A DNA stretch of 64,000 nucleotides from Fistulifera solaris. Taxonomy: Eukaryota > Bacillariophyta > Bacillariophyceae > Naviculales > Stauroneidaceae. The notes under the pieces were generated by a model. That model did no database searches and was not told the DNA's origin. It worked only from the letters and a program-made list of their open reading frames with translations. Location: contig AP026125.1 of NCBI GenBank assembly GCA_030295235.1, forward strand, positions 496,001 to 560,000, given 5' to 3'. The position numbers and the translations under genes are program-made. Of this stretch, positions 1 through 64,000 are shown one piece after another (position 1 is the stretch's first letter; each line of letters begins with the position of its first letter).

Positions 1-1273
1 TTGGACTTGCAAGTTTTCTGCTGTAACGGATGTACTTTCAGCGTTAACTTTTAGCGACTCAGCATGACTTTGGAGCTGAGAAAGTTCCTTCGCTGCGTCT
101 GATTTGACTTGTTCTAACTGTTCCTCATGCCTCTTCTGTGCCTGCTCCATGACTTGTTTCCACTTCGTCTCCATCTCATTTCTTATCGCTTCTTCTACCG
201 ATTGCCGTGTTTTTTCAATTTCCGACGCCAATAACGCATTTGATTCGTTTCTGATAGCTTCTAATTGTTCGGCATGATGTTTCTGTAGCTCATCAATAGT
301 GGCCGATTCGGATGCCTCCTTGTTCTGATGCTTCTCTGTTTGTATCGCAAGTTCCGCCTTTAAAGCCTCCATTTCTGTCTGGTGCTCTTTCTGCTTTTGC
401 TCAAGCTCGTTTTTCGCTGCTTCCGCCATTTCCCCTCGAAGCTTCTCCAATTCGGCTGTTCTGGCAACTTGTACCTTATTTTTGAAAGCCAACAACTGGG
501 CTTTCGCCGCCTGCTTTACTTTTTCTACTTCGTCTGCAGTACTCGACGATTGCCCCTGGGCTTCACTCCGTTTCTCCATCTCCGCCTTATGAGACTGTGT
601 CAAAGATTCTTTCAATGCCAGCATTTCTTTCTCGTGTGTTTCTAGCAGCTCCTTCTTTTCCGCCTCCCACGACGAATCCCCTTGTTGACTCTGCTGGCGA
701 AAGTTTTGAAACTCATTTTGCAAGTGCTGCAAGTTCAACGCGTTCTGTTCATCCACCTGTCGCCATGCGGCTTGAAGTTGTAACACCTCATCTTGATCTT
801 CTTTCACGTCTACCATTCCATTCAGAATTTCATCCGTCACCAACGACTTCAGTCGGGCCTTGTCCGTTTCGAGACTTTCGACCTTGGTCGTCAATTGCTG
901 ACGAATCACCGTCAGTGCTTTCACTTTTTATTCATTTTCTGCAAGATCTCCAACAATTCGCTTTTGTCTACGGATTCCGCTTTCGAGGGTGTGGGTACAT
1001 CGACATCGACGACTTCTTTACTTTTGGCCCGTTCCGCCAATTCATTTACTTGGGCAGCCGCTTTCGCCTGTAATTCTTGTGCGGATTGACGCAAGGACGC
1101 ACCGATCGAACTAAAGTTATTGAATCGACCCGCTAAGCCTCCGGAAGGCGTCGGAGATTGCTGCTGTCGACCGTAGATCGGATAATTTGTGTGTGAGAAA
1201 AAGGACCGTCGCGAGATGAATCATCACCGAGGACGATTTTACAACTAAAAAAATACTTTACCTTATCCGACAT
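1..1273 (-). CDS. Golgin-like long coiled-coil protein (5' part, runs off the window)
   Basis: The start ATG is at 1273-1271. A 98-nt GT..AG intron (1261-1164) follows the fourth codon, then the frame reads QQSPTPSGGLAGRF and an acidic linker. From about residue 60 the protein is heptad-rich coiled coil rich in E, K, Q and A (e.g. EKEMLALKESL, RNEMETKWKQVMEQA) and stays open to base 1, so the C-terminus lies outside the window. The segment LLEILQKMNKKVKALTVIR resembles the N-terminal helix of golgin/GRIP-type tethering proteins; that is inference and no GRIP domain is visible. The frame breaks near 922-926, where AATAAAAAGTGA gives a TGA. One extra A in the A-run restores the helix (NKKVKAL). 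The function is probably Golgi or vesicle tethering, but myosin- or kinesin-like tails cannot be excluded. Confidence 0.65.
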
Positions 1274-2189
1274 CTCGCGTTGCTCCTTGCTTCTTCTATC
1301 AACTAGATGATGGGAAGACCGAGTAGTAGAGATTGAAAATACAACACTTCAAAAGCCAAACGCCGCTAATGGCTTTGCCAAGCGATGCGATGTCGTCGTG
1401 TTGTGTGCGCGCAAATAAAACGGTCACATTTGCGTTGGCTCATCCTATTGTCGCACAGCTATAGAAATCTCTTGATGTCTCATGGTACCGGGACTGAATA
1501 CTAACGGAGCGAAATCCGAAAAAGTGAAACGTTTCGTTTTGGTGTACCGGCTCGATGATGAAGGGGGGGGTTTGGGGGGTGAGGTTTTTGAAGTCATCAT
1601 TATTTTTCAGGCTATTTTTAGGCTATTTACTATAGTTCAGAAGGTACTAAAAAAAATCGGGCAAGGTTTTTCGACTACTTAGAAAAAGTATAGTCAATTG
1701 CGGTCATTTTTAAGAAGATTACTATTTTGTATTAAAATAGACAGCTAAATTATTTGAAAGAACAAGAAACAGCCTATCTAGTATCGTCTTAATTTGATCA
1801 TGACAGCGTAGAAACATGTAGTGTCTGATGAAAAGTAGCCTATAGCTTCTAACTTTATATGCCGTATTGTAAAGGAGATGTTAGCAATGACTATTTGTAT
1901 TTAATAAATACAATATAAATTTAGCCTATTTCCTACTGAGTTTTGTTTCTTTCTTCTTTGCGGCTTCCGTGATCCGTGATCCATGCGATCTTCACATTCA
2001 TTTCGATGTTCTCTGGTTTTTGTTTTTCGCCGCAACCGTCGTGTATCGTGTTCATGCCGTAACATCATTGCATGTGATCCGGAATCGTGCGTTCGCTTTC
2101 ATCTATTCATGCCGTAACATCATTGCATGTGATCCGGAATCGTGCGATAACTTCGATTTCAACGTTTTTGGATTTAGACCGCGAGTATT
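1274..2189. other. Gene-free AT-rich stretch upstream of the coiled-coil gene
   Basis: No ORF with protein-like composition is visible. The region holds a G-run at 1563-1578, long AT-rich tracts from 1590 to 1950, and the 41-bp direct repeat listed separately. The first 150 bases are the likely promoter of the minus-strand coiled-coil gene. Confidence 0.6.
2051..2146. repeat. 41-bp direct repeat, two copies
   Basis: An identical 41-base segment beginning TTCATGCCGTAACATCATTG occurs at 2051-2091 and 2106-2146, a 55-base period. It lies just upstream of the Helitron-like remnant. It could be a recent local duplication or part of the element's 5' end. Confidence 0.85.
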
Positions 2190-3030
2190 ATGATCAGCTC
2201 TACCAAGAAAAATAGAATCCGAGAAGCGGTGAAGACGAAGCGCGCGAAGTCTCTGTTTGTAGATATGGATGGTGCGTCTGTGGTTGCTAAAAGAAAGCGT
2301 GCTGCATTTGCAACACGCAACTAGATCATCGAAATGCAGCTACGATATCTTTGAAGGCCTTATCAGAAAGGAATTGGTTTACGCCTGATTCTTCGTTAGA
2401 TGTACCAGTTCCATTTTTCAAGAGAGAGTATCAGGTTCCTGCAGATATTACGTCAAGACTATCTACGGAAGAAAGAAGGTTACTATCTAAAGTTATTATA
2501 TCCCCGCGAACGTGCTTTGAAAGGAAAAATCAATCTTTAAATCTATCAATATGTAATTCATGTCATAAGTCAAAAGAAAAGCCACAAAAATCAATTGTCA
2601 ATATTCCCATCGGAAGAGAGCCCGAGAAGTAAAGCCACAAAAATCAATTGTCAATATTCCCATCGGAAGAGAGCCCGAGATTTTAGCTTCGTTAAATGAT
2701 GTTGAGCTTGCTTTAATCACCATGGGAAGAGTTTCACGACATATCTTTACGATTTATGGTGGTGCTCATAAGTCGATGAAGACGTGGCATAAGATGTATG
2801 TCAATGATGTTAGTCATACAATTGCGGCGCTGAATACGTTAGAAGTTGCTATCGCAAGACCTACTATTTTCTGTGTCCTGTCGGGCCCGTTTACTCCTCA
2901 ACAAAAAGCGAAAGCTTTGAGGATCGTCGCGATTCATTCACGATCAACAATCATTCACGGATTCACTTTTACGCCTCATACTAGGCGCAAGCCCACAATC
3001 GGATCGTTTATCATCTCCGGCATCTTTTAG
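2190..3030 (+). pseudogene. Decayed Helitron-like helicase N-terminal region (DUF6570-type), broken
   Basis: Three pieces in shifted frames resemble the region upstream of the helicase in Helitron-type transposon proteins: a basic start at 2190 (MISSTKKNRIREAVKTKRAK, TAG at 2322), an open stretch 2321-2632 ending in a C-x2-C-x-H-like segment (ICNSCHKS), and 2680-3030 with the family-like pattern I-G-x-E-P-E-I-L-x-S-L-N-x-V-E-L-A-L-I. The middle break is a 53-bp tandem duplication (2578-2630 and 2631-2680) that adds a TAA. Without the second copy the frame reads straight through. No helicase motifs, HUH nuclease or 3' hairpin are present, so this is a truncated relic. The family assignment is from remembered pattern only. 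Confidence 0.5.
2578..2680. repeat. 53-bp tandem duplication inside the transposon remnant
   Basis: The block starting AAAGCCACAAAAATCAATTG is repeated after 53 bases and both copies are identical. Because 53 is not a multiple of three, it shifts the frame and introduces the TAA at 2630-2632. Confidence 0.9.
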
Positions 3031-3161
3031 ACTAGGACGACCCTTTTACAAATTTGCCACATAAATATCTGATCATTAACTAAATTCTAATAGTAGTAAA
3101 AATATTCACCGAAGAACATGAGAGCGGCAGAAAAGATACCAGGTAAGCATATTCACGCTTC

Positions 3162-4551
3162 CTATTTCTTCTTTTTCGTCCTTAACGATCGGAAACTCGG
3201 CTTCTTCTTGCTCTTTACCGCGGTTGCTACAGTTGGTATCAACGGCATAACTGCAGTGTCATGGTTCTCCTCCTCTTCAAAGGGCGGATCATCTATAGTG
3301 ATTTCTGGCTCTACAAAAGGCTCCGCTGGTGTCGGAGCAGCCAGGCGTTGCTCTTTTAGAGCATCCTCCTCCAGTACTTCTTCCTCGTCTTTGGCGCGGG
3401 GATCGTAGGGAGGATTCAACAAAAGAGTATTAGATTCATTTTCATCCGATTCCGGTGGGTCTTTGGTATTTTGATCAACCGTCACCAATGGTTCATAGAT
3501 TCGTTTCTTTTCTTCTTCCGTGAGTTGGAAAACAGACAAATCTGAAACACAAGAACGATATAAAACAGAGTGAGTCTTTCCCTGTTCGTTGCCCTCTGTA
3601 AAAAACATATTGACGTACCCAGATCCGCGCGCGTCGAAGGATCCAGTGCCTTTTCAATCAGCCGCGGATTCCGAATCAACTCGGCTTGATACTTTCGTTT
3701 CAACTGTTTCCGCGTTCTCTTTTCTTGAAAGAATGCTTCCATCGTACCAAAATCGGTCCCGACTTGTCGGAGCGCTTGATAAAAAGTCGAGTCTGATCGG
3801 CCGTCCATCGCTGCGACTTGTTGCGATTCGTAAACGAATGCGCCGTGGCACCGACGACGGCCAGCTGGGCTTCTTCTTCCACCACCGACGCATCTTCGTC
3901 CGCCCGGTTGGCCCGATTGATGACGACACTACTTTCTTGCAACACAATTTCTCCATTCACAATTTGGACGACGGGACCCGCCGTCTCGTCCCGGACTTCG
4001 CGGTGTTCTCGATGCGGGGCGGGTGTTTCTTTCGCTGCAGTACCTTTTTTGCGTTTCACTTTAAATTGACTGCAAAATGTTGTCAAGCGGGGACGATCGC
4101 CGGGATCTTTGGCCAATATGGCCTCGTCCATTTCATCCATGGCCTTGGTGTCTTCGACAGTAAAGACTCGTGTGGTCGCTGGTGTCGGAAGCGGCTCCTC
4201 GATGGCGGTCTCGGATGCTTCGACAGTTGTTGTTGTGTGAGGCCGTAAAGGTCCGACGGAAACGGCAATCTTCTTGGATTTTTTGGGACGAATGCGTGGC
4301 CGTACTGCTTTGGGTGGAGGAGCCAAAGGCAGCATTTCCGGTTCGTCTTCCGGATTCAAGTCCTCAGGAAATTCTTCTTCTTCTGCAATGGGTTGTTGTT
4401 GCTCTTCCAAAGCGTGGCTCACGTCGGAATTCGTGCGCTGTTTGTGGACCGCCTTGACATTCGTCAAACTGGTGGGTCGAAAATTGCGTTTTCGTTTTTT
4501 ACCCGTTTGGATCACGTGATGTAGCGGCGTGAGGGCAGCTTCGTCGGACAT
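3162..4551 (-). CDS. BDP1: TFIIIB B'' subunit Bdp1-like, SANT domain
   Basis: Exon 1 is 4551-3619, a 77-nt intron spans 3618-3542, and exon 2 is 3541-3162. The expected length is about 437 residues. The N-terminal 240 residues are acidic and disordered with basic patches. The SANT domain follows from about residue 250, with W-T-A-D-Q-T, F-Y-Q-A-L, the Bdp1 hallmark V-G-T-D-F-G-T-M, and RTRKQLKRKYQAELIRNP. Bdp1 closes the TFIIIB-DNA complex at RNA polymerase III promoters. The frame breaks inside the SANT domain at the A-run 3781-3785: one further base restores RLFYQALRQVG. The C-terminus is acidic then strongly basic (SLRTKKKK). The gene is divergent from the Mg transporter, with about 425 bp between the starts. 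Confidence 0.85.
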
Positions 4552-4976
4552 TATGGATTCTTTAACAAGTTTATATGGTAATGATCATCGAAGAAAGCAA
4601 AAAAGAGTCTCCTTTGTTGATTATTGTTGAGACTTTAGGAATGAAGAGTGCTGTTTTTATAATGTGCTGTGTGCTGTGCGTTGTGCGCTACAAACTACAA
4701 AACCGAAACGAAAGGAGCAAAAAATTGTCGTATGTCCGTCCGGTATACACGAAATAGTCCGAGAACGTTTTAGATCGTACTTATGAGAACCGCTAAGACT
4801 AGTAAGACGTCAGCGACACGCTTTCTTTTCTCGTTTTCTCTCCCCAACATTTTTCCAACGCTTTCGTTTTTTCTTGTAGTGAAATCATCGTTTTGCAATA
4901 TAGAACAAAAACAAATAGAGATTATAAATATTCGTTTGATCCGGTTGACTGCTCAACACAAAAGAATGTTTTGAAA
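4552..4976. other. Divergent intergenic region between Bdp1 and MgtE-like genes
   Basis: About 425 bp of AT-rich sequence with no convincing ORF. It should hold the promoters of both flanking genes. I see no recognisable element beyond pyrimidine-rich tracts near 4830-4870. Confidence 0.5.
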
Positions 4977-6032
4977 ATGGGCAGAATAGGGAACACGTGT
5001 GCAATACTTCTCTTCTCCTCTTTCCTACAAAGAGCGAAAGGATGGCAAGGAGGGTCACTCCATTTTCGCCTGGCAATGCCAAATGTTCGGTCACTCCGAC
5101 GACTTTCGTCCAGTGACTTGGAGCACACGGAACGAATCGATCCTCTTACATTTAATCCCGAACTAGGAAGCACTCGATCGGGTCGAAACCGAAAATGTGC
5201 GATTGCAACAGACGTTAGACAATCGGATCATCTTAGAAGTTTTTGAAGGAGAATCGAGAATGAAACGCGATTTGGCGAATTCGGGAGATTCCGTAACATT
5301 GACGGCCGAAAACATGCTGGGGGAAGAGACCTATTTGCAGGACGAGGAGTGTTTGTTGGAGGATCCCGATAGTTGTCCCATTGAGCCGCAGATACCGTTT
5401 GGTGAAGCACTCCGTGATCGAGCGTTTTGGTTGGTGGGTCTTTTGGCGATGCAGTCCTGTAGTGGCTTCATTCTCGCGAACAATGAGGCGCTACTCGGAA
5501 ATCATCCGATCAGTAAGTACTTACGGATCGTGTTGTGTTTGTATATAATATTCTACGTCCTTTCCATTGACATGCGATTAAAGTTGTCTATTTCTTGACC
5601 ATGTTGGTGGGAGCGGGCGGCAACGCCGGCAACCAAGCGAGTGTACGAGTCATACGAGGATTGGCATTAGGGACTTTGAACAAAGACACACAACGCCAGT
5701 TTTTGGTGCGCGAATTCAAAATGGCGTGTGCCTTATCGATGATTCTTTCACTGACAGGATTCATTCGCGCCGCTGTCTTTCGAACACCGTTTCCGGAAAC
5801 GATTGCTGTTACGACTGCCCTGGCGTTGATTGTCTTTAGCAGCATTTGTCTTGGTGCTGTGTTGCCGCTCTTTCTCAAAGCTTTAGGTGTTGATCCGGCG
5901 CACAGTAGTACAACCATCCAGGTTGTCATGGATATTCTAGGGGTTCTGCTTTGTGTGTTCGTCTCGAGCATTGTCCTCGACAGTCCGCTGGGTGCCCTGC
6001 TTGTTTCACGGCTGTCCTTTGGTGCCGCATGA
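4977..6032 (+). CDS. MgtE/SLC41-type divalent cation transporter
   Basis: Exon 1 is 4977-5512, a 71-nt intron spans 5513-5583, and exon 2 is 5584-6032, giving about 327 residues. The N-terminus starts with a hydrophobic segment (CAILLFSSFL) that could be a signal anchor. A helix with ETENVRLQQTL follows, then the MgtE integral-membrane domain: RDRAFWLVGLLAM, the family signature TMLVGAGGNAGNQASVRVIR created across the splice, and three further hydrophobic helices ending LLVSRLSFGAA. The family moves Mg2+ across membranes. The cytosolic N and CBS domains of bacterial MgtE are absent, as in SLC41-type proteins. The start frame and the domain frame meet only if one G is dropped near 5166 (giving NPELEALDRVETE). 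An unseen upstream intron ending at that AG is the alternative. Confidence 0.75.
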
Positions 6033-6378
6033 TACAGGTTGAGATCATAATATATTACTGACTAGATTGACTCAATAGAATCCTCGGGTATGCTTGAATT
6101 ATAATAGAGGAGTGTGTAACTAAACTGACGCCGGTTATTCGGGTTTTTGTAGTTCACAATAGGGCAAAAGGTTTCCTACTAGTGTTTCGGCTCATAATAA
6201 TTACAAACACAAGTGGTTAGTCCGTCAACCGATTACAAACCCAAACCACGAAAAATTTGAAAGAAAAATGTTGGAATGAATACGACGCTGAATAGACCGC
6301 GATGATACCTTATTCTCAATGTTCGACTAAATAGCAGATTTTAAAAGCGTATTAAGCATCGTTGACTCAACTCTATAA
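6033..6378. other. Intergenic spacer
   Basis: 345 bp, AT-rich, with no ORF or repeat I recognise. It should contain the MgtE-like terminator and the promoter of the PDCD2-like gene. Confidence 0.5.
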
Positions 6379-7740
6379 ATGTGGCGCGGAGAAGATTTTA
6401 ATGAGAACGGCGAAGCGGTTCGACTCTACCAGCCGATTCTGTACGGCAAGAAACCGGTCCAAGAGGATCTGACTTGTTCGTTCATCGGAGGACAGTCGTC
6501 TACACCCCTTCCATGCAGCTCTTGTCAAGATTCTATGTATCTTCTCGTGCAGCTCTACATACCATCGCAGTCTTCGCCTTTTACGAAGAACAGAACGCTG
6601 CAAATTTATTGCTGCAATCGAGCGTCCTGCACAGAGGCACTATTTCTTCCCAAAGAAAAGGGAAAGCTCGTAGATGGAGGTGGCGTTGTTGTCTGTAAAC
6701 GCATCGTGACAGAAGCAAGTTTGGCCCCACCAAAAGAGGTCAAAGGCGATGATTGGGATGCACCCGATACCAATGATTGGACGGTAGAATCTGTCGACGA
6801 AGAAGGAGAAATGCAGTCCCTCGAGGCCAAGCTGGCCGCCATGGAGACAATGCCGACAAAATCAAAAGCTGTTGTACAAAAGAATAAGCCCGTTGAATCC
6901 GGCAATGCCTTTCCGAGTTTCTTGATTCATTCACAACAGGAACCTCCGGCTCTGAGACCTGTCGAAGATGAAGACGACGTCGGCATGACGGGTTCCGATG
7001 ATAAGATACAAAAAATGCTGGAAAAATATATGATGGAAGAAGAGGACGAAGAAATTTTGACAGCACTTCGTGGCGTAGGATCATCGAGTGGTGGTAGTCG
7101 CGGTGGAGAAAAGGATGAACGTCTTTCAGCAGCCGATCGAGCCATACTGACGTTTTCTGATCGTCTCAAACGTTCGCCCCGTCAAGTCGTACGCTACGCC
7201 TACAATGGGGTGCCGCTGTGGTCCATGTAAGTGTGTTTTTGTTGTGAACGTTTGTGGTTGTTATCGGGTGCTCATCGCATCGTTCTCTCTAGTCCTATCG
7301 AGAGCCCTATTGAAGAAAACAAACACATTCCGCAACGAGCCAAGGCCAAAAAAGCCGCTGCCGCACGCAATAGGGAGCCGGTGATACCCGCGTGTCGATG
7401 TGGTTCCCCCCGAGTCTTTGAACTGCAAATTCTCCCTTCACTGTTGCATGTTTTGGAAGTCGACAAAGCTGCCACCGGGACTGATCTGGGATCACTGTAC
7501 AATTGTGGAATGAATTGGGGCAATTTATGCGTCTATTCGTGTCCTCGTTCGTGCTCAGAGTCGGATTCGGAATTTGTGGTGGTACAAGAATCCGTAGATG
7601 AGAAGCCGGCGGAAGCTCGACGCGCTCTGCAGGACGTTGTTATTCAGGAAGATTCTCAATTCGCAGACGAAGATGAAGACGAGGACGAGGATGAAGGTGG
7701 CGACGAAAGTGACGAGGAAATGGACGATGATGAATGCTAG
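6379..7740 (+). CDS. PDCD2/PDCD2L (Tsr4-like) ribosome-assembly protein
   Basis: Exon 1 is 6379-7226, a 66-nt intron spans 7227-7292, and exon 2 is 7293-7740, giving about 431 residues. The N-terminal part has the paired-cysteine pattern of the family (TCSFIGG, PCSSCQDSMYLLVQLY, IYCCNRASC). An acidic linker leads to the PDCD2 C-terminal domain, with VVRYAYNGVPLWS before the intron and C-R-C-G-x-x-R-x-F-E-x-Q-x-x-P-x-L-L after it, then NCGMNWGNLCVYSC. Tsr4/PDCD2 proteins are dedicated chaperones of ribosomal protein uS5 in 40S assembly. The C-terminus ends in a run of Asp and Glu. No frame breaks are seen. Whether it is the PDCD2 or PDCD2L type is not decided. Confidence 0.85.
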
Positions 7741-8229
7741 TTTATTTCTTAGCTCTTTCAAAATGTTATCTTCATTAGACGTAGGCAATATTGATGATGA
7801 AGGAAGCATCCAATGACTCTCTAATAATTAATAGACGCTTGTCTTGCGTGCATGTTCGAAAAAAATTAGTAGTAATTGGGTGCAATAAGGCAAACCGTGA
7901 ACACAACCACTGTGACATAATTTTTACAAATTTTGCATTTCTCTTGCGCGCCTGTCAGCCCAGCCCCGTACGGAATTTCCCTCCACGAAAAAAGGAGGGA
8001 AAACGACGCTGCAGGCGTTTGGGGGAAACGCATCATCGCGAGGCGTGAAAGGAAGTAGAAAAGCGACCTTCCACCATTCATTCCTTCGTGATGCTTTGAA
8101 AGCGGGTTATTATTTACGAAAGAAAGGACGCGGGGAATCGACAGCGCATTGCGGTACTTATTTCACAGAGCGACACTTTGCGCACAGAGCAAGAACATCC
8201 AAGGATCGTCAACAAAAAACAATTCGACC
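7741..8229. other. Intergenic spacer upstream of the GNAT-LysM-HMG gene
   Basis: About 490 bp. Short ORFs here lack protein-like composition. The region from 8080 to 8229 reads open in frame with the downstream gene but has no ATG, so it is probably 5' UTR. Confidence 0.5.
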
Positions 8230-11200
8230 ATGGACAGCTCGCACTGGAATGCGACACGCGCCAAGCAAGAGCCACTGCACCAACCCAATTACAGTTTCGC
8301 TTGCGTACCAAAAGCCCGGCCAGACTTGCAAGGATCGTCCTTGCAACGCATCGATGATCGTCAGCATTTATTGAAAAGCATGGCGGAAATGTTGCTCCTC
8401 TGCAAGGAAGCGACCCGACGCCGGCCCACGGGCAAAGGCTCCGGAAGTAAGCCCTTGTCGCTCGAGTACATGGCGGACCGCTTGGACATCGATGATCCCC
8501 TCTTCGGTTACGTCATTCGTACGAACGAAAATTTGGAGCAGCACGAAAGTTGGAAGAAGGGCATGTTGCAGGGCTTTATTACGGTGACGACGTTTACCAA
8601 CTGGCAACGAACGTTTCGTTGGGATTCTTCGTTAGAAGCGGCGTTTGATCCGGATACGTTGGAGGAGCGTGTTTGGGATAGTACGAACCAACTGGCGAGG
8701 GAGCTTCAGTCCACCGTTCGATTCGGTAATATTTGGGAAGAAGGTGTGGTGTGGCCTCGCATTGCCGAAATTTCGCTATTAGGTGCACTGGGATGCGGCA
8801 GGGTAAGTTAACTGAGAATGTTGTATTTACTGCTTGTGGTATTTTGCTATATTTTTGACTCACGAATGTCCTGAATTGAATGCTGGACAGGCTTTGGTAG
8901 CTTTAGTGATTGAGGAACTGGAGCGTATGAAAGCGTCCGGAAAAGCCAATTATGATTACGTCGTCTTGCAAGCAACAGATAATTCCATTCCTTTTTATGA
9001 ATCGATGGGCTTTGTCCGTGTGGGTGCCGTTACATCCGTCGACGAAGCGGAGCAAAACAAACGATTCTATGAAGATGCGCACGAGTCGTCAAACGAAGTA
9101 ACCGCGGAGGTGTTACCCGATCGTTCCCCAGAAAAGCCTTCGGCACTGGCTATTCCGAACCATTTTGTCAAGTCGGAGCTTACCACATACAAAACAGCCA
9201 AGGCAGGAACTACTCTAGCCGACGTTGCCAAGCGATGCCGAGCGGATGTGTGGGATATTATTTTTCTAAACAAGAACACGTACGGTGATTTGACACCGAG
9301 TAGTCGACTATTGGCAGATACGATACTCTATGTTCCCGCGAAATTCGATTCTTCCAGTTCGCCTCGTAAAGAACGTTTCACGAGACAGTCCGAAACCGAG
9401 ACTCCACAATATTACACAGCAAAGGAGAATGATACGCCACGCCTAATCGCAAAAATGTTTGGTGTAAACTGCCTCGATCTGGTGGAAGCGAATAAGGTCC
9501 GACTACCAGGGTTAATATCCAATTCGAGACTTAAGAATGGCACCAAAGTTAAAGTCTCGCATCTCGATCAACCGGAGGTCGCTTACAAACCTTATGCTCA
9601 TTGGTCATTCCCCGACGATAGCTTCGAGGAAGGCGAGCCCAGTTATATGATGGCTCGCAAGCTGGAACGACGCCGAGGAAATGACGCACGAGAGCGCCCG
9701 TTTGCCGCATCTCTGGCGGTCAGCGTGTCCAACTACGAACCAACCGACCTTTTGCTTCCTCCATCACCCTCACCTGTCAAAATCAGAGAAAGACATTCCA
9801 GTGTCCACAAGAATCGACGTAAATCTCTTCCGAATGAGCCGGTGCGACCCAAGAAGCCGATGGGATCGTACTTTTTCTTTGCAACGGAACAAAGGCAAAT
9901 TTATAAAGATCAGTTTGAAGGCAAAACTACCGGTGAGGTTTCGAAGATCTTAGCCGACGAATGGAAGGTTTTACTGGAAGACGAAAAGCAGAAATACGTT
10001 GAAATGGCCGCGAATGCTAAAGCGGAGTATGATGAAGCGAAGATAGTGTACGAAAAGGAGCTGGCGGCTTATCGCGCTGCCAATACATCTCAAGTTGATT
10101 CCGAATCCTCTGAAGCTGCAAAAGAAGACTACGCGACCCAAAAGAAGATTGATTTATTCAATAAAGTTGTCAAGCTAAAGCCTCAAGCTATCACTGAAGG
10201 TTCTGAATACCAATACTGGTAAGTTGGCTTTGACATGTCTGATGTGGTGCGAAGTGTTTATCATTTTCTCCCTAACAATAGTTCGCAGGTATGTACTCAC
10301 TTACATTCCTGATTTGAAATGGTGCCACTTGGCGCCCATGGTTCAGGTTGGCGTATTTAGTTCCGATAAAACAAAGGCCGCAGGTCGTCCAAAGTATATG
10401 TTGGTTGACGAAAGCTTGGGCAAAGAAGTCGACATCGCTGCTAGTTTTTGCATTCCCGTAAAGGCTCGTTTCATGAAACGTACACTTGATGCGGATAAAG
10501 AAGAATGGGATGTTATGGATGACATGACGGATTGCGTCTCGTCGAAACGTCGCTGCTCGATCGGTGCAGGTTCTTCTACTGCTAGTAAGAAAAGTGTTTC
10601 TTCTCAGGTCCTTGTCGCAAAGTATCCAGGTAGTTCCGCACTGGTTACGGTACGTTTGGTATGCGTAGATGATGAAAGCCAAACGTCTCCGCAGCGAAAA
10701 CGAGGCAGACCGATGGGATCGAAAAATCGCTCAACTCCGCCGCCGCGCCGAATCAGTGAAAGTGAGACATCCCCTGCAAGTCTTTCATCGGAATCGTCGC
10801 TTTCGACATTGAATCTTGACTTCTTTATCTCAAACACGAAGAAAAAAGCTTCTTCTGGGCCCATTGCCAAGCAGCCCAAGAAAAGAAGCACAACTGCTAC
10901 GACATCTAAAACAAAGGCCTCAAAGAAGGCCACGTCGTCAAAGCAGAAGAGCAAGTCCAACGTTTTGCCACCGTTAACCCCAGAGTCGAGTAGAAAGAGG
11001 CTTTTAGCTTCCTCATCAGCCGAACCATCTTCAAAACGAGCTAGACGAAGCGCTGCTCCTCGGTTTCTTGGAGAAACAGTTATTGAATTTGACGATAAGT
11101 CAGACAAGATCCCCTACAACCCACCGAAAAAGGCGGGTCAACGTGCAACAGACAAGTCCACCACTCCTGATATTCCATTAGTTTCGGGCTTCAAAACTAA

Positions 11201-11492
11201 CACAACCCGCTTGAAGAGGAAGTCGGAGGACATTTCGACTAAAGATCCTAGCAAGACCGTCCAAAAGTCGGTTGCTACGACAAGCAAACGCTGGCATCCG
11301 TTTCGAGAGACGAGAAACGGAAAACTCACACCTAGAACTAGGAGATCCGAAAATCAACCTTCCCCAGCTGTCCTTCGAGTGTCTCCTCGCATTCTCAACT
11401 CAAAGGACAATGTGATCGATGAAAAACCGAAAGCCAAGCCGACTCTTTATGAAGTCATCAGCAGAAAACGATCTGTCGGGAATCATGGTTAA
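8230..11492 (+). CDS. GNAT acetyltransferase - LysM - LysM - HMG-box - AT-hook fusion protein
   Basis: Exons 8230-8802, 8891-10218 and 10289-11492 join in frame without any repair (about 1034 residues). The first in-frame ATG is 8230. A GNAT fold spans roughly residues 60-260: exon 2 starts with the acetyl-CoA-binding loop GCGRALVALVIEEL and ends in PFYESMGFVRVG. Two LysM repeats follow (YKTAKAGTTLADVAKRC to ILYVP; YYTAKENDTPRLIAKMFGV). Then comes an HMG box (RPKKPMGSYFFFATEQR to AAYRA), an unrecognised conserved-looking block (TYIPDLKWCHLAPM to CIPVKAR), and a basic tail with AT-hook-like KRGRPMGSKN. The content suggests a chromatin-associated acetyltransferase. Two LysM modules, normally glycan-binding, are odd in a nuclear protein. 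The substrate is unknown. Confidence 0.85.
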
Positions 11493-11544
11493 ACTTCCGG
11501 AGCAGAAAGAGACAACTATCTTTAATTTAGCAATTTAGTTAGAC

Positions 11545-12654
11545 TTACTTCTCTCTATTCGAGTGTTTCTCAGATGGAACCAATGCCGCTAGTTCTCTTT
11601 GAAGTTCTAGAAGACCACCGCAAGGTTTTCCATCTTGACTCGTTGTAACAACCGCACGAGCACTGACGAGCATGACGGGTAGTCTACCGGCTTCGCGCCG
11701 CAAAGTATCCGAAAGCTGTTCGCGCACCAGTCGCACCCGTCGAGCAAGGTCAGCTTGATGCACCAAATCGCATTTTGTAAGCACCACTTGAATGGGCGGC
11801 AGTGTCTTCTTCTTATTGTTAGCGGAATCTTTATAGACAAGTTCGTCTTCCAACAAGGTCAGAAAATCGATGTCCGCTTTCTTCATCCCATGTCGGGCAT
11901 CAATCAGTAACAAAATACGTTTCAAATGCCCCTGTCGCTGTTTCAGAAACGAAAAGATAAGTTCGTCGACGGTTTTCTTGGTTTCTTCGGAAGCATACGC
12001 AAACCCGTAACCGGGCAAATCCACCAAACAGAGGCGACATGTGCTATCTTCTCCACTCGACAAGTGATAAAAGGTAACGTGTTTCGTTTCCCCCGGTTTA
12101 TTGGACGTAACGGCTTTGATCCCTCTCGGTAATTCGATCGTTTGAATGCGGGATCGTCTCCCCGCTCTTCCTCCCTCCTGTTGTCGATTCTCGTTTCGAT
12201 TTGCGTACAGCAACGTGTTCAAAAGAGTGGATTTGCCCACATTGGATCGTCCAATCAAAGCAATTTCTGGACGCTCTTTGTGAACAGGAGGAAAGCCCAT
12301 GTTTTCATCGAGTGTATTGACAGCGCTGACCGATGCAATCACACGAACAGGAGAAGCATTGGGACCGAACGGCAAGGGAACCTTCCAGGACGTCGGATTG
12401 TTGGCATTCGAAACTTCGTCCGGAGTATTATCATTTCGTCGATTTTTTCTTCGTCTAGGAGGAATTCCCACTCCAACGGAAGTGATGTATTTCAGTATAG
12501 AAGGATCCACGGGGGTATCTCGAAATTGCTGTTTTTGACTCTTTCCGACGGCCGTGTCGGTAGTAAACGAAAGCAGATGCGGACGGGAGGAGAACAGCGT
12601 CCGTCGTAGCATCGGCGCGCCACGAAGCACAAAGCCTCGCAGATGCGACTTCAT
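11545..12654 (-). CDS. EngB/YihA-type GTPase, organelle-targeted
   Basis: Intact single-exon gene, 369 residues from the ATG at 12654. The N-terminus (MKSHLRGFVLRGAPMLRRTL) is rich in R, L and S and lacks acids, like a mitochondrial presequence. The GTPase domain starts near residue 125: G1 GRSNVGKST, switch region SNKPGETKHVTFY, G3 DLPGYG, G4 TKCD and G5-like SARA, with the EngB-typical LLIDARHGMKKAD. EngB proteins act in maturation of the bacterial-type large ribosomal subunit, so a role in organellar ribosome assembly is likely. Insertions rich in N and R lie between G1 and G2. The gene is convergent with the HMG fusion gene, with 52 bp between the stops. Confidence 0.88.
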   Translation of the reverse strand: MKSHLRGFVLRGAPMLRRTLFSSRPHLLSFTTDTAVGKSQKQQFRDTPVDPSILKYITSVGVGIPPRRRKNRRNDNTPDEVSNANNPTSWKVPLPFGPNASPVRVIASVSAVNTLDENMGFPPVHKERPEIALIGRSNVGKSTLLNTLLYANRNENRQQEGGRAGRRSRIQTIELPRGIKAVTSNKPGETKHVTFYHLSSGEDSTCRLCLVDLPGYGFAYASEETKKTVDELIFSFLKQRQGHLKRILLLIDARHGMKKADIDFLTLLEDELVYKDSANNKKKTLPPIQVVLTKCDLVHQADLARRVRLVREQLSDTLRREAGRLPVMLVSARAVVTTSQDGKPCGGLLELQRELAALVPSEKHSNREK

Positions 12655-12999
12655 TGTTGTTTTGTTCCGTTTGAAGCCGCTCAACGATGGCCGCAATGCA
12701 CCTTTGATTTTGTTTGTTTTGACGCGTGCAACATGGCAGTAACTTTTTTCACAAAAATAAAACGCAACCGGACAGCCTCATGACTGAAAGCAGTCTTGGC
12801 GAGGGATTTTACATAACCTACAGTTTATGGCTATAGTCAAATTTAAATCGCACGGTCTGATAGGGATTTTGGGTGTCAATGATCCAGGGCTGAATTGCCG
12901 ACGCTAGGAGAAACAATGTCATCTTCATTCTGAAATGGTTTTTCAATGAAAGGGCGACCCTTGGTTGACTCTTCGTTGGGCCCGGACGTTCTTTTGCTC
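12655..12999. other. Intergenic spacer before the repeat block
   Basis: 345 bp with the EngB promoter and no ORF. It includes a half copy of the dispersed module at 12779-12795 (CATGACTGAAAGCAGTC). From about 13000 it passes into the palindromic repeat family. Confidence 0.5.
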
Positions 13000-13300
13000 A
13001 TAGTTTCCAGAATTTCTGACGCTAAATGATGAGAAACACCGTGTCCAGATTTTCTGGAACCATATTTAGGATTATTATATAGTTTTTAAAAAAAACACAG
13101 AATTCTCCATGATCCATGCAACAAGGTCCAAAGTTTTGCAAAGCATTTCTGTGAGATGAAAACAATCGGTTCTGAATTTTTGGAACATTCACAGAATTTC
13201 AATATGAAAAGTTCGCGGTTTCCAGAATTTCTGGAATTAACACAGAAACGCTGTTTGTATGAAAACACCGTTTCCAAATTTTCTGGATAACGCGTATAAT
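13000..13300 (+). repeat. Palindromic repeat family C, left flank of the satellite
   Basis: Contains diverged copies of CCAGAATTTCTGG and of the intervening words (CATGATCCAT, CAAGGTCCAA, CTGTGAGATGAAAAC, GAAACGCTGTTTGT) that make up the 19.1-20.2 kb repeat block, in the same order and orientation. Confidence 0.8.
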
Positions 13301-15565
13301 CAAATGCCATGGAAATATTACAACTTCATTCAAAACGCAACTATTTGCGTCGAAAAGCATCCGTATCGTCGAGTGCCATTTTCACTATGATGGTAAAGTG
13401 TTGGTTGTACGCGACCGCGACTAAATTTCAGTCACATCAACATAAGGAAACGATGTTGAAACGCCACCAAAGTTGTCCACAAACAAAAGCGCGAAGTGTA
13501 TAATCAAATGCCGTGGAAATACAAATATATGAACTAACTATCATCTTCATTCGAAACGCAACTATTTGCGTCGAAAAGCATCCGTATCGTCGAGTGCCAT
13601 TTTCACTATCATGGTAAAGTGTTGGTTGTACGCGGTCGCAACTAATTTTCAGTCACGATCAACATAAGGAAACGATGTTGAAACGCCACCAAAGTTGTCC
13701 ACAAACAAAAGCGCGAAGTGTATAGTCAAATGCCATGGACAATACCAATATATGAACTAACTATCATCTTCATTCAAAACGCAACTATTTGCGTCGAAAA
13801 GCGTCCGTATCGTCGAGTGCCATTTTCACTATGATGGTAAAGTGTTGGTTGTACGCGACCGCGACTAATTTTCAGTCACGATCAACATAAGGAAACGATG
13901 TTGAAACGCCACCAAAGTTGTCCAAAAACAAAAGCGCGAAGTGTATAGTCAAATGCCATGGAACTACCAATGTATGAACTAACTATCATCTTCATTCGAA
14001 ACGCAACTATTTGCGTCGAAAAGCATCCGTATCGTCGAGTGCCATTTTCACTATCATGGTAAAGTGTTGGTTGTACGCGACCGCAACTAATTTTCAGTCA
14101 CGATCAACATAAGGAAACGATGTTGAAACGCCACCAAAGTTGTCCACAAACAAAAGCGCGAAGTGTATAATCAAATGCCATGGACAATACCAATATATGA
14201 ACTAACTATCATCTTCATTCAAAACGCGACTATTTGCGTCGAAAAGCGTCCGTATCGTCGAGTGCCATTTTCACTATGATGGTAAAGTGTTGGTTGTACG
14301 CGGTCGCAACTAATTTTCAGTCACGATCAACATAAGGAAACGATGTTGAAACGCCACCAAAGTTGTCCACAAACAAAAGCGCGAAGTGTATAGTCAAATG
14401 CCATTGAACTACCAATATATGAACTAACTATCAACTTCATTCGAAACGCAACTATTTGCGTCGAAAAGCGTCCGTATCGTCGAGTGCCATTTTCACTATG
14501 ATGGTAAAGTGTTGGTTGTACGCGACCGCAACTAATTTTCAGTCACGATCAACATAAGGAAACGATGTTGAAAACGCCACCAAAGTTGTCCACAAACAAA
14601 AGCGCGAAGTGTATAATCAAATGCCATGGACAATACCAATATATGAACTAACTATCATCTTCATTCAAAACGCGACTATTTGCGTCGAAAAGCGTCCGTA
14701 TCGTCGAGTGCCATTTTCACTATGATGGTAAAGTGTTGGTTGTACGCGACCGCGACTAAATTTCAGTCACATCAACATAAGGAAACGATGTTGAAACGCC
14801 ACCAAAGTTGTCCACAAACAAAAGCGCGAAGTGTATAATCAAATGCCGTGGAAATACAAATATATGAACTAACTATCATCTTCATTCGAAACGCGACTAT
14901 TTGCGTCGAAAAGCATCCGTATCGTCGAGTGCCATTTTCACTATGATGGTAAAGTGTTGGTTGTACGCGACCGCAACTAATTTTCAGTCACGATCAACAT
15001 AAGGAAACGATGTTGAAACGCCACCAAAGCTGTCCACAAACAGAAGCGCGAAGTGTATAATCAAATGCCATGGACAATACCAATATATGAACTAACTATC
15101 ATCTTCATTCGAAACGCAACTATTTGCGTCGAAAAGCGTCCGTATCGTCGAGTGCCATTTTCACTATGATGGTAAAGTGTTGGTTGTACGCGACCGCGAC
15201 TAATTTTCAGTCACATCAACATAAGGAAACGATGTTGAAACGCCACCAAAGTTGTCCACAAACAAAAGCGCGAAGTGTATAATCAAATGCCGTGGAAATA
15301 CAAATATATGAACTAACTATCATCTTCATTCGAAACGCAACTATTTGCGTCGAAAAGCATCCGTATCGTCGAGTTCCATTTTCACTATGAGGGTAAAGTG
15401 TTGGTTGTACGCGGTCGCGACTAATTTTCAGTCACGATCAACATAAGGAAACGATGTTGAAACGCCACCAAAGTTGTCCACAAACAAAAGCGCGAAGTGT
15501 ATAATCAAATGCCATAAAAATACCAATATATGAACTAACTATCATCTTCATTCGAAACGCAACTA
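13301..15565 (+). repeat. Satellite array A: ten tandem units of about 222 bp
   Basis: The word CAAATGCC recurs at 13301, 13505, 13727, 13950, 14172, 14395, 14618, 14840, 15062, 15284 and 15506. The spacing is 222-223 bp except for the first unit (204 bp). Units differ at a few positions only (ATGATGG/ATCATGG, GCGACCGC/GCGGTCGC, CCATGG/CCGTGG). No unit has a conserved ORF. The part from TATTTGCGTCGAAAAGC to TTTCAGTCACGATC is homologous to the core of satellite B. Confidence 0.95.
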
Positions 15566-15765
15566 CGATCCATAACAACGAGGTCCAAAGTTTCTTGTAG
15601 TTGATGCACATAATTTCTATGAGATGAAAACACCCAGTCCAGAATTTCTGGAACATTCACAGAATTTCTGGAACATCCACTGAATTTCTGTAGGACGAGA
15701 TCGCGACTTTCAAAATTCCTGGAAACGTACACAGCAACGCTGTTCGTTGAGAAACGCACCGTTGA
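15566..15765 (+). repeat. Palindromic repeat family C, right flank of the satellite
   Basis: Resumes with ACGATCCATAACAACGAGG and two CCAGAATTTCTGG-type copies, matching the 19.1-20.2 kb family. Array A therefore sits inside this family rather than next to it. Confidence 0.8.
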
Positions 15766-15894
15766 CCATTGATTTATTGAGGATATAATAAAGCGGAAGG
15801 CAATGAGATATTAATTAATTGTGCTTCTGCGTTTACCTTAACTAGCAATACATCACTTTCTTCCTTTCATCGACAATTAAAGAGCACAAGAAAG

Positions 15895-16308
15895 ATGGGT
15901 ACCGATAATCCAGGCAACATAATGGCTTCTGCCGTGGACGCAGAAGTCACTAAATTCAAAGTGCTGCAGCAAGAAATCACCAAATTTCGATCTGATCTTC
16001 AATTCGTTTTAGGTCAGAGGACAGAAAATGAAATGGTACAACAAGAATTGGATTTAATTGGGAACGATGGAATTGTGTATAAACGAATTGGCCCGGTACT
16101 TCTTCAACAGGAGGTAGACGAGGCTCGACAAACGGTGCAAAAGCGATTGGAATTCATTCAATCGGAAATTGACAAAATGGAATCAAAGATTGCCGCAAAA
16201 GAAAAAGAAGGAACCGAGATTGCTGTCAAAGTACAGCAAATGCAATCACAACTACAGCAGGTGACGGCGGAGGCAGTACGCGCCATTGCCGAACAACACG
16301 GAAAATAA
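15895..16308 (+). CDS. PFDN6: Prefoldin subunit 6
   Basis: Intact 137-residue single exon. It is a beta-class prefoldin: an N-terminal helix (FKVLQQEITKFRSDLQFVLGQRTENEMVQQEL), a central hairpin with the characteristic VYKRIGPVLLQQEVDEA, and a C-terminal helix with heptads to the stop. Prefoldin is a hexameric cytosolic chaperone that hands actin and tubulin to the CCT chaperonin. The length matches the family (about 125-140). It is convergent with the Noc2 gene, the stops being 45 bp apart. Confidence 0.92.
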   Translation: MGTDNPGNIMASAVDAEVTKFKVLQQEITKFRSDLQFVLGQRTENEMVQQELDLIGNDGIVYKRIGPVLLQQEVDEARQTVQKRLEFIQSEIDKMESKIAAKEKEGTEIAVKVQQMQSQLQQVTAEAVRAIAEQHGK

Positions 16309-16352
16309 AATTATACAGAGTTTACAAGCTGTGGATGTAATCATTCTTATAA

Positions 16353-18784
16353 TTAATCTGAATCATCATCGGACCAATCCACTCCTTCTTGAACAGCATC
16401 ATCCTCTTCCAAGGCTTTCTCGTCAATTGGTGCTTGCGGCGTCTTCGTCTTTTTCGACTTTTGCTTCTTTTTCGTCTTCGGCTTTTGCGTCGGAGCATCG
16501 CCTTGATCGTCATCTTCATCGCTTTCTTCTGCCTTCGTGGGTCGTTTCTTTTCTTCGGCTACCCGATTTTCTTTCATTCGCTCGTCGAGTAATTTCTGCT
16601 CCCTCTGAACCGACTCGTCATGACGGTCTCTCATTGTCTTCATCGATGTTGGACGAAGACATTCTAGTTGCTGAATGTCCTTGGGTGATTCTTGTAGTTT
16701 TTGCCGGGCTTGTACAGCAAACGCCGAATACTTTTCACATGTTTCGATACAGCCCTTGGCCATGGCACGCCATCTCGGTTGACGCGACGATTCCTTGGAA
16801 AAGGTACGAAGACGCTGGATAATGCGACTCGAGTATTCGGGAAAACCGGCTGAGAAACGGTACAGTTCAATGTCGCGATTCAGCAAGACAAAGAAGGCAT
16901 TCATACTGGCCTGCATTTGCTCGTGAGTCCGTAACGCATCTTCTTTGGATCCAAGCTTCAATATCAATTCCATTTGAGGCGGATTTTCAGCCTTCTTCGT
17001 TTTCTTCGGATGCAAATACCACTCTTTCAAGTCGAGCGACTCTAACAGAAGGGCACTTGTCGGAATGAAGGTCTGTGAAAATGCGGCTAATTGCTGAAGA
17101 AGCCGAATGCAATGAAACCGATACGGTAAGTTTCGTGTGGGAGAAGGAGTGAAGCGAAGGGTGCCCATAATAACTTCGGTCAAGGGATAAATCAAGGAGC
17201 GCATCAATGAATCTTCTTCAATTGTAGAGTCGCATAAGACAGCAACCCAGAGCTTCAGGCAGTGAAGATATTGCCAATGATAAACTTGTTGCATGGCTTC
17301 CTTCGTCTTCTTGTGCATCGCCGTACGAAGAAGCAAAGCCAATTGACGAATGTACACAAATGCATGCTGATACGATGAGTGGTGATCCAAGCTGTACAAT
17401 TCACAAAGGCAGTTGCCCATAAAGGTCAGAGTAGGAAGGACGGAAGAAACAGAGGCTCCTGTCCCAAATTTGGCTCGCTTGGCATAGGCAAGGTACGTCT
17501 TTTTCAATATATCTTCGATAAACGGAAATGGCTGAGTCAAAGCTAATTGCCGAATGCGGAGAAATGCATTCAATCGCACAACTTGGTACTTTTCAGAAGT
17601 ATCCAGTGGTGCTGACCAGAGTGCAGTCAAGCTCTTGAGCATGGCCGACGCTAATCGGGGAAAGGGCGTTAAGTAGCGATTCAACTTCGCCAATGCTTTC
17701 AACACAAACACTAGTAAATCCGGTTCCTTCGCTTCTGACATGACGTGAAGTGTTGATTTGAAAAACGACTGGATTATAAGGCGGAGTTGAGGCCACCTTT
17801 CGGCTTTTTCAAGAAGTTTGGGGTTTAAAGGCTTATCGTCTTCGACGGTCGCTTCTTTGTCATCTTTTGCAGGAATTATGTCGTTCGTTTCCTCCTTTTG
17901 TTCGGAGCGCAGCAAATGATAATGAAATTCTTCGTGAATTCTATTCAAACACAAGAGCATCAGTTCATCAAATATCTTCGACGAGTCGATAATGTAAGGG
18001 CTACTCCCTTTGTCCTCGTCGGCTGCATCGGAAAGATGACAAGCAGCCTTGTACGCCACCACCAGCTTCTTGAGACTTTTCAATCCGTGGGACTTAAATG
18101 TTCCTTTTCCAAGGACGCAAGGACACTAGCAGTGAGATGAACTTTGTCATTTCCTCCCTCGTCGTCGCCATCATCATCTTTCATGTCGTCGTCGTCATCG
18201 TCGTCATCGCCAAACTCCAACAGCGACTCCTCATTTTCCTTCAAAAATTCATGAAACTCAGGATCTGCCTCTTTCATTTTAGCCATTTCAATTTTCATTC
18301 GCTCTTCAGCCGCATCAAGGTCTTCGTCGTCGCTATCGTCACTTTCTGACGAGTCACTCTGCTGATTCTTTGACTGCTTCAACCCTTTCTTTCCGGATTT
18401 ATCTTCCGCCATAAAATCGTCCTCACTCTCCGAATCGCTTGCGGAGTCCTCATTTTCCGAGTCATCGGCAGCGTTTGACTTCTTCTTGTCCAACTTGTGT
18501 AGAGCATCACCGGCAACATCGCCCGGCAGGGTGTCAGTAAGCTTTTCGAAAAAGCTATCAATATCCAAGTCCCCCAAATTATTGTCACCAAGAAAATCAT
18601 TGGGTCTAGACTGATTTCCCAAGGGCTGCTGTTCCGACGCTGTCGACTTTTCCGTACGGCCCGCCGTGCTCTTTTTCTGGCGTTTTCGTGGTTTGCCTTT
18701 CGTGGCCATACCGCCTCGTTCCAGTCGACGCTTTACCCCTCCGGACGCCTGAAACTTGCGTTCTCGCTTAGTTGGTTTCCCCAT
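16353..18784 (-). CDS. NOC2: Nucleolar complex protein 2 (Noc2)
   Basis: About 810 residues. The basic N-terminus (MGKPTKRERKFQASGGVKRR) is followed by acidic Ser/Asp/Glu stretches, then the Noc2 domain with LKSLKKLVVAYKAACHLSD, helical repeats and the conserved middle (LPYRFHCIRLLQQLA, LLLESLDLKEWYLHPKK). A Lys/Glu-rich tail ends at DDDSD. Noc2 pairs with Noc1 or Noc3 to export and mature pre-60S particles. The frame breaks at 18094-18095: TTTAAGTCC needs one more A to read EHLKSHGLKSLKKL, the conserved entry to the domain. The two frames are otherwise intact and there is no room for an intron. Confidence 0.9.
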
Positions 18785-19109
18785 GATTTCGCAAATTAAT
18801 TGTCACTAAACCTTTTGCCGACTGGGAAAATAGATTTTTTTGGTTGGCTTTGAAAGAAAAACTCCACCCGTGTACCGACGGACACCAGACGATCACTTTA
18901 CTCTACATCTAAAGTGTAAGATTACTTTTCCACGACTGAGTACCAGTCATGAATCATGGTACTGTCAACTAATCGCTAGCTTTGCAACCTCTGTTAAAGG
19001 ACGCGAATCAGCACTAAGCATTATCAATTCACGCCTCGTATTTGCACCGATAAGCCGTGGGGAATGTTGTGCATACACACTCCCTCGGCCCACAACTTAA
19101 TGAGAGCGT
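18785..19109. other. Noc2 upstream region
   Basis: 325 bp without a supported ORF. It contains the single-copy relic of the satellite core module at 18901-18958. Confidence 0.5.
18901..18958 (+). repeat. Dispersed copy of the satellite core module
   Basis: Reads CTTTAC..AAAGTGTAAGATTAC, then CACGACTGAGTACCAGTCATGA and ATCATG. This matches in order the AAAGTGTTGGTTTACG, CACGACTGCATTTCAGTCATGA and GTCATG words of satellite B. Confidence 0.65.
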
Positions 19110-20180
19110 CAATGACTGTGAATTATTTCTGGAACATCAACAGAATTTCTGTATGATGAGATCGCGATTTCCAGATTATCTGGAATTCGCACTGAAACGC
19201 TGTTTGTTGACAAACACCGAGTCCAAACTTTCTGGAAATAACATGGAACTTGTATGATCCATACCTAGTAGCAAGGATGTCGAACGTTTCTTGAACGTCC
19301 ACATAATTTCTGTGATATGAAAACACTTGGTCCAGAATTTCTGGACCATCCGCAGAATTTCTGTATGATGAGATCGCGGTTTCCAGAATTTCTGGAATTT
19401 ACTGTGAAACGCTGTTTGTTGAAAAATAGCGTGTTTTGTATGATCCATTACAACGAGGTCGAACGTTCCCATAATTTCTGTGCGATGAAATCACCTGGTC
19501 CAGAATTTCTGTATGATGAGATCGCGTTTTCCAGAATTTCTGGAATTTACTGTGAAATGCTGTTTGTTGAAAATACCGTGTCCAGACTTTCTGGAACTTG
19601 CACGGAATCCTTGAATGATCTTAACAACGAGGTCCAACGTTCCTTGAACGTGCACATATTTTCTGTGAAATGAAAACACTTGGTCCAGAATTTCTGGACC
19701 ATTCACAGAATTTCTGTATGATGAGATCGCGGTTTCCAGAATTTCTGGAATACTGTGAAACGCTGTTTGTTGAAAATACCGTGTCCAGACTTTCTATAAT
19801 TTGCACGGAATCCTTGTATGGCCCATTATAGCAAGGTCCGACGTTTCACGAACGTCCACATAATTTCTGTGAGATGAAAACACGTGGTCCAGAATTTCTG
19901 GACCATTCTCAGAACTTCTGTATGATGATGAGATGGCGGTTTCCAGAATTTCTGGAATTGAGACAGAAACGCTGTTTATTGAAATATCCCGTATCCAGAC
20001 TTTCGGGAATTTGCACGGAATCCTTGTATGGCCCATTATACTGTAACGAGGTCCGACGTTTCTTTAACTTCCTCATAATTTCTGTGAGATGAAAACACGT
20101 GGTCCAGAATTTCTGGACCTTCCACAGAATTTCTCTATGATGAGATCGCGTTTTCCAGAATTTCTGGAATTTTTACTCAG
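19110..20180 (+). repeat. Palindromic repeat family C, five to six degenerate tandem units
   Basis: Units of about 173-213 bp start near 19271, 19451, 19624, 19831 and 20044 at the word CAACGAGGTC or its variants. Each carries two kinds of palindrome: GGTCCAGAATTTCTGGACC (9+1+9) and TTCCAGAATTTCTGGAA (8+1+8). A decayed third copy reads GTCCAGACTTTCTGGAA. ORFs across it are short and by-products of the repeat. Confidence 0.9.
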
Positions 20181-20356
20181 TTCACACTCAACTAACTCTT
20201 TCTTCATCATGCTCCTAATTTGAACATATTTATTGCTTATTATTATCAATTAGGCACACACACACAGCCCCTTCACTGAAAGAAGCTTTTTTCGCTATTT
20301 CACCGGAAGATTTGTTTGCCCAATTCGTCGCGAGTGAGTGAAGAAAAGCACATAAA

Positions 20357-21502
20357 ATGAGACATCGATGTCGGAAGCTTGCCGCTTTTCTTATTCTACC
20401 TACCGGCGTGGTATCATCATTCGCTGTGCCGGTGTATTTTGATTCAACCAATCATTTCCATCGCGACTTACAGTACCATCCCGAGCAACCAGAACGCATT
20501 GCGGCGTGTCTTCGGGAATTGGAAAAACATCATCAGAGGAATCCTGGAACCGTTGACCTAATTGATGTTGCAGAAGCACCTTCTGGTTCATTTTCGAATA
20601 CTTCGCACACACACGATGGGTTTTCGGCGGCGGAATTATCTCACGTGGAAGCGATGCTGCTCAAAGTTCACACCGAAGACACTGTTGTGCAGTTGAAACA
20701 GCGATGCCACCGATCCAAGCAGAAACGACTGGACGAAGGAAAACCCGCATTGGGTCATATCGGCTATTTGGATTCAGATACTTACGTGACTACAGAAACA
20801 TACGACGTTTGCTTGCGAGCGACGGCGGCATGGTTTCGTGCGGCAGATTTTGTTTGGAAGAATGGCGGTGGTGCCATGGCCCTGACCCGACCACCGGGAC
20901 ACCACGCTACCCAGAGCGAATCAAATGGATTCTGTCTTTTCAATTTTGCCGCTGCTTCCGTTGCTCACATATTAGAAAGAAATCCGAGCGCCAAAGTGAG
21001 TGTGCTGGATTGGGATGTCCATTACGGTCAAGGGGTAGCCAATATTTTGATGGACGAACCACGGGCACGGTATGTCTCAATCCATCAGCATGGCGCGTTT
21101 CCTTTCATGGGACAAGTCCTCAAGACCCATGGAGAGCATAACAATGTGCTAACTATACCCATATCGCCCGATACAACATGGAACAGTGGATACAAAGATC
21201 GCTTCGAAATGGCCCTCGATTTTATTTGCAAACAAAATGAGTGGATACCGGACATTGTCATCATCTGCGGTGGTTATGATGCTCTCAAAAGCGACGAATT
21301 AGCCAGCGTGGATCTAAACTCTGAAGACTATGGAACAATGACGGAATTGCTGATTCGACATTTAAAGGCAAGTGCAGGGAGGGAGGTTCCAAAGATTATG
21401 GTAGGACTAGAAGGAGGGTATCAACTGAGTCCTACAGCCGCTGGTGGGAATTTACAGGACGCAATCATTGAAACAGTTAAAGCAATTTCTAGTATCAAGT
21501 AG
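20357..21502 (+). CDS. Plastid-targeted class II histone-deacetylase-like zinc amidohydrolase
   Basis: Intact, 381 residues. The N-terminus MRHRCRKLAAFLILPTGVVS is a signal peptide, with cleavage before SFAVP or FAVP matching the diatom ASAFAP plastid motif. The arginase/deacetylase fold follows: YHPEQPERI, RPPGHHA (catalytic His pair), DWDVHYGQG (zinc ligands Asp and His), GGYDAL (zinc Asp) and GLEGGYQ (catalytic-region Tyr). The family removes acetyl groups from lysines or acetylpolyamines. Targeting suggests a plastid protein or small-molecule substrate rather than histones, but the substrate is not readable from the sequence. The 5' side abuts the palindromic repeat block. Confidence 0.88.
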   Translation: MRHRCRKLAAFLILPTGVVSSFAVPVYFDSTNHFHRDLQYHPEQPERIAACLRELEKHHQRNPGTVDLIDVAEAPSGSFSNTSHTHDGFSAAELSHVEAMLLKVHTEDTVVQLKQRCHRSKQKRLDEGKPALGHIGYLDSDTYVTTETYDVCLRATAAWFRAADFVWKNGGGAMALTRPPGHHATQSESNGFCLFNFAAASVAHILERNPSAKVSVLDWDVHYGQGVANILMDEPRARYVSIHQHGAFPFMGQVLKTHGEHNNVLTIPISPDTTWNSGYKDRFEMALDFICKQNEWIPDIVIICGGYDALKSDELASVDLNSEDYGTMTELLIRHLKASAGREVPKIMVGLEGGYQLSPTAAGGNLQDAIIETVKAISSIK

Positions 21503-21721
21503 CTTGCGGTCACACATTTTGCAACTGAGGTTTGAGTGTTTTTTTCCTTTGAAATGCGGCTCCCTTAGTAGGTACAGTACCGGTGCGAACGCGGTTGATT
21601 TTTAGGGCGACACGCGATGCGAGATGCGATGCAGGCGACAAACTTCCTTCAATTGCGATCAATAATAATATCTTTTGCGATTTCTGTCAGCTGTAAAAAG
21701 TCTTTATCCATCGTAACAAAA

Positions 21722-23334
21722 ATGGATTCTAGCGATTCGTCTTTGTCGACCGACAAAAGAAGCGACGGAAGTCATCAAAGAGTCGAAAGCGGGAGGAGCG
21801 CAAGCCGTGGAAGAGGCGACGATCAGATTACGACGATGATTCTACTTCTTCCAGTGACGATGACAGTTCCTATCGAAGATACCGAAAGAGAGAGAGAAAA
21901 GAGCGAAAGAAACACAAGAAGGACAAAAAGAAAGTGAAGAAAGAAAAGAAGAGGGCTAGTAGAGACGAAGACGACTCCAGCTGTGGGGAGTCCGACCCTT
22001 TACACAGAAATTATGAGCTAGCGGATGCTCTTTTGAACATGCTGGAAGGCCACCCTGCGCTAGTTGAAGACTTTCCTATTATGTTGATTCGATTAGCAAG
22101 CGGAACTACATTTGATCTGAGCCAAATGTCGGACCAAGATGCCGCCCATTGCCTTGCACAAGTCTTCACCAAGTTACAACCATTCGGCGTGACGAAAGAT
22201 CATGCCGGTGCCTGGTGTTGGGAAGGAGGCAGTCGCTCATCGAATCCTACTCACAACGAGCAAATCGTTCTGGTGAAGCTGGTACGCGCCATGTTGGATC
22301 AAATAGGTTTCACTATGCAGGCAATTGAGCGTCACGATAATCCGGATATTCCTTCCGCCGCCGAAAGGGTTCAGACCAACAACACAACGGAAGAGATAAC
22401 TTACATGACAGCAGGTACATTACGAGAATTTAAGCCAGAACTGGCGCAGGAGCTAGCGGGCCTGTGTCGAATGATATTAGACGGGGAAAGTATTGCTCTG
22501 GATGGTCTCGAGGATGATCGTCTTCGCAACGCTCTTGAGTATATTTTCAAGGAATGCGGACTAGAGAAATTAGAGATGGAAAATGACGACAAAGAAGACG
22601 ACGACAGTGTTGCATTTGGTTATGGTCTCCCACAGGCTGCTAACGAAGAGTCAAAAGCGAGAATACGTTGTGTGATGCAAACCTGCGAGGAAACAGCGCA
22701 AAAACCTATTGTTAAAGGCCCTTTGAAGCCACCGAGTTCCTACACAAACCAGGTGGATGCCCTCTATGATAATTCCGGGTCTTCCGACGAAGAAGGTCCT
22801 GCCATGGTAGGATCCGCACGACAAAACAAGGGTCTATCAAAAGACCTCGTGGCCGCCCAAGCCGCTTTACGCAGTCGCCAGCTCGCGAATGCAAAACAAG
22901 GCATTGATGTCTCCACCGCGGAAGCAATGGAGGGACAATCACGAGAAGAATGGATGGTCGTACCGGGTAAACAATTCGATTTTTTAAGCGCCGTCAAGGC
23001 GGGCAAACCTATGACAAGTCGAAAATTCGGCGCCCAAAGCAAAGTAGATTTAGCAAAGCAAGGCGAATCGATTCATCCGTCGATACAAGCCGAGATCCAG
23101 GCCATCAAAGAAGCCCACGAAGAGTCGCGTGGTCCTTCACTGATGGAGCAGCATCGGGAGAGAAAGTTACAAGAACAGGCAGAAGCAGCCGCTTCTGGAA
23201 AGAGCGAGTCTTGGAAATGGAATCGCGAAAAAGATCTCGATTCGGGAAGACGTGTCGACAAAGACGCCTTGGGTATGATTCTGGGTAGTGCTGGCACTGA
23301 ATTGAAGTCCAAATTTCACGGCGGCTTTGGTTGA
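21722..23334 (+). CDS. GPALPP1-like protein (DUF3752 C-terminal domain)
   Basis: About 537 residues. The N-terminus (MDSSDSSLSTDKKKRRKSS after repair) is basic and Ser/Asp-rich, like splicing-associated proteins. A predicted globular part of about 130 residues follows (NYELADALLNMLEGHPALVEDF, AWCWEGGSRSSNPTHNEQ) that I do not recognise. The C-terminal 150 residues match DUF3752: SREEWMVVPGKQFDFL, SWKWNREKDLDSGRRVDKDALGMIL and ELKSKFHGGF. The Gly-Pro motif appears as DEEGPAMVG. The family is nuclear and poorly characterised. The frame breaks at the A-run 21755-21758: one extra A joins the ATG frame to the long ORF. Confidence 0.72.
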
Positions 23335-23367
23335 TGCGGCATCACATGTTAAGAAAAATCATTCCAT

Positions 23368-24132
23368 TTAAATTGTCACAACTCTTCGTTTCGCCCGTCT
23401 TTTTCTCTCAATAGGTTTCTCAGCTTTCTCTTGCAAATCTTTGAAGTATTCGCTCAGCATCTTATCTACTTCATCGTCCCGCCCCTTACGATACCCCGCT
23501 AAAAATTCAGCGACGCAATCTGACGCGAGGCGCATCATATCCCTCGCGAACTCTTTCAAATCTTCCGTGGATCGTATTCCGGTTCGATCTTCGACTTGTT
23601 TTCGCAATGTATCCGCTTCCTCCCTAAGAAATGTAACATTCCGTTTCACGTTTTTCTGTATTTTCTTTCCCGTCTTTTCAATTTCTGTCTCTTCTAGTTC
23701 GTCTGATTTAACTACTTCATCGACTTTTGTTGCGGTCTTTTCCGGTTTGTCTTCGACCAGAAATCCACTGGAAGTAAAAAATCCTTTCCATGTACTTTTG
23801 TATTCCACCCACGCCATGGAAAATGTTTTGTGAAAGGAGGCAAAGCTGTCAAAGCCTCGACTGGTGCGGGCGTAAGGATTCGGTTCGTCTTTGTACGGAT
23901 TCGGAAACAAGATATCGGCTACCGTCCGGGTATCCACTGCGTCATCTTGATTGTCGTAGAAAGCAGTTGTCTTGGAAAGCTTGTTCTGTCGCCGGAATTG
24001 CTGGAGTTCACGTCGACGTCGGGCTCTACCGGAAGTGTAACTAAAGAACGACGGTGACGATGAAAAGCAGCGGTAACCGCGAGAAATCAACGATTTTGGA
24101 ACAGCGTAAGTGGAAGCAAAGAGGGGCATCAT
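23368..24132 (-). CDS. Unknown protein with mitochondrial-type presequence and coiled coil
   Basis: Intact, 254 residues. The N-terminus MMPLFASTYAVPKSLISRGY is followed by RCFSSSPSFF, a typical mitochondrial presequence end, and an Arg-rich stretch. The middle has FDSFASFHKTFSMAWVEYKSTWKGFF, possibly amphipathic. The rest is charged helix (KKIQKNVKRNVTFLREEADTLRKQVEDRTGI), then FARDMMRLASDCVAEFLAGYRKG and a very basic tail. I do not recognise a family. It shares a 420-bp divergent promoter region with the ADP-ribosylglycohydrolase gene. Confidence 0.7.
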   Translation of the reverse strand: MMPLFASTYAVPKSLISRGYRCFSSSPSFFSYTSGRARRRRELQQFRRQNKLSKTTAFYDNQDDAVDTRTVADILFPNPYKDEPNPYARTSRGFDSFASFHKTFSMAWVEYKSTWKGFFTSSGFLVEDKPEKTATKVDEVVKSDELEETEIEKTGKKIQKNVKRNVTFLREEADTLRKQVEDRTGIRSTEDLKEFARDMMRLASDCVAEFLAGYRKGRDDEVDKMLSEYFKDLQEKAEKPIERKRRAKRRVVTI

Positions 24133-24553
24133 TTTAGACTCAAAACATTGATCAGTAAATATCGAAAGCTGAAAGTAAATAAATTATAGTCTTCTGAAAT
24201 AGGGCTGCGCGATCAATGCGATGTGCGATGAAACGCATAAACGTGCGAAATGATGGTTCTACATCACATTTTTTATTAAAGATGAGGTTATGTGTATGGC
24301 GTATGGAGTCAATATGAAAGTGACGTCATGATTGTTCGCTGTAGCTGTAGCTGTAGCAACAGCTTCTGTCTGATCGATACTCTCAAAGCTTTTCCGCAAA
24401 AAGATCCAAACCGTTCTTTTTCATTTTCCATCAAGCTCGTTCGATCGAATGCTCACAAAAAGCATCGCAAACACCTACCTCAGAACTGAAGAAAAAGGCC
24501 GCCCGAATACTCATAATATCATCAACTGAAGCCAGTATCTACATCCAGGAATA
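24133..24553. other. Divergent promoter region
   Basis: 421 bp between two divergent starts. It contains a perfect CRE palindrome TGACGTCA at 24321-24328 and three CTGTAG repeats at 24337-24354. No ORF is convincing. Confidence 0.6.
24321..24328. promoter_or_regulatory. CRE-type bZIP site TGACGTCA
   Basis: Perfect 8-bp palindrome in the divergent promoter. Diatom CO2/cAMP-responsive elements contain TGACGT, so this is a plausible bZIP site. Function is inferred. Confidence 0.45.
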
Positions 24554-25847
24554 ATGAAACCGCTCATCACCGACCGAATCAAAGGATCACTGCTGGGCTG
24601 GGTCGTCGGAGATGCCTTGGCCGTCCCTGTGCACTGGTATTACAGCCCCGCTAAAATGCGAGCCGATTATGGCCACTTGAATGCGATCGTAGCACCGCTC
24701 CCCACACACCCAGAAAGCATGGTGCAGGGTATGTCCTACACGGGGACGATTGATATTATGCATGATAAGGCTAAATATTATGAAGGAAATGCCATCAGTG
24801 ATGCCTCCAAAGAAAAAGAGGAGTCTCTTCGCGACGATCATGGTAACTTCGTGGGAGTTGCTCAAGAAGAGCGAGTGCACTATCATAAATCTTTGTCGAA
24901 AGGTCAGAATACAGCAAATCTTTGTCTAGGTCGACTTGCCGCGAGATATCTGGCAAATGTCAACAAGGGTGGAGCCGATGGCTACGACCCAGATGAGTTT
25001 TTAGGCGAGGTTTACAAATACATGACCACGCCTCCTCCTTCCACACCGGATCCAGCGCAATTGATTGCTCACAACGATACGTATTTGGATGTCTACTTGC
25101 GCGGTATGTTCGCCAAGGCATCGCAAAAGGACGACCATTCACTTCATGATTGTGCCCTTTCCCAACGGGAGACGTGGAGTATTGGTTCTTTGGATGGGGT
25201 TGTCATGACGTTGCCCATCGTGGCCGCTTATTGCCGTGAACCCGAATCCTACGTGATCGGAAGAGCCATCGAACATCACATGCTGACCCACCGGTCCGTC
25301 ACACTCACCGCGGTCGTTTCGGTGCTAGTGCCGTTACTCTTGGACCTGTTTCGTGGTGCGGATCTGCGTTCCGCCTTGGATGAAGCCATGTTGAAGATGC
25401 GTCCTCCTAAAATGTCTGGCCGGGAGCAGAGCGACTCGTATGTTCAACATAAAGGCCCGGGAAACATTCCCAAGCTCGAAAAGTGGAAGCAACACATGGT
25501 ACTAGCCGACGAAACAACGAAAGATTTGGTTCACCGGATGCTCGGTTGTGACGATGAGGATGTAGCGGGTTGGGGTGATCGTGACCACTCGAGACTTTCC
25601 ACCGCATGCTATTGTGAACAGGCCTTTACGGTAGTTCTTTATCTGGCGTATAAGTATGCTGACAATCCCAAGAAAGCACTACTACAAAACACAAAGCTGG
25701 GGAGGACATTCGACGGCCCGAGGCGCTATTTTAGGTGCTATATTGGGAGCAGCACATGGTTCGGAAGCGGTCCCATTCGTGCAAGATCTGGCAGCTCCGA
25801 ATGTAGTAGAACAAGAGATTGATGCTTTGATTGGCACATTTTCGTGA
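24554..25847 (+). CDS. ADP-ribosylglycohydrolase family protein
   Basis: About 430 residues. The N-terminus has the family start DRIKGSLLGWVVGDALAVPVHW, with the metal-binding Asp of GDALA. The conserved middle includes LSQRETWSIGSLDGVVMTLPI, and the C-terminal helix bundle has STACYCEQAFTVVLYLAYKYADN. These enzymes remove ADP-ribose from proteins or small molecules using Mg2+. The metal residues of the last motif sit in a shifted frame: the main frame goes bad at KLGRTFDGP, while the next frame reads GGHSTARGAILGAILGAAHG and ends at 25847. The break is in GGGGAGGACAT (about 25698-25706), where one base too many best explains it. Confidence 0.82.
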
Positions 25848-26179
25848 AGCTTAAAGGAAGATCGAACAAAATTGTAACATGTGTAAAGGGTGTTAACTAG
25901 ATTAGAAAAGAGCTGTGAGACAATCTTTTGTTTTCGACGGAAATTTGCCAAGACTCCTGAGTCCCGAGTACGTGAAACGTATGAGATTGACGTCATCCTC
26001 TCTTCACGGCACATTATGCGTCGCGCTATTTGTAAAAAGCGCCACCGCTCGTCAAACGAACACATCACACTCTCGTAACATTCGACATCAATGGCGGCGA
26101 TAGCTTGTTCATCATTATTGTATCGATCGAAGCTTACAACTCTTACCGTTTCTGCTAGCAAAGCTTGCTTATAACAACC
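25848..26179. other. GpsA promoter region
   Basis: 332 bp with no supported ORF. It carries a CRE palindrome TGACGTCA at 25988-25995, about 190 bp upstream of the GpsA start. Confidence 0.6.
25988..25995. promoter_or_regulatory. CRE-type bZIP site TGACGTCA
   Basis: Perfect palindrome upstream of the plastid glycerol-3-phosphate dehydrogenase gene. Its regulatory role is inferred from the diatom CO2/light-responsive elements. Confidence 0.45.
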
Positions 26180-27436
26180 ATGGGCTTGTACAGCGTGTTC
26201 TCGCTACTGATTGCTCTTCACCCCTTCCTTTACCATGGCGTCAATGCATTTGTACAGCGATCGGATTTAATATCCACTCGTTTGTCGACGACAGCATTCA
26301 CCCGATCATCGCTGCAGATGCAAGCCAACAGTCCTCCTCCTTATCCGGTCCGTATCGCCGTTATGGGCGGCGGCAATTTTGGATTAGCGCTGAGCTCGAT
26401 CAGTGCACGCAAAGGCTTTCCCACTACCATTTTAGTGCGCGAGCAGGAAATTGCCGATAGCATCAATACGAATCACACGCATCCACGGTACATGCGAGAC
26501 GTGAAATTTCCGCCGACACTGCGCGCTACGACCAATCCACAAGACTGTTTGCCGGATGCCACGTATATTGTGCACGCGGTGCCGGTGCAGTACAGTCGCA
26601 AGTTTCTGAACAGTGTCAAAGAATATATTCCTCCGGGTACGCCAGTTTTGAGTGGTTCGAAAGGAATTGAAACATCCAGCTTGGGATTCATGGCGGATAT
26701 TTTGAAAGAAACATTGGGGGAAGAGAGACCGTACGCCTTTTTATCCGGACCGTCCTTTGCTCGTGAGATATGCGACGGAGTTGCCACTGCTGTCGTCATT
26801 GCGTCAGAGGACTTGCTCCTGGCCAGAGACTTGGCTACGTTGCTCAGTGACGGAAACTTCCGCGTGTTTACGTCGAGAGATGTCATTGGCGTGGAAATTG
26901 GCGGAGCAGTCAAGAACGTGATTGCCTTGGCCGCTGGTATGTGTGAAGGCCTGGGTTTAGGGACGAATGCCATGAGTGGCCTAGTGACACGGGGCTGTGG
27001 TGAAATGCGAAGGTTAGGACTGACTTTGGGTGCTCGACCTAGCACAATCGCTGGATTATCTGGTAAGGAAGTAGATCGATTACGACTTTGTCATGAGACA
27101 TTATCTTACAGTGCTTGATTGTTTGCAGGTGTCGGCGACACATTTGGGACTTGCTTTGGTCCCTTGTCTCGCAATCGGCAGTTCGGCTATCGGTTAGGGA
27201 AAGGTGAAACGATGGAAGAAATCTTGGCTTCGTCATCCGAAGTTGCAGAGGGTGTAGACACGTCCATTGCGCTTGTTAATTTTATCAAACAAAATTGCAA
27301 GGGATACCGACTGGATTTGAAATACCCGATTTTATTTGGCGTTGCGGATATTCTCCAAGGCAAGCTAACACCACTCGATGGGTTGAAAGGTATTATGAAT
27401 ATGCCTTTCTTAATGGAGAATTTTGACGAAAGATAG
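26180..27436 (+). CDS. gpsA: NAD(P)-dependent glycerol-3-phosphate dehydrogenase, plastid-targeted
   Basis: Exons 26180-27062 and 27129-27436 are separated by a 66-nt intron, giving about 396 residues and no frame breaks. Signal peptide MGLYSVFSLLIALHPFLYHG ends at VNA-FVQR, an ASAFAP-type plastid cleavage site. The Rossmann motif is VMGGGNFGLAL. Family motifs are LSGSKGIE, FLSGPSFAREI, catalytic-Lys GAVKNVIALAAGM, and the C-terminal GVGDTFGTCFGPLSRNRQFGYRLG read across the splice. The enzyme reduces dihydroxyacetone phosphate to glycerol-3-phosphate, feeding plastid glycerolipid synthesis. A cytosolic form is less likely given the bipartite presequence. Confidence 0.93.
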
Positions 27437-27524
27437 TGATGCAATCGGAAAGACTGCTTACAAACACACTTCTTTCAGTAGATTTAAATTATCCAAGGCT
27501 AGCATTTCTTATGTGTAGTGAGTA

Positions 27525-28093
27525 TCAATAGCTACTATACGTGAAAGGGACAGGTGGCCATTTCGGCGGATCGTAACCCTTCCCTCCAATAGGAGAACAC
27601 CGCAATAACCTCCAAGCAATCAGTATAACTCCTTTCTCTGGCCCAAATCGTTCAATGGCCTGCACGCCGTATTGCGAGCAAGTAGGAACGAAACGACAAG
27701 CGGGTGGAAGGAGCGGTGAAATGAAACTTTTGTAAACGCCCAAAACGGATATCATGGCAGTGGAGGTCATATTCTTTTGGCGTTTGTCGCTCTCTCCTTT
27801 CGATGCATCATCTTCTGGTACGGACTCGTCGGATTCCGTGTAAAATCTATTCCTCGCCACATGGGGGCATTGTGATGCAGCACGAGCCATCACAGCACCC
27901 AAAGTAGCCACAGTAACCAAAGTGTTTTTTTGCAAAATCCTTTTGTAATGGTTAAACCAAGCAAAGCGTGCTTTCCCCGAGAAACATCGTGTCGAAAAAG
28001 CACCGGCCACGGAGTGCACACCTGACAGCCTTCCGCAAGCCACAGCAGTGCATTGCAGAGCATTACGAAGATTGTTAAGCGCATAGCTCCCAT
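27525..28093 (-). CDS. YidD-like membrane protein insertion efficiency factor, plastid-targeted
   Basis: About 189 residues. The ATG at 28093 opens a signal peptide (MGAMRLTIFVMLCNALLWLA) in one frame. The next frame continues with VHSVAGAFSTRCFSGKARF, whose GA-FST is an ASAFAP plastid site, and runs to the stop. One missing base near 28030-28040 joins them. The C-terminus is the YidD domain: GVYKSFISPLLPPACRFVPTCSQYGVQAI, then RLLRCSPIGGKGYDP, with all conserved Cys and Pro positions. Bacterial YidD is encoded next to yidC and assists membrane protein insertion. A plastid role alongside Alb3/YidC is the obvious inference. Confidence 0.85.
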
Positions 28094-28224
28094 GCTATTC
28101 TTGCTAAGAGATAGTTCGGCAAAGAAAAGAAGCGTTCATAAGTAGCGTATGATGCTCACAACATAATCGCATCGATTATAATTGCAACAAAAACGAAATA
28201 CTGAGTAATACGGAGTAAAAATAA

Positions 28225-28263
28225 AAAGTTGCAATGTCTCGTGACTGAAATCGGCAGTCATGA
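28225..28263 (+). repeat. Short dispersed copy of the CAGTCATGA module
   Basis: Reads CTCGTGACTGAAATCGGCAGTCATGA, an inverted GACTG..CAGTC pair followed by ATGA as in satellite B. It lacks the AAAGTGT upstream part. Confidence 0.5.
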
Positions 28264-28470
28264 AAACGGACAATACTTATTTATTCGGTACTATAGTATA
28301 CTTTAACCTTGAGCTAAACGATCCGAGAGATTAAGCCTTTGACGAACCCAAAATATCCTACAAAAGAGCCCAACAATGCCATCCATAAACGATAGAGAAA
28401 ACAGAAGTTTTACAAAAATACGGACTTGAGACGCACAAGGGACAATAGAAAGTGGGGCCTTGAGTTAGTT

Positions 28471-28532
28471 TACGCGTGACTGAGTTGGAATTCAGTCGTG
28501 ATAAAAAAAGTAGGCTACATTTTGGATCACAG
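28471..28532 (-). repeat. Dispersed copy of the satellite core module (inverted)
   Basis: On the minus strand it reads CCAAAATGTAGCCTAC, then TCACGACTGAATTCC and CTCAGTCACG. These are the same ordered words as AAAGTGT..TTAC..CACGACTG..CAGTCA in the two satellites. Confidence 0.6.
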
Positions 28533-28677
28533 TGCATTTCGTACGCGGCAAAAAAATGGCGGGAAATAAAAGAAGGCGGATCGAATCGAATGAATGTCAA
28601 CGACGAGTGTTATAATAAAAATATCATTTATAAATACAATTGGGGATATCGTTACGAAGAAAACTGTTATCAGTTCA

Positions 28678-29661
28678 ATGTTTTCTGCTGCTTTCAATCA
28701 CCAGACGGTGATTTCCGGCACCAGGCTTTGTTGTCGCAACCTGTCGACCAAGCCCCTCCGAGCGTATCCGGTGTACACTGTCTACGGTGCTGATTGCTAC
28801 TTCAACCTCAAAGTAATTTTACCCAAGTTTCGGACACGCAACAATGTGCTCTCAACGGATGGCTTTTCGCAATATGGCAGTCTACTTTTGAATGGGTCCT
28901 CGCGGAAGCGACGGTAAGTTCGGCTTACTGTCGATCCGCTTTTCGAATCAATGCTTCGGCTAGATCTCACTTTTAAATTGTCTCACTGAATATATATATA
29001 TGTACAGGAAAAGGCATTCCCGATAAAAGTCTACGTTTCGCTCTTGCTCCCCAAGAGGCTGGATTGCTGATCGATCAGCAACGGAATGAAACGGTCGAAT
29101 TTTCGCGGACCGGCTTTCCCCCGAATGTCGTCGACAAAGTCTTTCGGGTCAGTCCACACGAAGCCGGGGCCTTCCAATTTTTGATCGATTATGAAAATGA
29201 AGGCCGTGGTGGTCAGAGTCCCTCGGATCGTCCCGACTTGGAAGGTATAGCTCCGCTCGGAATCGTGCTTCAGCGCGGCGAGTACGTGGTTCTCCGCGAG
29301 CTGATGCGGAATTCAATTCCCACGATAGCCAACTGGGACTATATGCTGAAAATGCAAGTCGAATCTGCAATCACTGAAGCTTCCAAAAGTCCTTTCCAGA
29401 CGATAGCTCGCCGTATGAAGTGCCTTTTTAGTTGGGTGACAAAAATAATGAAATACTTCAATGTCGCGTTTTACTCGCAATGCTTCTTTTCAATATTTTC
29501 AGATCTATCATTACCATCTGTTTGTTGCGCGATTTGTAAAATATATCAGAATTTTCATAAAAAGCTAATAGTATGGAGTAGTTCCTTTTATTCAATTCTT
29601 CTTCTCGTTCTAGTTTCTAGAAATCGTCGAAACCCGATGCGATACTGAGCGGAGATACTAA
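28678..29661 (+). CDS. Whirly-family ssDNA-binding protein, organelle-targeted
   Basis: Exon 1 (28678-28913) encodes a presequence (MFSAAFNHQ to CCRNLSTKP) and the first Whirly strands (YTVYGADCYFNLKVILPKFR). Exon 2 (29008-29412) has the family core SLRFALAPQEAGLLI and ends with GEYVVLRELMRNSIPTIANWD. A third exon 29621-29661 is suggested by GTATGA..TTCTAG borders but is uncertain. Whirly proteins bind single-stranded DNA in plastids and mitochondria and stabilise organelle genomes. Exon 1 and exon 2 do not join in frame. A frame change near 28885 gives SLLLEWVLAEA, closer to the family than SLLLNGSSRKR, but a further one-base discrepancy remains at the junction. ATG 28594 is an alternative start. 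Confidence 0.65.
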
Positions 29662-29829
29662 AATAGTAGAGACGACAAAGATTCAAGATATTCAACACGG
29701 GGGGAAGGAAGTTAAAATTGTGCCTCTCAGTACAAGTTTCTACGTGGAGCCTACGGCGAGGCAGAATTTTAACGTCGTCTCCGGGATTCTTCACGGTCAT
29801 CACAATACCTGGTAGGACGTGTGCTCGCG
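29662..29829. other. Open but unassigned exon-like stretch
   Basis: From 29621 to about 29816 one frame is open and protein-like (DTKIVETTKIQDIQHGG, KIVPLSTSFYVEPTARQNF). It could be a longer Whirly 3' exon or a 5' exon of the following MscS gene. I cannot decide which. Confidence 0.35.
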
Positions 29830-31363
29830 TGCCTCTTCGTTGCCTCAATAAAATGCCATCATCGTTTTATTACAACGCACGAACTTTTACAAAAAGCGTT
29901 CGTTGATTGCAAAGCAACATGCGAGAGAGATCTCAGCTGGGAATACCACAACAACAAGATGTGGAAAAGGGAGTCGCGTTCAAGTAATGAAGAAGGACAT
30001 CTTCTTTTGGCGGGCCAAATCATTTCACGGCTAGCTCGATTTTCCGAAATTTTCTCGCGTCGCAACGAAATTTTGGAAACTCTTGTAAATACAATTGAAA
30101 TGGGTGACTTGCTTGTACTTGTAGCGCTCGGGTGGCTTACTATTCCGGTTGTACGAGTCATTTATACATTTTATTACGCGCAGTACGACCAAGCAACGAA
30201 AGTGGTGTCTTTGAAGAAGCCTATCAACGTTCAACCCATCAAAACGGAAGATCAGCACGACGCTCCATCGTCACAAAACCCACAACAAGAGGCCACGGAC
30301 GTCTTTTTTCTCATCCACGCCATTTTACATCGCTAACTTGGCTACAGAAGTATTCCAGCGAGCTTGCCTTGTCTATTTAATCGATTGTCTGGTGATCGTT
30401 GCGGACATTGTCGACCCCCGGCTGGATATTGCGCATCACGAGCTGAGTCTCAAGTTTGCCAAAATAATATACTCTGTATGGGCTGCTACTCGACTGATGG
30501 CTTTCAAGAGATACTTACTTTGTTTGGCGGCCAAGCGTCCGGAGACAAAATTGGGCAAGGTTGGCCTCTACGATCGCATATTGGACATTTTGATTCTGTT
30601 CTGCCTCATTCTTGCGATATTGGACATAATTCACGTAGAAGTAGGCCCGGGATTGGCTTCTCTTTTTGCTTTTGGAGGCGTGGGAACGCTGGTTTTGACA
30701 CTGGCTTCGAAGGATCTGGCGCATCAACTTGTCTGTGGAGTGGTGGTGTCGACTTCGGAAAATTTTTATGTAGGCGACCATATTCGACTGGGTAATGATA
30801 CACGAGGAGCAATCGATTACATCGGATGGTTGTATACGGATGTTCGTGGTAAGTCAGTGGCAAGCGTTTGCAAATAACACGCTCCCTCATTTGGAGCAGC
30901 TTCTCATTCGCCATTCTGTCGTCTTGTCTATCAAGGATACGATGAAGTTACCACCCGCATACCAAATGAGCAGTTTGCAAATCGAAGAATATGTAATATT
31001 TCACGGCATAACCGTTGTCAAGTGAAGCAGTTGCTTCGTGTGAAACATTCCGATTACAAGAAGATACCTGCTTTTTGCACCGACGTTTTGCAAGAAATTA
31101 AGCTTCAATGCCCGGAAGTGATAGCCGATGGATCCCGTCCTTTTCGAGCTTTCCTTAAGGATATCAAGAGTGACCATTTGTCTGTTGTAGTCGACGCTCG
31201 GTTCTACCTCCCCGCCATCGGGAAACGGTACGATAACAATCGAAACAAAGTATTGTTGATCATTTGCCAAGTTCTTGAAAAGCATGAAATTTCTTTGGCA
31301 ATACCGTCTTTTGCAGCTGGAAGCTTGGACGATGGGCAGCCAACGACCCTTCTAGACGATTGA
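29830..31363 (+). CDS. MscS-family mechanosensitive ion channel
   Basis: The 3' exon is 30936-31363 and the intron 30849-30935 (87 nt). The 5' end is uncertain: the frame is open upstream of the first ATG (29959), so an upstream exon may exist. Hydrophobic helices are at MGDLLVLVALGWLTIPVVRVIY, RACLVYLIDCLVIVADI and LILFCLILAILDI. The pore-lining helix and beta domain are GPGLASLFAFGGVGTLVLTLASKD, then VGDHIRLGN and TRIPNEQFANRRICNISR read across the splice. These channels open on membrane tension and release osmolytes. The frame breaks at the T-run 30306-30311: one T fewer gives DVFFSSTPFYIANLATEVFQ. The gene lies directly downstream of Whirly. Confidence 0.82.
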
Positions 31364-31614
31364 CGATTGAACAGCTTGTACACACTGTGTCATAAATACA
31401 ATCAATGTTTCGATTTAGGCTTCCTGCCTTTTGCTGTAAACAACTGCTAGTATTTGATGAACAAGTCAGCAATGAGCAACAACGGTACCGAAGGAGTTTT
31501 AGTTTGAGATGTGAATATTCGAATAGACAGGTGCCGTGATTGAACTAAATTCAATGCATGTACTTGTAAGCGTTTCGTCGTCTCTCGTCTCTCTAGAAAA
31601 AACCAAAAAGTAGC
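31364..31614. other. Spacer between MscS gene and tRNA
   Basis: About 250 bp, with no gene or repeat seen. Confidence 0.5.
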
Positions 31615-31703
31615 ACCGAATGTGGGGCTTGAACCCACGACCACACGATTTCACTAGGGATAAGTCTAAGAGTCGTGCGCTCTACCGACTGAGCAAATTC
31701 GGC
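31615..31703 (-). tRNA. tRNA-Lys (anticodon CTT) with a 17-nt intron
   Basis: Read on the minus strand. The acceptor GCCGAAT pairs with ATTCGGT, the D-arm is GCTC..GAGC, the anticodon stem CACGA/TCGTG, and the loop C-T-CTT-A. A 17-nt insertion follows base 37 (GACTTATCCCTAGTGAA). The variable loop is TGGTC and the T-arm GTGGG-TTCAAGC-CCCAC. The 72 mature bases plus 17 intron bases fill the 89-bp span exactly. The A box (GCTCAGTCGGTAG) and B box (GGGTTCAAGCC) are intact. CCA is not encoded, as expected for a nuclear gene. Confidence 0.95.
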
Positions 31704-31927
31704 TAATAATTTCGCACAACGAATTTATGCTACACAAACAAATAGATAATGAAAAGTGCAGAGCTAAAAAACACTTTGCTTGCTCAATGCGGCTACGTTG
31801 TGTTTACATCAGATAACACAAGTTTTCTTAGCTCATTAAAGTTCAGTGTGGAGCTCTTGTGTTACCGAGGGAACGTTTTCTTGAACCATCTCCACTTCCG
31901 CGGGGTGTGACTCATCGTATCTGGGCC

Positions 31928-33366
31928 TCACTTTTTGATTCGCGGAAGTACTGGTTCAATCATTTCCCAAGGTGTTTGCTTCTCTGGCGGGACGAAACCT
32001 AGCGATACAAACCAATCGAGTGGAGAATAATGGGGTACATTGTAGTTGGCAAGTAGCTCTTGTCCCACCTTGAGTGCTTTCCTTCTTCCGTGTCGAAAGC
32101 TCCGGACGACAAATGTTCCGCTATCATCTTCGGTTGCATCAATAAAGTGACCATTTTCTATCCGCTCTCTTCCTGTCAATTCAATGAATCCAGCCGCACT
32201 TTCATCATGATTGATTTGATCAACCATGGGAATAAGACGAAGCGTTCCATGTTTCTCCGATCCCGCCGTCGCCCGCGATGCGACTTGACAGAGGGCCCAG
32301 GCAATGTTGTCGGCTACGGATTTGTCCGAAGGTGTTTGAATGTAGGGTCCGTAATCTTTCGTTAACGCTTCCACGATCGTTTCCGCATAGGCCGTAGCTC
32401 GCGACAACTCTTCCGACCATCCTTCCGTCGGAACACCGAGTTCTTCGCGCAAGACGGCGAGCGCGTCGAGCATATAGGGTCGTAGATTTCTCGAATAGCC
32501 ACAAGACGGTTCCGGAGGCAATGATGCTATGTACGGCATCCATCGCGAATATCGACCCACTCCGCGTTCATGAGCCAAAAGAGAACCAAAATGATGGCAT
32601 CGTCCAACTCCGACATGCCGGCTTTGACTTGCACCTCTGCAGGAATGAGTGGCAATAGCACTTCCAGCGCTTTTGTTCGAGTCATTTGATAATTCAGAGG
32701 CACGCGTATGAGAATCTCTTCCTGTTTGAACTTGGGCTCCGTCGGTAAAGGATACGTTACGTTGTTCTCCTTGTAAAGCCAACGTTCGTTTTTCACACGT
32801 TCTTTCTCTTCCGCACGCCCCGGCAGACACCCCTTTTGACACTCGTGCCATCCATTCCGGACCATACCGATCCCACGTGCCGCCCCACAGGGTGCAGGAA
32901 CCAAAAATCCCAAATCGGGATGGACAAATCCGCCGGGTTCTCGGACAATCGCTTCCCGCAATACGGCAAACACGCGCGGATGCGCCGGATTCGATGCATA
33001 GAGTTCCACTTCCATATCACGTTGCATACGAGCCACCCAATATCCTATTCGGTATTGTACTTCTTCCCAGGCATCCGTTTCGAAGGAAAGAAGACGAAAC
33101 GAAGTGGTCGACCGCAGACGATTCGCGAGTTCTTGTCGCCACGGTTTGACTTCGGAAGAAAATTCCAGCCACCCCGTCCCGATCAAAAATCCAAATAAAA
33201 GTCCTGTCAATATGCATCCACCAACCCAGAGATAAGCTCGACGATCTTGGGCCAACCATTGTCGTAATGTAATAGTCGGTGCGCGGTGTTCGTCGTCGGT
33301 TGTGGGTGATAGCGACGACTTGGTGGGTGATTCGTTGCTGCTTTTTGGCTTTTTATTCTTTCCCAT
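31928..33366 (-). CDS. Membrane-anchored SET-domain protein (Rubisco-LSMT-like class)
   Basis: About 479 residues. The cytosolic-looking N-terminus (Lys/Ser-rich) is followed by one transmembrane helix, YLWVGGCILTGLLFGFLIG. A unique region with two pairs of cysteines leads to the split-SET-like part: RVPLNYQMTRTKAL, ERGVGRYSRWMPYIASLPPEP, then the catalytic-core motif MVDQINHDESA and ANYNVPHYSPLDWFVSLGFVPP. Enzymes of this class methylate lysines of non-histone proteins. The frame breaks at the A-run 32577-32580: one extra base gives VLFLAHERGVGRYSRW, the expected continuation. The TM anchor is unusual for the family. Confidence 0.83.
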
Positions 33367-33740
33367 CTCGTGAGTAAAAAGAATTATACAGCTAGTACTT
33401 ATAATAGTGTGCTAAATCCGTTTTTGTTGATAAGCAAGGGATAATGAAGGCAATGAAGGCATTTGCTTTCCTTGTCATCGTTCTGCTCGATAGTGCTGCC
33501 CGTGCAAAAGCCTGCACGACAATACCCCGAGTAATTATTTTCTCCCTCCACATTCCGATCGACGCACCGGTACTTGTACAGATACGGATCCGGTACCGTA
33601 TCGATAATATAGAGGCCCCGCATACGTAATCTCTGTGTGCTCTGTAACGAAATCGACGGACTCTAGATTAGAGCGATGATGCAGTTCGTCGACTTTAATC
33701 TATGCAAAAACAACCAAAACATCAAAATTTATATACTGTA
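33367..33740. other. Spacer between convergent/divergent genes with a small ORF candidate
   Basis: 374 bp. Apart from the small signal-peptide ORF at 33444-33629, which also has an open cysteine-rich frame on the opposite strand, I see no gene. Confidence 0.4.
33444..33629 (+). CDS. Possible small secreted peptide
   Basis: A 61-codon ORF starting MKAMKAFAFLVIVLLDSA, then ARAKA-C, an excellent signal peptide with a Sec-type cleavage site. The mature part is only about 38 residues (ILE/ARG-rich) and unrecognised. The opposite strand is also open, so this may be chance. Confidence 0.3.
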   Translation: MKAMKAFAFLVIVLLDSAARAKACTTIPRVIIFSLHIPIDAPVLVQIRIRYRIDNIEAPHT

Positions 33741-35273
33741 TCACTTAGATCGCTGCCGGACTGCTTCTAAAAATACTTTCGTCATGTGTTCAATGTCCTT
33801 GGCAGTTTCAACTGGATTCCGCTTCCCTGTAATACCTGTAGCCCGTCCCACCCACACGGGTGTCATCAGGCACGTGTCCGAAAACTCATTATGGGAGATA
33901 TCGGGGATACTTTTACATGCTGAAATACCCGAATCGGTACCTAATCGCTTTCTGGCATACATCTCTTCGAGGGCATCGGATCCAGCCCACTTCTTATCGC
34001 GCCATTCTTGAGAAAACAAGATCAACATATCTTTCTCATGAATCGAACCTTCATCACCCGCTGGCACAAAGCCCTCATATCCACCCGTACCTCCGTGCCA
34101 GGAATGGTCGAAATCTTGCAACAACGTCGGCGAAAGCAACGAGTGTCGTGCATCGTCCGGCATCCAATCGACCGCTGGTTCGTGTGCGACAACGGCAGTC
34201 ACTAAATCCGGTCGTCGTTTCCCCGCCGTCAAAGCCGTTGCTCCTCCAAAGGAATGCCCCATAAAGAACGTTTCCGATTTCGATAAACGTCCTCGGAATG
34301 AAATACCGAGACCGGGAATGTCGTGTTGATCCATGTGGTGAATTGCCTCGACGGCCGCAATGAATTCCTGCACGCGATGATCGGTCCGGCGCCTTCGTTC
34401 TTTCACGTAATCGAGGTGCTTCTCTTCTAAAAGCAATTTCGCGAGTTCAAAATCGTAATGCAGTTCCGTGCCGTTGGACAAGGCCACGACGGGCGCACTC
34501 CGATCTTGATGCGTCAACACGAGTACCACATATCCCTGCGAGGCCAGTGCCATGGTCTGATACGAGTAAACATCGGCCGTTCCACCCAGACCGTGGGAAA
34601 ATACCACGATCGGTAAACGTCGGTCCAGTGGAAGCAGCGTCGCGTTCGGTTTGGCTGGAATGGACGCCAACTTCCAGTGGTGCAACATCCAACCGTGCGA
34701 CTGGAGTGGTGGCGGAGCCCCAAATTGCATCATTTTTCGACAATACTCGTCCGCCAGAGAAGGATTTAAATAAGGATACTGTCCCGGAGGATCCAGTGTG
34801 GGAAAGAATAATTTGACGGGCAATTCGGAATGCGATGTGCACGTCGTGTTGTCGTCGGAAAAGTCGACCGGTAAATGAAACTCTCGAATTCCCACCCGGT
34901 ACGGTCCATCGGGTGATGGTATTTGGACAGCTGGTAGGAGTATGCAGAGGACGGCGGCTAATACAACGAACGAAAAACCCAAGAAGCCCAACAATCCTCG
35001 GCTCCAGCCGAAGCGCGAGAAAAGTGGTATCCGCCGCAGCAATTGAATGACAATGAAAGGAATCATTGGCAAACTTATACTCCATCGTCCCGTCGGTCCA
35101 CATGTGAACAATAAAAACCCAAAAGAAAAGAGTAGTACGTAAAGATTCGATGTCGTACGAATGCTGGTGAAGTTCACGTACAGCATGCACAAAAGCGTGT
35201 GCAGATCAATCGCAATGTGCCGAGGGATCGGCTGCAATCCACCAATCATTTTGGAAACCAGAGAAACAATCAT
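33741..35273 (-). CDS. Platelet-activating-factor acetylhydrolase-like lipase, membrane-anchored
   Basis: Intact, 510 residues. The N-terminal 115 residues hold three or four hydrophobic segments (NLYVLLFSFGFLLFT, LLGFLGFSFVVLAAVLCILL). The alpha/beta-hydrolase domain follows: oxyanion-region VVFSHGLGGTADVYSYQTMA, nucleophile elbow MGHSFGGATAL (Ser), Asp in AVDWMPD, and His in ISHNEFSD. This spacing fits the plasma/type II PAF-AH family, which hydrolyses short or oxidised acyl chains at sn-2 of phospholipids. The membrane anchor suggests action at a membrane surface. No frame breaks are seen. Confidence 0.85.
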   Translation of the reverse strand: MIVSLVSKMIGGLQPIPRHIAIDLHTLLCMLYVNFTSIRTTSNLYVLLFSFGFLLFTCGPTGRWSISLPMIPFIVIQLLRRIPLFSRFGWSRGLLGFLGFSFVVLAAVLCILLPAVQIPSPDGPYRVGIREFHLPVDFSDDNTTCTSHSELPVKLFFPTLDPPGQYPYLNPSLADEYCRKMMQFGAPPPLQSHGWMLHHWKLASIPAKPNATLLPLDRRLPIVVFSHGLGGTADVYSYQTMALASQGYVVLVLTHQDRSAPVVALSNGTELHYDFELAKLLLEEKHLDYVKERRRRTDHRVQEFIAAVEAIHHMDQHDIPGLGISFRGRLSKSETFFMGHSFGGATALTAGKRRPDLVTAVVAHEPAVDWMPDDARHSLLSPTLLQDFDHSWHGGTGGYEGFVPAGDEGSIHEKDMLILFSQEWRDKKWAGSDALEEMYARKRLGTDSGISACKSIPDISHNEFSDTCLMTPVWVGRATGITGKRNPVETAKDIEHMTKVFLEAVRQRSK

Positions 35274-35409
35274 GTTCGTGATCTTATCAGTGAATGTTGT
35301 GAAAACGAATGAATCATAGTTGTGTGAGCAACAAGAAAAGAATTCGTCTTGGTTCCCTTGCTATCATTTTCCATCGTCGTCATCGATCGAGGGCGAAGAA
35401 TGAGTTCTC

Positions 35410-35790
35410 ACGTTTCCCGAAAATCTGGGGGTGTGTTGCTTTGACGTGTCCCGAAAATCTGGGTGAGTGCTGTTGTCACGTGTCCCGACAATCTGGGTGA
35501 GGTGTTGTTCTCCGTGTCTCGAAAATCTGGGCGAGTGCTGTTCTCACGTTTCCCGAAAATCTGGGGAAGTGTTGTTTTCTTTGTCCCGAAAATCTGGGCG
35601 AGTGCTGTTCTCACGTTTCCCGAAAATCTGGGGGTGCGTTGTTTTTTTTTTAAAAAAAACCATAATCTGGGCGATTGTTGTTGTCAAGTGTCCCGAAGAT
35701 CTGGGTATCTGTTGTTTTCACATGTCCCAAAAAAATTTTGCGGGTGTGTTGTTTTCACGTGTCCCGAAAATCTGGGCGAGTGTTGTTTTC
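35410..35790 (+). repeat. Minisatellite D, about 11 units of 34 bp
   Basis: The unit is CCCGAAAATCTGGG followed by a variable GTG/TTGTT spacer and CACGTGTC. Copies start near 35416, 35450, 35483, 35517 and 35551 and continue to about 35770. The unit has the half-palindrome CCCGA..TCTGGG. It ends where satellite B begins, at GCTCTTGCGAAACG. Confidence 0.9.
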
Positions 35791-38770
35791 ATGGCTCTTG
35801 CGAAACGTTGTGTGCCTTATTATTTTACTACTATGGACCCGTGGACTGCATTTCAGTCATGAATTAATATTCTTTTGCGACGGATGTTACCTACAAGTCG
35901 TTCGATCGCCCAGTTTCTTGAGGTTTATTTGTCACTGTTGCAGTAAAACAGTCTTCAACAGTGTTGGCATTATAAGTCACTAGCCGCCTTCGGCGTCTAT
36001 TCGAGGGCTTTTTTTCGTTCTCGCCCTTCCCGCAAGCGGGGGGCTCGATCCCCGGAGATAGCGTCACACCCGTGATTTGGACACCCGGGAGCGCGTTACG
36101 TTACGTGACACACACACACACGGACACAGCGCGCTATTATAAATAGATAGATAGATTATATTTACGTCGAAAAGCCTTGCGAAACGTTGTGTGCCTTTAT
36201 TTTACTATATGGACCCAAAGTGTTGGTTTACGAAGACCACGACTGCATTTCAGTCACGAGTCATGAATTTAATACTGAGTATAATATTCTTTCGAGCGAC
36301 GGATGTTACCTACAAGTCGTTAAATCGCCCAGTTTCTTGGGCTTTATTTGTCACTGTTGCAGTAAAACAGTCTTCAACAGTGTTGGCATTAAAAGTCATT
36401 ATATTTACGTCGCAGAGCCTTGCGAAACGTTGTGTGCCTTATTTTACTATGGACCCAAAATGTTGGTTTGAATCAATATTCTTTCGAGCGACGGATGTTA
36501 CCTACAAGTCGTTAAATCGCCCAGTTTCCTGAACTTTATTTGTCACTGTTGCAGTAAAACAGTCTTCAACAGGGTTGGCATTATAAGTCATTATATTTAC
36601 GTCGAAGAGCCTTGCGAAACGTTGTGTGCCTTATTTTACTATGGACCCAAAATGTTGGTTTGAATCAATATTCTTTCGAGCGACGGATGTTACCTACAAG
36701 TCGTTAAATCGCCCAGTTTCCTGAACTTTATTTGTCACTGTTGCAGTAAAACAGTCTTCAACAGGGTTGGCATTATAAGTCATTATATTTACGTCGAAGA
36801 GCCTTGCGAAACGTTGTGTGCCTTATTTTACTATGGACCCAAAGTGTTGGTTTACGGAGACAACGACTGCATTTCAGTCATGAGTCATGAATTTTTCAAA
36901 AAATATAATATTCTTTCGAGCGACGGATGTTACATACAAGTCGTTAAATCGCCCAGTTTCTTGGGCTTTATTTGTCACTGTTGCAAAGAAATTTTTTCAA
37001 TTTTACTCATTGGATTTACGTCGCAGAGCCTTGCGAAACGTTGTGTGCCTTATTTTACTATGGACCCAAAGTGTTTGTTTACGGAGACAACGACTGCATT
37101 TCAGTCATGAGTCATGAATCAATATTCTTGCGACGGATGTTACCTACAAGTCGTTCGATCGCCCAGTTTCTTGAGCTTTATTTGTCACTGTTGCAGTAAA
37201 ACAGTCTTCAACAGAGTTGGCATTATAAGTCATCATATTTACGTCGAAGAGCCTTGCGAAACGTTGTGTGCCTTTATTTTACTATGGACCCAAAGTGTTG
37301 GTTTACGGAGACCACGACTGCATTTCTGTCGTGAGTCATGAATTTTTCAAAAAATATAATATTCTTTCGAGCGACGGATGTTACCTACAAGTCGTTAAAT
37401 CGCCCAGTTTCCTGAGCTTTATTTGTCACTGTTGCAGTTAAACAGTCTTCAACAGTGTTGGCATTATAAGTCATTATATTTACGTCGAAAAGCCTTGCGA
37501 AACGTTGAGGGCCTTATTTTACTATGGACCCAAAGTGTTGGTTTACGAAGACCACGACTGCATTTCAGTCATGAGTCATGAATCAATATTCTTTCGAGCG
37601 ACGGATGTTACCTACAAGTCGTTAAATCGCCCAGATTCTTGGGCTTTATTTGTCATTGTTGCAAAGAAATTTTTTCAATTTTACTCATTAGATTTACGTC
37701 CGAAGAGCCTTGCGAAACGTTGTGTGCCTTTATTTTACTATGGACCCAAAGTGTTTGTTTACGGAGACCACGACTGCATTTCAGTCATGAGTCATGAATT
37801 TTTCAAAAATATAATATTCTTTCGAGCGACGGATGTTACCTACAAGTCGTTAAATCGCCCAGTTTCCTGAACTTTATTTGTCACTGTTGCAGTAAAACAG
37901 TCTTCAACAGGGTTGGCATTATAAGTCATTATATTTACGTCGAAGAGCCTTGCGAAACGTTGTGTGCCTTTATTTTACTATGGACCCAAAGTGTTGGTTT
38001 ACGGAGACCACGACTGCATTTCAGTCATGAGTCATGAATCAATATTCTTTCGAGCGACGGATGTTACCTACAAGTCGTTAAATCGCCCAGATTCTTGGGC
38101 TTTATTTGTCATTGTTGCAAAGAAATTTTTTCAATTTTACTCATTAGATTTACGTCGAAGAGCCTTGCGAAACGTTGTGTGCCTTTATTTTACTATGGAC
38201 CCAAAGTGTTTGTTTACGGAGACCACGACTGCATTTCAGTCATGAGTCATGAATTTTTCAAAAAATATAATATTCTTTCGAGCGACGGATGTTACCTACA
38301 AGTCGTTAAATCGCCCAGTTTCCTGAACTTTATTTGTCACTGTTGCAGTAAAACAGTCTTCAACAGGGTTGGCATTATAAGTCATTATATTTACGTCGAA
38401 GAGCCTTGCGAAACGTTGTGTGCCTTTATTTTACTATGGACTTAAAATGTTGGTTTACGGAGACCACGACTGCATTTCAGTCATGAGTCATGAATTTTTT
38501 TATAAAAAATATAATATTCTTTCGAGCGACGGATGTTACCTACAAGTCGTTAAATCGCCCAGTTTCTTGAGCTTTATTTGTCACTGTTGCAGTAAAACAG
38601 TCTTCATCAGCGTTGTCATTATACGTCATTATTTTTACGTCGAAGAGTCTTGCGAAACGTTGTGTGCCCTATTTTTCTATGGACTATGGACCCAAAGTGT
38701 TTGTTTACGGAGACCACGACTACATTTTAGTCATGAATCAATATTCTTTCGAGCGACGGGTTACCAGTAA
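35790..38770 (+). repeat. Satellite array B: about 12 units of 192-244 bp
   Basis: CTTGCGAAACGTTG recurs at 35798, 36176, 36419, 36611, 36803, 37030, 37253, 37494, 37709, 37949, 38164, 38405 and 38649. Spacings fall into classes near 192, 215-227 and 241-244 bp. The long unit contains AAAGTGTTGGTTTACGGAG, CACGACTGCATTTCAGTCATGA and GCGACGGATGTTACCTACAA. The 215-bp form replaces the GCAGTAAAACAGTC part by GCAAAGAAATTTTTTC, and the 192-bp form lacks the GTTTACGGAG-to-CATGAG part. Apparent ORFs such as those beginning MDPKC or MRALF are by-products. Confidence 0.93.
35981..36163 (+). mobile_element. SINE-like insertion with tRNA B-box-like motif and ATAG tail
   Basis: Interrupts the first full unit of satellite B between ATTATAAGTCA and TTATATTTACG, which are adjacent in other units. 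It holds TAGCCGCCTTCGGCG (weak A-box likeness), GGGGCTCGATCCCCGG (one mismatch or two from the tRNA B box GGTTCGATTCC), a CACACACA run, and ends in ATAGATAGATAG. No target duplication longer than 2-3 bp is evident. The assignment is tentative. Confidence 0.45.
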
Positions 38771-38893
38771 TAAAAGATTTTCGATCCGATCTTTTTTTAT
38801 GAACAAGACACGTTCAACGTAAGAATAACAGGATACTAAGGTAGCAATCATCCGATCGTTTAATAATTAACTCTACAAAGCAGCAATAGAAGA

Positions 38894-40255
38894 ATGACAG
38901 AGAAATGGGAAGGAACCGATAACGGTTGGAGAGATTTCAAGGATATGCCCAATGATCTTCACGTTCTCTTCCTCGAAGGATACTGCCAAGTACCCTGGAT
39001 GCAGAACTCTTATCAGAAATACAAGTCGTTTGATGGGAACAATCGATTTGTTCAACTTCATTCCTTTCGTGTCTGGTGTACGGATCCGTCGTATTTGGAT
39101 CACGAAGATATTCCACCGGACGCGTTTGGCGTCAAACGAGGTCAGCAAGAAATCGAAAGTGGAAAGTATCACGCCATTGTTGTGCTGGACTACTCGAATC
39201 CTGAAATACGAGAACAATTTGAAAAGGATTTCGGCAGATTATTGCAAGCCTTCGCTGCTGCGGGTGGTGTCGTAGCTTTTCCTTCCTCCGAGGGATTGAT
39301 TGTGTCGACACTGGCCAAGCTATTTGATGTCGAATGGAAACTGGCGAGCTATTACCGGACAACTTGGGGGCCGTGTCTGAGTGTCAACGAAAGAAACATT
39401 AACTACTCGTTCGGCAATGGTAACTATGCGAGGCGAATCACCAAGGAATACAGTGCTAAGGGTGTCACGATGAAGTCGGTTCCATATCACGAGCGATGCT
39501 TTGGTCTGACAGATACTTCCAAAACTCAATCCCCTGTCCCTTTTAGGAGTGGAAAAGATATTTCAGCGAAGCAGGAAGATGAGAAATACGAGGCCGTGGT
39601 TGCCATGCATGATTATGGTGAAGGTGTGATTGCCTATTTCGGAGACGTTAATGCGGAAGACCACACCATAGAGCTGGTGGCGGCCTTTGTGGAATCCCGT
39701 TCTCCACGTTTACCAATCGATTGTTTCTCCGAACTGGATCAATCGGTATTCACGGCTATTTCGCGGTTGAAAGAAGAGGGTAACGCTTTTTTCAAGGAGG
39801 GAATGATCGACGAAGCACTTCTTTCGTACAAATTAGCCTTGGAAAAATTCGGCCACAAAATAGGCACTCACGGACCACAGCGTGAGTGCCACATTGCCCT
39901 CTGGTCAAATTTAACACTGATGTATATGAAGAAGGAAGACTTTCATCAAGCCGAATCCTCGGCTTTGAAGGCTTTGGAGCTAGAATGGGATCATTCTATA
40001 TGTTCCTACAACTTGGCAAAAGCGCGATTGAACATTAGTCGAACGACTCGTGGTGGTGATTTGGTTCGTCTTCATGAGGCCAGACGTAATCTGATTAGTG
40101 CTGAACGTGGAAACGCGACGCGGAAGCTACTGTGTAGCATCACGGATGAAATAGAGAGATTGGAAAAGAAAAAACGGGGCCGTTTCGGTGCAGGTATCGC
40201 AGCTGGATTTGCAACCGCCATGTCTGGTAAAAGCACTACTCGGCAAACTTCCTAA
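38894..40255 (+). CDS. Unrecognised N-terminal domain fused to a co-chaperone-type TPR (paralogue 1)
   Basis: Intact, 453 residues, starting just after satellite B. Residues 15-275 form a domain repeated in the next two genes: DLHVLFLEGYCQVPWMQ, YKSFDG, IPPDAFGVKRGQQEIESGKYHAI, AAGGVVAFPSSEG, SVPYHERCFGLTD and GVIAYFGDVNAEDHTIELVAAF. The alternating strand/helix pattern and the GGVVAFPSSEG turn recall class I amidotransferase-like (ThuA-type) folds, but no catalytic Cys-His pair is obvious. The C-terminus has a TPR unit set: LKEEGNAFFKEGMIDEALLSYKLAL, NLTLMYMKKEDFHQAE and YNLAKARLNI. Its K, N, N, K and R positions match a carboxylate clamp for Hsp70/Hsp90 tails. The role is unknown. Confidence 0.8.
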   Translation: MTEKWEGTDNGWRDFKDMPNDLHVLFLEGYCQVPWMQNSYQKYKSFDGNNRFVQLHSFRVWCTDPSYLDHEDIPPDAFGVKRGQQEIESGKYHAIVVLDYSNPEIREQFEKDFGRLLQAFAAAGGVVAFPSSEGLIVSTLAKLFDVEWKLASYYRTTWGPCLSVNERNINYSFGNGNYARRITKEYSAKGVTMKSVPYHERCFGLTDTSKTQSPVPFRSGKDISAKQEDEKYEAVVAMHDYGEGVIAYFGDVNAEDHTIELVAAFVESRSPRLPIDCFSELDQSVFTAISRLKEEGNAFFKEGMIDEALLSYKLALEKFGHKIGTHGPQRECHIALWSNLTLMYMKKEDFHQAESSALKALELEWDHSICSYNLAKARLNISRTTRGGDLVRLHEARRNLISAERGNATRKLLCSITDEIERLEKKKRGRFGAGIAAGFATAMSGKSTTRQTS

Positions 40256-40684
40256 CAGGGAGTTATCTGCATCTCTATGCACTTTGCAAAAGTCTTAACG
40301 AGCATTCTAGGCTTAACGACGCCACCCATTCAGCCATACGTCAATCATCTATCTAGACATATATCAATCCACGCTGTGGTCTTTACGTGCATAATTTTTT
40401 CATTGCGTGAAGCTACCATTGTCGATGCAGACCCAGAGGTTATGAAATGCAGATGCTGTCGACCACTGTTCACTAGTCACTACTGTACGCGTTATTTCGG
40501 CGTGACGACGTCACGACTTAGTTTCAGTCATGAGTAGTCGCGATCATCGTCGCGCCGACGCAAATAAAAGCTGCTGCATCACCCATCATCGCAAATCATC
40601 TCTCATTTATTTCAACCAATTATAGGTCTAGCGCAAAGAAGAAGCATCTATACTTTGTTGTCGAACAACGGTCATAACGAAACT
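40256..40684. other. Spacer between paralogues 1 and 2
   Basis: 429 bp. It contains a dispersed copy of the satellite core module (40465-40540) within the presumed promoter of paralogue 2. The 86-codon ORF at 40277 is not protein-like enough to call. Confidence 0.5.
40465..40540 (+). repeat. Dispersed copy of the satellite core module
   Basis: Reads GTTCACTAG..ACTGTACGCG, then ACGACGTCACGACTTAG and TTTCAGTCATGAGTAG. This parallels TTTTCACTATG..TTGTACGCG..CGACTAATTTTCAGTCACGA of satellite A. It also includes a GACGTCAC CRE half-palindrome. Confidence 0.5.
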
Positions 40685-42006
40685 ATGAGAGACGAGCCAC
40701 GCAGCACAGCTGAGAATGCTGACGGCCAGAGCGAAAGTCCGGACACCCGCAACGACATTCACGTGCTATTCATTGAAGGCGAAGCCTCTTTCATGCCAAT
40801 CAAGTACCAGACATACAAATCATTCGATGGCAAGAATCGATTCGCGCATCTTCATCCGTTTCGAGTCTGTTGTTGTGATCCGTGCTACTTTGAGGGCGAT
40901 GATGAGTACATTCCACCGGATGCCTTCGGTGCCGAACGATGCTACGAAGAGATTGAAAGTGGACGATATCACGCCATTATTGTAATGGATCTTCCACGTT
41001 GTGAATACGATTTCGAACTGATGTACGGTCACTTGATTAAAGCATTCGTTGATGCTGGGGGAGTTGTCGCTTTTCCCTCTTCGGAGGGAAATATTGTGGA
41101 GACGCTAGGAGAAATGTTTGATATCGATTGGAGACCGGGAAGTTACTATCGATCGAACTGGGGTCCATGCCTCGGCGTCAACGAAACCAACATTCAGAAG
41201 TCCTTCGGAAAGGGCAAGTTTTCGAAACAAGTGATCAAGGATTACAGCGTGAAGGCGACTACGTTGGTGGCGGTGCCTCTTCACGAGCGATGCTTCGGCT
41301 TGACGGATCATTCCAAAAGGTCATGGGGAGAAGACATTTCAGTGGAAGCGGATGATCCAAATTACGAGGCTGTAGTCGCTATGCATGAGCATGGCAAAGG
41401 CGTGATTGCTTATTTTGGGGATGTGAATGCGGAAGACCAGACCATTGAGCTGGTGGCTGCCTTTATTGAGTCTCGCGCCCCTCGTCAACCTATTGATTGC
41501 TTTTCAGGACTAGAACAAATAACATTCGTCGCTATTCTGCAACTTAAAGAAGAAGGAAATGAGCATTTCACTAGTGGACGAATCGATGACGCCATCGTTT
41601 CGTACAAAGCAGCGCTGCAAAATTTGGTCGCAAAGCCGGCGCTCAAGGATCCGAAAGGGAATGCCAAATTGCTCTCCTGTCAAATCTGACATTGATGTAC
41701 ATGAAGAAGGAACAATTCTACCTAGCCGAAGCTTCTGCGTTGCAGGCTTTGCAACTGCAAGGGAATCATAGCAAATGTTCTTATCATTTAGCAAAAGCAC
41801 GCTTCAACATAAGCCGAAAGACCCGAGGCGGTGATTTGGCACGTCTTCGTGAAGCCAGCCTTACTTTACTGAATGCTGAACCTGGAAATGCAACGAATAA
41901 TTTGATGCGAAACGTCAAAGAAGAGATAGAAAAACTGGAAAAGAAAGCGAAAGGCCGTACTGGTTCCGGTGTTAAAACTAAATTTGCATCGGCCACGTCT
42001 GGCTAA
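40685..42006 (+). CDS. Unrecognised domain fused to TPR (paralogue 2)
   Basis: About 440 residues from the ATG at 40685. The domain repeats the family words: DIHVLFIEGEASFMPIKYQ, YKSFDGKNRFAHLHPFRVCC, IPPDAFGAERCYEEIESGRYHAI, AGGVVAFPSSEG, VPLHERCFGLTD and GVIAYFGDVNAEDQ. The TPR part is LKEEGNEHFTSGRIDDAIVSY and then, in a shifted frame, ECQIALLSNLTLMYMKKEQF. Alignment with paralogue 1 (RECHIALWSNLTLMYMKKEDF) places the break at CCGAAAGGG (41652-41659), where one missing base restores KRECQIALLSNL. The gene is tandem with paralogue 1 and converges on paralogue 3. Confidence 0.8.
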
Positions 42007-42147
42007 CAATGCTCATTTTTATGCGCTATACAATCAATCCGGTATAATCAGCAGATTCCATTTCGGTAGGCATATACAGAAGTGTTTTTTACATTCGACA
42101 AAATTCTTTCGATCGTTTACGACACGTCATGAATACTGAATGTTGTA

Positions 42148-42936
42148 CTACAAGCAATTGATTGGATGACTGGGAGCACGCGACTCCACAAAAGCGGCAA
42201 CCAGCTCGATGGTATGGTCTTCGGCATTGACATCACCGAAATATGCGATCACGCCTTTACCATAATCATGCATGGCGACTACAGACTCGTAATTTGCATC
42301 GTTCGGTTGCGGCGGGGCGCGCTCTTCCTCTTCGTCATCACTGTCGTCATCATAGTCCATACAACGGTCCGTTACCCCGAAACAGCGCTCGTGATGCGGG
42401 ACGGATCTCATCGATACAGCTTTGGCACTATATTCTTTGATGAATTCCTTAGAGTGTTTGCCTTTACCAAACGAGTCGAGAATGTTGGCTTCGTTGACGT
42501 CAAGGGAAGGCGCCCAAGTAACTCGGGAGTAGCTTGCCATTTTCCATTCGACGTCAAATAACCTGGCCAATGTTGATACAATCAGTCCCTCCGAGGTTGG
42601 AAAAGCCACGACTCCACCAGCTGCAGCGAATTTTTGAAGCAAACTACCGAAATCCGCTTCGAATCTATGAACCTCATCAGGGTCCGAATAATCGAGAACA
42701 ATTACAGCGTGATACTTTCCACTGTCGATTTCTTGCTGAGCTCTTTCTACACCAAACGCATCTGGCGGAAGACCTTCATCATTTAGGTACTCAGGATCCG
42801 AGCACCAGACACGAAAGGGGTGAAGATGCTCGAATCGAGGTTCACCGTCCAGAGATTTGTACGTTTGATACTTGTTTTGCATCCACGACACTTGGCAGTA
42901 TCCTTCGATGAAAAGAACGTGCAGATCTTCAGTCAT
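42148..42936 (-). CDS. Unrecognised domain protein without TPR (paralogue 3)
   Basis: Intact, 262 residues. It carries the same domain from its second residue (MTEDLHVLFIEGYCQVSWMQ) to GVIAYFGDVNAEDHTIELVAAF and stops at SHPINCL, precisely where the TPR part begins in paralogues 1 and 2. It is closer to paralogue 1 (GYCQV-WMQ, VVFPTSEGLIVSTLARLFDVEW) and has an acidic loop DDDSDDEEEE after the HERCFGVTD motif. It is on the opposite strand, convergent with paralogue 2. The family function is unknown; the single-domain form shows that the N-terminal module folds independently. Confidence 0.8.
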   Translation of the reverse strand: MTEDLHVLFIEGYCQVSWMQNKYQTYKSLDGEPRFEHLHPFRVWCSDPEYLNDEGLPPDAFGVERAQQEIDSGKYHAVIVLDYSDPDEVHRFEADFGSLLQKFAAAGGVVAFPTSEGLIVSTLARLFDVEWKMASYSRVTWAPSLDVNEANILDSFGKGKHSKEFIKEYSAKAVSMRSVPHHERCFGVTDRCMDYDDDSDDEEEERAPPQPNDANYESVVAMHDYGKGVIAYFGDVNAEDHTIELVAAFVESRAPSHPINCL

Positions 42937-43314
42937 GATTCTCTTTCCTTTTTCTCCTTCGTATATTTGTCTACTTTGCTTTTACTGGTTGGTTTTCTCC
43001 ATTGAATCTCAACGAATGTCTTTTGTTGCAATCTTACTCCGGGGTAATATGTTGCGATAAAAATTTCGCGTGACCTAACAAAATCCAATGTAAATCCATC
43101 GTACCGGTACCAAGTTTAATTTGCAAACCAAGTTAGGCGTTTCAAGCTTATAACAAGTGTACCGGTCCGTCTGACGTCACACCTCCGCGCCATCTTCGCT
43201 TTATTCACACCACGTTTCCTTCTTCACGAATGAATGGGGATGTTTGCATTTAATGTGAATTAACTTTACTTCTTTCGTGTTGTCAACTTTTACATCCTTG
43301 CAATAACGACAGAA
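42937..43314. other. Divergent promoter region between paralogue 3 and the small gene
   Basis: 378 bp with a CRE palindrome TGACGTCA at 43172-43179 and three CGGTAC/ACCGGT palindromic words at 43100-43168. No ORF. Confidence 0.55.
43172..43179. promoter_or_regulatory. CRE-type bZIP site TGACGTCA
   Basis: Perfect palindrome 136 bp upstream of the small gene at 43315 and about 236 bp upstream of paralogue 3. Function inferred. Confidence 0.4.
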
Positions 43315-43602
43315 ATGTCCCAATTCATTCAAAGACTTGTAAATCATCTAGCGAATGAAGTACTCATCAAAGGACTCGCGAATTCGAAAACATTTCAACG
43401 TTTCGCCGTGCGGACCGACAGTGCTCTGAAAGACCTACACAAGGACGGAGCGCAGAAATTCGATACTGTGATTCGTACGGTTGTTACGGAAGCGACAAAG
43501 CCTACCACCTCGTCAGGTCCGCCGCAACCGCCGCTGCGGGGATTTTCTGGATTTGTGTCTGCATTCTTCAAAGAAATACGACGAGATTTGGGGATGAAAT
43601 AA
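43315..43602 (+). CDS. Small protein of unknown function
   Basis: 95 residues: MSQFIQRLVNHLANEVLIKG, then LANSKTFQRFAVRTDSALKDL, a Pro-rich linker (SSGPPQPPLRG) and FSGFVSAFFKEIRRDLGMK. The two amphipathic helices and the phrase SKTFQRFAVRTD look conserved; I have the impression of similar small plant proteins but cannot name a family. No signal peptide or TM helix. The codon pattern and clean start context support a real gene. Confidence 0.6.
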   Translation: MSQFIQRLVNHLANEVLIKGLANSKTFQRFAVRTDSALKDLHKDGAQKFDTVIRTVVTEATKPTTSSGPPQPPLRGFSGFVSAFFKEIRRDLGMK

Positions 43603-43821
43603 TCGAGGGAAATGCATCGCAGTTGTACGATCTCGATCAATATTAAGGCTGGATGTGCGGTATCGCAATCCACTGCTTTACATCATATCCTCTTGAATAG
43701 TATATTAAATAGTAAAATAATTAGCTACCCTTGTTGCCATTATATCGTCGTTTCAGCACCTGATTTCATGCCTTTCATCCGAATCGAAATAGCTAGACCT
43801 GGGCCTTTGTCGTTAATAGCT

Positions 43822-46800
43822 TTACCGTAGGTACCATTTCCCTTCACTTAGTCTCGCAACCGACTTGAGCAGCCTGCGTAGTATAGCGACATCGCAATCG
43901 GATACATCATCAAACTTTTCCAAAATTTGATCCGTCGATGGGTTCCGTTGACGTACGAAATTCTTTATTCTGAGCAGTAAATCGGCATATTTCTCACTGT
44001 GTTCTGGATCTAGGCTTGGTCCAGCGGTTTCGGCGGCCTCTTTCTTTTGACGGATAGATGCAAGGATATCGCGGGACGAAGAGTTTGGACCTACACATTG
44101 TCCTATCACACCTGCTGTTTGTTTCTTTAATCCGCCGAATCGCACAGGTGCGGTTTCATCTGTTCCTGTCCACGTCGGAGTAAATGGATCATGATTACCA
44201 AGACTCTTTTCCAACGCTCGCACTGCCTCCTTCGCAACCCGCTTCGCGTGATCCTCCATCTCCCTTACAGTTACTGACTTGCGCGATGGATCTCCCTCTA
44301 GATAATGATGATCAAATACCCCCGCTAACCCTTTCGATTTCATCACCTTCTTCAAGGTTTCTTCGTTATCGGCATTATCCGCGGGTCTCGCAGCTGCATC
44401 ATGGCGCACATCTTGGTCCAAATCGACTACCCCAATGCCTTTCGTAACCTTTCCCGTATCGGTGATTCCGGCACCACCGCTGCGTACGCTGGACGAATCG
44501 GCTGACAAGGAAAACAAATCATGAATTTCCCGTTGCGAGAAAAGGCGTCTTTGTTTAGGGTCCTGTAGAATCTTATTCGATAAGGCCGTTTTGAAGATCT
44601 GGCGCTGGTAAATTTTTTCTTCAATGGTCCCGGCGCAGATAAGCCGATAAATCGTAACTTCTTTCTCCTGCCCAAATCGCCATGCCCGCTCTCGAGCTAT
44701 TCGTCACGATGTAGCTGTTGTGAGAGATGGAATCCGTATACTTCGTGCCCGATGACTTTCGAGACTACTTACCTTGAGCATCTGTAGACGGGTTAAAGTC
44801 TTTGGTTGAAAGTGCAAGAAATGGTTAAGTGAAGACTCGTCATTAGACGCAGATGAACACAACAAATGGCTCACCTGGGTCGTATAAGATTATTCTGTTT
44901 GCACCTGTGAGGTTAAGTCCAACTCCCCCTGTTCTAGTCGTGCAAAGAAGCGCAAAGTATGACTCGTCTGAATTGAATTCGTCGACGAGGCGTTGACGAG
45001 CTCCTATGTTGGTGTTCCCGTCAAGTCGGCCGAATTTCCATCCTTTCAGCAGCATAAAACGCTGAATTATGTTAAGCATCATCTTCCACTGACAGAAAAT
45101 GAGCACGCGATGGCCTTGTTTGTTCCACAGAGGTAGGATTTTGGACAGTACCTCCAGTTTGCCAGACCTTTCCATTAGCGTTACTTTCGTCTTTGACGTC
45201 TTTGACGTCATCAAAATCGGACAAGGCATCTTCGCTGTCACTTTCGCGCCCCGGCTTGTTTGAATTTCCATTGTTCAAAAAAACTTGAAAAGACTCGTCA
45301 GGATCGCAAACCAGATCCGGATGATTGCAAATTTTTCTTAACATTGTGATGGCGGCCAGTAAACGGTTCGAGCGCCCTCGTAAAAGTCCAGTAACATTAT
45401 CAGATCGGATATAAGCTTCATACATCTCTCTCTGACGTTGAGTTATGCGACAAAATAGTACATGCTCGGTTTTGCTAGGCATTCTGCTAACCTCTTTCAC
45501 TTCCTTCTTCTGACGTCTGAGAAGGTACGGATTGATAAGATCGCGAAGAGTCAGAGCGCAGCGGTAGGCGAGTTGTACCTGCATAGGCGATGCATTCGAG
45601 TAACCTCCTCGCTTTATGGGATCACCGAACTCAGTTTCAAAAGCGGGCAGCGTTCCTAGTCGACCGGGATACACAAAGTCGAAAAGCGACCACAACTCTC
45701 TGAGGTCGTTTTGAATTGGAGTACCGCTCATGGCAAGACGGTGGGGAGTACGAATCTTCTTGCAAGCCAAGGTAATCTCTGCGTCAGGATTACGGATCTT
45801 TTGCGCCTCATCAAGAACGACATAACTCCAATTATGATTTGCGTAAATATCAGCGTTTCTGCGAACGTTCTCATACGTGGTCACAATGGCGTACCCCGTA
45901 CCACAAAAAGAATGAGGTTCCATACTATCTCGGTCCTCGGCGTCGATCGCCTCGTTAACACGGTCTACTCTGACTCTCTTCAACCACTGATCCAACTTTC
46001 GCAAAAATCCTGACGATATGTTCCGCGACTCTCCGTCCAATTCTCCAGAACTATGAATCACAATTCGTCGGATACCTGGTGCCCACGTCGCTAGCTCATT
46101 CAACCAGTGCTGAAGCATCGTCGCCGGGGACACAACTAGAATTGACCGCAGTTTCCGAGAAGCAGCCATCACCCCTAGGAAGGAGCTCACCTGCACTGTT
46201 TTCCCCTATATATGAGAGAAAACGAAAGTTAGTTCGAACTTCCTCTACAATCATTGAGCATGCCATCGTGATGACGCTTACCAGTCCCATTTCATCGCCA
46301 ATGATTCCACCAACTTGCTGTTGATGCAGTTCCCACATCCACTCCAGGCTTTCGCGTTGGTAACCGAATAAGCGGTTATTGATCCATGCTGGAATATAAA
46401 GCCCGCCTTGGAGCTTTTGCTCACCAGGCTGAGTATCCAGTATGTCACGCTCTTTCATTTCCTTCATCATCGACAAACCGGATTCAATCCAATCGTCAAC
46501 ACGATCTGTGTAGGAATCTTCTTCGTAATCATCTATACTTCGTGCGGACACAGGGACAGCTACATTCACTCTTGGTCGTTTTCGAGAAATTGTTGTGGCC
46601 GGTCGCCGTTGCGGCCGGGAATCAGTACCCGGGGGTTGATGTCGTGATGATCGCCGCACACGTTGACAACTATCCATGTGAAGAGCGAGCTGTGTATCTC
46701 TGTCATCGCAGTCAGTAAGCCACAACTCTTGTGAACAAACAGGGCATTTCACAGATTGAGTTTTTAAATCGGCATTCGCATCCAAAGGAGTAGCAATGCT

Positions 46801-47531
46801 GTCTGCGCCACTTTTTGCTTCTTCGTTCCGTTGTCTGACATGTCGAACTCGGCTTCATCTGAATCTGAAGATACTTCTTCGACATAATGTACTGGTTCCG
46901 CAAGTAATTTTCGCTCGCCTAAAATCTCTTTCCTTCTATTTTGACGTTGCTCGCGAAGTCGACGTAGTTCTTGCTTGTCTTTCACAATGTCCTCTACTTC
47001 TTCGTCAACTGTAGTAGATTGCTGTTCTTTCCTCTTCATCAGGGGAACACGCCGTCGATGTTTCACAGCAACATCCACTCCACCCGAGCTTCCTAGTTGT
47101 TGACGTTGCTGATACGCGGAAGAAACGTGCTCCCTTTTGGAATACCATTCCGACCTTTTCCTTTCCCATTCCGCTTCATCACGCCGAACAGGCACATCCG
47201 TCACCCGGTCAGAAAGCAGCGCTAGTATCATTTGCTCCTGCAAATGAAGTAGTTCGTTTCCCTCTTCTTTCTTTTGCTGCCTCCTTACGTTGGATAGCAC
47301 TCTGTATAATACTTCGATTGGAGGATTGGAAGGTGCCAGACTGTTCAGACTGGGAAATCCCTTCGGAGAACTATCGTCGCTCGACGAAGTCAGAGATGGG
47401 ACCAATGCATGTGCAGCTTCTCTTAGGACCATGTCTTCATAGACTTCCTGGTCCTGTAGCGTCGCAGCGACAGAAGCTAGTACATTCGCTTCGTCGGAGC
47501 TCGCAGGCCCTCCGGCTCCGCCATTCGACAT
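43822..47531 (-). CDS. CSB/ERCC6 (Rad26)-type SNF2 helicase with UBZ-like zinc finger
   Basis: Exons are 47531-46282, 46205-44875, 44799-44773 (27 nt) and 44696-43822, about 1160 residues. After an acidic/basic N-terminus, CPVCSQEL..H-x3-C at about residue 265 looks like a UBZ4/Rad18 finger. The SNF2 core has GDEMGLGKTVQ (Walker A built across intron 1), [13 protein letters not shown] (DEAQ box), [61 protein letters not shown] and [14 protein letters not shown]. The C-terminus has the CSB-like [13 protein letters not shown] and a winged-helix-like end. It recognises stalled RNA polymerase II in transcription-coupled repair. Two frame breaks: T-run 46812-46816 (one missing) and near 45166-45172 (one extra). 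Confidence 0.88.
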
Positions 47532-48350
47532 GTTCGAAAGTTGGTAAAAATACGATTAATACGACTATAATTGCAGCCAATGGTCTCCAGGTTTGGCGTT
47601 AGCAGTTACGATGTAAGCCTCTACTCGTTATTTCGTGTTTTTAGAGGTCCCTTTCTCGGCGGATTGCCATTTTTGTGATTGCTTGTTTCATTTCGATCAA
47701 TTGCTCTCGTCCTCTTTCATTGTCGTCCTTTTTTGCCGCCGAGTGGGTTTGAATAAGTCAGTCAATAAGTACTGTTTTGGTACCGGTAAGATAGAGGAAT
47801 ACGCTGGTCGGTCACGAGCTTTTAGCAAGTGTCAGGAGTCGCGAACAAGTTATATGTCAAGATTCAGAACTCTCCTCAGCCTATTTTATCTTAATGGTCA
47901 TCATTTTCAGCATTAGAAATATCTTGTCGTTACCTATGTTCATGTACTTACTCCCGGAACAATTTTGAGCTAGAAATGCCTGGATTCAATGGGGAAACAC
48001 GGAAAAAGGCCAATTTAATTAATTGTATCATTGACCTTGGCTATTTCGGATTCATTCAGCCCTCATTGGCGATAATCTCTATCTGCTTTTAGCTCGTTTT
48101 GTCGGCCTCGATTCTTCGCATCGATGAAAAATTGTTTCCGACGATGCAGCTCCAAGTGGACTATAATAAAAAGTGTAGATTACTTTTTCCATGAATGGAA
48201 TTCAGTCATGAGTCGTTTGCCACTTACCAGGTATTTTTATCGCAGCAAGAAAGACGCATTTCGTTCATGCTTTCATTTTGAAAGGTCGTCAGCTATTGTT
48301 TCGTCTAACAAAGGAAACTATTTAGTCTCGACATCGCTCAAATCGTTGCA
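47532..48350. other. Divergent spacer between CSB and bromodomain genes
   Basis: About 820 bp, with no convincing ORF. A dispersed copy of the satellite core module lies at 48153-48215, about 140 bp upstream of the bromodomain gene. Confidence 0.55.
48153..48215 (+). repeat. Dispersed copy of the satellite core module
   Basis: Reads AAGTGGACTATAAT..AAAAGTGTAGATTAC, then TCCATGAATGGAATTCAGTC and ATGAGTCG. It is nearly identical to the copy at 18901 in AGTGTA-GATTACTTTT and shares CAGTCATGAGTC with satellite B. Confidence 0.65.
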
Positions 48351-49340
48351 ATGAGCAAACCGTCAGAAGAAAAGGAAACCCCATCGGACGAGACGGCCGA
48401 GAACAAAGAGATTCCGTCCAGAACTTCCAGTGAATCGGCCAGTGAGCTAAAAATTTCCTCGACAAACAACAATGATTTACTTCCGGCTACTTTGTTCAGG
48501 ATGACGAAAGGATTGCCACGAAGAGAGTTGAATTTGATGGTCGTAGAAGCAACTGAGTGCGAAGAGCAGCTGCAGAGTGACATTGCCCTTTTAGAGAAAG
48601 CTTTAGAATCCGGCGAAACGGACGAGGCCACCAATGAGCTTTTGCAGAACGTTTTGACACCGCTGGATAAATACTGGACAGCTTCTTCTCTTCTGGGGCG
48701 ACTACGAGATGACTGGACACTCCCGAGTATACTTGTGGCAACGGAAGCGAATGAGAGCAATGAAAATCTCAACATGTTAGAAAATCAATTACGCTCCCCC
48801 TCTTCGGATCGAGGTGCCGAAAAGCTAATCGAAACTCTGTCAAATCCAATTTACACCAAAGAGCAACCAAACACGCCGATACTACTGGGGCTGTGGAAGA
48901 AGATCTACAATCACAAAGCGTCATTTGTTTTCAAGAAGCCCGTTCGACCCGAAGAAGCCCCTGGATACATAGAGCGAATTGTCTTCCCAATGGATCTTTC
49001 GATGATACGAAAACTGATCGTCGCGCGCACTATCAAATCTTACGCGGAACTTCATCAATACATCGGTCTCATTTCGCACAATTGCGTCAAGTACAATGGG
49101 AGAGAATCGGAATACGGACGTGTTGCTCGAGAGTTCGAAGCAGCAGCCGATGAGTTGATTCGACAAGCAGTGGAAAATCATGGCACAGAGAAAAACACAA
49201 TAGAACCTACCATTACGAATACAGACAATACTCTAACAGCTGATGCGGATCCTACACAACGTGCCCCTAACCCACCCGCTTCTGCCACTACCCAGCCGAG
49301 CGAACAAGAAGCTCCAACGACAGAAATAACTGCAAGCTAA
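48351..49340 (+). CDS. Bromodomain protein
   Basis: Intact, 329 residues. The N-terminus is acidic, Ser/Glu-rich, with two predicted helices (RRELNLMVVEATECEEQLQSD). The bromodomain occupies about residues 180-275: LWKKIYNHKASFVFKKPV, FPMDLSMIRKLIVAR (ZA loop ending), SYAELHQYIGLISHNCVKYN with the acetyl-lysine-binding Asn, and YGRVAREFEAAADELI. The C-terminus is Thr/Pro-rich. Bromodomains read acetylated lysine on histones. The protein is short with a single domain, so it is more likely a subunit of a chromatin complex (BRD7/9- or BRD8-like) than a BET protein. Confidence 0.85.
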   Translation: MSKPSEEKETPSDETAENKEIPSRTSSESASELKISSTNNNDLLPATLFRMTKGLPRRELNLMVVEATECEEQLQSDIALLEKALESGETDEATNELLQNVLTPLDKYWTASSLLGRLRDDWTLPSILVATEANESNENLNMLENQLRSPSSDRGAEKLIETLSNPIYTKEQPNTPILLGLWKKIYNHKASFVFKKPVRPEEAPGYIERIVFPMDLSMIRKLIVARTIKSYAELHQYIGLISHNCVKYNGRESEYGRVAREFEAAADELIRQAVENHGTEKNTIEPTITNTDNTLTADADPTQRAPNPPASATTQPSEQEAPTTEITAS

Positions 49341-49415
49341 ACGCCTTAACGAATTGGCTCAAAAATTTCAAGAAGAAACTGTTTTCCTAAATGTAAAACT
49401 TAAGTAACAACGCCT

Positions 49416-52400
49416 CTAAGAATCCTCCATGTTTGTCGACGAGGAGTCCGATTGATTTCTCTGGCTTAAACGCTCTTGTTGGTCACGCAGGTAAACTGCT
49501 TCACGATGCGCTTCTTCTAAAGAATGTTGTTGTTGAGCCTGAATCGATGCCGCAAAGCGTTGTCGAAGCCTCTCATCGTTGCTCAAAGTGACTTGCAAGC
49601 GATGTAAAGTACCTGCTGCGCTTTGCTGAAGAACCTGGTCACTTTTGTAATTACTCAAACACCATTCGAGCATTTGATAACAATTTGGCGTCCACAAAAG
49701 AGCACCGTGGTAGCTCTGTGAGAGCGAAATATTATGAAGAACGAGGCACGCTCGATTGAGAATTGCCTCACTTGAACAAAAATTCTTCATGGCCGCCACA
49801 ACCAAACCGACAACGCGGCCGACAACGGCGTCTAACATCTCCTTCTCAGAAACATCGCTGCCTACTTCTTCTTGATCGGCGCTTCGAACTGATGGTATGA
49901 CCAAATTGATTAATGCAAACAGAGCTCGAAACTGATTGTTGTTCAAAAACAAAGACATTAGATATCCAAAGTCGCACACCACAAGCCTAGAAAGCGTGAT
50001 AATTCTTACCTGAACTTCCGCATCGTAAGGGTGTATCATCATTGCATTTGCTGTAGCCTGGATACCTCCCAGTTTGACAAGCATCTGCTTTTGGGCCGGG
50101 GCCAAAGCGATGTTAACTAAAGACCAGCAACTCATGGCCTGTAGCACACCGTCGTACTCAAAGCGCTTAATCGAATCTAGCATAACGGCAATGCCACTTT
50201 TTCCGCCCTGGTCCGTTGGTGTTCCTGAATCAAAAATACTTGATGCATTCACCATCGACGAGTGAAAAAGCATGCCCTCTCGTCCACCTAAAGGTCGAGC
50301 AAGCAGCACGATCGCATGGAATGCTGCCGTGTGCAAAGGAGCGCTATCAGGGAAACGTACCATGGCGCGTAGAACGTTGTTTGTTAAACCGGCTCTCTGT
50401 GCGGCTGATCGCTGATGCTCGTTTTCCATAATCGGAGGAAGGACCTTCAGACACATCGTTTGGATTCCTTCAACGTCAGAAAATGCAGTCATCCAATTTA
50501 CGATCAAATAGAGCGCACACGACCACGGAAGATTGACATTTCCCGGGTCACCAGTCGCAGTCGGCCCCAAAAGGCGTTCAGTAATCATAGAATACCCATA
50601 CTTGGGCTTCTTGGACTGTGACTCCGTAGATTGCATCGGGCGTTTTTTAGACAACTCAGTTCCCTTGGCGGCAACCGGAAGTGTCGGTCCCTCCGTCAAT
50701 TTCTTTGTCTGGTCGTTGTCTTTTGATATCTGTTCCTTCTTTATCTTACGGGCTTTCGACAAAAACTCTCTGAGCCCTTTATCATCTCTGACTGTTCCAC
50801 TTTTGGAATTTGCCGACGTGAAAGAATCAAGAGGAGGCGTCCTGCCGTTGGCGGTATCTTCTTTAATTCTCTGCAAATACCTCATGCACTTGATAAACGA
50901 CGTGTACATGAGTCTGAACTTCCCGAAAGTCCGCTTGAGCTCCACGGTGACATCAATCGGAAACGAATCGGTCGACTCATATCCACTGTCGTCAGAGTCC
51001 TCTTGCACCTGTGCCTTGAAAGGTTCAAGAAGACAAAGAACTCGCCAAAGCTCTGGCTGACGGGTAAAAGAAGTCAGCCAATCTTTTGATAGAGGGGCAA
51101 TGAGAACATCCAATATCTCAGGAGGCTCGAGGAATGTCAGAACGTGAACCATTAAATCGCACCCGAGCGACATGATACCTGTTTTCCTTCCGTCCTGTGA
51201 GCTACGAGCGAGTGATGAAGTTTTCTCTTTCAAAGCGCTTTTCTTCGAAGCTGTGGAAATGTGCTGACTCTGCAATGGGGGCCACTTCATCGTCGATAAT
51301 CCGCTTTGATCATGCACTTGCTTCCTCATTTTCTTTAGATGTCCATCGTCTTGGTCATCAGATGACCCGTCACCGTTCGACGAAGAGGTGATCGACGGCG
51401 AGTCGGATGGCAATGAAGAACTTTCGCGAAACCCATTTGAACAGCTCTCGCCAGCCGAACTAAAATCAGCAATGTCCGAAGATACGGAAAGAGATGACTC
51501 TTGCTTCTGCCTCAGCATCGGTCGCTTGGGATCTCCGGACACAGTTTTCTGACTCTTTGCAAATCTCTGTGCTAGGCGCGAGTCTGAAGAAGAAACAGAA
51601 GGTGATGAAGACGACTCTGGCTGTATACGATCATTCGATGAAGCCGACCCGGCATAACCGCCCTCAGTACCACTGCCCGACGATCCACCAGCGTCATCAT
51701 TACTATCGCCGTCCTCTTTTTCCGCATCTTTCTCTGCTCGTTCTTGAATGTATCGAAATGTACGTTTCCTCGATGTAATAGTGTCCTTGGACTCAGTCTG
51801 GGATGTAGGTCGCTTTGCACTTTGCTTTGTTTTACGATGATGTGTATTGCGAACTGAAGCCTCAGATGCAGACCCGGTCGCCCATTGATTCAAAGTTCTT
51901 TTAATGGTATGATAGCCGGGCTCGTGGTGAGGCTGTACAAGTTTCGCACGACCATCAGAATCTCCTCCGCTTCCGGAAGACTCCGAATAGGGTGGTGGTA
52001 GATGAGCTACAACAGTTGAGTGTTCCGTTGAGCTCTTTGTTGGAACTCTATCGTCTCTCAGCGCAGGAAGGCCGACCACGTCTGACGATTCACCATTTGG
52101 CTTATTTTGGCGGCTAAAATGGTGATGATTATGCGTAGTAGTAGTCAAGCACTCGTGCATGCCTCCCCGTGACTGGTTCTCTCGAACATCATCACTCGAA
52201 GATGAATTGTTGTGTGATGAATTCGATGCACCCGCCCACTGCCTTGTGCTCTGTTTCTTTACATCGTCGCTAGATGATGTTGTGTTGGCGGACGTTACGA
52301 CTGCAGGGTCGCCATCTTTCATGCTTCCACCGGATGATGAATCAACCCCTTCTTCGGAACTACTCACTCCGTCAGCCGCTGATCGCTTTGTGCAGGAAAA

Positions 52401-52562
52401 TAATGAATCGCCGTTGGAAATATCCATGAGCCTCTCCTGTAAATCATATCTCTTATCAATTGTATCTGTGGACTCAGTACCACCCAGCGGCTCGCCTCGA
52501 GCAGTACGTTTCCGTGTTTCGTCCATCTTCGCAATTCCACCTACTTGGACCGCTTTGTTCAT
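49416..52562 (-). CDS. Large F-box protein with helical (ARM-like) C-terminal half
   Basis: Intact 1048-residue single exon. The first ~450 residues are low complexity (Ser, Gly, Asp, Asn, His). An F-box follows near residue 465-510: SLGCDLMVHVLTFLEPPEIL, DWLTSFTRQPELWRVLCLLEP. Then a basic linker and about 350 residues of alpha-helical repeats (WSCALYLIVNWMTAFSDVEG, AMSCWSLVNIALAPAQKQMLV, ILNRACLVLHNISLSQSYHG), suggesting an ARM/HEAT-type solenoid. It ends in a Gln-rich helix. F-box proteins recruit substrates to SCF ubiquitin ligases, the solenoid being the likely substrate-binding part. The target is unknown. It is the longest uninterrupted ORF of the window. Confidence 0.75.
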   Translation of the reverse strand: MNKAVQVGGIAKMDETRKRTARGEPLGGTESTDTIDKRYDLQERLMDISNGDSLFSCTKRSAADGVSSSEEGVDSSSGGSMKDGDPAVVTSANTTSSSDDVKKQSTRQWAGASNSSHNNSSSSDDVRENQSRGGMHECLTTTTHNHHHFSRQNKPNGESSDVVGLPALRDDRVPTKSSTEHSTVVAHLPPPYSESSGSGGDSDGRAKLVQPHHEPGYHTIKRTLNQWATGSASEASVRNTHHRKTKQSAKRPTSQTESKDTITSRKRTFRYIQERAEKDAEKEDGDSNDDAGGSSGSGTEGGYAGSASSNDRIQPESSSSPSVSSSDSRLAQRFAKSQKTVSGDPKRPMLRQKQESSLSVSSDIADFSSAGESCSNGFRESSSLPSDSPSITSSSNGDGSSDDQDDGHLKKMRKQVHDQSGLSTMKWPPLQSQHISTASKKSALKEKTSSLARSSQDGRKTGIMSLGCDLMVHVLTFLEPPEILDVLIAPLSKDWLTSFTRQPELWRVLCLLEPFKAQVQEDSDDSGYESTDSFPIDVTVELKRTFGKFRLMYTSFIKCMRYLQRIKEDTANGRTPPLDSFTSANSKSGTVRDDKGLREFLSKARKIKKEQISKDNDQTKKLTEGPTLPVAAKGTELSKKRPMQSTESQSKKPKYGYSMITERLLGPTATGDPGNVNLPWSCALYLIVNWMTAFSDVEGIQTMCLKVLPPIMENEHQRSAAQRAGLTNNVLRAMVRFPDSAPLHTAAFHAIVLLARPLGGREGMLFHSSMVNASSIFDSGTPTDQGGKSGIAVMLDSIKRFEYDGVLQAMSCWSLVNIALAPAQKQMLVKLGGIQATANAMMIHPYDAEVQVRIITLSRLVVCDFGYLMSLFLNNNQFRALFALINLVIPSVRSADQEEVGSDVSEKEMLDAVVGRVVGLVVAAMKNFCSSEAILNRACLVLHNISLSQSYHGALLWTPNCYQMLEWCLSNYKSDQVLQQSAAGTLHRLQVTLSNDERLRQRFAASIQAQQQHSLEEAHREAVYLRDQQERLSQRNQSDSSSTNMEDS

Positions 52563-53364
52563 AGGGAAAAATAGAATACCCGTTTGTTTGTTGTGTAATT
52601 TGTTTCGAAAAACTTCCTATTAATGCGTGGTTTTTATTTATGAATGATTGAATGAATTAACGATAGACATCAAGGACGATGCGATCAAACCATCTGGCGA
52701 CCTGATGGCTCAAAGAAAGAGCAATCACAATGTCGAAAGACACGAATTTTGGGGCCATTTGGAAGGCGGCTGTTTGCCATCTGTTTTCTCCGGTCCCATT
52801 CATCTACTTTTAGAACCATACAAACCAAAGTCCTTTCTGAGTCTATAGTAGAAACTACCTCCGTCGCCGCACTGGTAATAAAAGTAGTAGCGTTTCTCGC
52901 TTTGTTTCAACTATGAAGTACGGAGTGCGTCAGTATACGACGGCAAGTGAAGTTCACCTCCGAGAATGTGCATCTGTCGAACAGCTGGTGTTCTTCATTT
53001 GTCCGTCTTTCTATCTACTACGAGAACAATAAGTCCCGCTAAAAGGTTTCTGACCGGGATTGAAATATATTATTCCCGAACCAAATTTTCCCGAAAGCTA
53101 AGGTAAGAGAGACTTCTCAGCGACGAATACTCTATTTCACCTGTCTGTAGATACATTTGACAAATTCATCTGCTATATTTTGTCTGATGTGTCGTCGAAA
53201 TAAGATTACTAATCGAGGGTGATATCGTATACCATCAAATTTGCAACAGATAAGAAACATCGGCACAATCAGAACTGAGTAACCAATCTATGTTTATTAT
53301 GTTATCAAGTTATTATTAGTTTAACTATTCAATCTTTGCTACGAAGTATTTGCTTTGGTACCAT
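52563..53364. other. Spacer between F-box and DOT1-like genes
   Basis: About 800 bp, AT-rich, holding the F-box gene promoter and the 3' end of the DOT1-like gene. No gene, repeat or strong motif seen. Confidence 0.5.
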
Positions 53365-54509
53365 TCATTTGATTCGCTTGCTACGGGTGGCTCGCCCCGA
53401 ACCAACGCATTGCTCTAACTTCTCTGTGATGTCGCCCTGTAATGCATGCAATCCCGAGTCGACGCGTTTATCAAGATCTTTGAAGAATGGGTCGCATTCT
53501 GTGATTTCTTCGTCGGTGTGGGTTGTGCGACAGTATAAATAAACCGTGTGACCCTCTTTCGAACCGTGCATCGACGTAGGTGCTTGAGCTATTAAGACTA
53601 CATCGAACTCGTATGAATCGATAATATCCTTTGGACCATGGTAACAAACCAAGTATGGAGAATCGCTGCTGTTCCACATTGTAGCAAGATGTATCCACAG
53701 CGAAGGCGGAAAGCTGAAGAAAGAGTAGCTTTTGTTAGGAAATGCAATACCAGGTAAGACAATTGTTGCACATCACGGTTTCTCTTACCCAATGCTAAAC
53801 ATGTACACGTGCGTGAACGGATTAAACGAGTTTACTGAGCGGATATCGCCGCATTCGAAGACACACCGATGAAGAATAGTTTCGTCGTCGTATTCCTCAT
53901 CGACATCTTTCTCCTCCTTCACAGCAGCATCAAGGACACCTTTCAAACAGGTCATGCCGAGAATCCATCGTGATTGCTCGATCTCGATCCCATAGCTTAA
54001 TTTCACACCAGGATCTTGACAGACATGCAAATTCGGTTTGCCGATTCCGCTACCAACATCAATGAATTTGCTGTTACTGTTGAAATTCATGTGCTGTTTC
54101 ATCAGATTTACGACCTTCTGCATCGATGACATGGTCAGCTCTCCGTAGATTGGTCCATGGGATCCATTACCTCCAATTGAACCCGTTAACTTTCGAATGA
54201 TTCCGTAGACTTTGCGAACGTTTGGCTGGATGTTAATTTCGTCGACAAGGCGACCAAAGATTAGCTTTTTCTTTGCTTTGGGCTCACTTCGTTTCGGGGT
54301 AGCACAAGGTCTACTAAGAATGAACCCTCCGTGTCCGCAAACAGATTGCGGTTCACGGTGCAAATCGCGCTTTCACTGATATCACTCACAGCGAGAGACG
54401 GAGTGGGAGTTACGACATGTTTCAGCTCTTCGTCGCCGTCACTTTCGCCCTTGATCTTGCGTCGCTTTAACGGTGTCTCGTCGTTTCCAATAGTCACAGC
54501 TGTCTTCAT
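53365..54509 (-). CDS. DOT1-like histone-lysine methyltransferase domain protein
   Basis: Exon 1 is 54509-53789, a 75-nt intron spans 53788-53714, and exon 2 is 53713-53365, giving about 356 residues. The N-terminus is basic (LKRRKIKGESDGDEE). The DOT1 fold has the D1-like loop PIYGELTMSSMQKVVNLMK, SAM-binding motif I FIDVGSGIGKPNLHVCQ, acidic-turn GIEIEQSRWILG, and HVYMFSIGFPP read across the intron. The C-terminal part has DVVLIAQAPTSMHGSKEGHTVYLY and a basic end RATRSKRIK. DOT1 methylates H3K79. Short DOT1-like proteins of this type are frequent in protists and may have other substrates. The frame breaks at the T-run 54266-54270: one more base gives SPKQRKKLIFGRL. Confidence 0.82.
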
Positions 54510-54989
54510 TTTTTAATTTTTTACGTTGCTATGAATGTCAGAGCAGATGGAGCTTCACTCTTTGTGAAACTATAGATGACTTACGAACGAGCGTGTGTAC
54601 GCGGCTTTGGTGGCAATAAAAGAAGGGGAAAAAGCGATGAAACTCGACAAGCGCGGCTGGCGATTATGATTAAATAGCAACGGACTAAAAACACCATATT
54701 TCGTAGATAAATTATAGGTACGATAAATTTCCGTTGTTAAAGATACATAGATGTACAAAGCTGCTAGTATCAGTAATAGTACCTACATCTTAACCTATAC
54801 TGTGTTTTGGTCCGGATGATGATGCTTCGTGGATCATGAGGAGGAGTTGTCTTTGTCATGAGTTCATTAGACTGTTGAATGAATAATAGTGAATACGATC
54901 GCATTTGAAACTGAAAAGGACGTTGATCTTTAATTTTAAGGCGGGTCAAACATCACACTATTCGTTTCAAGAGGACTGCGCCGTTATCA
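54510..54989. other. Spacer between DOT1-like and LPA1-like genes
   Basis: 480 bp: DOT1-like promoter on one side, LPA1-like 3' UTR on the other. No ORF or repeat recognised. Confidence 0.5.
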
Positions 54990-55952
54990 TCATATATTTT
55001 TCACATCGAGCCCCATCTCTCTTCGCTTTGTTACCTCTCCCACCATCTGATCAAGAAAGACGCCTCGTGTTCTTTGTCCCACACGGCCGTTCTTTTTTAG
55101 TATCACACAAAATCCTTCTTTTTCGACATCTACGCCTTGTGCAATCGCAACTTTCGCCTCCTCTGTCAAAAGAGACCGCCATTTTGCTTCACCAACTGGG
55201 AATGCCACACAGGAGGACAGCTTCTCATTTTTATCGGAAAATCGCCCATCAGGGAATAGCACAGGAATCACGATAAGGTCACTCAGTGTCAAAGATTGTT
55301 CAAGGCGTGTCGCCTCTTGAACGACTTGCTCAATTATCGATCGACCGCCAGCAGCAATGACAATCCGCTTTTCAATACCACGTCCCCTACGAAAATCTGA
55401 AAGCGAAGCAGTAAACATCTCTGATGCATCGTTTGCATCGCCCAATATGGCTTTTGATCCTCGAACCATGAGTTTGGCCAATTCGGCACCTCTCGAGGCG
55501 CGCTTCAAACGCGATTCTTGGGCATCCAGATCGCGTTTGAACAAAAAGGCCAAGACAGCAATACCAAGTGCGTCTACGGCTACATTGATGGAGCTCTCCT
55601 GTAACAGCTCGGGATTGATACCGGAAAGAGCAGCGGCAACACGTGCCGCCGATACCACGAGACTTGTTGCAGCACCTCCTCCCAATGTGAAGTAGAGCAA
55701 GAAACGAACTTTTCGGAAAGGCGATTCCGCTTCTTCTCTCATCCTCACCTCTCTAGTAAAATCATTGTTGTTGTTTCCTTCTCGTTCGGAGTATAATAAG
55801 ATTTTTGATACATGATTTTGGCTGAATGCACGTTGCCCGACAGTCACGGCTTTGATAGAGCGATCAAGCGAAAAACTAACGACCGAGGGCAGCGTCAAGA
55901 AGAAAAAGAAAAAGCGAAGAAACTTTTCGTAGGAAGGGCGGGGCTTGGTCAT
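54990..55952 (-). CDS. LPA1-like photosystem II assembly protein (DUF3493), plastid-targeted
   Basis: Intact, 320 residues. Signal peptide FLRFFFFFLTLPSVVS is followed by FSLDRS, an ASAFAP-like site (Phe at +1). The conserved part has a first TM helix (VRFLLYFTLGGGAATSLVV), INVAVDALGIAVLAFLFKRDLDAQE, and a C-terminal soluble domain (RIVIAAGGRSI, LIVIPVLFPDGR, RGVFLDQMVGEVTKRREMGLDV). This matches the membrane portion of LOW PSII ACCUMULATION 1/REP27, an integral thylakoid chaperone for D1 and PSII assembly. The N-terminal TPRs of the plant and green-algal proteins are missing. Promoter has a CRE palindrome about 150 bp upstream. Confidence 0.75.
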   Translation of the reverse strand: MTKPRPSYEKFLRFFFFFLTLPSVVSFSLDRSIKAVTVGQRAFSQNHVSKILLYSEREGNNNNDFTREVRMREEAESPFRKVRFLLYFTLGGGAATSLVVSAARVAAALSGINPELLQESSINVAVDALGIAVLAFLFKRDLDAQESRLKRASRGAELAKLMVRGSKAILGDANDASEMFTASLSDFRRGRGIEKRIVIAAGGRSIIEQVVQEATRLEQSLTLSDLIVIPVLFPDGRFSDKNEKLSSCVAFPVGEAKWRSLLTEEAKVAIAQGVDVEKEGFCVILKKNGRVGQRTRGVFLDQMVGEVTKRREMGLDVKNI

Positions 55953-56874
55953 TATCGGCTACCGTTTATTCCGGCAACCAGCTGTATTTTTTTCGGTTCA
56001 ATGAATTTATGAGGAAAAAGACTCGCGCACTGTTGTGAGCTTTTCTCCGTCGTATGAAAAAGAGTGTTTTCGTTACGTGTGTGCTTCAATCTTGTTTCTG
56101 ACGTCACTTGCTGACGCCATTTATACGAGCCGTTTTTGCGCACGGATGACTGCAGACGCGCTCTAGCTTTTTCCATCCAACCTCCAACTCCAACCTCCAC
56201 CATCCGATCCACTTCATATTTCTTTCGAAGAAATATTATTGTCTATGGATGTAATGATGATCTTGTTCACGGCAACGGTTAGTGGACGAACTAGTGACTG
56301 TCAATCGTTAAAAGCCTTTCATTGAGGTAAGTTATTGTTTCAGACGAAACGTTTATTCGGATGTGTCCGATGGTCTTTCCAGGATGACAATATCACCCCC
56401 ATTTCACGACGGTCTTTTGAGTTGTGCAGGAAGGAAGCTCTTTAAAAATGTGTGATCCTATCCAAAATGGATGAGAGAGTGCATTTCTGAGTTCTTCCTC
56501 TTGTAGTCAACGTGATATAATCGGGTTTTCTGTGTCTGAGAAAAATTGCCTAGAAGGAACGTCTAGTATCATTTGTATGGTCGAACGATTCATCTGACTT
56601 GTTACTCTTCTTTTATCATACAGATATCGTAAAAAGATAAGAGGTAGGTTGACTAGCTTTGGGTCGTAAGCAGCATTGATGTCGAGGACCTATTCCAAGT
56701 GAGGATACAAAACAATTTATCTGACACCTCTTATGCTAGGACACACTTCGCGTGTGTTCGATGATCTATGTTGATTTCTGATGGAACCTGTTATGATAAA
56801 ATTCGTTTGTGCCGTGATTGGTGCTTATCTCACGTAACGCCAAATCTTGCTTTATTCAGAGAAGACATAATGTC
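55953..56874. other. Long spacer upstream of the LPA1-like gene
   Basis: About 920 bp. The LPA1 promoter side carries TGACGTCA at 56099 and TGACGCC at 56113. The rest, 56220-56850, is AT-rich with no ORF or repeat I can support; ORFs of less than 90 codons look random. Confidence 0.5.
56099..56106. promoter_or_regulatory. CRE-type bZIP site TGACGTCA
   Basis: Perfect palindrome 147 bp upstream of the LPA1-like start, with a second TGACGC-type half site 6 bp further. This spacing resembles the paired CO2/cAMP-responsive elements described for diatom photosynthesis genes. Function inferred. Confidence 0.5.
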
Positions 56875-57438
56875 TTAGTCCTTTTCGGATAATTTCGGTT
56901 CGAGACGACTCGGCCACCGAATCCATAACGTGCCTATCAAGGCGCCAACGGTCCATCCAATGGTACTCCCCGTAATGACGGGAACCGGCCACCGCTGCAC
57001 TTGCCATCCACGATCGTAGAGTCGCAATATTTGAAAGACCACAGCACCCGCCAGGGTGCCTTGACTCGCCGCTCGGGCCACAATGGCTTGTTGTCTCTGT
57101 TTGAGATCTGTATATACGTCGTTTCCTCGGAATCGGTAGCGAAGATGCTCCACGAATGTCGGGGGCGGGGGAACGGTCATTTGAATGGGCGGATCGGCCA
57201 GACACAGTGCGGCACAGTACAACGCCGAAATGGCGGTATGCAGTAGGTTGGTGGTGGGCGAGGCACCGGCAACGATCATGAATGCCAATACCATGGCACT
57301 CGACGGTAGTAAATGATACCACACTCCTCGGAGGCATTGCGTTGTTATTACGAATCCGATGATCAAGGCAACATACACGAATAATCGGCTTAGATCATAG
57401 GGTATTAGTACAATGTCGGTCGGATCAATCTGTTTCAT
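56875..57438 (-). CDS. Multi-transmembrane protein of unknown function
   Basis: Intact, 187 residues, with about five hydrophobic segments: LFVYVALIIGFVITTQ, MVLAFMIVAGASP, AISALYCAALCLA, GTLAGAVVFQILRLY and ITGSTIGWTVGALIGTLWI. A hydrophilic loop with LRYRFRGNDVYTDLKQRQQ separates them. The start ATG (57438) follows an AT-rich leader, and a short upstream exon is possible. I do not recognise the family. Confidence 0.65.
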   Translation of the reverse strand: MKQIDPTDIVLIPYDLSRLFVYVALIIGFVITTQCLRGVWYHLLPSSAMVLAFMIVAGASPTTNLLHTAISALYCAALCLADPPIQMTVPPPPTFVEHLRYRFRGNDVYTDLKQRQQAIVARAASQGTLAGAVVFQILRLYDRGWQVQRWPVPVITGSTIGWTVGALIGTLWIRWPSRLEPKLSEKD

Positions 57439-58055
57439 GTGCTGTAATAAAAGTAGCTATATTAGTCCGAGAGAATTGGTGTATATTGAAATCTAAGTTA
57501 TGCAACGCACCATTTCCTCCGCTTCCTTGGCCATGGGAGAAAGGAAAATAAAGTAATGGGCTAGATGTAACGTCACTATGTAAACACAAAGCTTGACCAA
57601 TACTATCTCCCCCATCATTTAATTCGGAACTGTTCTATTTTGAATTGAATCAACTATTCATAAATGATATGTTTAAAAAGGTACATGTATTGTTGCAATC
57701 ACAGCCATCGCACTTTTGTGGCAAATCATCCTTCATTCGGTGCGCAAAAGGTTATTCTTCATCGTCGCGAAAGGTGGAGAGAGTTTTGAAGTGTCGGAGC
57801 GGTATTCAAGTTGTTTTTTGCATAGGCCACGTCACGCGAACGGAGGACGCGGAGCGCGGAGGTGCGCCCGGCCCAAAAAAGTCGAGCGGAGAGACCCAAC
57901 ACGACTGTCCGAGACTCTGTACAAACACGGAGCGAAGGGCACGCGACGATGACAAACGCATACAAAACTCGTCCTTATTAGGCACACTTATTGCCGGAAA
58001 GAGCTTGAGCGTACTTGTTGTTCATTTATTCCCCTTCATACCGCGTTGAGCCAAA
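57439..58055. other. Divergent promoter region, multi-TM gene and epsin
   Basis: About 620 bp. A GC-rich stretch at 57820-57950 is open in several frames but has no conserved look and is likely epsin 5' UTR and promoter. Confidence 0.5.
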
Positions 58056-60038
58056 ATGGACTTCTTAAAAGATCTGAGCCTCGATAAGGTTCGAAACTTG
58101 GCCGAAGACGCGTAAGTTATGCTCGAGATTCGATGCGGAGGGTGCTGTACAGTCATTGATGTAACCTCCGCGGCTCGTACTCAATACAAGCCTCTCACTA
58201 TCCACCTTTTACTGCTATTTTCTCATCGCTTTATTTCTCTTCTCCTCCAGTTTCAATCAAGCCAAGCCAAAAACCGAAGTCGAAGCCCGCGTGTACGAAG
58301 TCTTGTCGCACAAAAACTGGGGCTCGTCCAGTACGCTCCTCAACGAAATTGCGCGTGATAGCTTCGATTATGACAAATTCGCCATTATTTCGCAGCTCAT
58401 GTGGGAAGCGCTGGACAATCAACGTCCCGCGGCGTGGCGTGTCATCTTCAAAGGCCTCACCTTGCTCGAGCATCTGATCAAAAATGGTTCCGAACGCTGC
58501 GTCGACGATGCCCGCAATCACGGTCACACGCTCAAAACATTGCTCAAGTTCAACTATTACGAAGGAACGGTCGATCGAGGATTGGGTGTCCGAGAAAAGA
58601 CAAAACAGTTGGTCGAAATGCTGTCCGACGATGAACGCGTCCGCGAAGAACGTACGAAAGCACGTCAAATGCGGGAAAAACTGGGCAAACTGGCCGGCGT
58701 CAGCGGAGGCGGAGGTGCTTATGCGGGTTACGGAAATGACAACTGGAATTCGGGATCCAGTGGCGGCGGTGGCGGTTACGGTGACAGCGGAGGGTACGGC
58801 GACAGTGGAATCGGTTCCAAGTCTTCGACGGGTCGGTATGGTGGTCGATACGATGAGGATACGCGTTCCCCACCTCGCGCCTCCGAACCGACTCCTACCT
58901 TTGCGACGATACCCGATGATCCGCCGACGAAATCTAAAAAGACAAAGAAGAAAAAGCAACCCGAAGTGGCTCCGGTGGCTCCCGAAGTTGATTTGTTTTC
59001 GTTTGATGAGGCACCGGCTCCCGCTCCCGTAGCCGATTCGGATGATTTTGAGTTTGATGCGTTTCAGTCGGCGGCATCGCCGGTGGCTTCGACTCCAGAT
59101 CCCTTTGCCACAGTTCCTCCGCCACAAGCGGCTCAGTTTGATGCATTTGGTGCTGCTCCGGCTCCACCGCCGAATAACTCTTTTGATGCTTTTGGTGTTT
59201 CTGGAATGCAATTTCCTACTACTACGTTGGGAGGAGGTATGATGCAGCCGCCAGCTAACAATACCATGGCATTTCAAAACAACACTAGCTCGACAGCTCC
59301 TGCTGATGATGACGATTTTGGTGATTTCGCTGGAGCGAGCGCACCTGCGCCGGCGCCCGTCCCCTCCTTGGCCCCGCCAAAATCAACGGACCCGTTGAGC
59401 AAACTCATTTCTTTGGACAGTCTCACCAAGAATCCGCAGAAAAAGCCTGTCAATATGGTCAATCAACCGGTGGCCGCGAATGCCGCTGCTTCTCAGTACT
59501 TACAAAACCAAGCGCAAATTCATGCCCAGGTACATCAACAAAGTGTCAATGCGAGCTTCTCCGGTATTGATGGAATTCATTCCAGTGGTGGAATGGGCAT
59601 GATGAATCCCTCCTTTGGTATGCCACAGAATTCTTCGGTCATGGGAAGTGGCGGTGATGCGATTAGCAGTGTGTTTGATCCCAGCGTTATGAAACAGCAA
59701 GCGAGTCAAGCCGGAAATCAACAAATGATGGGAGGAAACGCTTTTGGTATGATGGGAATGAATAACAACATGGGTATGGGATCCAGCATGGTATGAACTC
59801 GATGCAACCAGGCAATGGTGGCATGATGATGTCAGGAAATAACATGGGCGCCATGGGTGCACCTTCAATGCAGCAGGGAGGCAATATGTACGGAAACATG
59901 ACACCGCAACAGCAGCAACAAATGATGCAACAACAGCAGATGATGATGATGCAGCAGCAACAGATGATGAATAATCACCAGGGCATGCCAGGCGGTTTTA
60001 ATATGCAAAGCAACATGAATCAAGGTGGATTTAGATGA
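58056..60038 (+). CDS. Epsin-like ENTH-domain endocytic adaptor
   Basis: Exon 1 is 58056-58111, the intron 139 nt (58112-58250), and exon 2 is 58251-60038, giving about 614 residues. The ENTH domain spans residues 1-150: amphipathic helix 0 (MDFLKDLSLDKVRNL), AKPKTEVEARVYEVLSHKNWGSSSTLLNEIA, WRVIFKGLTLLEHLIKNGSERCVDDAR and VREKTKQLVEMLSDD. A Gly-rich linker is followed by repeated DxF motifs (DLFSFDEAP, DDFEFDAFQ, FDAFG, DDDFGDFAG) typical of AP-2/GGA appendage binding, then a Met/Asn/Gln-rich tail. It bends PI(4,5)P2 or PI4P membranes during clathrin coat assembly. The tail frame breaks at ATGGTATGAAC (59788-59796): one extra G joins GSSM to GMNSMQPGNGG. Confidence 0.88.
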
Positions 60039-60092
60039 ATGATAGACCTCAATGACTAAGCATTCTGTATCCGCTCGTTGAAACTCTATTCC

Positions 60093-61231
60093 TTACAAAG
60101 GCTTATTCCTTAGTAATATATCGAGACATTCTTTCGCTGCTCCAACGTTGATCGTCCATCCACTTCCACCGTGACCGTAATTGTGCAGCACCTTCACTGG
60201 GCCATCCGCGTACGTCGGATCCGCTTCACAGCGAACACCAGCACTCCGTTTCGGTCGAAATCCGGTCCATTCACCGTGAGGGGCGCATTGATTGACATCA
60301 ATACCCAAGCGATGAGCATTGGAGAGTAGACGCTTTCGCTCCTCGAGACGAATGGAAGATTCCGTGTCACCAGGTAAGTAGGAACCTCCCACCACAATTT
60401 GATCGCCACGGGGAATCAAATAACTGGGCATAGTGTCACTACCCCACGGTCCTTCATCGATCATGATCAGCGTATCTTTTCTCTGTTTACCACTCCGATC
60501 GACTTGGGATCGACGCACACAGGATGTTCGATCGTATTGAAGTAAAATTCCGCGAGCTCCCGTCAAGTCATCATCGGATGATTGGCATCCCGCTATTTGG
60601 GCTGCACCGAGACCGGTGCAATTAATGACAGCAGTACACCCCAGTATTTTGGCAGTATCGACCATATGTTCTATGGATTCCATGTATTCACCCGTTTCGA
60701 CATCCACATCCGCCGCCGATTGTTGCACCTGTTGCAAAGGTATTCGAGCATGCGAGGGCATTCACAATGAGCGGGTAAAACAACCACGCGTGAGAATAAC
60801 CGGCGCTTTGAAATTCCTCCACGGGGGGAATGACTATATCGGCTTGTTTTGCGATTTCAGATAAAGCTAATATTTGGAACAAAAGTCGAGGGTCTCTCGT
60901 CCACGTTGGAGGTTCGTCTTGAACGGTAGATGTACTCTCATGCAATAGATAGAGAGCCGGCAGTGTTTCCACTAGATCATCGGAAGCGGGAGTTTGTTGT
61001 AACTCATACAGTTCTTGAAAGGTTTCCAGGGCCCATCGATCGACCCGGACATCATCACACCGAAACGGCATCCACAATCCCCCCCGCTCCGACGGAACAG
61101 GTGCGAGGATCTAATGGAGGAAAGGGTGCGCGAACGACCACGCGACAACCGCGCCGGAGTGCTTCCTGCGCGGTGCGCAAGCCAACAGCACCGGCTCCGA
61201 CAATGAGGACTTTGGGTAACGCAGGTATCAT
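60093..61231 (-). CDS. D-amino-acid oxidase (FAD-dependent)
   Basis: About 379 residues if three single-base breaks are allowed. The start MIPALPKVLIVGAGAVGL carries the FAD-binding G-x-G-x-x-G. Next is SVGAGGLWMPFRCDD..DRWALETFQELYEL (break 1: G-run 61079-61085, one too many). HAWLFYPLIV and CPRMLEYLCNR are in the next frame (break 2 near 60760), and VQQSAADVDVETGEYM in the third (break 3 near 60735). The rest is intact: VINCTGLGA, IPRGDQIVVGGSYLPGD, GFRPKRSAGVR and the signature HNYGHGGSGWTINVG. The enzyme oxidises D-amino acids to keto acids with H2O2. It ends without a clear SKL peroxisome signal (LLRNKPL). Three breaks could also mean a pseudogene. Confidence 0.8.
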
Positions 61232-61288
61232 GGTTTGTAAATGTGTTTGTCAGTTGAGGGCTATTTTCTTTGTCTCGTCCACTTCTAT

Positions 61289-61650
61289 CCGATTTCGCCT
61301 TACAATAATCCCCTTGCAAAAAGTTACGGATTTTACTTAGGTAAAAGACACGAATTGTCAGGGATTACGTTTAACTTTCGAAAACCACTTCATGACTATG
61401 GTTTAACATGTACATGGAAAGCCTTAAACTATCTTTCTTTATGCTCAGCCGATTAAGGTTTTCCCCTTAAAAAGTTGATTAACCTTAATCGATTAATTTT
61501 CGGCAGCATCTCGTTATGGTTTTCTGCCTACACAAAAAGCTATAGTTTGGAAACGGTTCTAATACATTAAATACAATCCATGCCATTTTATGTCGTTTTA
61601 TTAAATAAAATCCGTAACTTTTTGCAAGGGGGATTGTAAGGCAAAATCGG
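61289..61650. mobile_element. Foldback/MITE-like element with long terminal inverted repeats
   Basis: The left arm starts CCGATTTCGCCTTACAAT and the right arm ends ATTGTAAGGCAAAATCGG. The inner part CCCTTGCAAAAAGTTACGG is matched perfectly by CCGTAACTTTTTGCAAGGG. The arms extend imperfectly for about 150 bp each (their translations on opposite strands are alike), and the centre has a perfect CGATTAAGGTT/AACCTTAATCG palindrome. There is no transposase. It lies in the spacer between the D-amino-acid oxidase and RPAP1 starts. Confidence 0.7.
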
Positions 61651-61810
61651 CCGCGATTTTGTTTTTCGTTTGCAGTGAGCATCAATACGAATGGAGGTCA
61701 CTGAAATGGTGTAATTAAGATCAATTATTCAAGAGTACCTGTTGATCATCTCATCATCTATCGTAATAGAGGGCCAAGGATTGTCGAAATCTGCATCAAT
61801 CACGATTACA

Positions 61811-64000
61811 ATGGCAAACACAGAAGGACTCCTCACCGATGAGGCCTTGCAATGCTTATTGGGGACAGACGAGCCCACGAAAGGATTGTCGGCCCTGCAA
61901 CGCCGGATGGATTTGCCGATGGGAGATAAACCAGCTGCCAAAGTGACACGACCCAGTGGACGATCTATCAGTAATCTTTCCCGGACGAATGAGACGGCAA
62001 TCCGCTCGGAGGACACGCCGCCGCCGCCACTGATCGGAAATATTGTCGAGAAAAGGAGATCCGATCGAACGAAAAATCTACCATCCTCCTCGTCGACTCG
62101 CAAACCGTCGCGGTTTGCCATGCAATCGAAAGGTGGTTTTCCTTCTTTGCAGGCACCGTTAGGAAGTTTAGTACAAAAGAACAACAAGTCGTCTAGCAGT
62201 AATACGACAACGTGGACGAGCTCGCTTTCTAACACAGATGAAACGGCATCCGAAACAGACCGCATCATGTCACAAATGTCACCGGAGGAAATTCAGGAAT
62301 CGATACAAGAACTCCATCAGGTGTTGTCACCCGAAACGATCCAGTTTTTAAAGACTCGGAGGAAACGAAAAGAAACGTGTTCTATACAACCAGTGGCGTC
62401 ACCTAATGAAAACAATTTACAAGCGGAACCAACGATTCCGTCGAACGAGACTCAGAACGAAAAAGAACGCGTAGCAAACTTGCTGGCTTCGGTTCGGAAT
62501 CACGATGACATGGATACGTTGTATCGACAAGAAATGGGCTCAGATTTAGTGATAGAACAAGGAAAGAGCGAGTTTCAGACCGCCTGTGAACTTCTTCGAT
62601 CGTCTGTGCCCCGTCAAAATCTGTGGGCAGTCCGTCATTTGGAGAATGTGTTGCGGGAGGCCACAAGTGTTTACTGTCTTGGAACTGAAAATGCCAACAA
62701 GTGGCCGTATCCGACGTTACTACCCGTATCGCTACGTTGTTTGCTGGATATGTCTCCGTCCACCGTGGTAGGTGCGCCAATACAGATTTATGCACTGGGA
62801 GCGTTGTTCTATCTGACCAGTATCCGCGTACCGGTGGATTATGTTGTGTATGATGTGTCGACTGGAGATCTACGACCAACGGCAGCTCATCTCTATTCCG
62901 AATATTTCTTAGACGATGCGGTGCCGGCGTCGACCTATACATATGCAACGACGAATAGTATGCAGCCTTTATCTGTTTCCGAATCGACAGTCGCGTATGC
63001 CACTTCTTCGTCCACGACGAGTGCACAAGACGATGGGGAAGCCTTTCTTCGAGATCCCCTCTGGACGTTGCTTTCGCGCATGAGAATCATTCCGTGGCTT
63101 GCCAATTATTTGAGATCCGATATTTCGCCCACCAATGTACGCACAGTAATAGGATTGTTGGTTTTGCTGGTGCAACGTTCTCCTGGAGCTGCCACTGCTG
63201 TCGTTCAGCATCCCACCTTATTGACGAATCTGATGACAAAAGACGCCGGTTCCACCATCATCCTTCAGAGTGTGGCAGCACGACAGTCAAGAGATACGGC
63301 TTGTCATCTGGCTATGTCGGACCAAATCATACAAGATCTAGTTTCCTTTACTGAGTCCGAGCCTTCGGCAAGCGATCCCAAGCGCTGTAAATGGACGATG
63401 GTACTGTGGCGAACATTGCTGCGATACGGCTTGGCATTGGACGCTCTGCCAACGGTTCTCAATTTGGCCGCACGGCATGTTACCTTGGGGTCCGGTTTGA
63501 GCTGTTATTTCTTTTCGGCCTTTTCAGTGCTCACGAATTGTATCGTTGCAGCAAACAAGTCACCGAGAAATAATGAACGAATTGTTTCAAACGATAATCG
63601 CGCATTACTTGCGAACGCAGCTGCATGGTTGTCAGCTAGTCGGCGCCAGGCTCTTCGTCACATAGAACGTGCGGAGGATAACTGGCTCAAAAACACTACC
63701 TTCAATGATTTAACATCTTTAGAGAAAGCTAAGTTCTACGCTTCCGTTTTCCGGTTTTTGGCGGCGTGGACAAGAATGTGCGAGAGTCTCGCTTCCGACC
63801 AGAGAGACGGAGAATTTAAGGCCGAAGATCTGACAGAATCGGAAGAAAAGTTGTGGATCAATGCCGTGTCAAAGTGCTTAGAGTACGACAGCTTACGAGA
63901 GCTGACGAGAAGATCTTTAACGGGAATGTTTGACGGCCAGCGTTATTCTTCGGGTTGTACGGTGCACGATCTTTCCATCGAATCAGCAGCGTGTTCGTTC
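61811..64000 (+). CDS. RPAP1: RNA polymerase II-associated protein 1 (RPAP1), 5' part
   Basis: Open from the ATG at 61811 to the window end (730 codons, no break). The N-terminal 130 residues are disordered with a TRKPSRFAMQSKGGFPSL segment resembling RPAP1_N. The conserved block is IMSQMSPEEIQESIQELHQVLSPETIQFLKTRRKRK, the family signature. Helical solenoid follows (LWAVRHLENVLREA, WTLLSRMRIIPWLANYLRS, WTMVLWRTLLRYGLALD). RPAP1 (yeast Rba50) chaperones assembly and nuclear import of RNA polymerase II. The C-terminal half lies beyond the window. Confidence 0.85.
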   Translation, partial: MANTEGLLTDEALQCLLGTDEPTKGLSALQRRMDLPMGDKPAAKVTRPSGRSISNLSRTNETAIRSEDTPPPPLIGNIVEKRRSDRTKNLPSSSSTRKPSRFAMQSKGGFPSLQAPLGSLVQKNNKSSSSNTTTWTSSLSNTDETASETDRIMSQMSPEEIQESIQELHQVLSPETIQFLKTRRKRKETCSIQPVASPNENNLQAEPTIPSNETQNEKERVANLLASVRNHDDMDTLYRQEMGSDLVIEQGKSEFQTACELLRSSVPRQNLWAVRHLENVLREATSVYCLGTENANKWPYPTLLPVSLRCLLDMSPSTVVGAPIQIYALGALFYLTSIRVPVDYVVYDVSTGDLRPTAAHLYSEYFLDDAVPASTYTYATTNSMQPLSVSESTVAYATSSSTTSAQDDGEAFLRDPLWTLLSRMRIIPWLANYLRSDISPTNVRTVIGLLVLLVQRSPGAATAVVQHPTLLTNLMTKDAGSTIILQSVAARQSRDTACHLAMSDQIIQDLVSFTESEPSASDPKRCKWTMVLWRTLLRYGLALDALPTVLNLAARHVTLGSGLSCYFFSAFSVLTNCIVAANKSPRNNERIVSNDNRALLANAAAWLSASRRQALRHIERAEDNWLKNTTFNDLTSLEKAKFYASVFRFLAAWTRMCESLASDQRDGEFKAEDLTESEEKLWINAVSKCLEYDSLRELTRRSLTGMFDGQRYSSGCTVHDLSIESAACSF

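Follow-up and report, generated by a model that had tools for sequence, protein, structure and literature searches.

Two satellites of a diatom contig are young expansions of one old, dispersed repeat family with a putative protein-binding core

Satellites usually diverge fast, and in those that carry the CENP-B box, whose units are of approximately nucleosome-repeat length, a short conserved box sits within otherwise fast-changing sequence. Dispersed euchromatic satellite DNA is described elsewhere, as the X-linked 1.688 repeats of Drosophila and the TCAST-like elements of Tribolium (PMC5788526, PMC3411249, PMC10048060), and the oyster Crassostrea gigas has satellite-like repeats carried by Helentrons, with the arrays lying inside elements that possess flanking modules (PMC7492417); both descriptions follow those parts of the reports drawn on here. 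The family presented below came from a window of 64,000 nucleotides, the whole stretch of DNA that was analysed, in the diatom Fistulifera solaris, for which a published editing method exists (PMC13276009). Among the papers listed, judging by titles and the openings of abstracts, we came across no account of a satellite of this kind, and none was noticed in the paper on F. solaris promoter motifs, in those parts drawn on here and its tables apart.

The window contains two arrays, A and B, with unit consensuses of 222 bp and 233 bp respectively (Table 1). The first-pass annotation had proposed that these unrelated-looking satellites share a core of about 100 bp, within which it listed several short motifs. 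Alignment of positions 1-99 of the A consensus with 1-103 of the B consensus bears this out, giving a score of 65 that none of 2000 shuffled controls reached (mean 17.2, maximum 28), and every listed motif is present in the alignment, in order. The remaining halves of the two consensuses give a score of 10, equalled by 393 of 1000 shuffles, and are unrelated; however, a profile of the older unit of the family (see below) matches B along its whole length and A in the core part only, and so the arrays themselves are not really unrelated. The extent of A in Table 1 comes from a query with tiled units, TRF giving 13324-15565, while array B spans 36283 to 38740 in TRF rows and 35798-38793 in profile matches, and is interrupted by a foreign segment at about 35980-36150. 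Array A is flanked in the window by a CCAGAATTTCTGG minisatellite; joint movement of the two was considered and rejected, since, when the remaining 13 A-type loci were scanned for its motif, the minisatellite turned up at one (L035) only. The window also holds a prefoldin-like gene (15895) and a TPR gene (38894).

Table 1. Positions, within the window, of the two arrays, an example of the core, and older copies of the unit
Feature	Position	Strand	Remarks
Old degenerate unit copy	12768..12871	-	profile; counterpart on contig C6 at matching place
Satellite A array	13294..15565	+	10 unit starts, spacing 221-224 bp, plus partial ends
Earliest full shared core of satellite A	13342..13440	+	period ~222 bp; final profile match ends 15446
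Old degenerate unit copy	18896..18962	+	profile; C6 counterpart
Weak partial copy, neighbour of 18896..18962 copy	19018..19071	+	profile, E 0.037
Old degenerate unit copy	28232..28271	-	profile; C6 counterpart
Old degenerate unit copy, same strand as 28232..28271	28475..28549	-	profile; C6 counterpart
Satellite B first unit, truncated	35797..35951	+	profile match
Satellite B array	36154..38793	+	12 unit starts, spacing 192-244 bp
Example 22-bp near-palindromic core	36238..36259	+	exact match, CACGACTGCATTTCAGTCACGA
Weak core-only match	40509..40535	+	profile, E 0.012
Old degenerate unit copy	48105..48273	+	profile; C6 counterpart

A and B have expanded recently from a single old repeat family that is scattered through the genome. 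The genome-wide search for further arrays with the same core, which the first-pass annotation had suggested, returned, with the best 40 candidates scored, at least 193 matches to A and at least 120 to B, each over many contigs, with at least six A-type places on a single contig (C3) among the matches listed. This is dispersed short-array satellite DNA, with head-to-tail units at many unlinked places and a spacing of mostly 192-243 bp; there is no long array of the family among the matches listed, and a reversed-sequence control of the unit profile produced zero hits. The old units lie in intergenic DNA, where one to four decayed copies follow one another head to tail in each short array, and a tandem origin is evident from their spacing, which is 202-237 bp in 27 of 30 cases. 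Neighbouring old matches are on the same strand in 32/32 cases (L045-L074, the window and C6; E 1e-3), a count in which one pair represents two hits to one copy and from which five weaker opposite-strand hits were dropped; head-to-head copies are present in L032 and L035. The 10 A units in the window are 95-100% identical to one window unit, while A-type units of other arrays, among the matches listed, are 71-95% identical to that same unit, and for this one array likeness is higher within the array than between arrays.

Both arrays are missing from the homoeologous contig (C6), which retains four old copy sites. The core blocks at these sites, which are intergenic, were picked by eye on the window sequence; they are identical at 183 of 223 positions (82%), compared with 866 of 1393 (62%) elsewhere. 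With both arrays absent from this contig, and with a repeat module that occurs genome-wide and predates the separation of the two chromosome sets, the suggestion that a common module had been amplified repeatedly is supported. The relationship between A and B is genuine and wider than the initial account of it, while the function of the core is putative.

Most prominent within the core is a 22-bp near-palindrome, CRYGACTGCATTTCAGTCRYGA, which is found with at most one mismatch at 962 places on both strands of the 51.7-Mb genome, copies in arrays included (reversed control 0). Three other blocks of the unit, of equal length and degeneracy, occur at 36, 17 and 17 places (reversed controls 0), an excess of the core of approximately 27 to 57 fold, although these blocks were built on our own consensus and may fit their own copies worse than the core pattern does. 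In 23 distinct copies without an exact core, picked up by a profile of which the core is a part, in 21 loci that were fetched for a core match, the commonest base accounts for 170/184 (0.92) of the left half-site and 161/181 (0.89) of the right, against 85/114 (0.75) in the centre; exceptions to this picture are position 20 (14/22) and the centre positions 10, 12 and 13 (19, 18 and 20 of 23). A second block, AAAGTGT, precedes the near-palindrome by 13-14 bp in 62 of 69 matches (8-16 allowed), across a spacer of diverse sequence but near-fixed length, and the composite site begins with ACTATRG, continues after a gap of a few bases with AAAGTGT, and ends, a further 13-14 bases on, with CAYGACTG-N5-CAGTCAYGA. 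One exact form of the 22-mer has no match in IMG/VR, and a degenerate form occurs at six places in 257 billion prokaryotic bases, where approximately seven are estimated by chance.

On balance, we favour the view that this dispersed satellite family carries, in its core, a selected and putative DNA-binding site of the dimer type. The first-pass annotation offered two suggestions for the shared module, a protein-binding sequence or the end of a mobile element, and the former is the better fit to half-sites that are kept more strictly than the centre and to a second block at near-fixed distance. The latter finds less support in the 14 A-type arrays, with their varied ends and near absence of common flanks. 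A broader form of it would make the unit the fossil of a non-autonomous mobile element, or the repeat of such an element, and the near-palindrome a transposase-binding or nicking site, kept because copies lacking it could not spread; this reading is considerably less likely. It would account for dispersal genome-wide and on both strands, and for a core far more frequent than other blocks of the unit; elsewhere in the window there is also a weak DUF6570 fragment, under the curated cut-off, and this domain is linked to Helitrons. One A-type array (L036) sits between 403-bp direct repeats, and oyster Helentrons, in the part of the report used here, carry satellite-like repeats (PMC7492417). However, 28 flanks (<=600 bp) of the 14 A-type arrays yielded a single inter-locus match, of 35 bp at 86%, and the arrays terminate at many different places within the unit, although eight of the 14 have their 5' end within unit positions 1-45; the common flanks and ends expected of Helitrons or Helentrons were not found among these 14 arrays. 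Furthermore, the old copies are themselves tandem and are retained at matching places with their core blocks better kept. The same homoeologous conservation, together with the excess of the core, the half-site pattern and near-fixed spacing despite a diverse spacer, makes it very unlikely that common origin and homogenisation alone explain the likeness of units around a functionless core, even though, across the 14 A-type arrays, conservation of the first 100 columns of the unit does not significantly exceed that of the linker (83 of 222 circular shifts equal it) and short dispersed satellite arrays are common elsewhere (PMC10048060).

Gene context might suggest that the core acts on adjacent genes as a promoter or enhancer element, with the arrays as multiplied promoters. 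Copies do lie in gene-rich intergenic DNA; convergent gaps hold none of the 20 classifiable dispersed loci and none of the nine old loci of the window and C6, all nine of which (four matching pairs and one other) occupy divergent gaps. Yet convergent gaps make up just 7/59 of the background, two of 15 young arrays do lie in convergent gaps, and young arrays point either way (one in the same orientation as the gene, five opposite), while dispersed loci in tandem gaps are eight in the same orientation and four opposite. With ORF-based gene models there is no significant orientation preference relative to genes; the counts exclude another eight single copies, located in L027, L031, L032, L033, L035 and L037. 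The next downstream ORF is on the same strand in 17/20 dispersed loci, but divergent gaps force this result, and for this reason, and given the tandem-gap and young-array counts, we dropped the promoter reading as the main explanation and judge it improbable. Less credible still, and indeed scarcely tenable, is the idea that each unit is a structured non-coding RNA gene, for which one might cite the length of the unit and a short hairpin that the core could form. Rfam has zero matches above the gathering score in either array, permissive scans give one weak hit per array, far under that score, and across the whole window Rfam identifies a tRNA at 31614-31703 alone. The consensus of 22 copies folds at -1.02 kcal/mol with four pairs, 0/4 of them compensatory, which, as these pairs hardly vary among the copies, represents lack of support and not disproof.

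Returning to a selected binding site, we envisage a sequence-specific protein that would bind the near-palindrome in dimeric form and make an additional contact towards AAAGTGT; selection for binding would preserve the core while the remainder of the unit drifts. Arrays would then multiply the sites, so that each nucleosome repeat bears roughly one, and would probably serve gene regulation or the local organisation of chromatin, while unequal exchange or gene conversion could homogenise each array, and reinsertion of repeat DNA could bring about dispersal. More tentatively, and going beyond what we would call probable, the motif pattern may reflect a novel chromosomal protein, perhaps specific to diatoms, that recognises the bipartite near-palindrome at many hundreds of places at least, the arrays multiplying its sites and organising intergenic chromatin, and the array sequences around the site evolving separately in each parental set. 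The apparently allodiploid genome permits a comparison within one cell, in which the old composite site is common to both parental sets and the young arrays differ, and makes it testable whether satellite arrays persist by multiplying a protein-binding site. If confirmed, this would offer a route to an abundant DNA-binding activity that acts between the genes of diatoms.

Among known systems, satellites with a CENP-B box offer an analogy in their short conserved, presumably protein-bound box within fast-changing units close to a nucleosome repeat in length. The core sequence here is different from that box, and the family forms several small arrays along one contig. A search for the CENP-B-type domain PF03221 drew a blank in all 14 controls as well as in this genome, which makes it uninformative. 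Set against the published accounts in the parts drawn on here, short dispersed arrays of related monomers throughout the genome also recall the Helentron repeats of Crassostrea gigas, from which the 14 A-type arrays differ in having almost no common flanks. With the 1.688 and TCAST-like satellites the family shares short head-to-tail arrays and single units amid gene-rich DNA, but what is conspicuous here against the remainder of the unit is the 22-bp near-palindrome, accompanied at a near-fixed distance by a second block.

The first-pass annotation had claimed that satellite arrays A and B, otherwise dissimilar, share a homologous core of about 100 bp, and had named an alignment of their unit consensuses against a shuffled control as the check. 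The claim is borne out. Between A (ten unit starts, spaced 221-224 bp) and B (twelve, spaced 192-244 bp), the consensus alignment of A 1-99 with B 1-103 scores 65, exceeding all 2000 dinucleotide-preserving shuffles (maximum 28), while outside the core the alignment shows no excess over shuffled sequence, the observed score being equalled or passed in 393 of 1000 shuffles. The minisatellite beside B is similar by eye to the CCAGAATTTCTGG core. The foreign segment within B looks SINE-like, by eye only, and gave no tRNA family match; locus L063 has a copy of it (89% identity over 185 bp) adjoining a copy of the core.

Features in the window, in the extracted C6 piece and at locus L036
Feature	Sequence	Position	Remark
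C5-only segment	window	1513-3151	largely absent from C6; carries a 53-bp tandem duplication; weak DUF6570 match, below curated cut-off
Second palindromic family	window	13007-13290, 15638-15740, 19170-20170	dispersed repeat
Array A	window	~13.3-15.6 kb	
Block	window	18960-20285	largely absent from C6
Short interval	window	31472-31597	~125 bp
Counterpart of short interval	C6 piece	33557-34558	~1 kb
tRNA	window	31614-31703 (-)	Rfam, 54.7 bits; without ARAGORN report; perhaps intron-containing
34-bp minisatellite with CCCGAAAATCTGGG	window	35404-35791	immediately 5' of B
Array B	window	~35.8-38.8 kb	
Foreign segment, ~170 bp	window	35980-36150	within B
Two TPR-type ORFs	window	38894-41689	3' of B; weak Pfam matches
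Old core copy at place of A	C6 piece	18884-18820	opposite strand
A-type array	L036	1812-5161	between direct repeats

Both arrays belong to a dispersed family with many decayed copies. Searched with a profile that was built up from the B unit, 45 sequences (the window, the C6 piece, and loci L026-L038 and L045-L074, extracted around family matches) yield 194 matches with E no higher than 1e-3, and none at E 10 when reversed. Many of the dispersed single copies are actually short decayed arrays: 27 of 30 spacings at the old loci lie within 202-237 bp, the others being 340, 426 and 4, the last from one copy matched twice. At these old loci, neighbouring matches up to 700 bp apart are on the same strand in 32 of 32 cases, a count that includes one pair of matches to a single copy and leaves out five matches on the opposite strand (in L046, L053 and L061) that fell short of E 1e-3, as well as the head-to-head copies of L032 and L035. 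The B unit matches this old unit along its entire length; for A the match is confined to columns 17-119 of 216, so that A has lost or replaced the remainder.

Within the assembly (51.7 Mb, 61 contigs), the window (C5:496001-560000) is collinear with C6:466001-536000 on the homoeologous contig, in ten long blocks of 85-89% identity; near the TPR genes identity falls to 68-80% in three short matches, and a Noc2-like protein is 95% identical between the two. Two collinear chromosome sets are consistent with an allodiploid F. solaris, for which 42 homoeologous chromosome pairs are described (PMC5935921). Neither array is on C6, where TRF finds no such array in the relevant pieces: the flanking anchors of A lie ~160 bp apart on C6 against ~2.8 kb on C5, and those of B ~450 bp against ~6.5 kb, the latter interval including the TPR-type ORFs as well as B. 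A single stretch of C6, in reversed orientation, is related to both of these ORFs. Among the matches listed, counted by hand, A-type arrays occupy at least 25 places on the odd-numbered contigs between C1 and C17 and at least two on even-numbered contigs. A thus seems to be particular to one of the chromosome sets; that odd and even contigs pair up was checked for C5/C6 and one C1/C2 place (L053/L062). DUF6570, weakly matched in the C5-only segment, is a domain linked to Helitrons.

The core itself seems older than the arrays. Four old copy sites, with five copies, stand at corresponding places on C5 and C6, and core blocks, picked by eye on C5, are identical at 183 of 223 columns against 866 of 1393 in the remainder of these intergenic stretches (Fisher p 2.5e-9, the columns not being fully independent). 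From this we infer that the core was present before the two sets diverged, and that at the four sites it evolves more slowly than the sequence around it. Against such constraint counts the young A family, in which conservation of the first 100 columns does not significantly exceed that of the other columns.

At the heart of the core is a near-palindromic 22-mer, CRYGACTGCATTTCAGTCRYGA, with 962 genome matches at up to one mismatch, in part non-independent array copies (the 100 listed fall, by hand count, in ~76 places), and none for the reversed control; three 22-mers from elsewhere in the old consensus, each with four two-fold positions, have 36, 17 and 17. In 23 distinct copies from L045-L074, a sample biased towards core conservation by retrieval with a core-containing profile and against it by selection for absence of the exact core, the majority base reaches a frequency of 0.87 both in the 22-mer and in AAAGTGT, and 0.88 in ACTATAG. 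The neighbouring columns reach only 0.56 and 0.57, and those lying further downstream 0.73. The half-sites of the 22-mer (left 0.92, right 0.89) enclose a looser centre (0.75), owing mainly to positions 9 and 11; position 20 of the right half-site, C or T, is likewise loose. AAAGTGT precedes one exact core form in 69 matches, array copies included, at an allowed gap of 8-16 bases, which is 14 in 50, 13 in 12, 15 in three, and 12 and 16 in two each. The pattern looks like a composite site for putative protein binding, part of it dimeric. The motif named as most abundant in a promoter-motif study of F. solaris, TABASTA, is different (PMC5935921).

How such a site was multiplied can be approached through the array ends. 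Arrays at 14 A-type loci begin and end at many different unit positions, the 5' end at positions 1-45 in eight (that of L035 being a stray copy beyond the array), and their 28 flanks have a single 35-bp match between different loci, which makes a mobile element with fixed ends less likely. Array A is flanked by direct repeats of a minisatellite, and the array in L036 by direct repeats of ~403 bp, 91.6% identical, suggesting insertion or expansion through recombination between repeats. Most likely, the core is a putative binding site kept by selection; tandem expansion on the spot would have multiplied it, and unequal exchange or conversion homogenised the arrays. The core of the second palindromic family, CCAGAATTTCTGGAA, has 1298 exact genome copies and none in the reversed control.

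By ORF-based gene models, 20 of 30 dispersed loci could be classified (ten were unclassifiable): eight lie in divergent gaps, 12 in tandem and none in convergent ones, the background of 59 gaps being 16, 36 and seven. All nine old loci of the window and C6 (four matching pairs and one) are in divergent gaps; the 15 young arrays comprise five divergent, six tandem, two convergent and two unclassified. A promoter-type orientation was considered, and no claim for it is supported: copies in tandem gaps are on the same strand in eight dispersed loci and opposite in four, and in young arrays in one and five.

A literature search, judged by the titles listed, found no such satellite described in a diatom. 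Satellites with a CENP-B box probably differ from this family in distribution, and the box differs in sequence from the core. The results do not support a Helentron-type carrier. The family behaves like the dispersed euchromatic satellites (PMC10048060).
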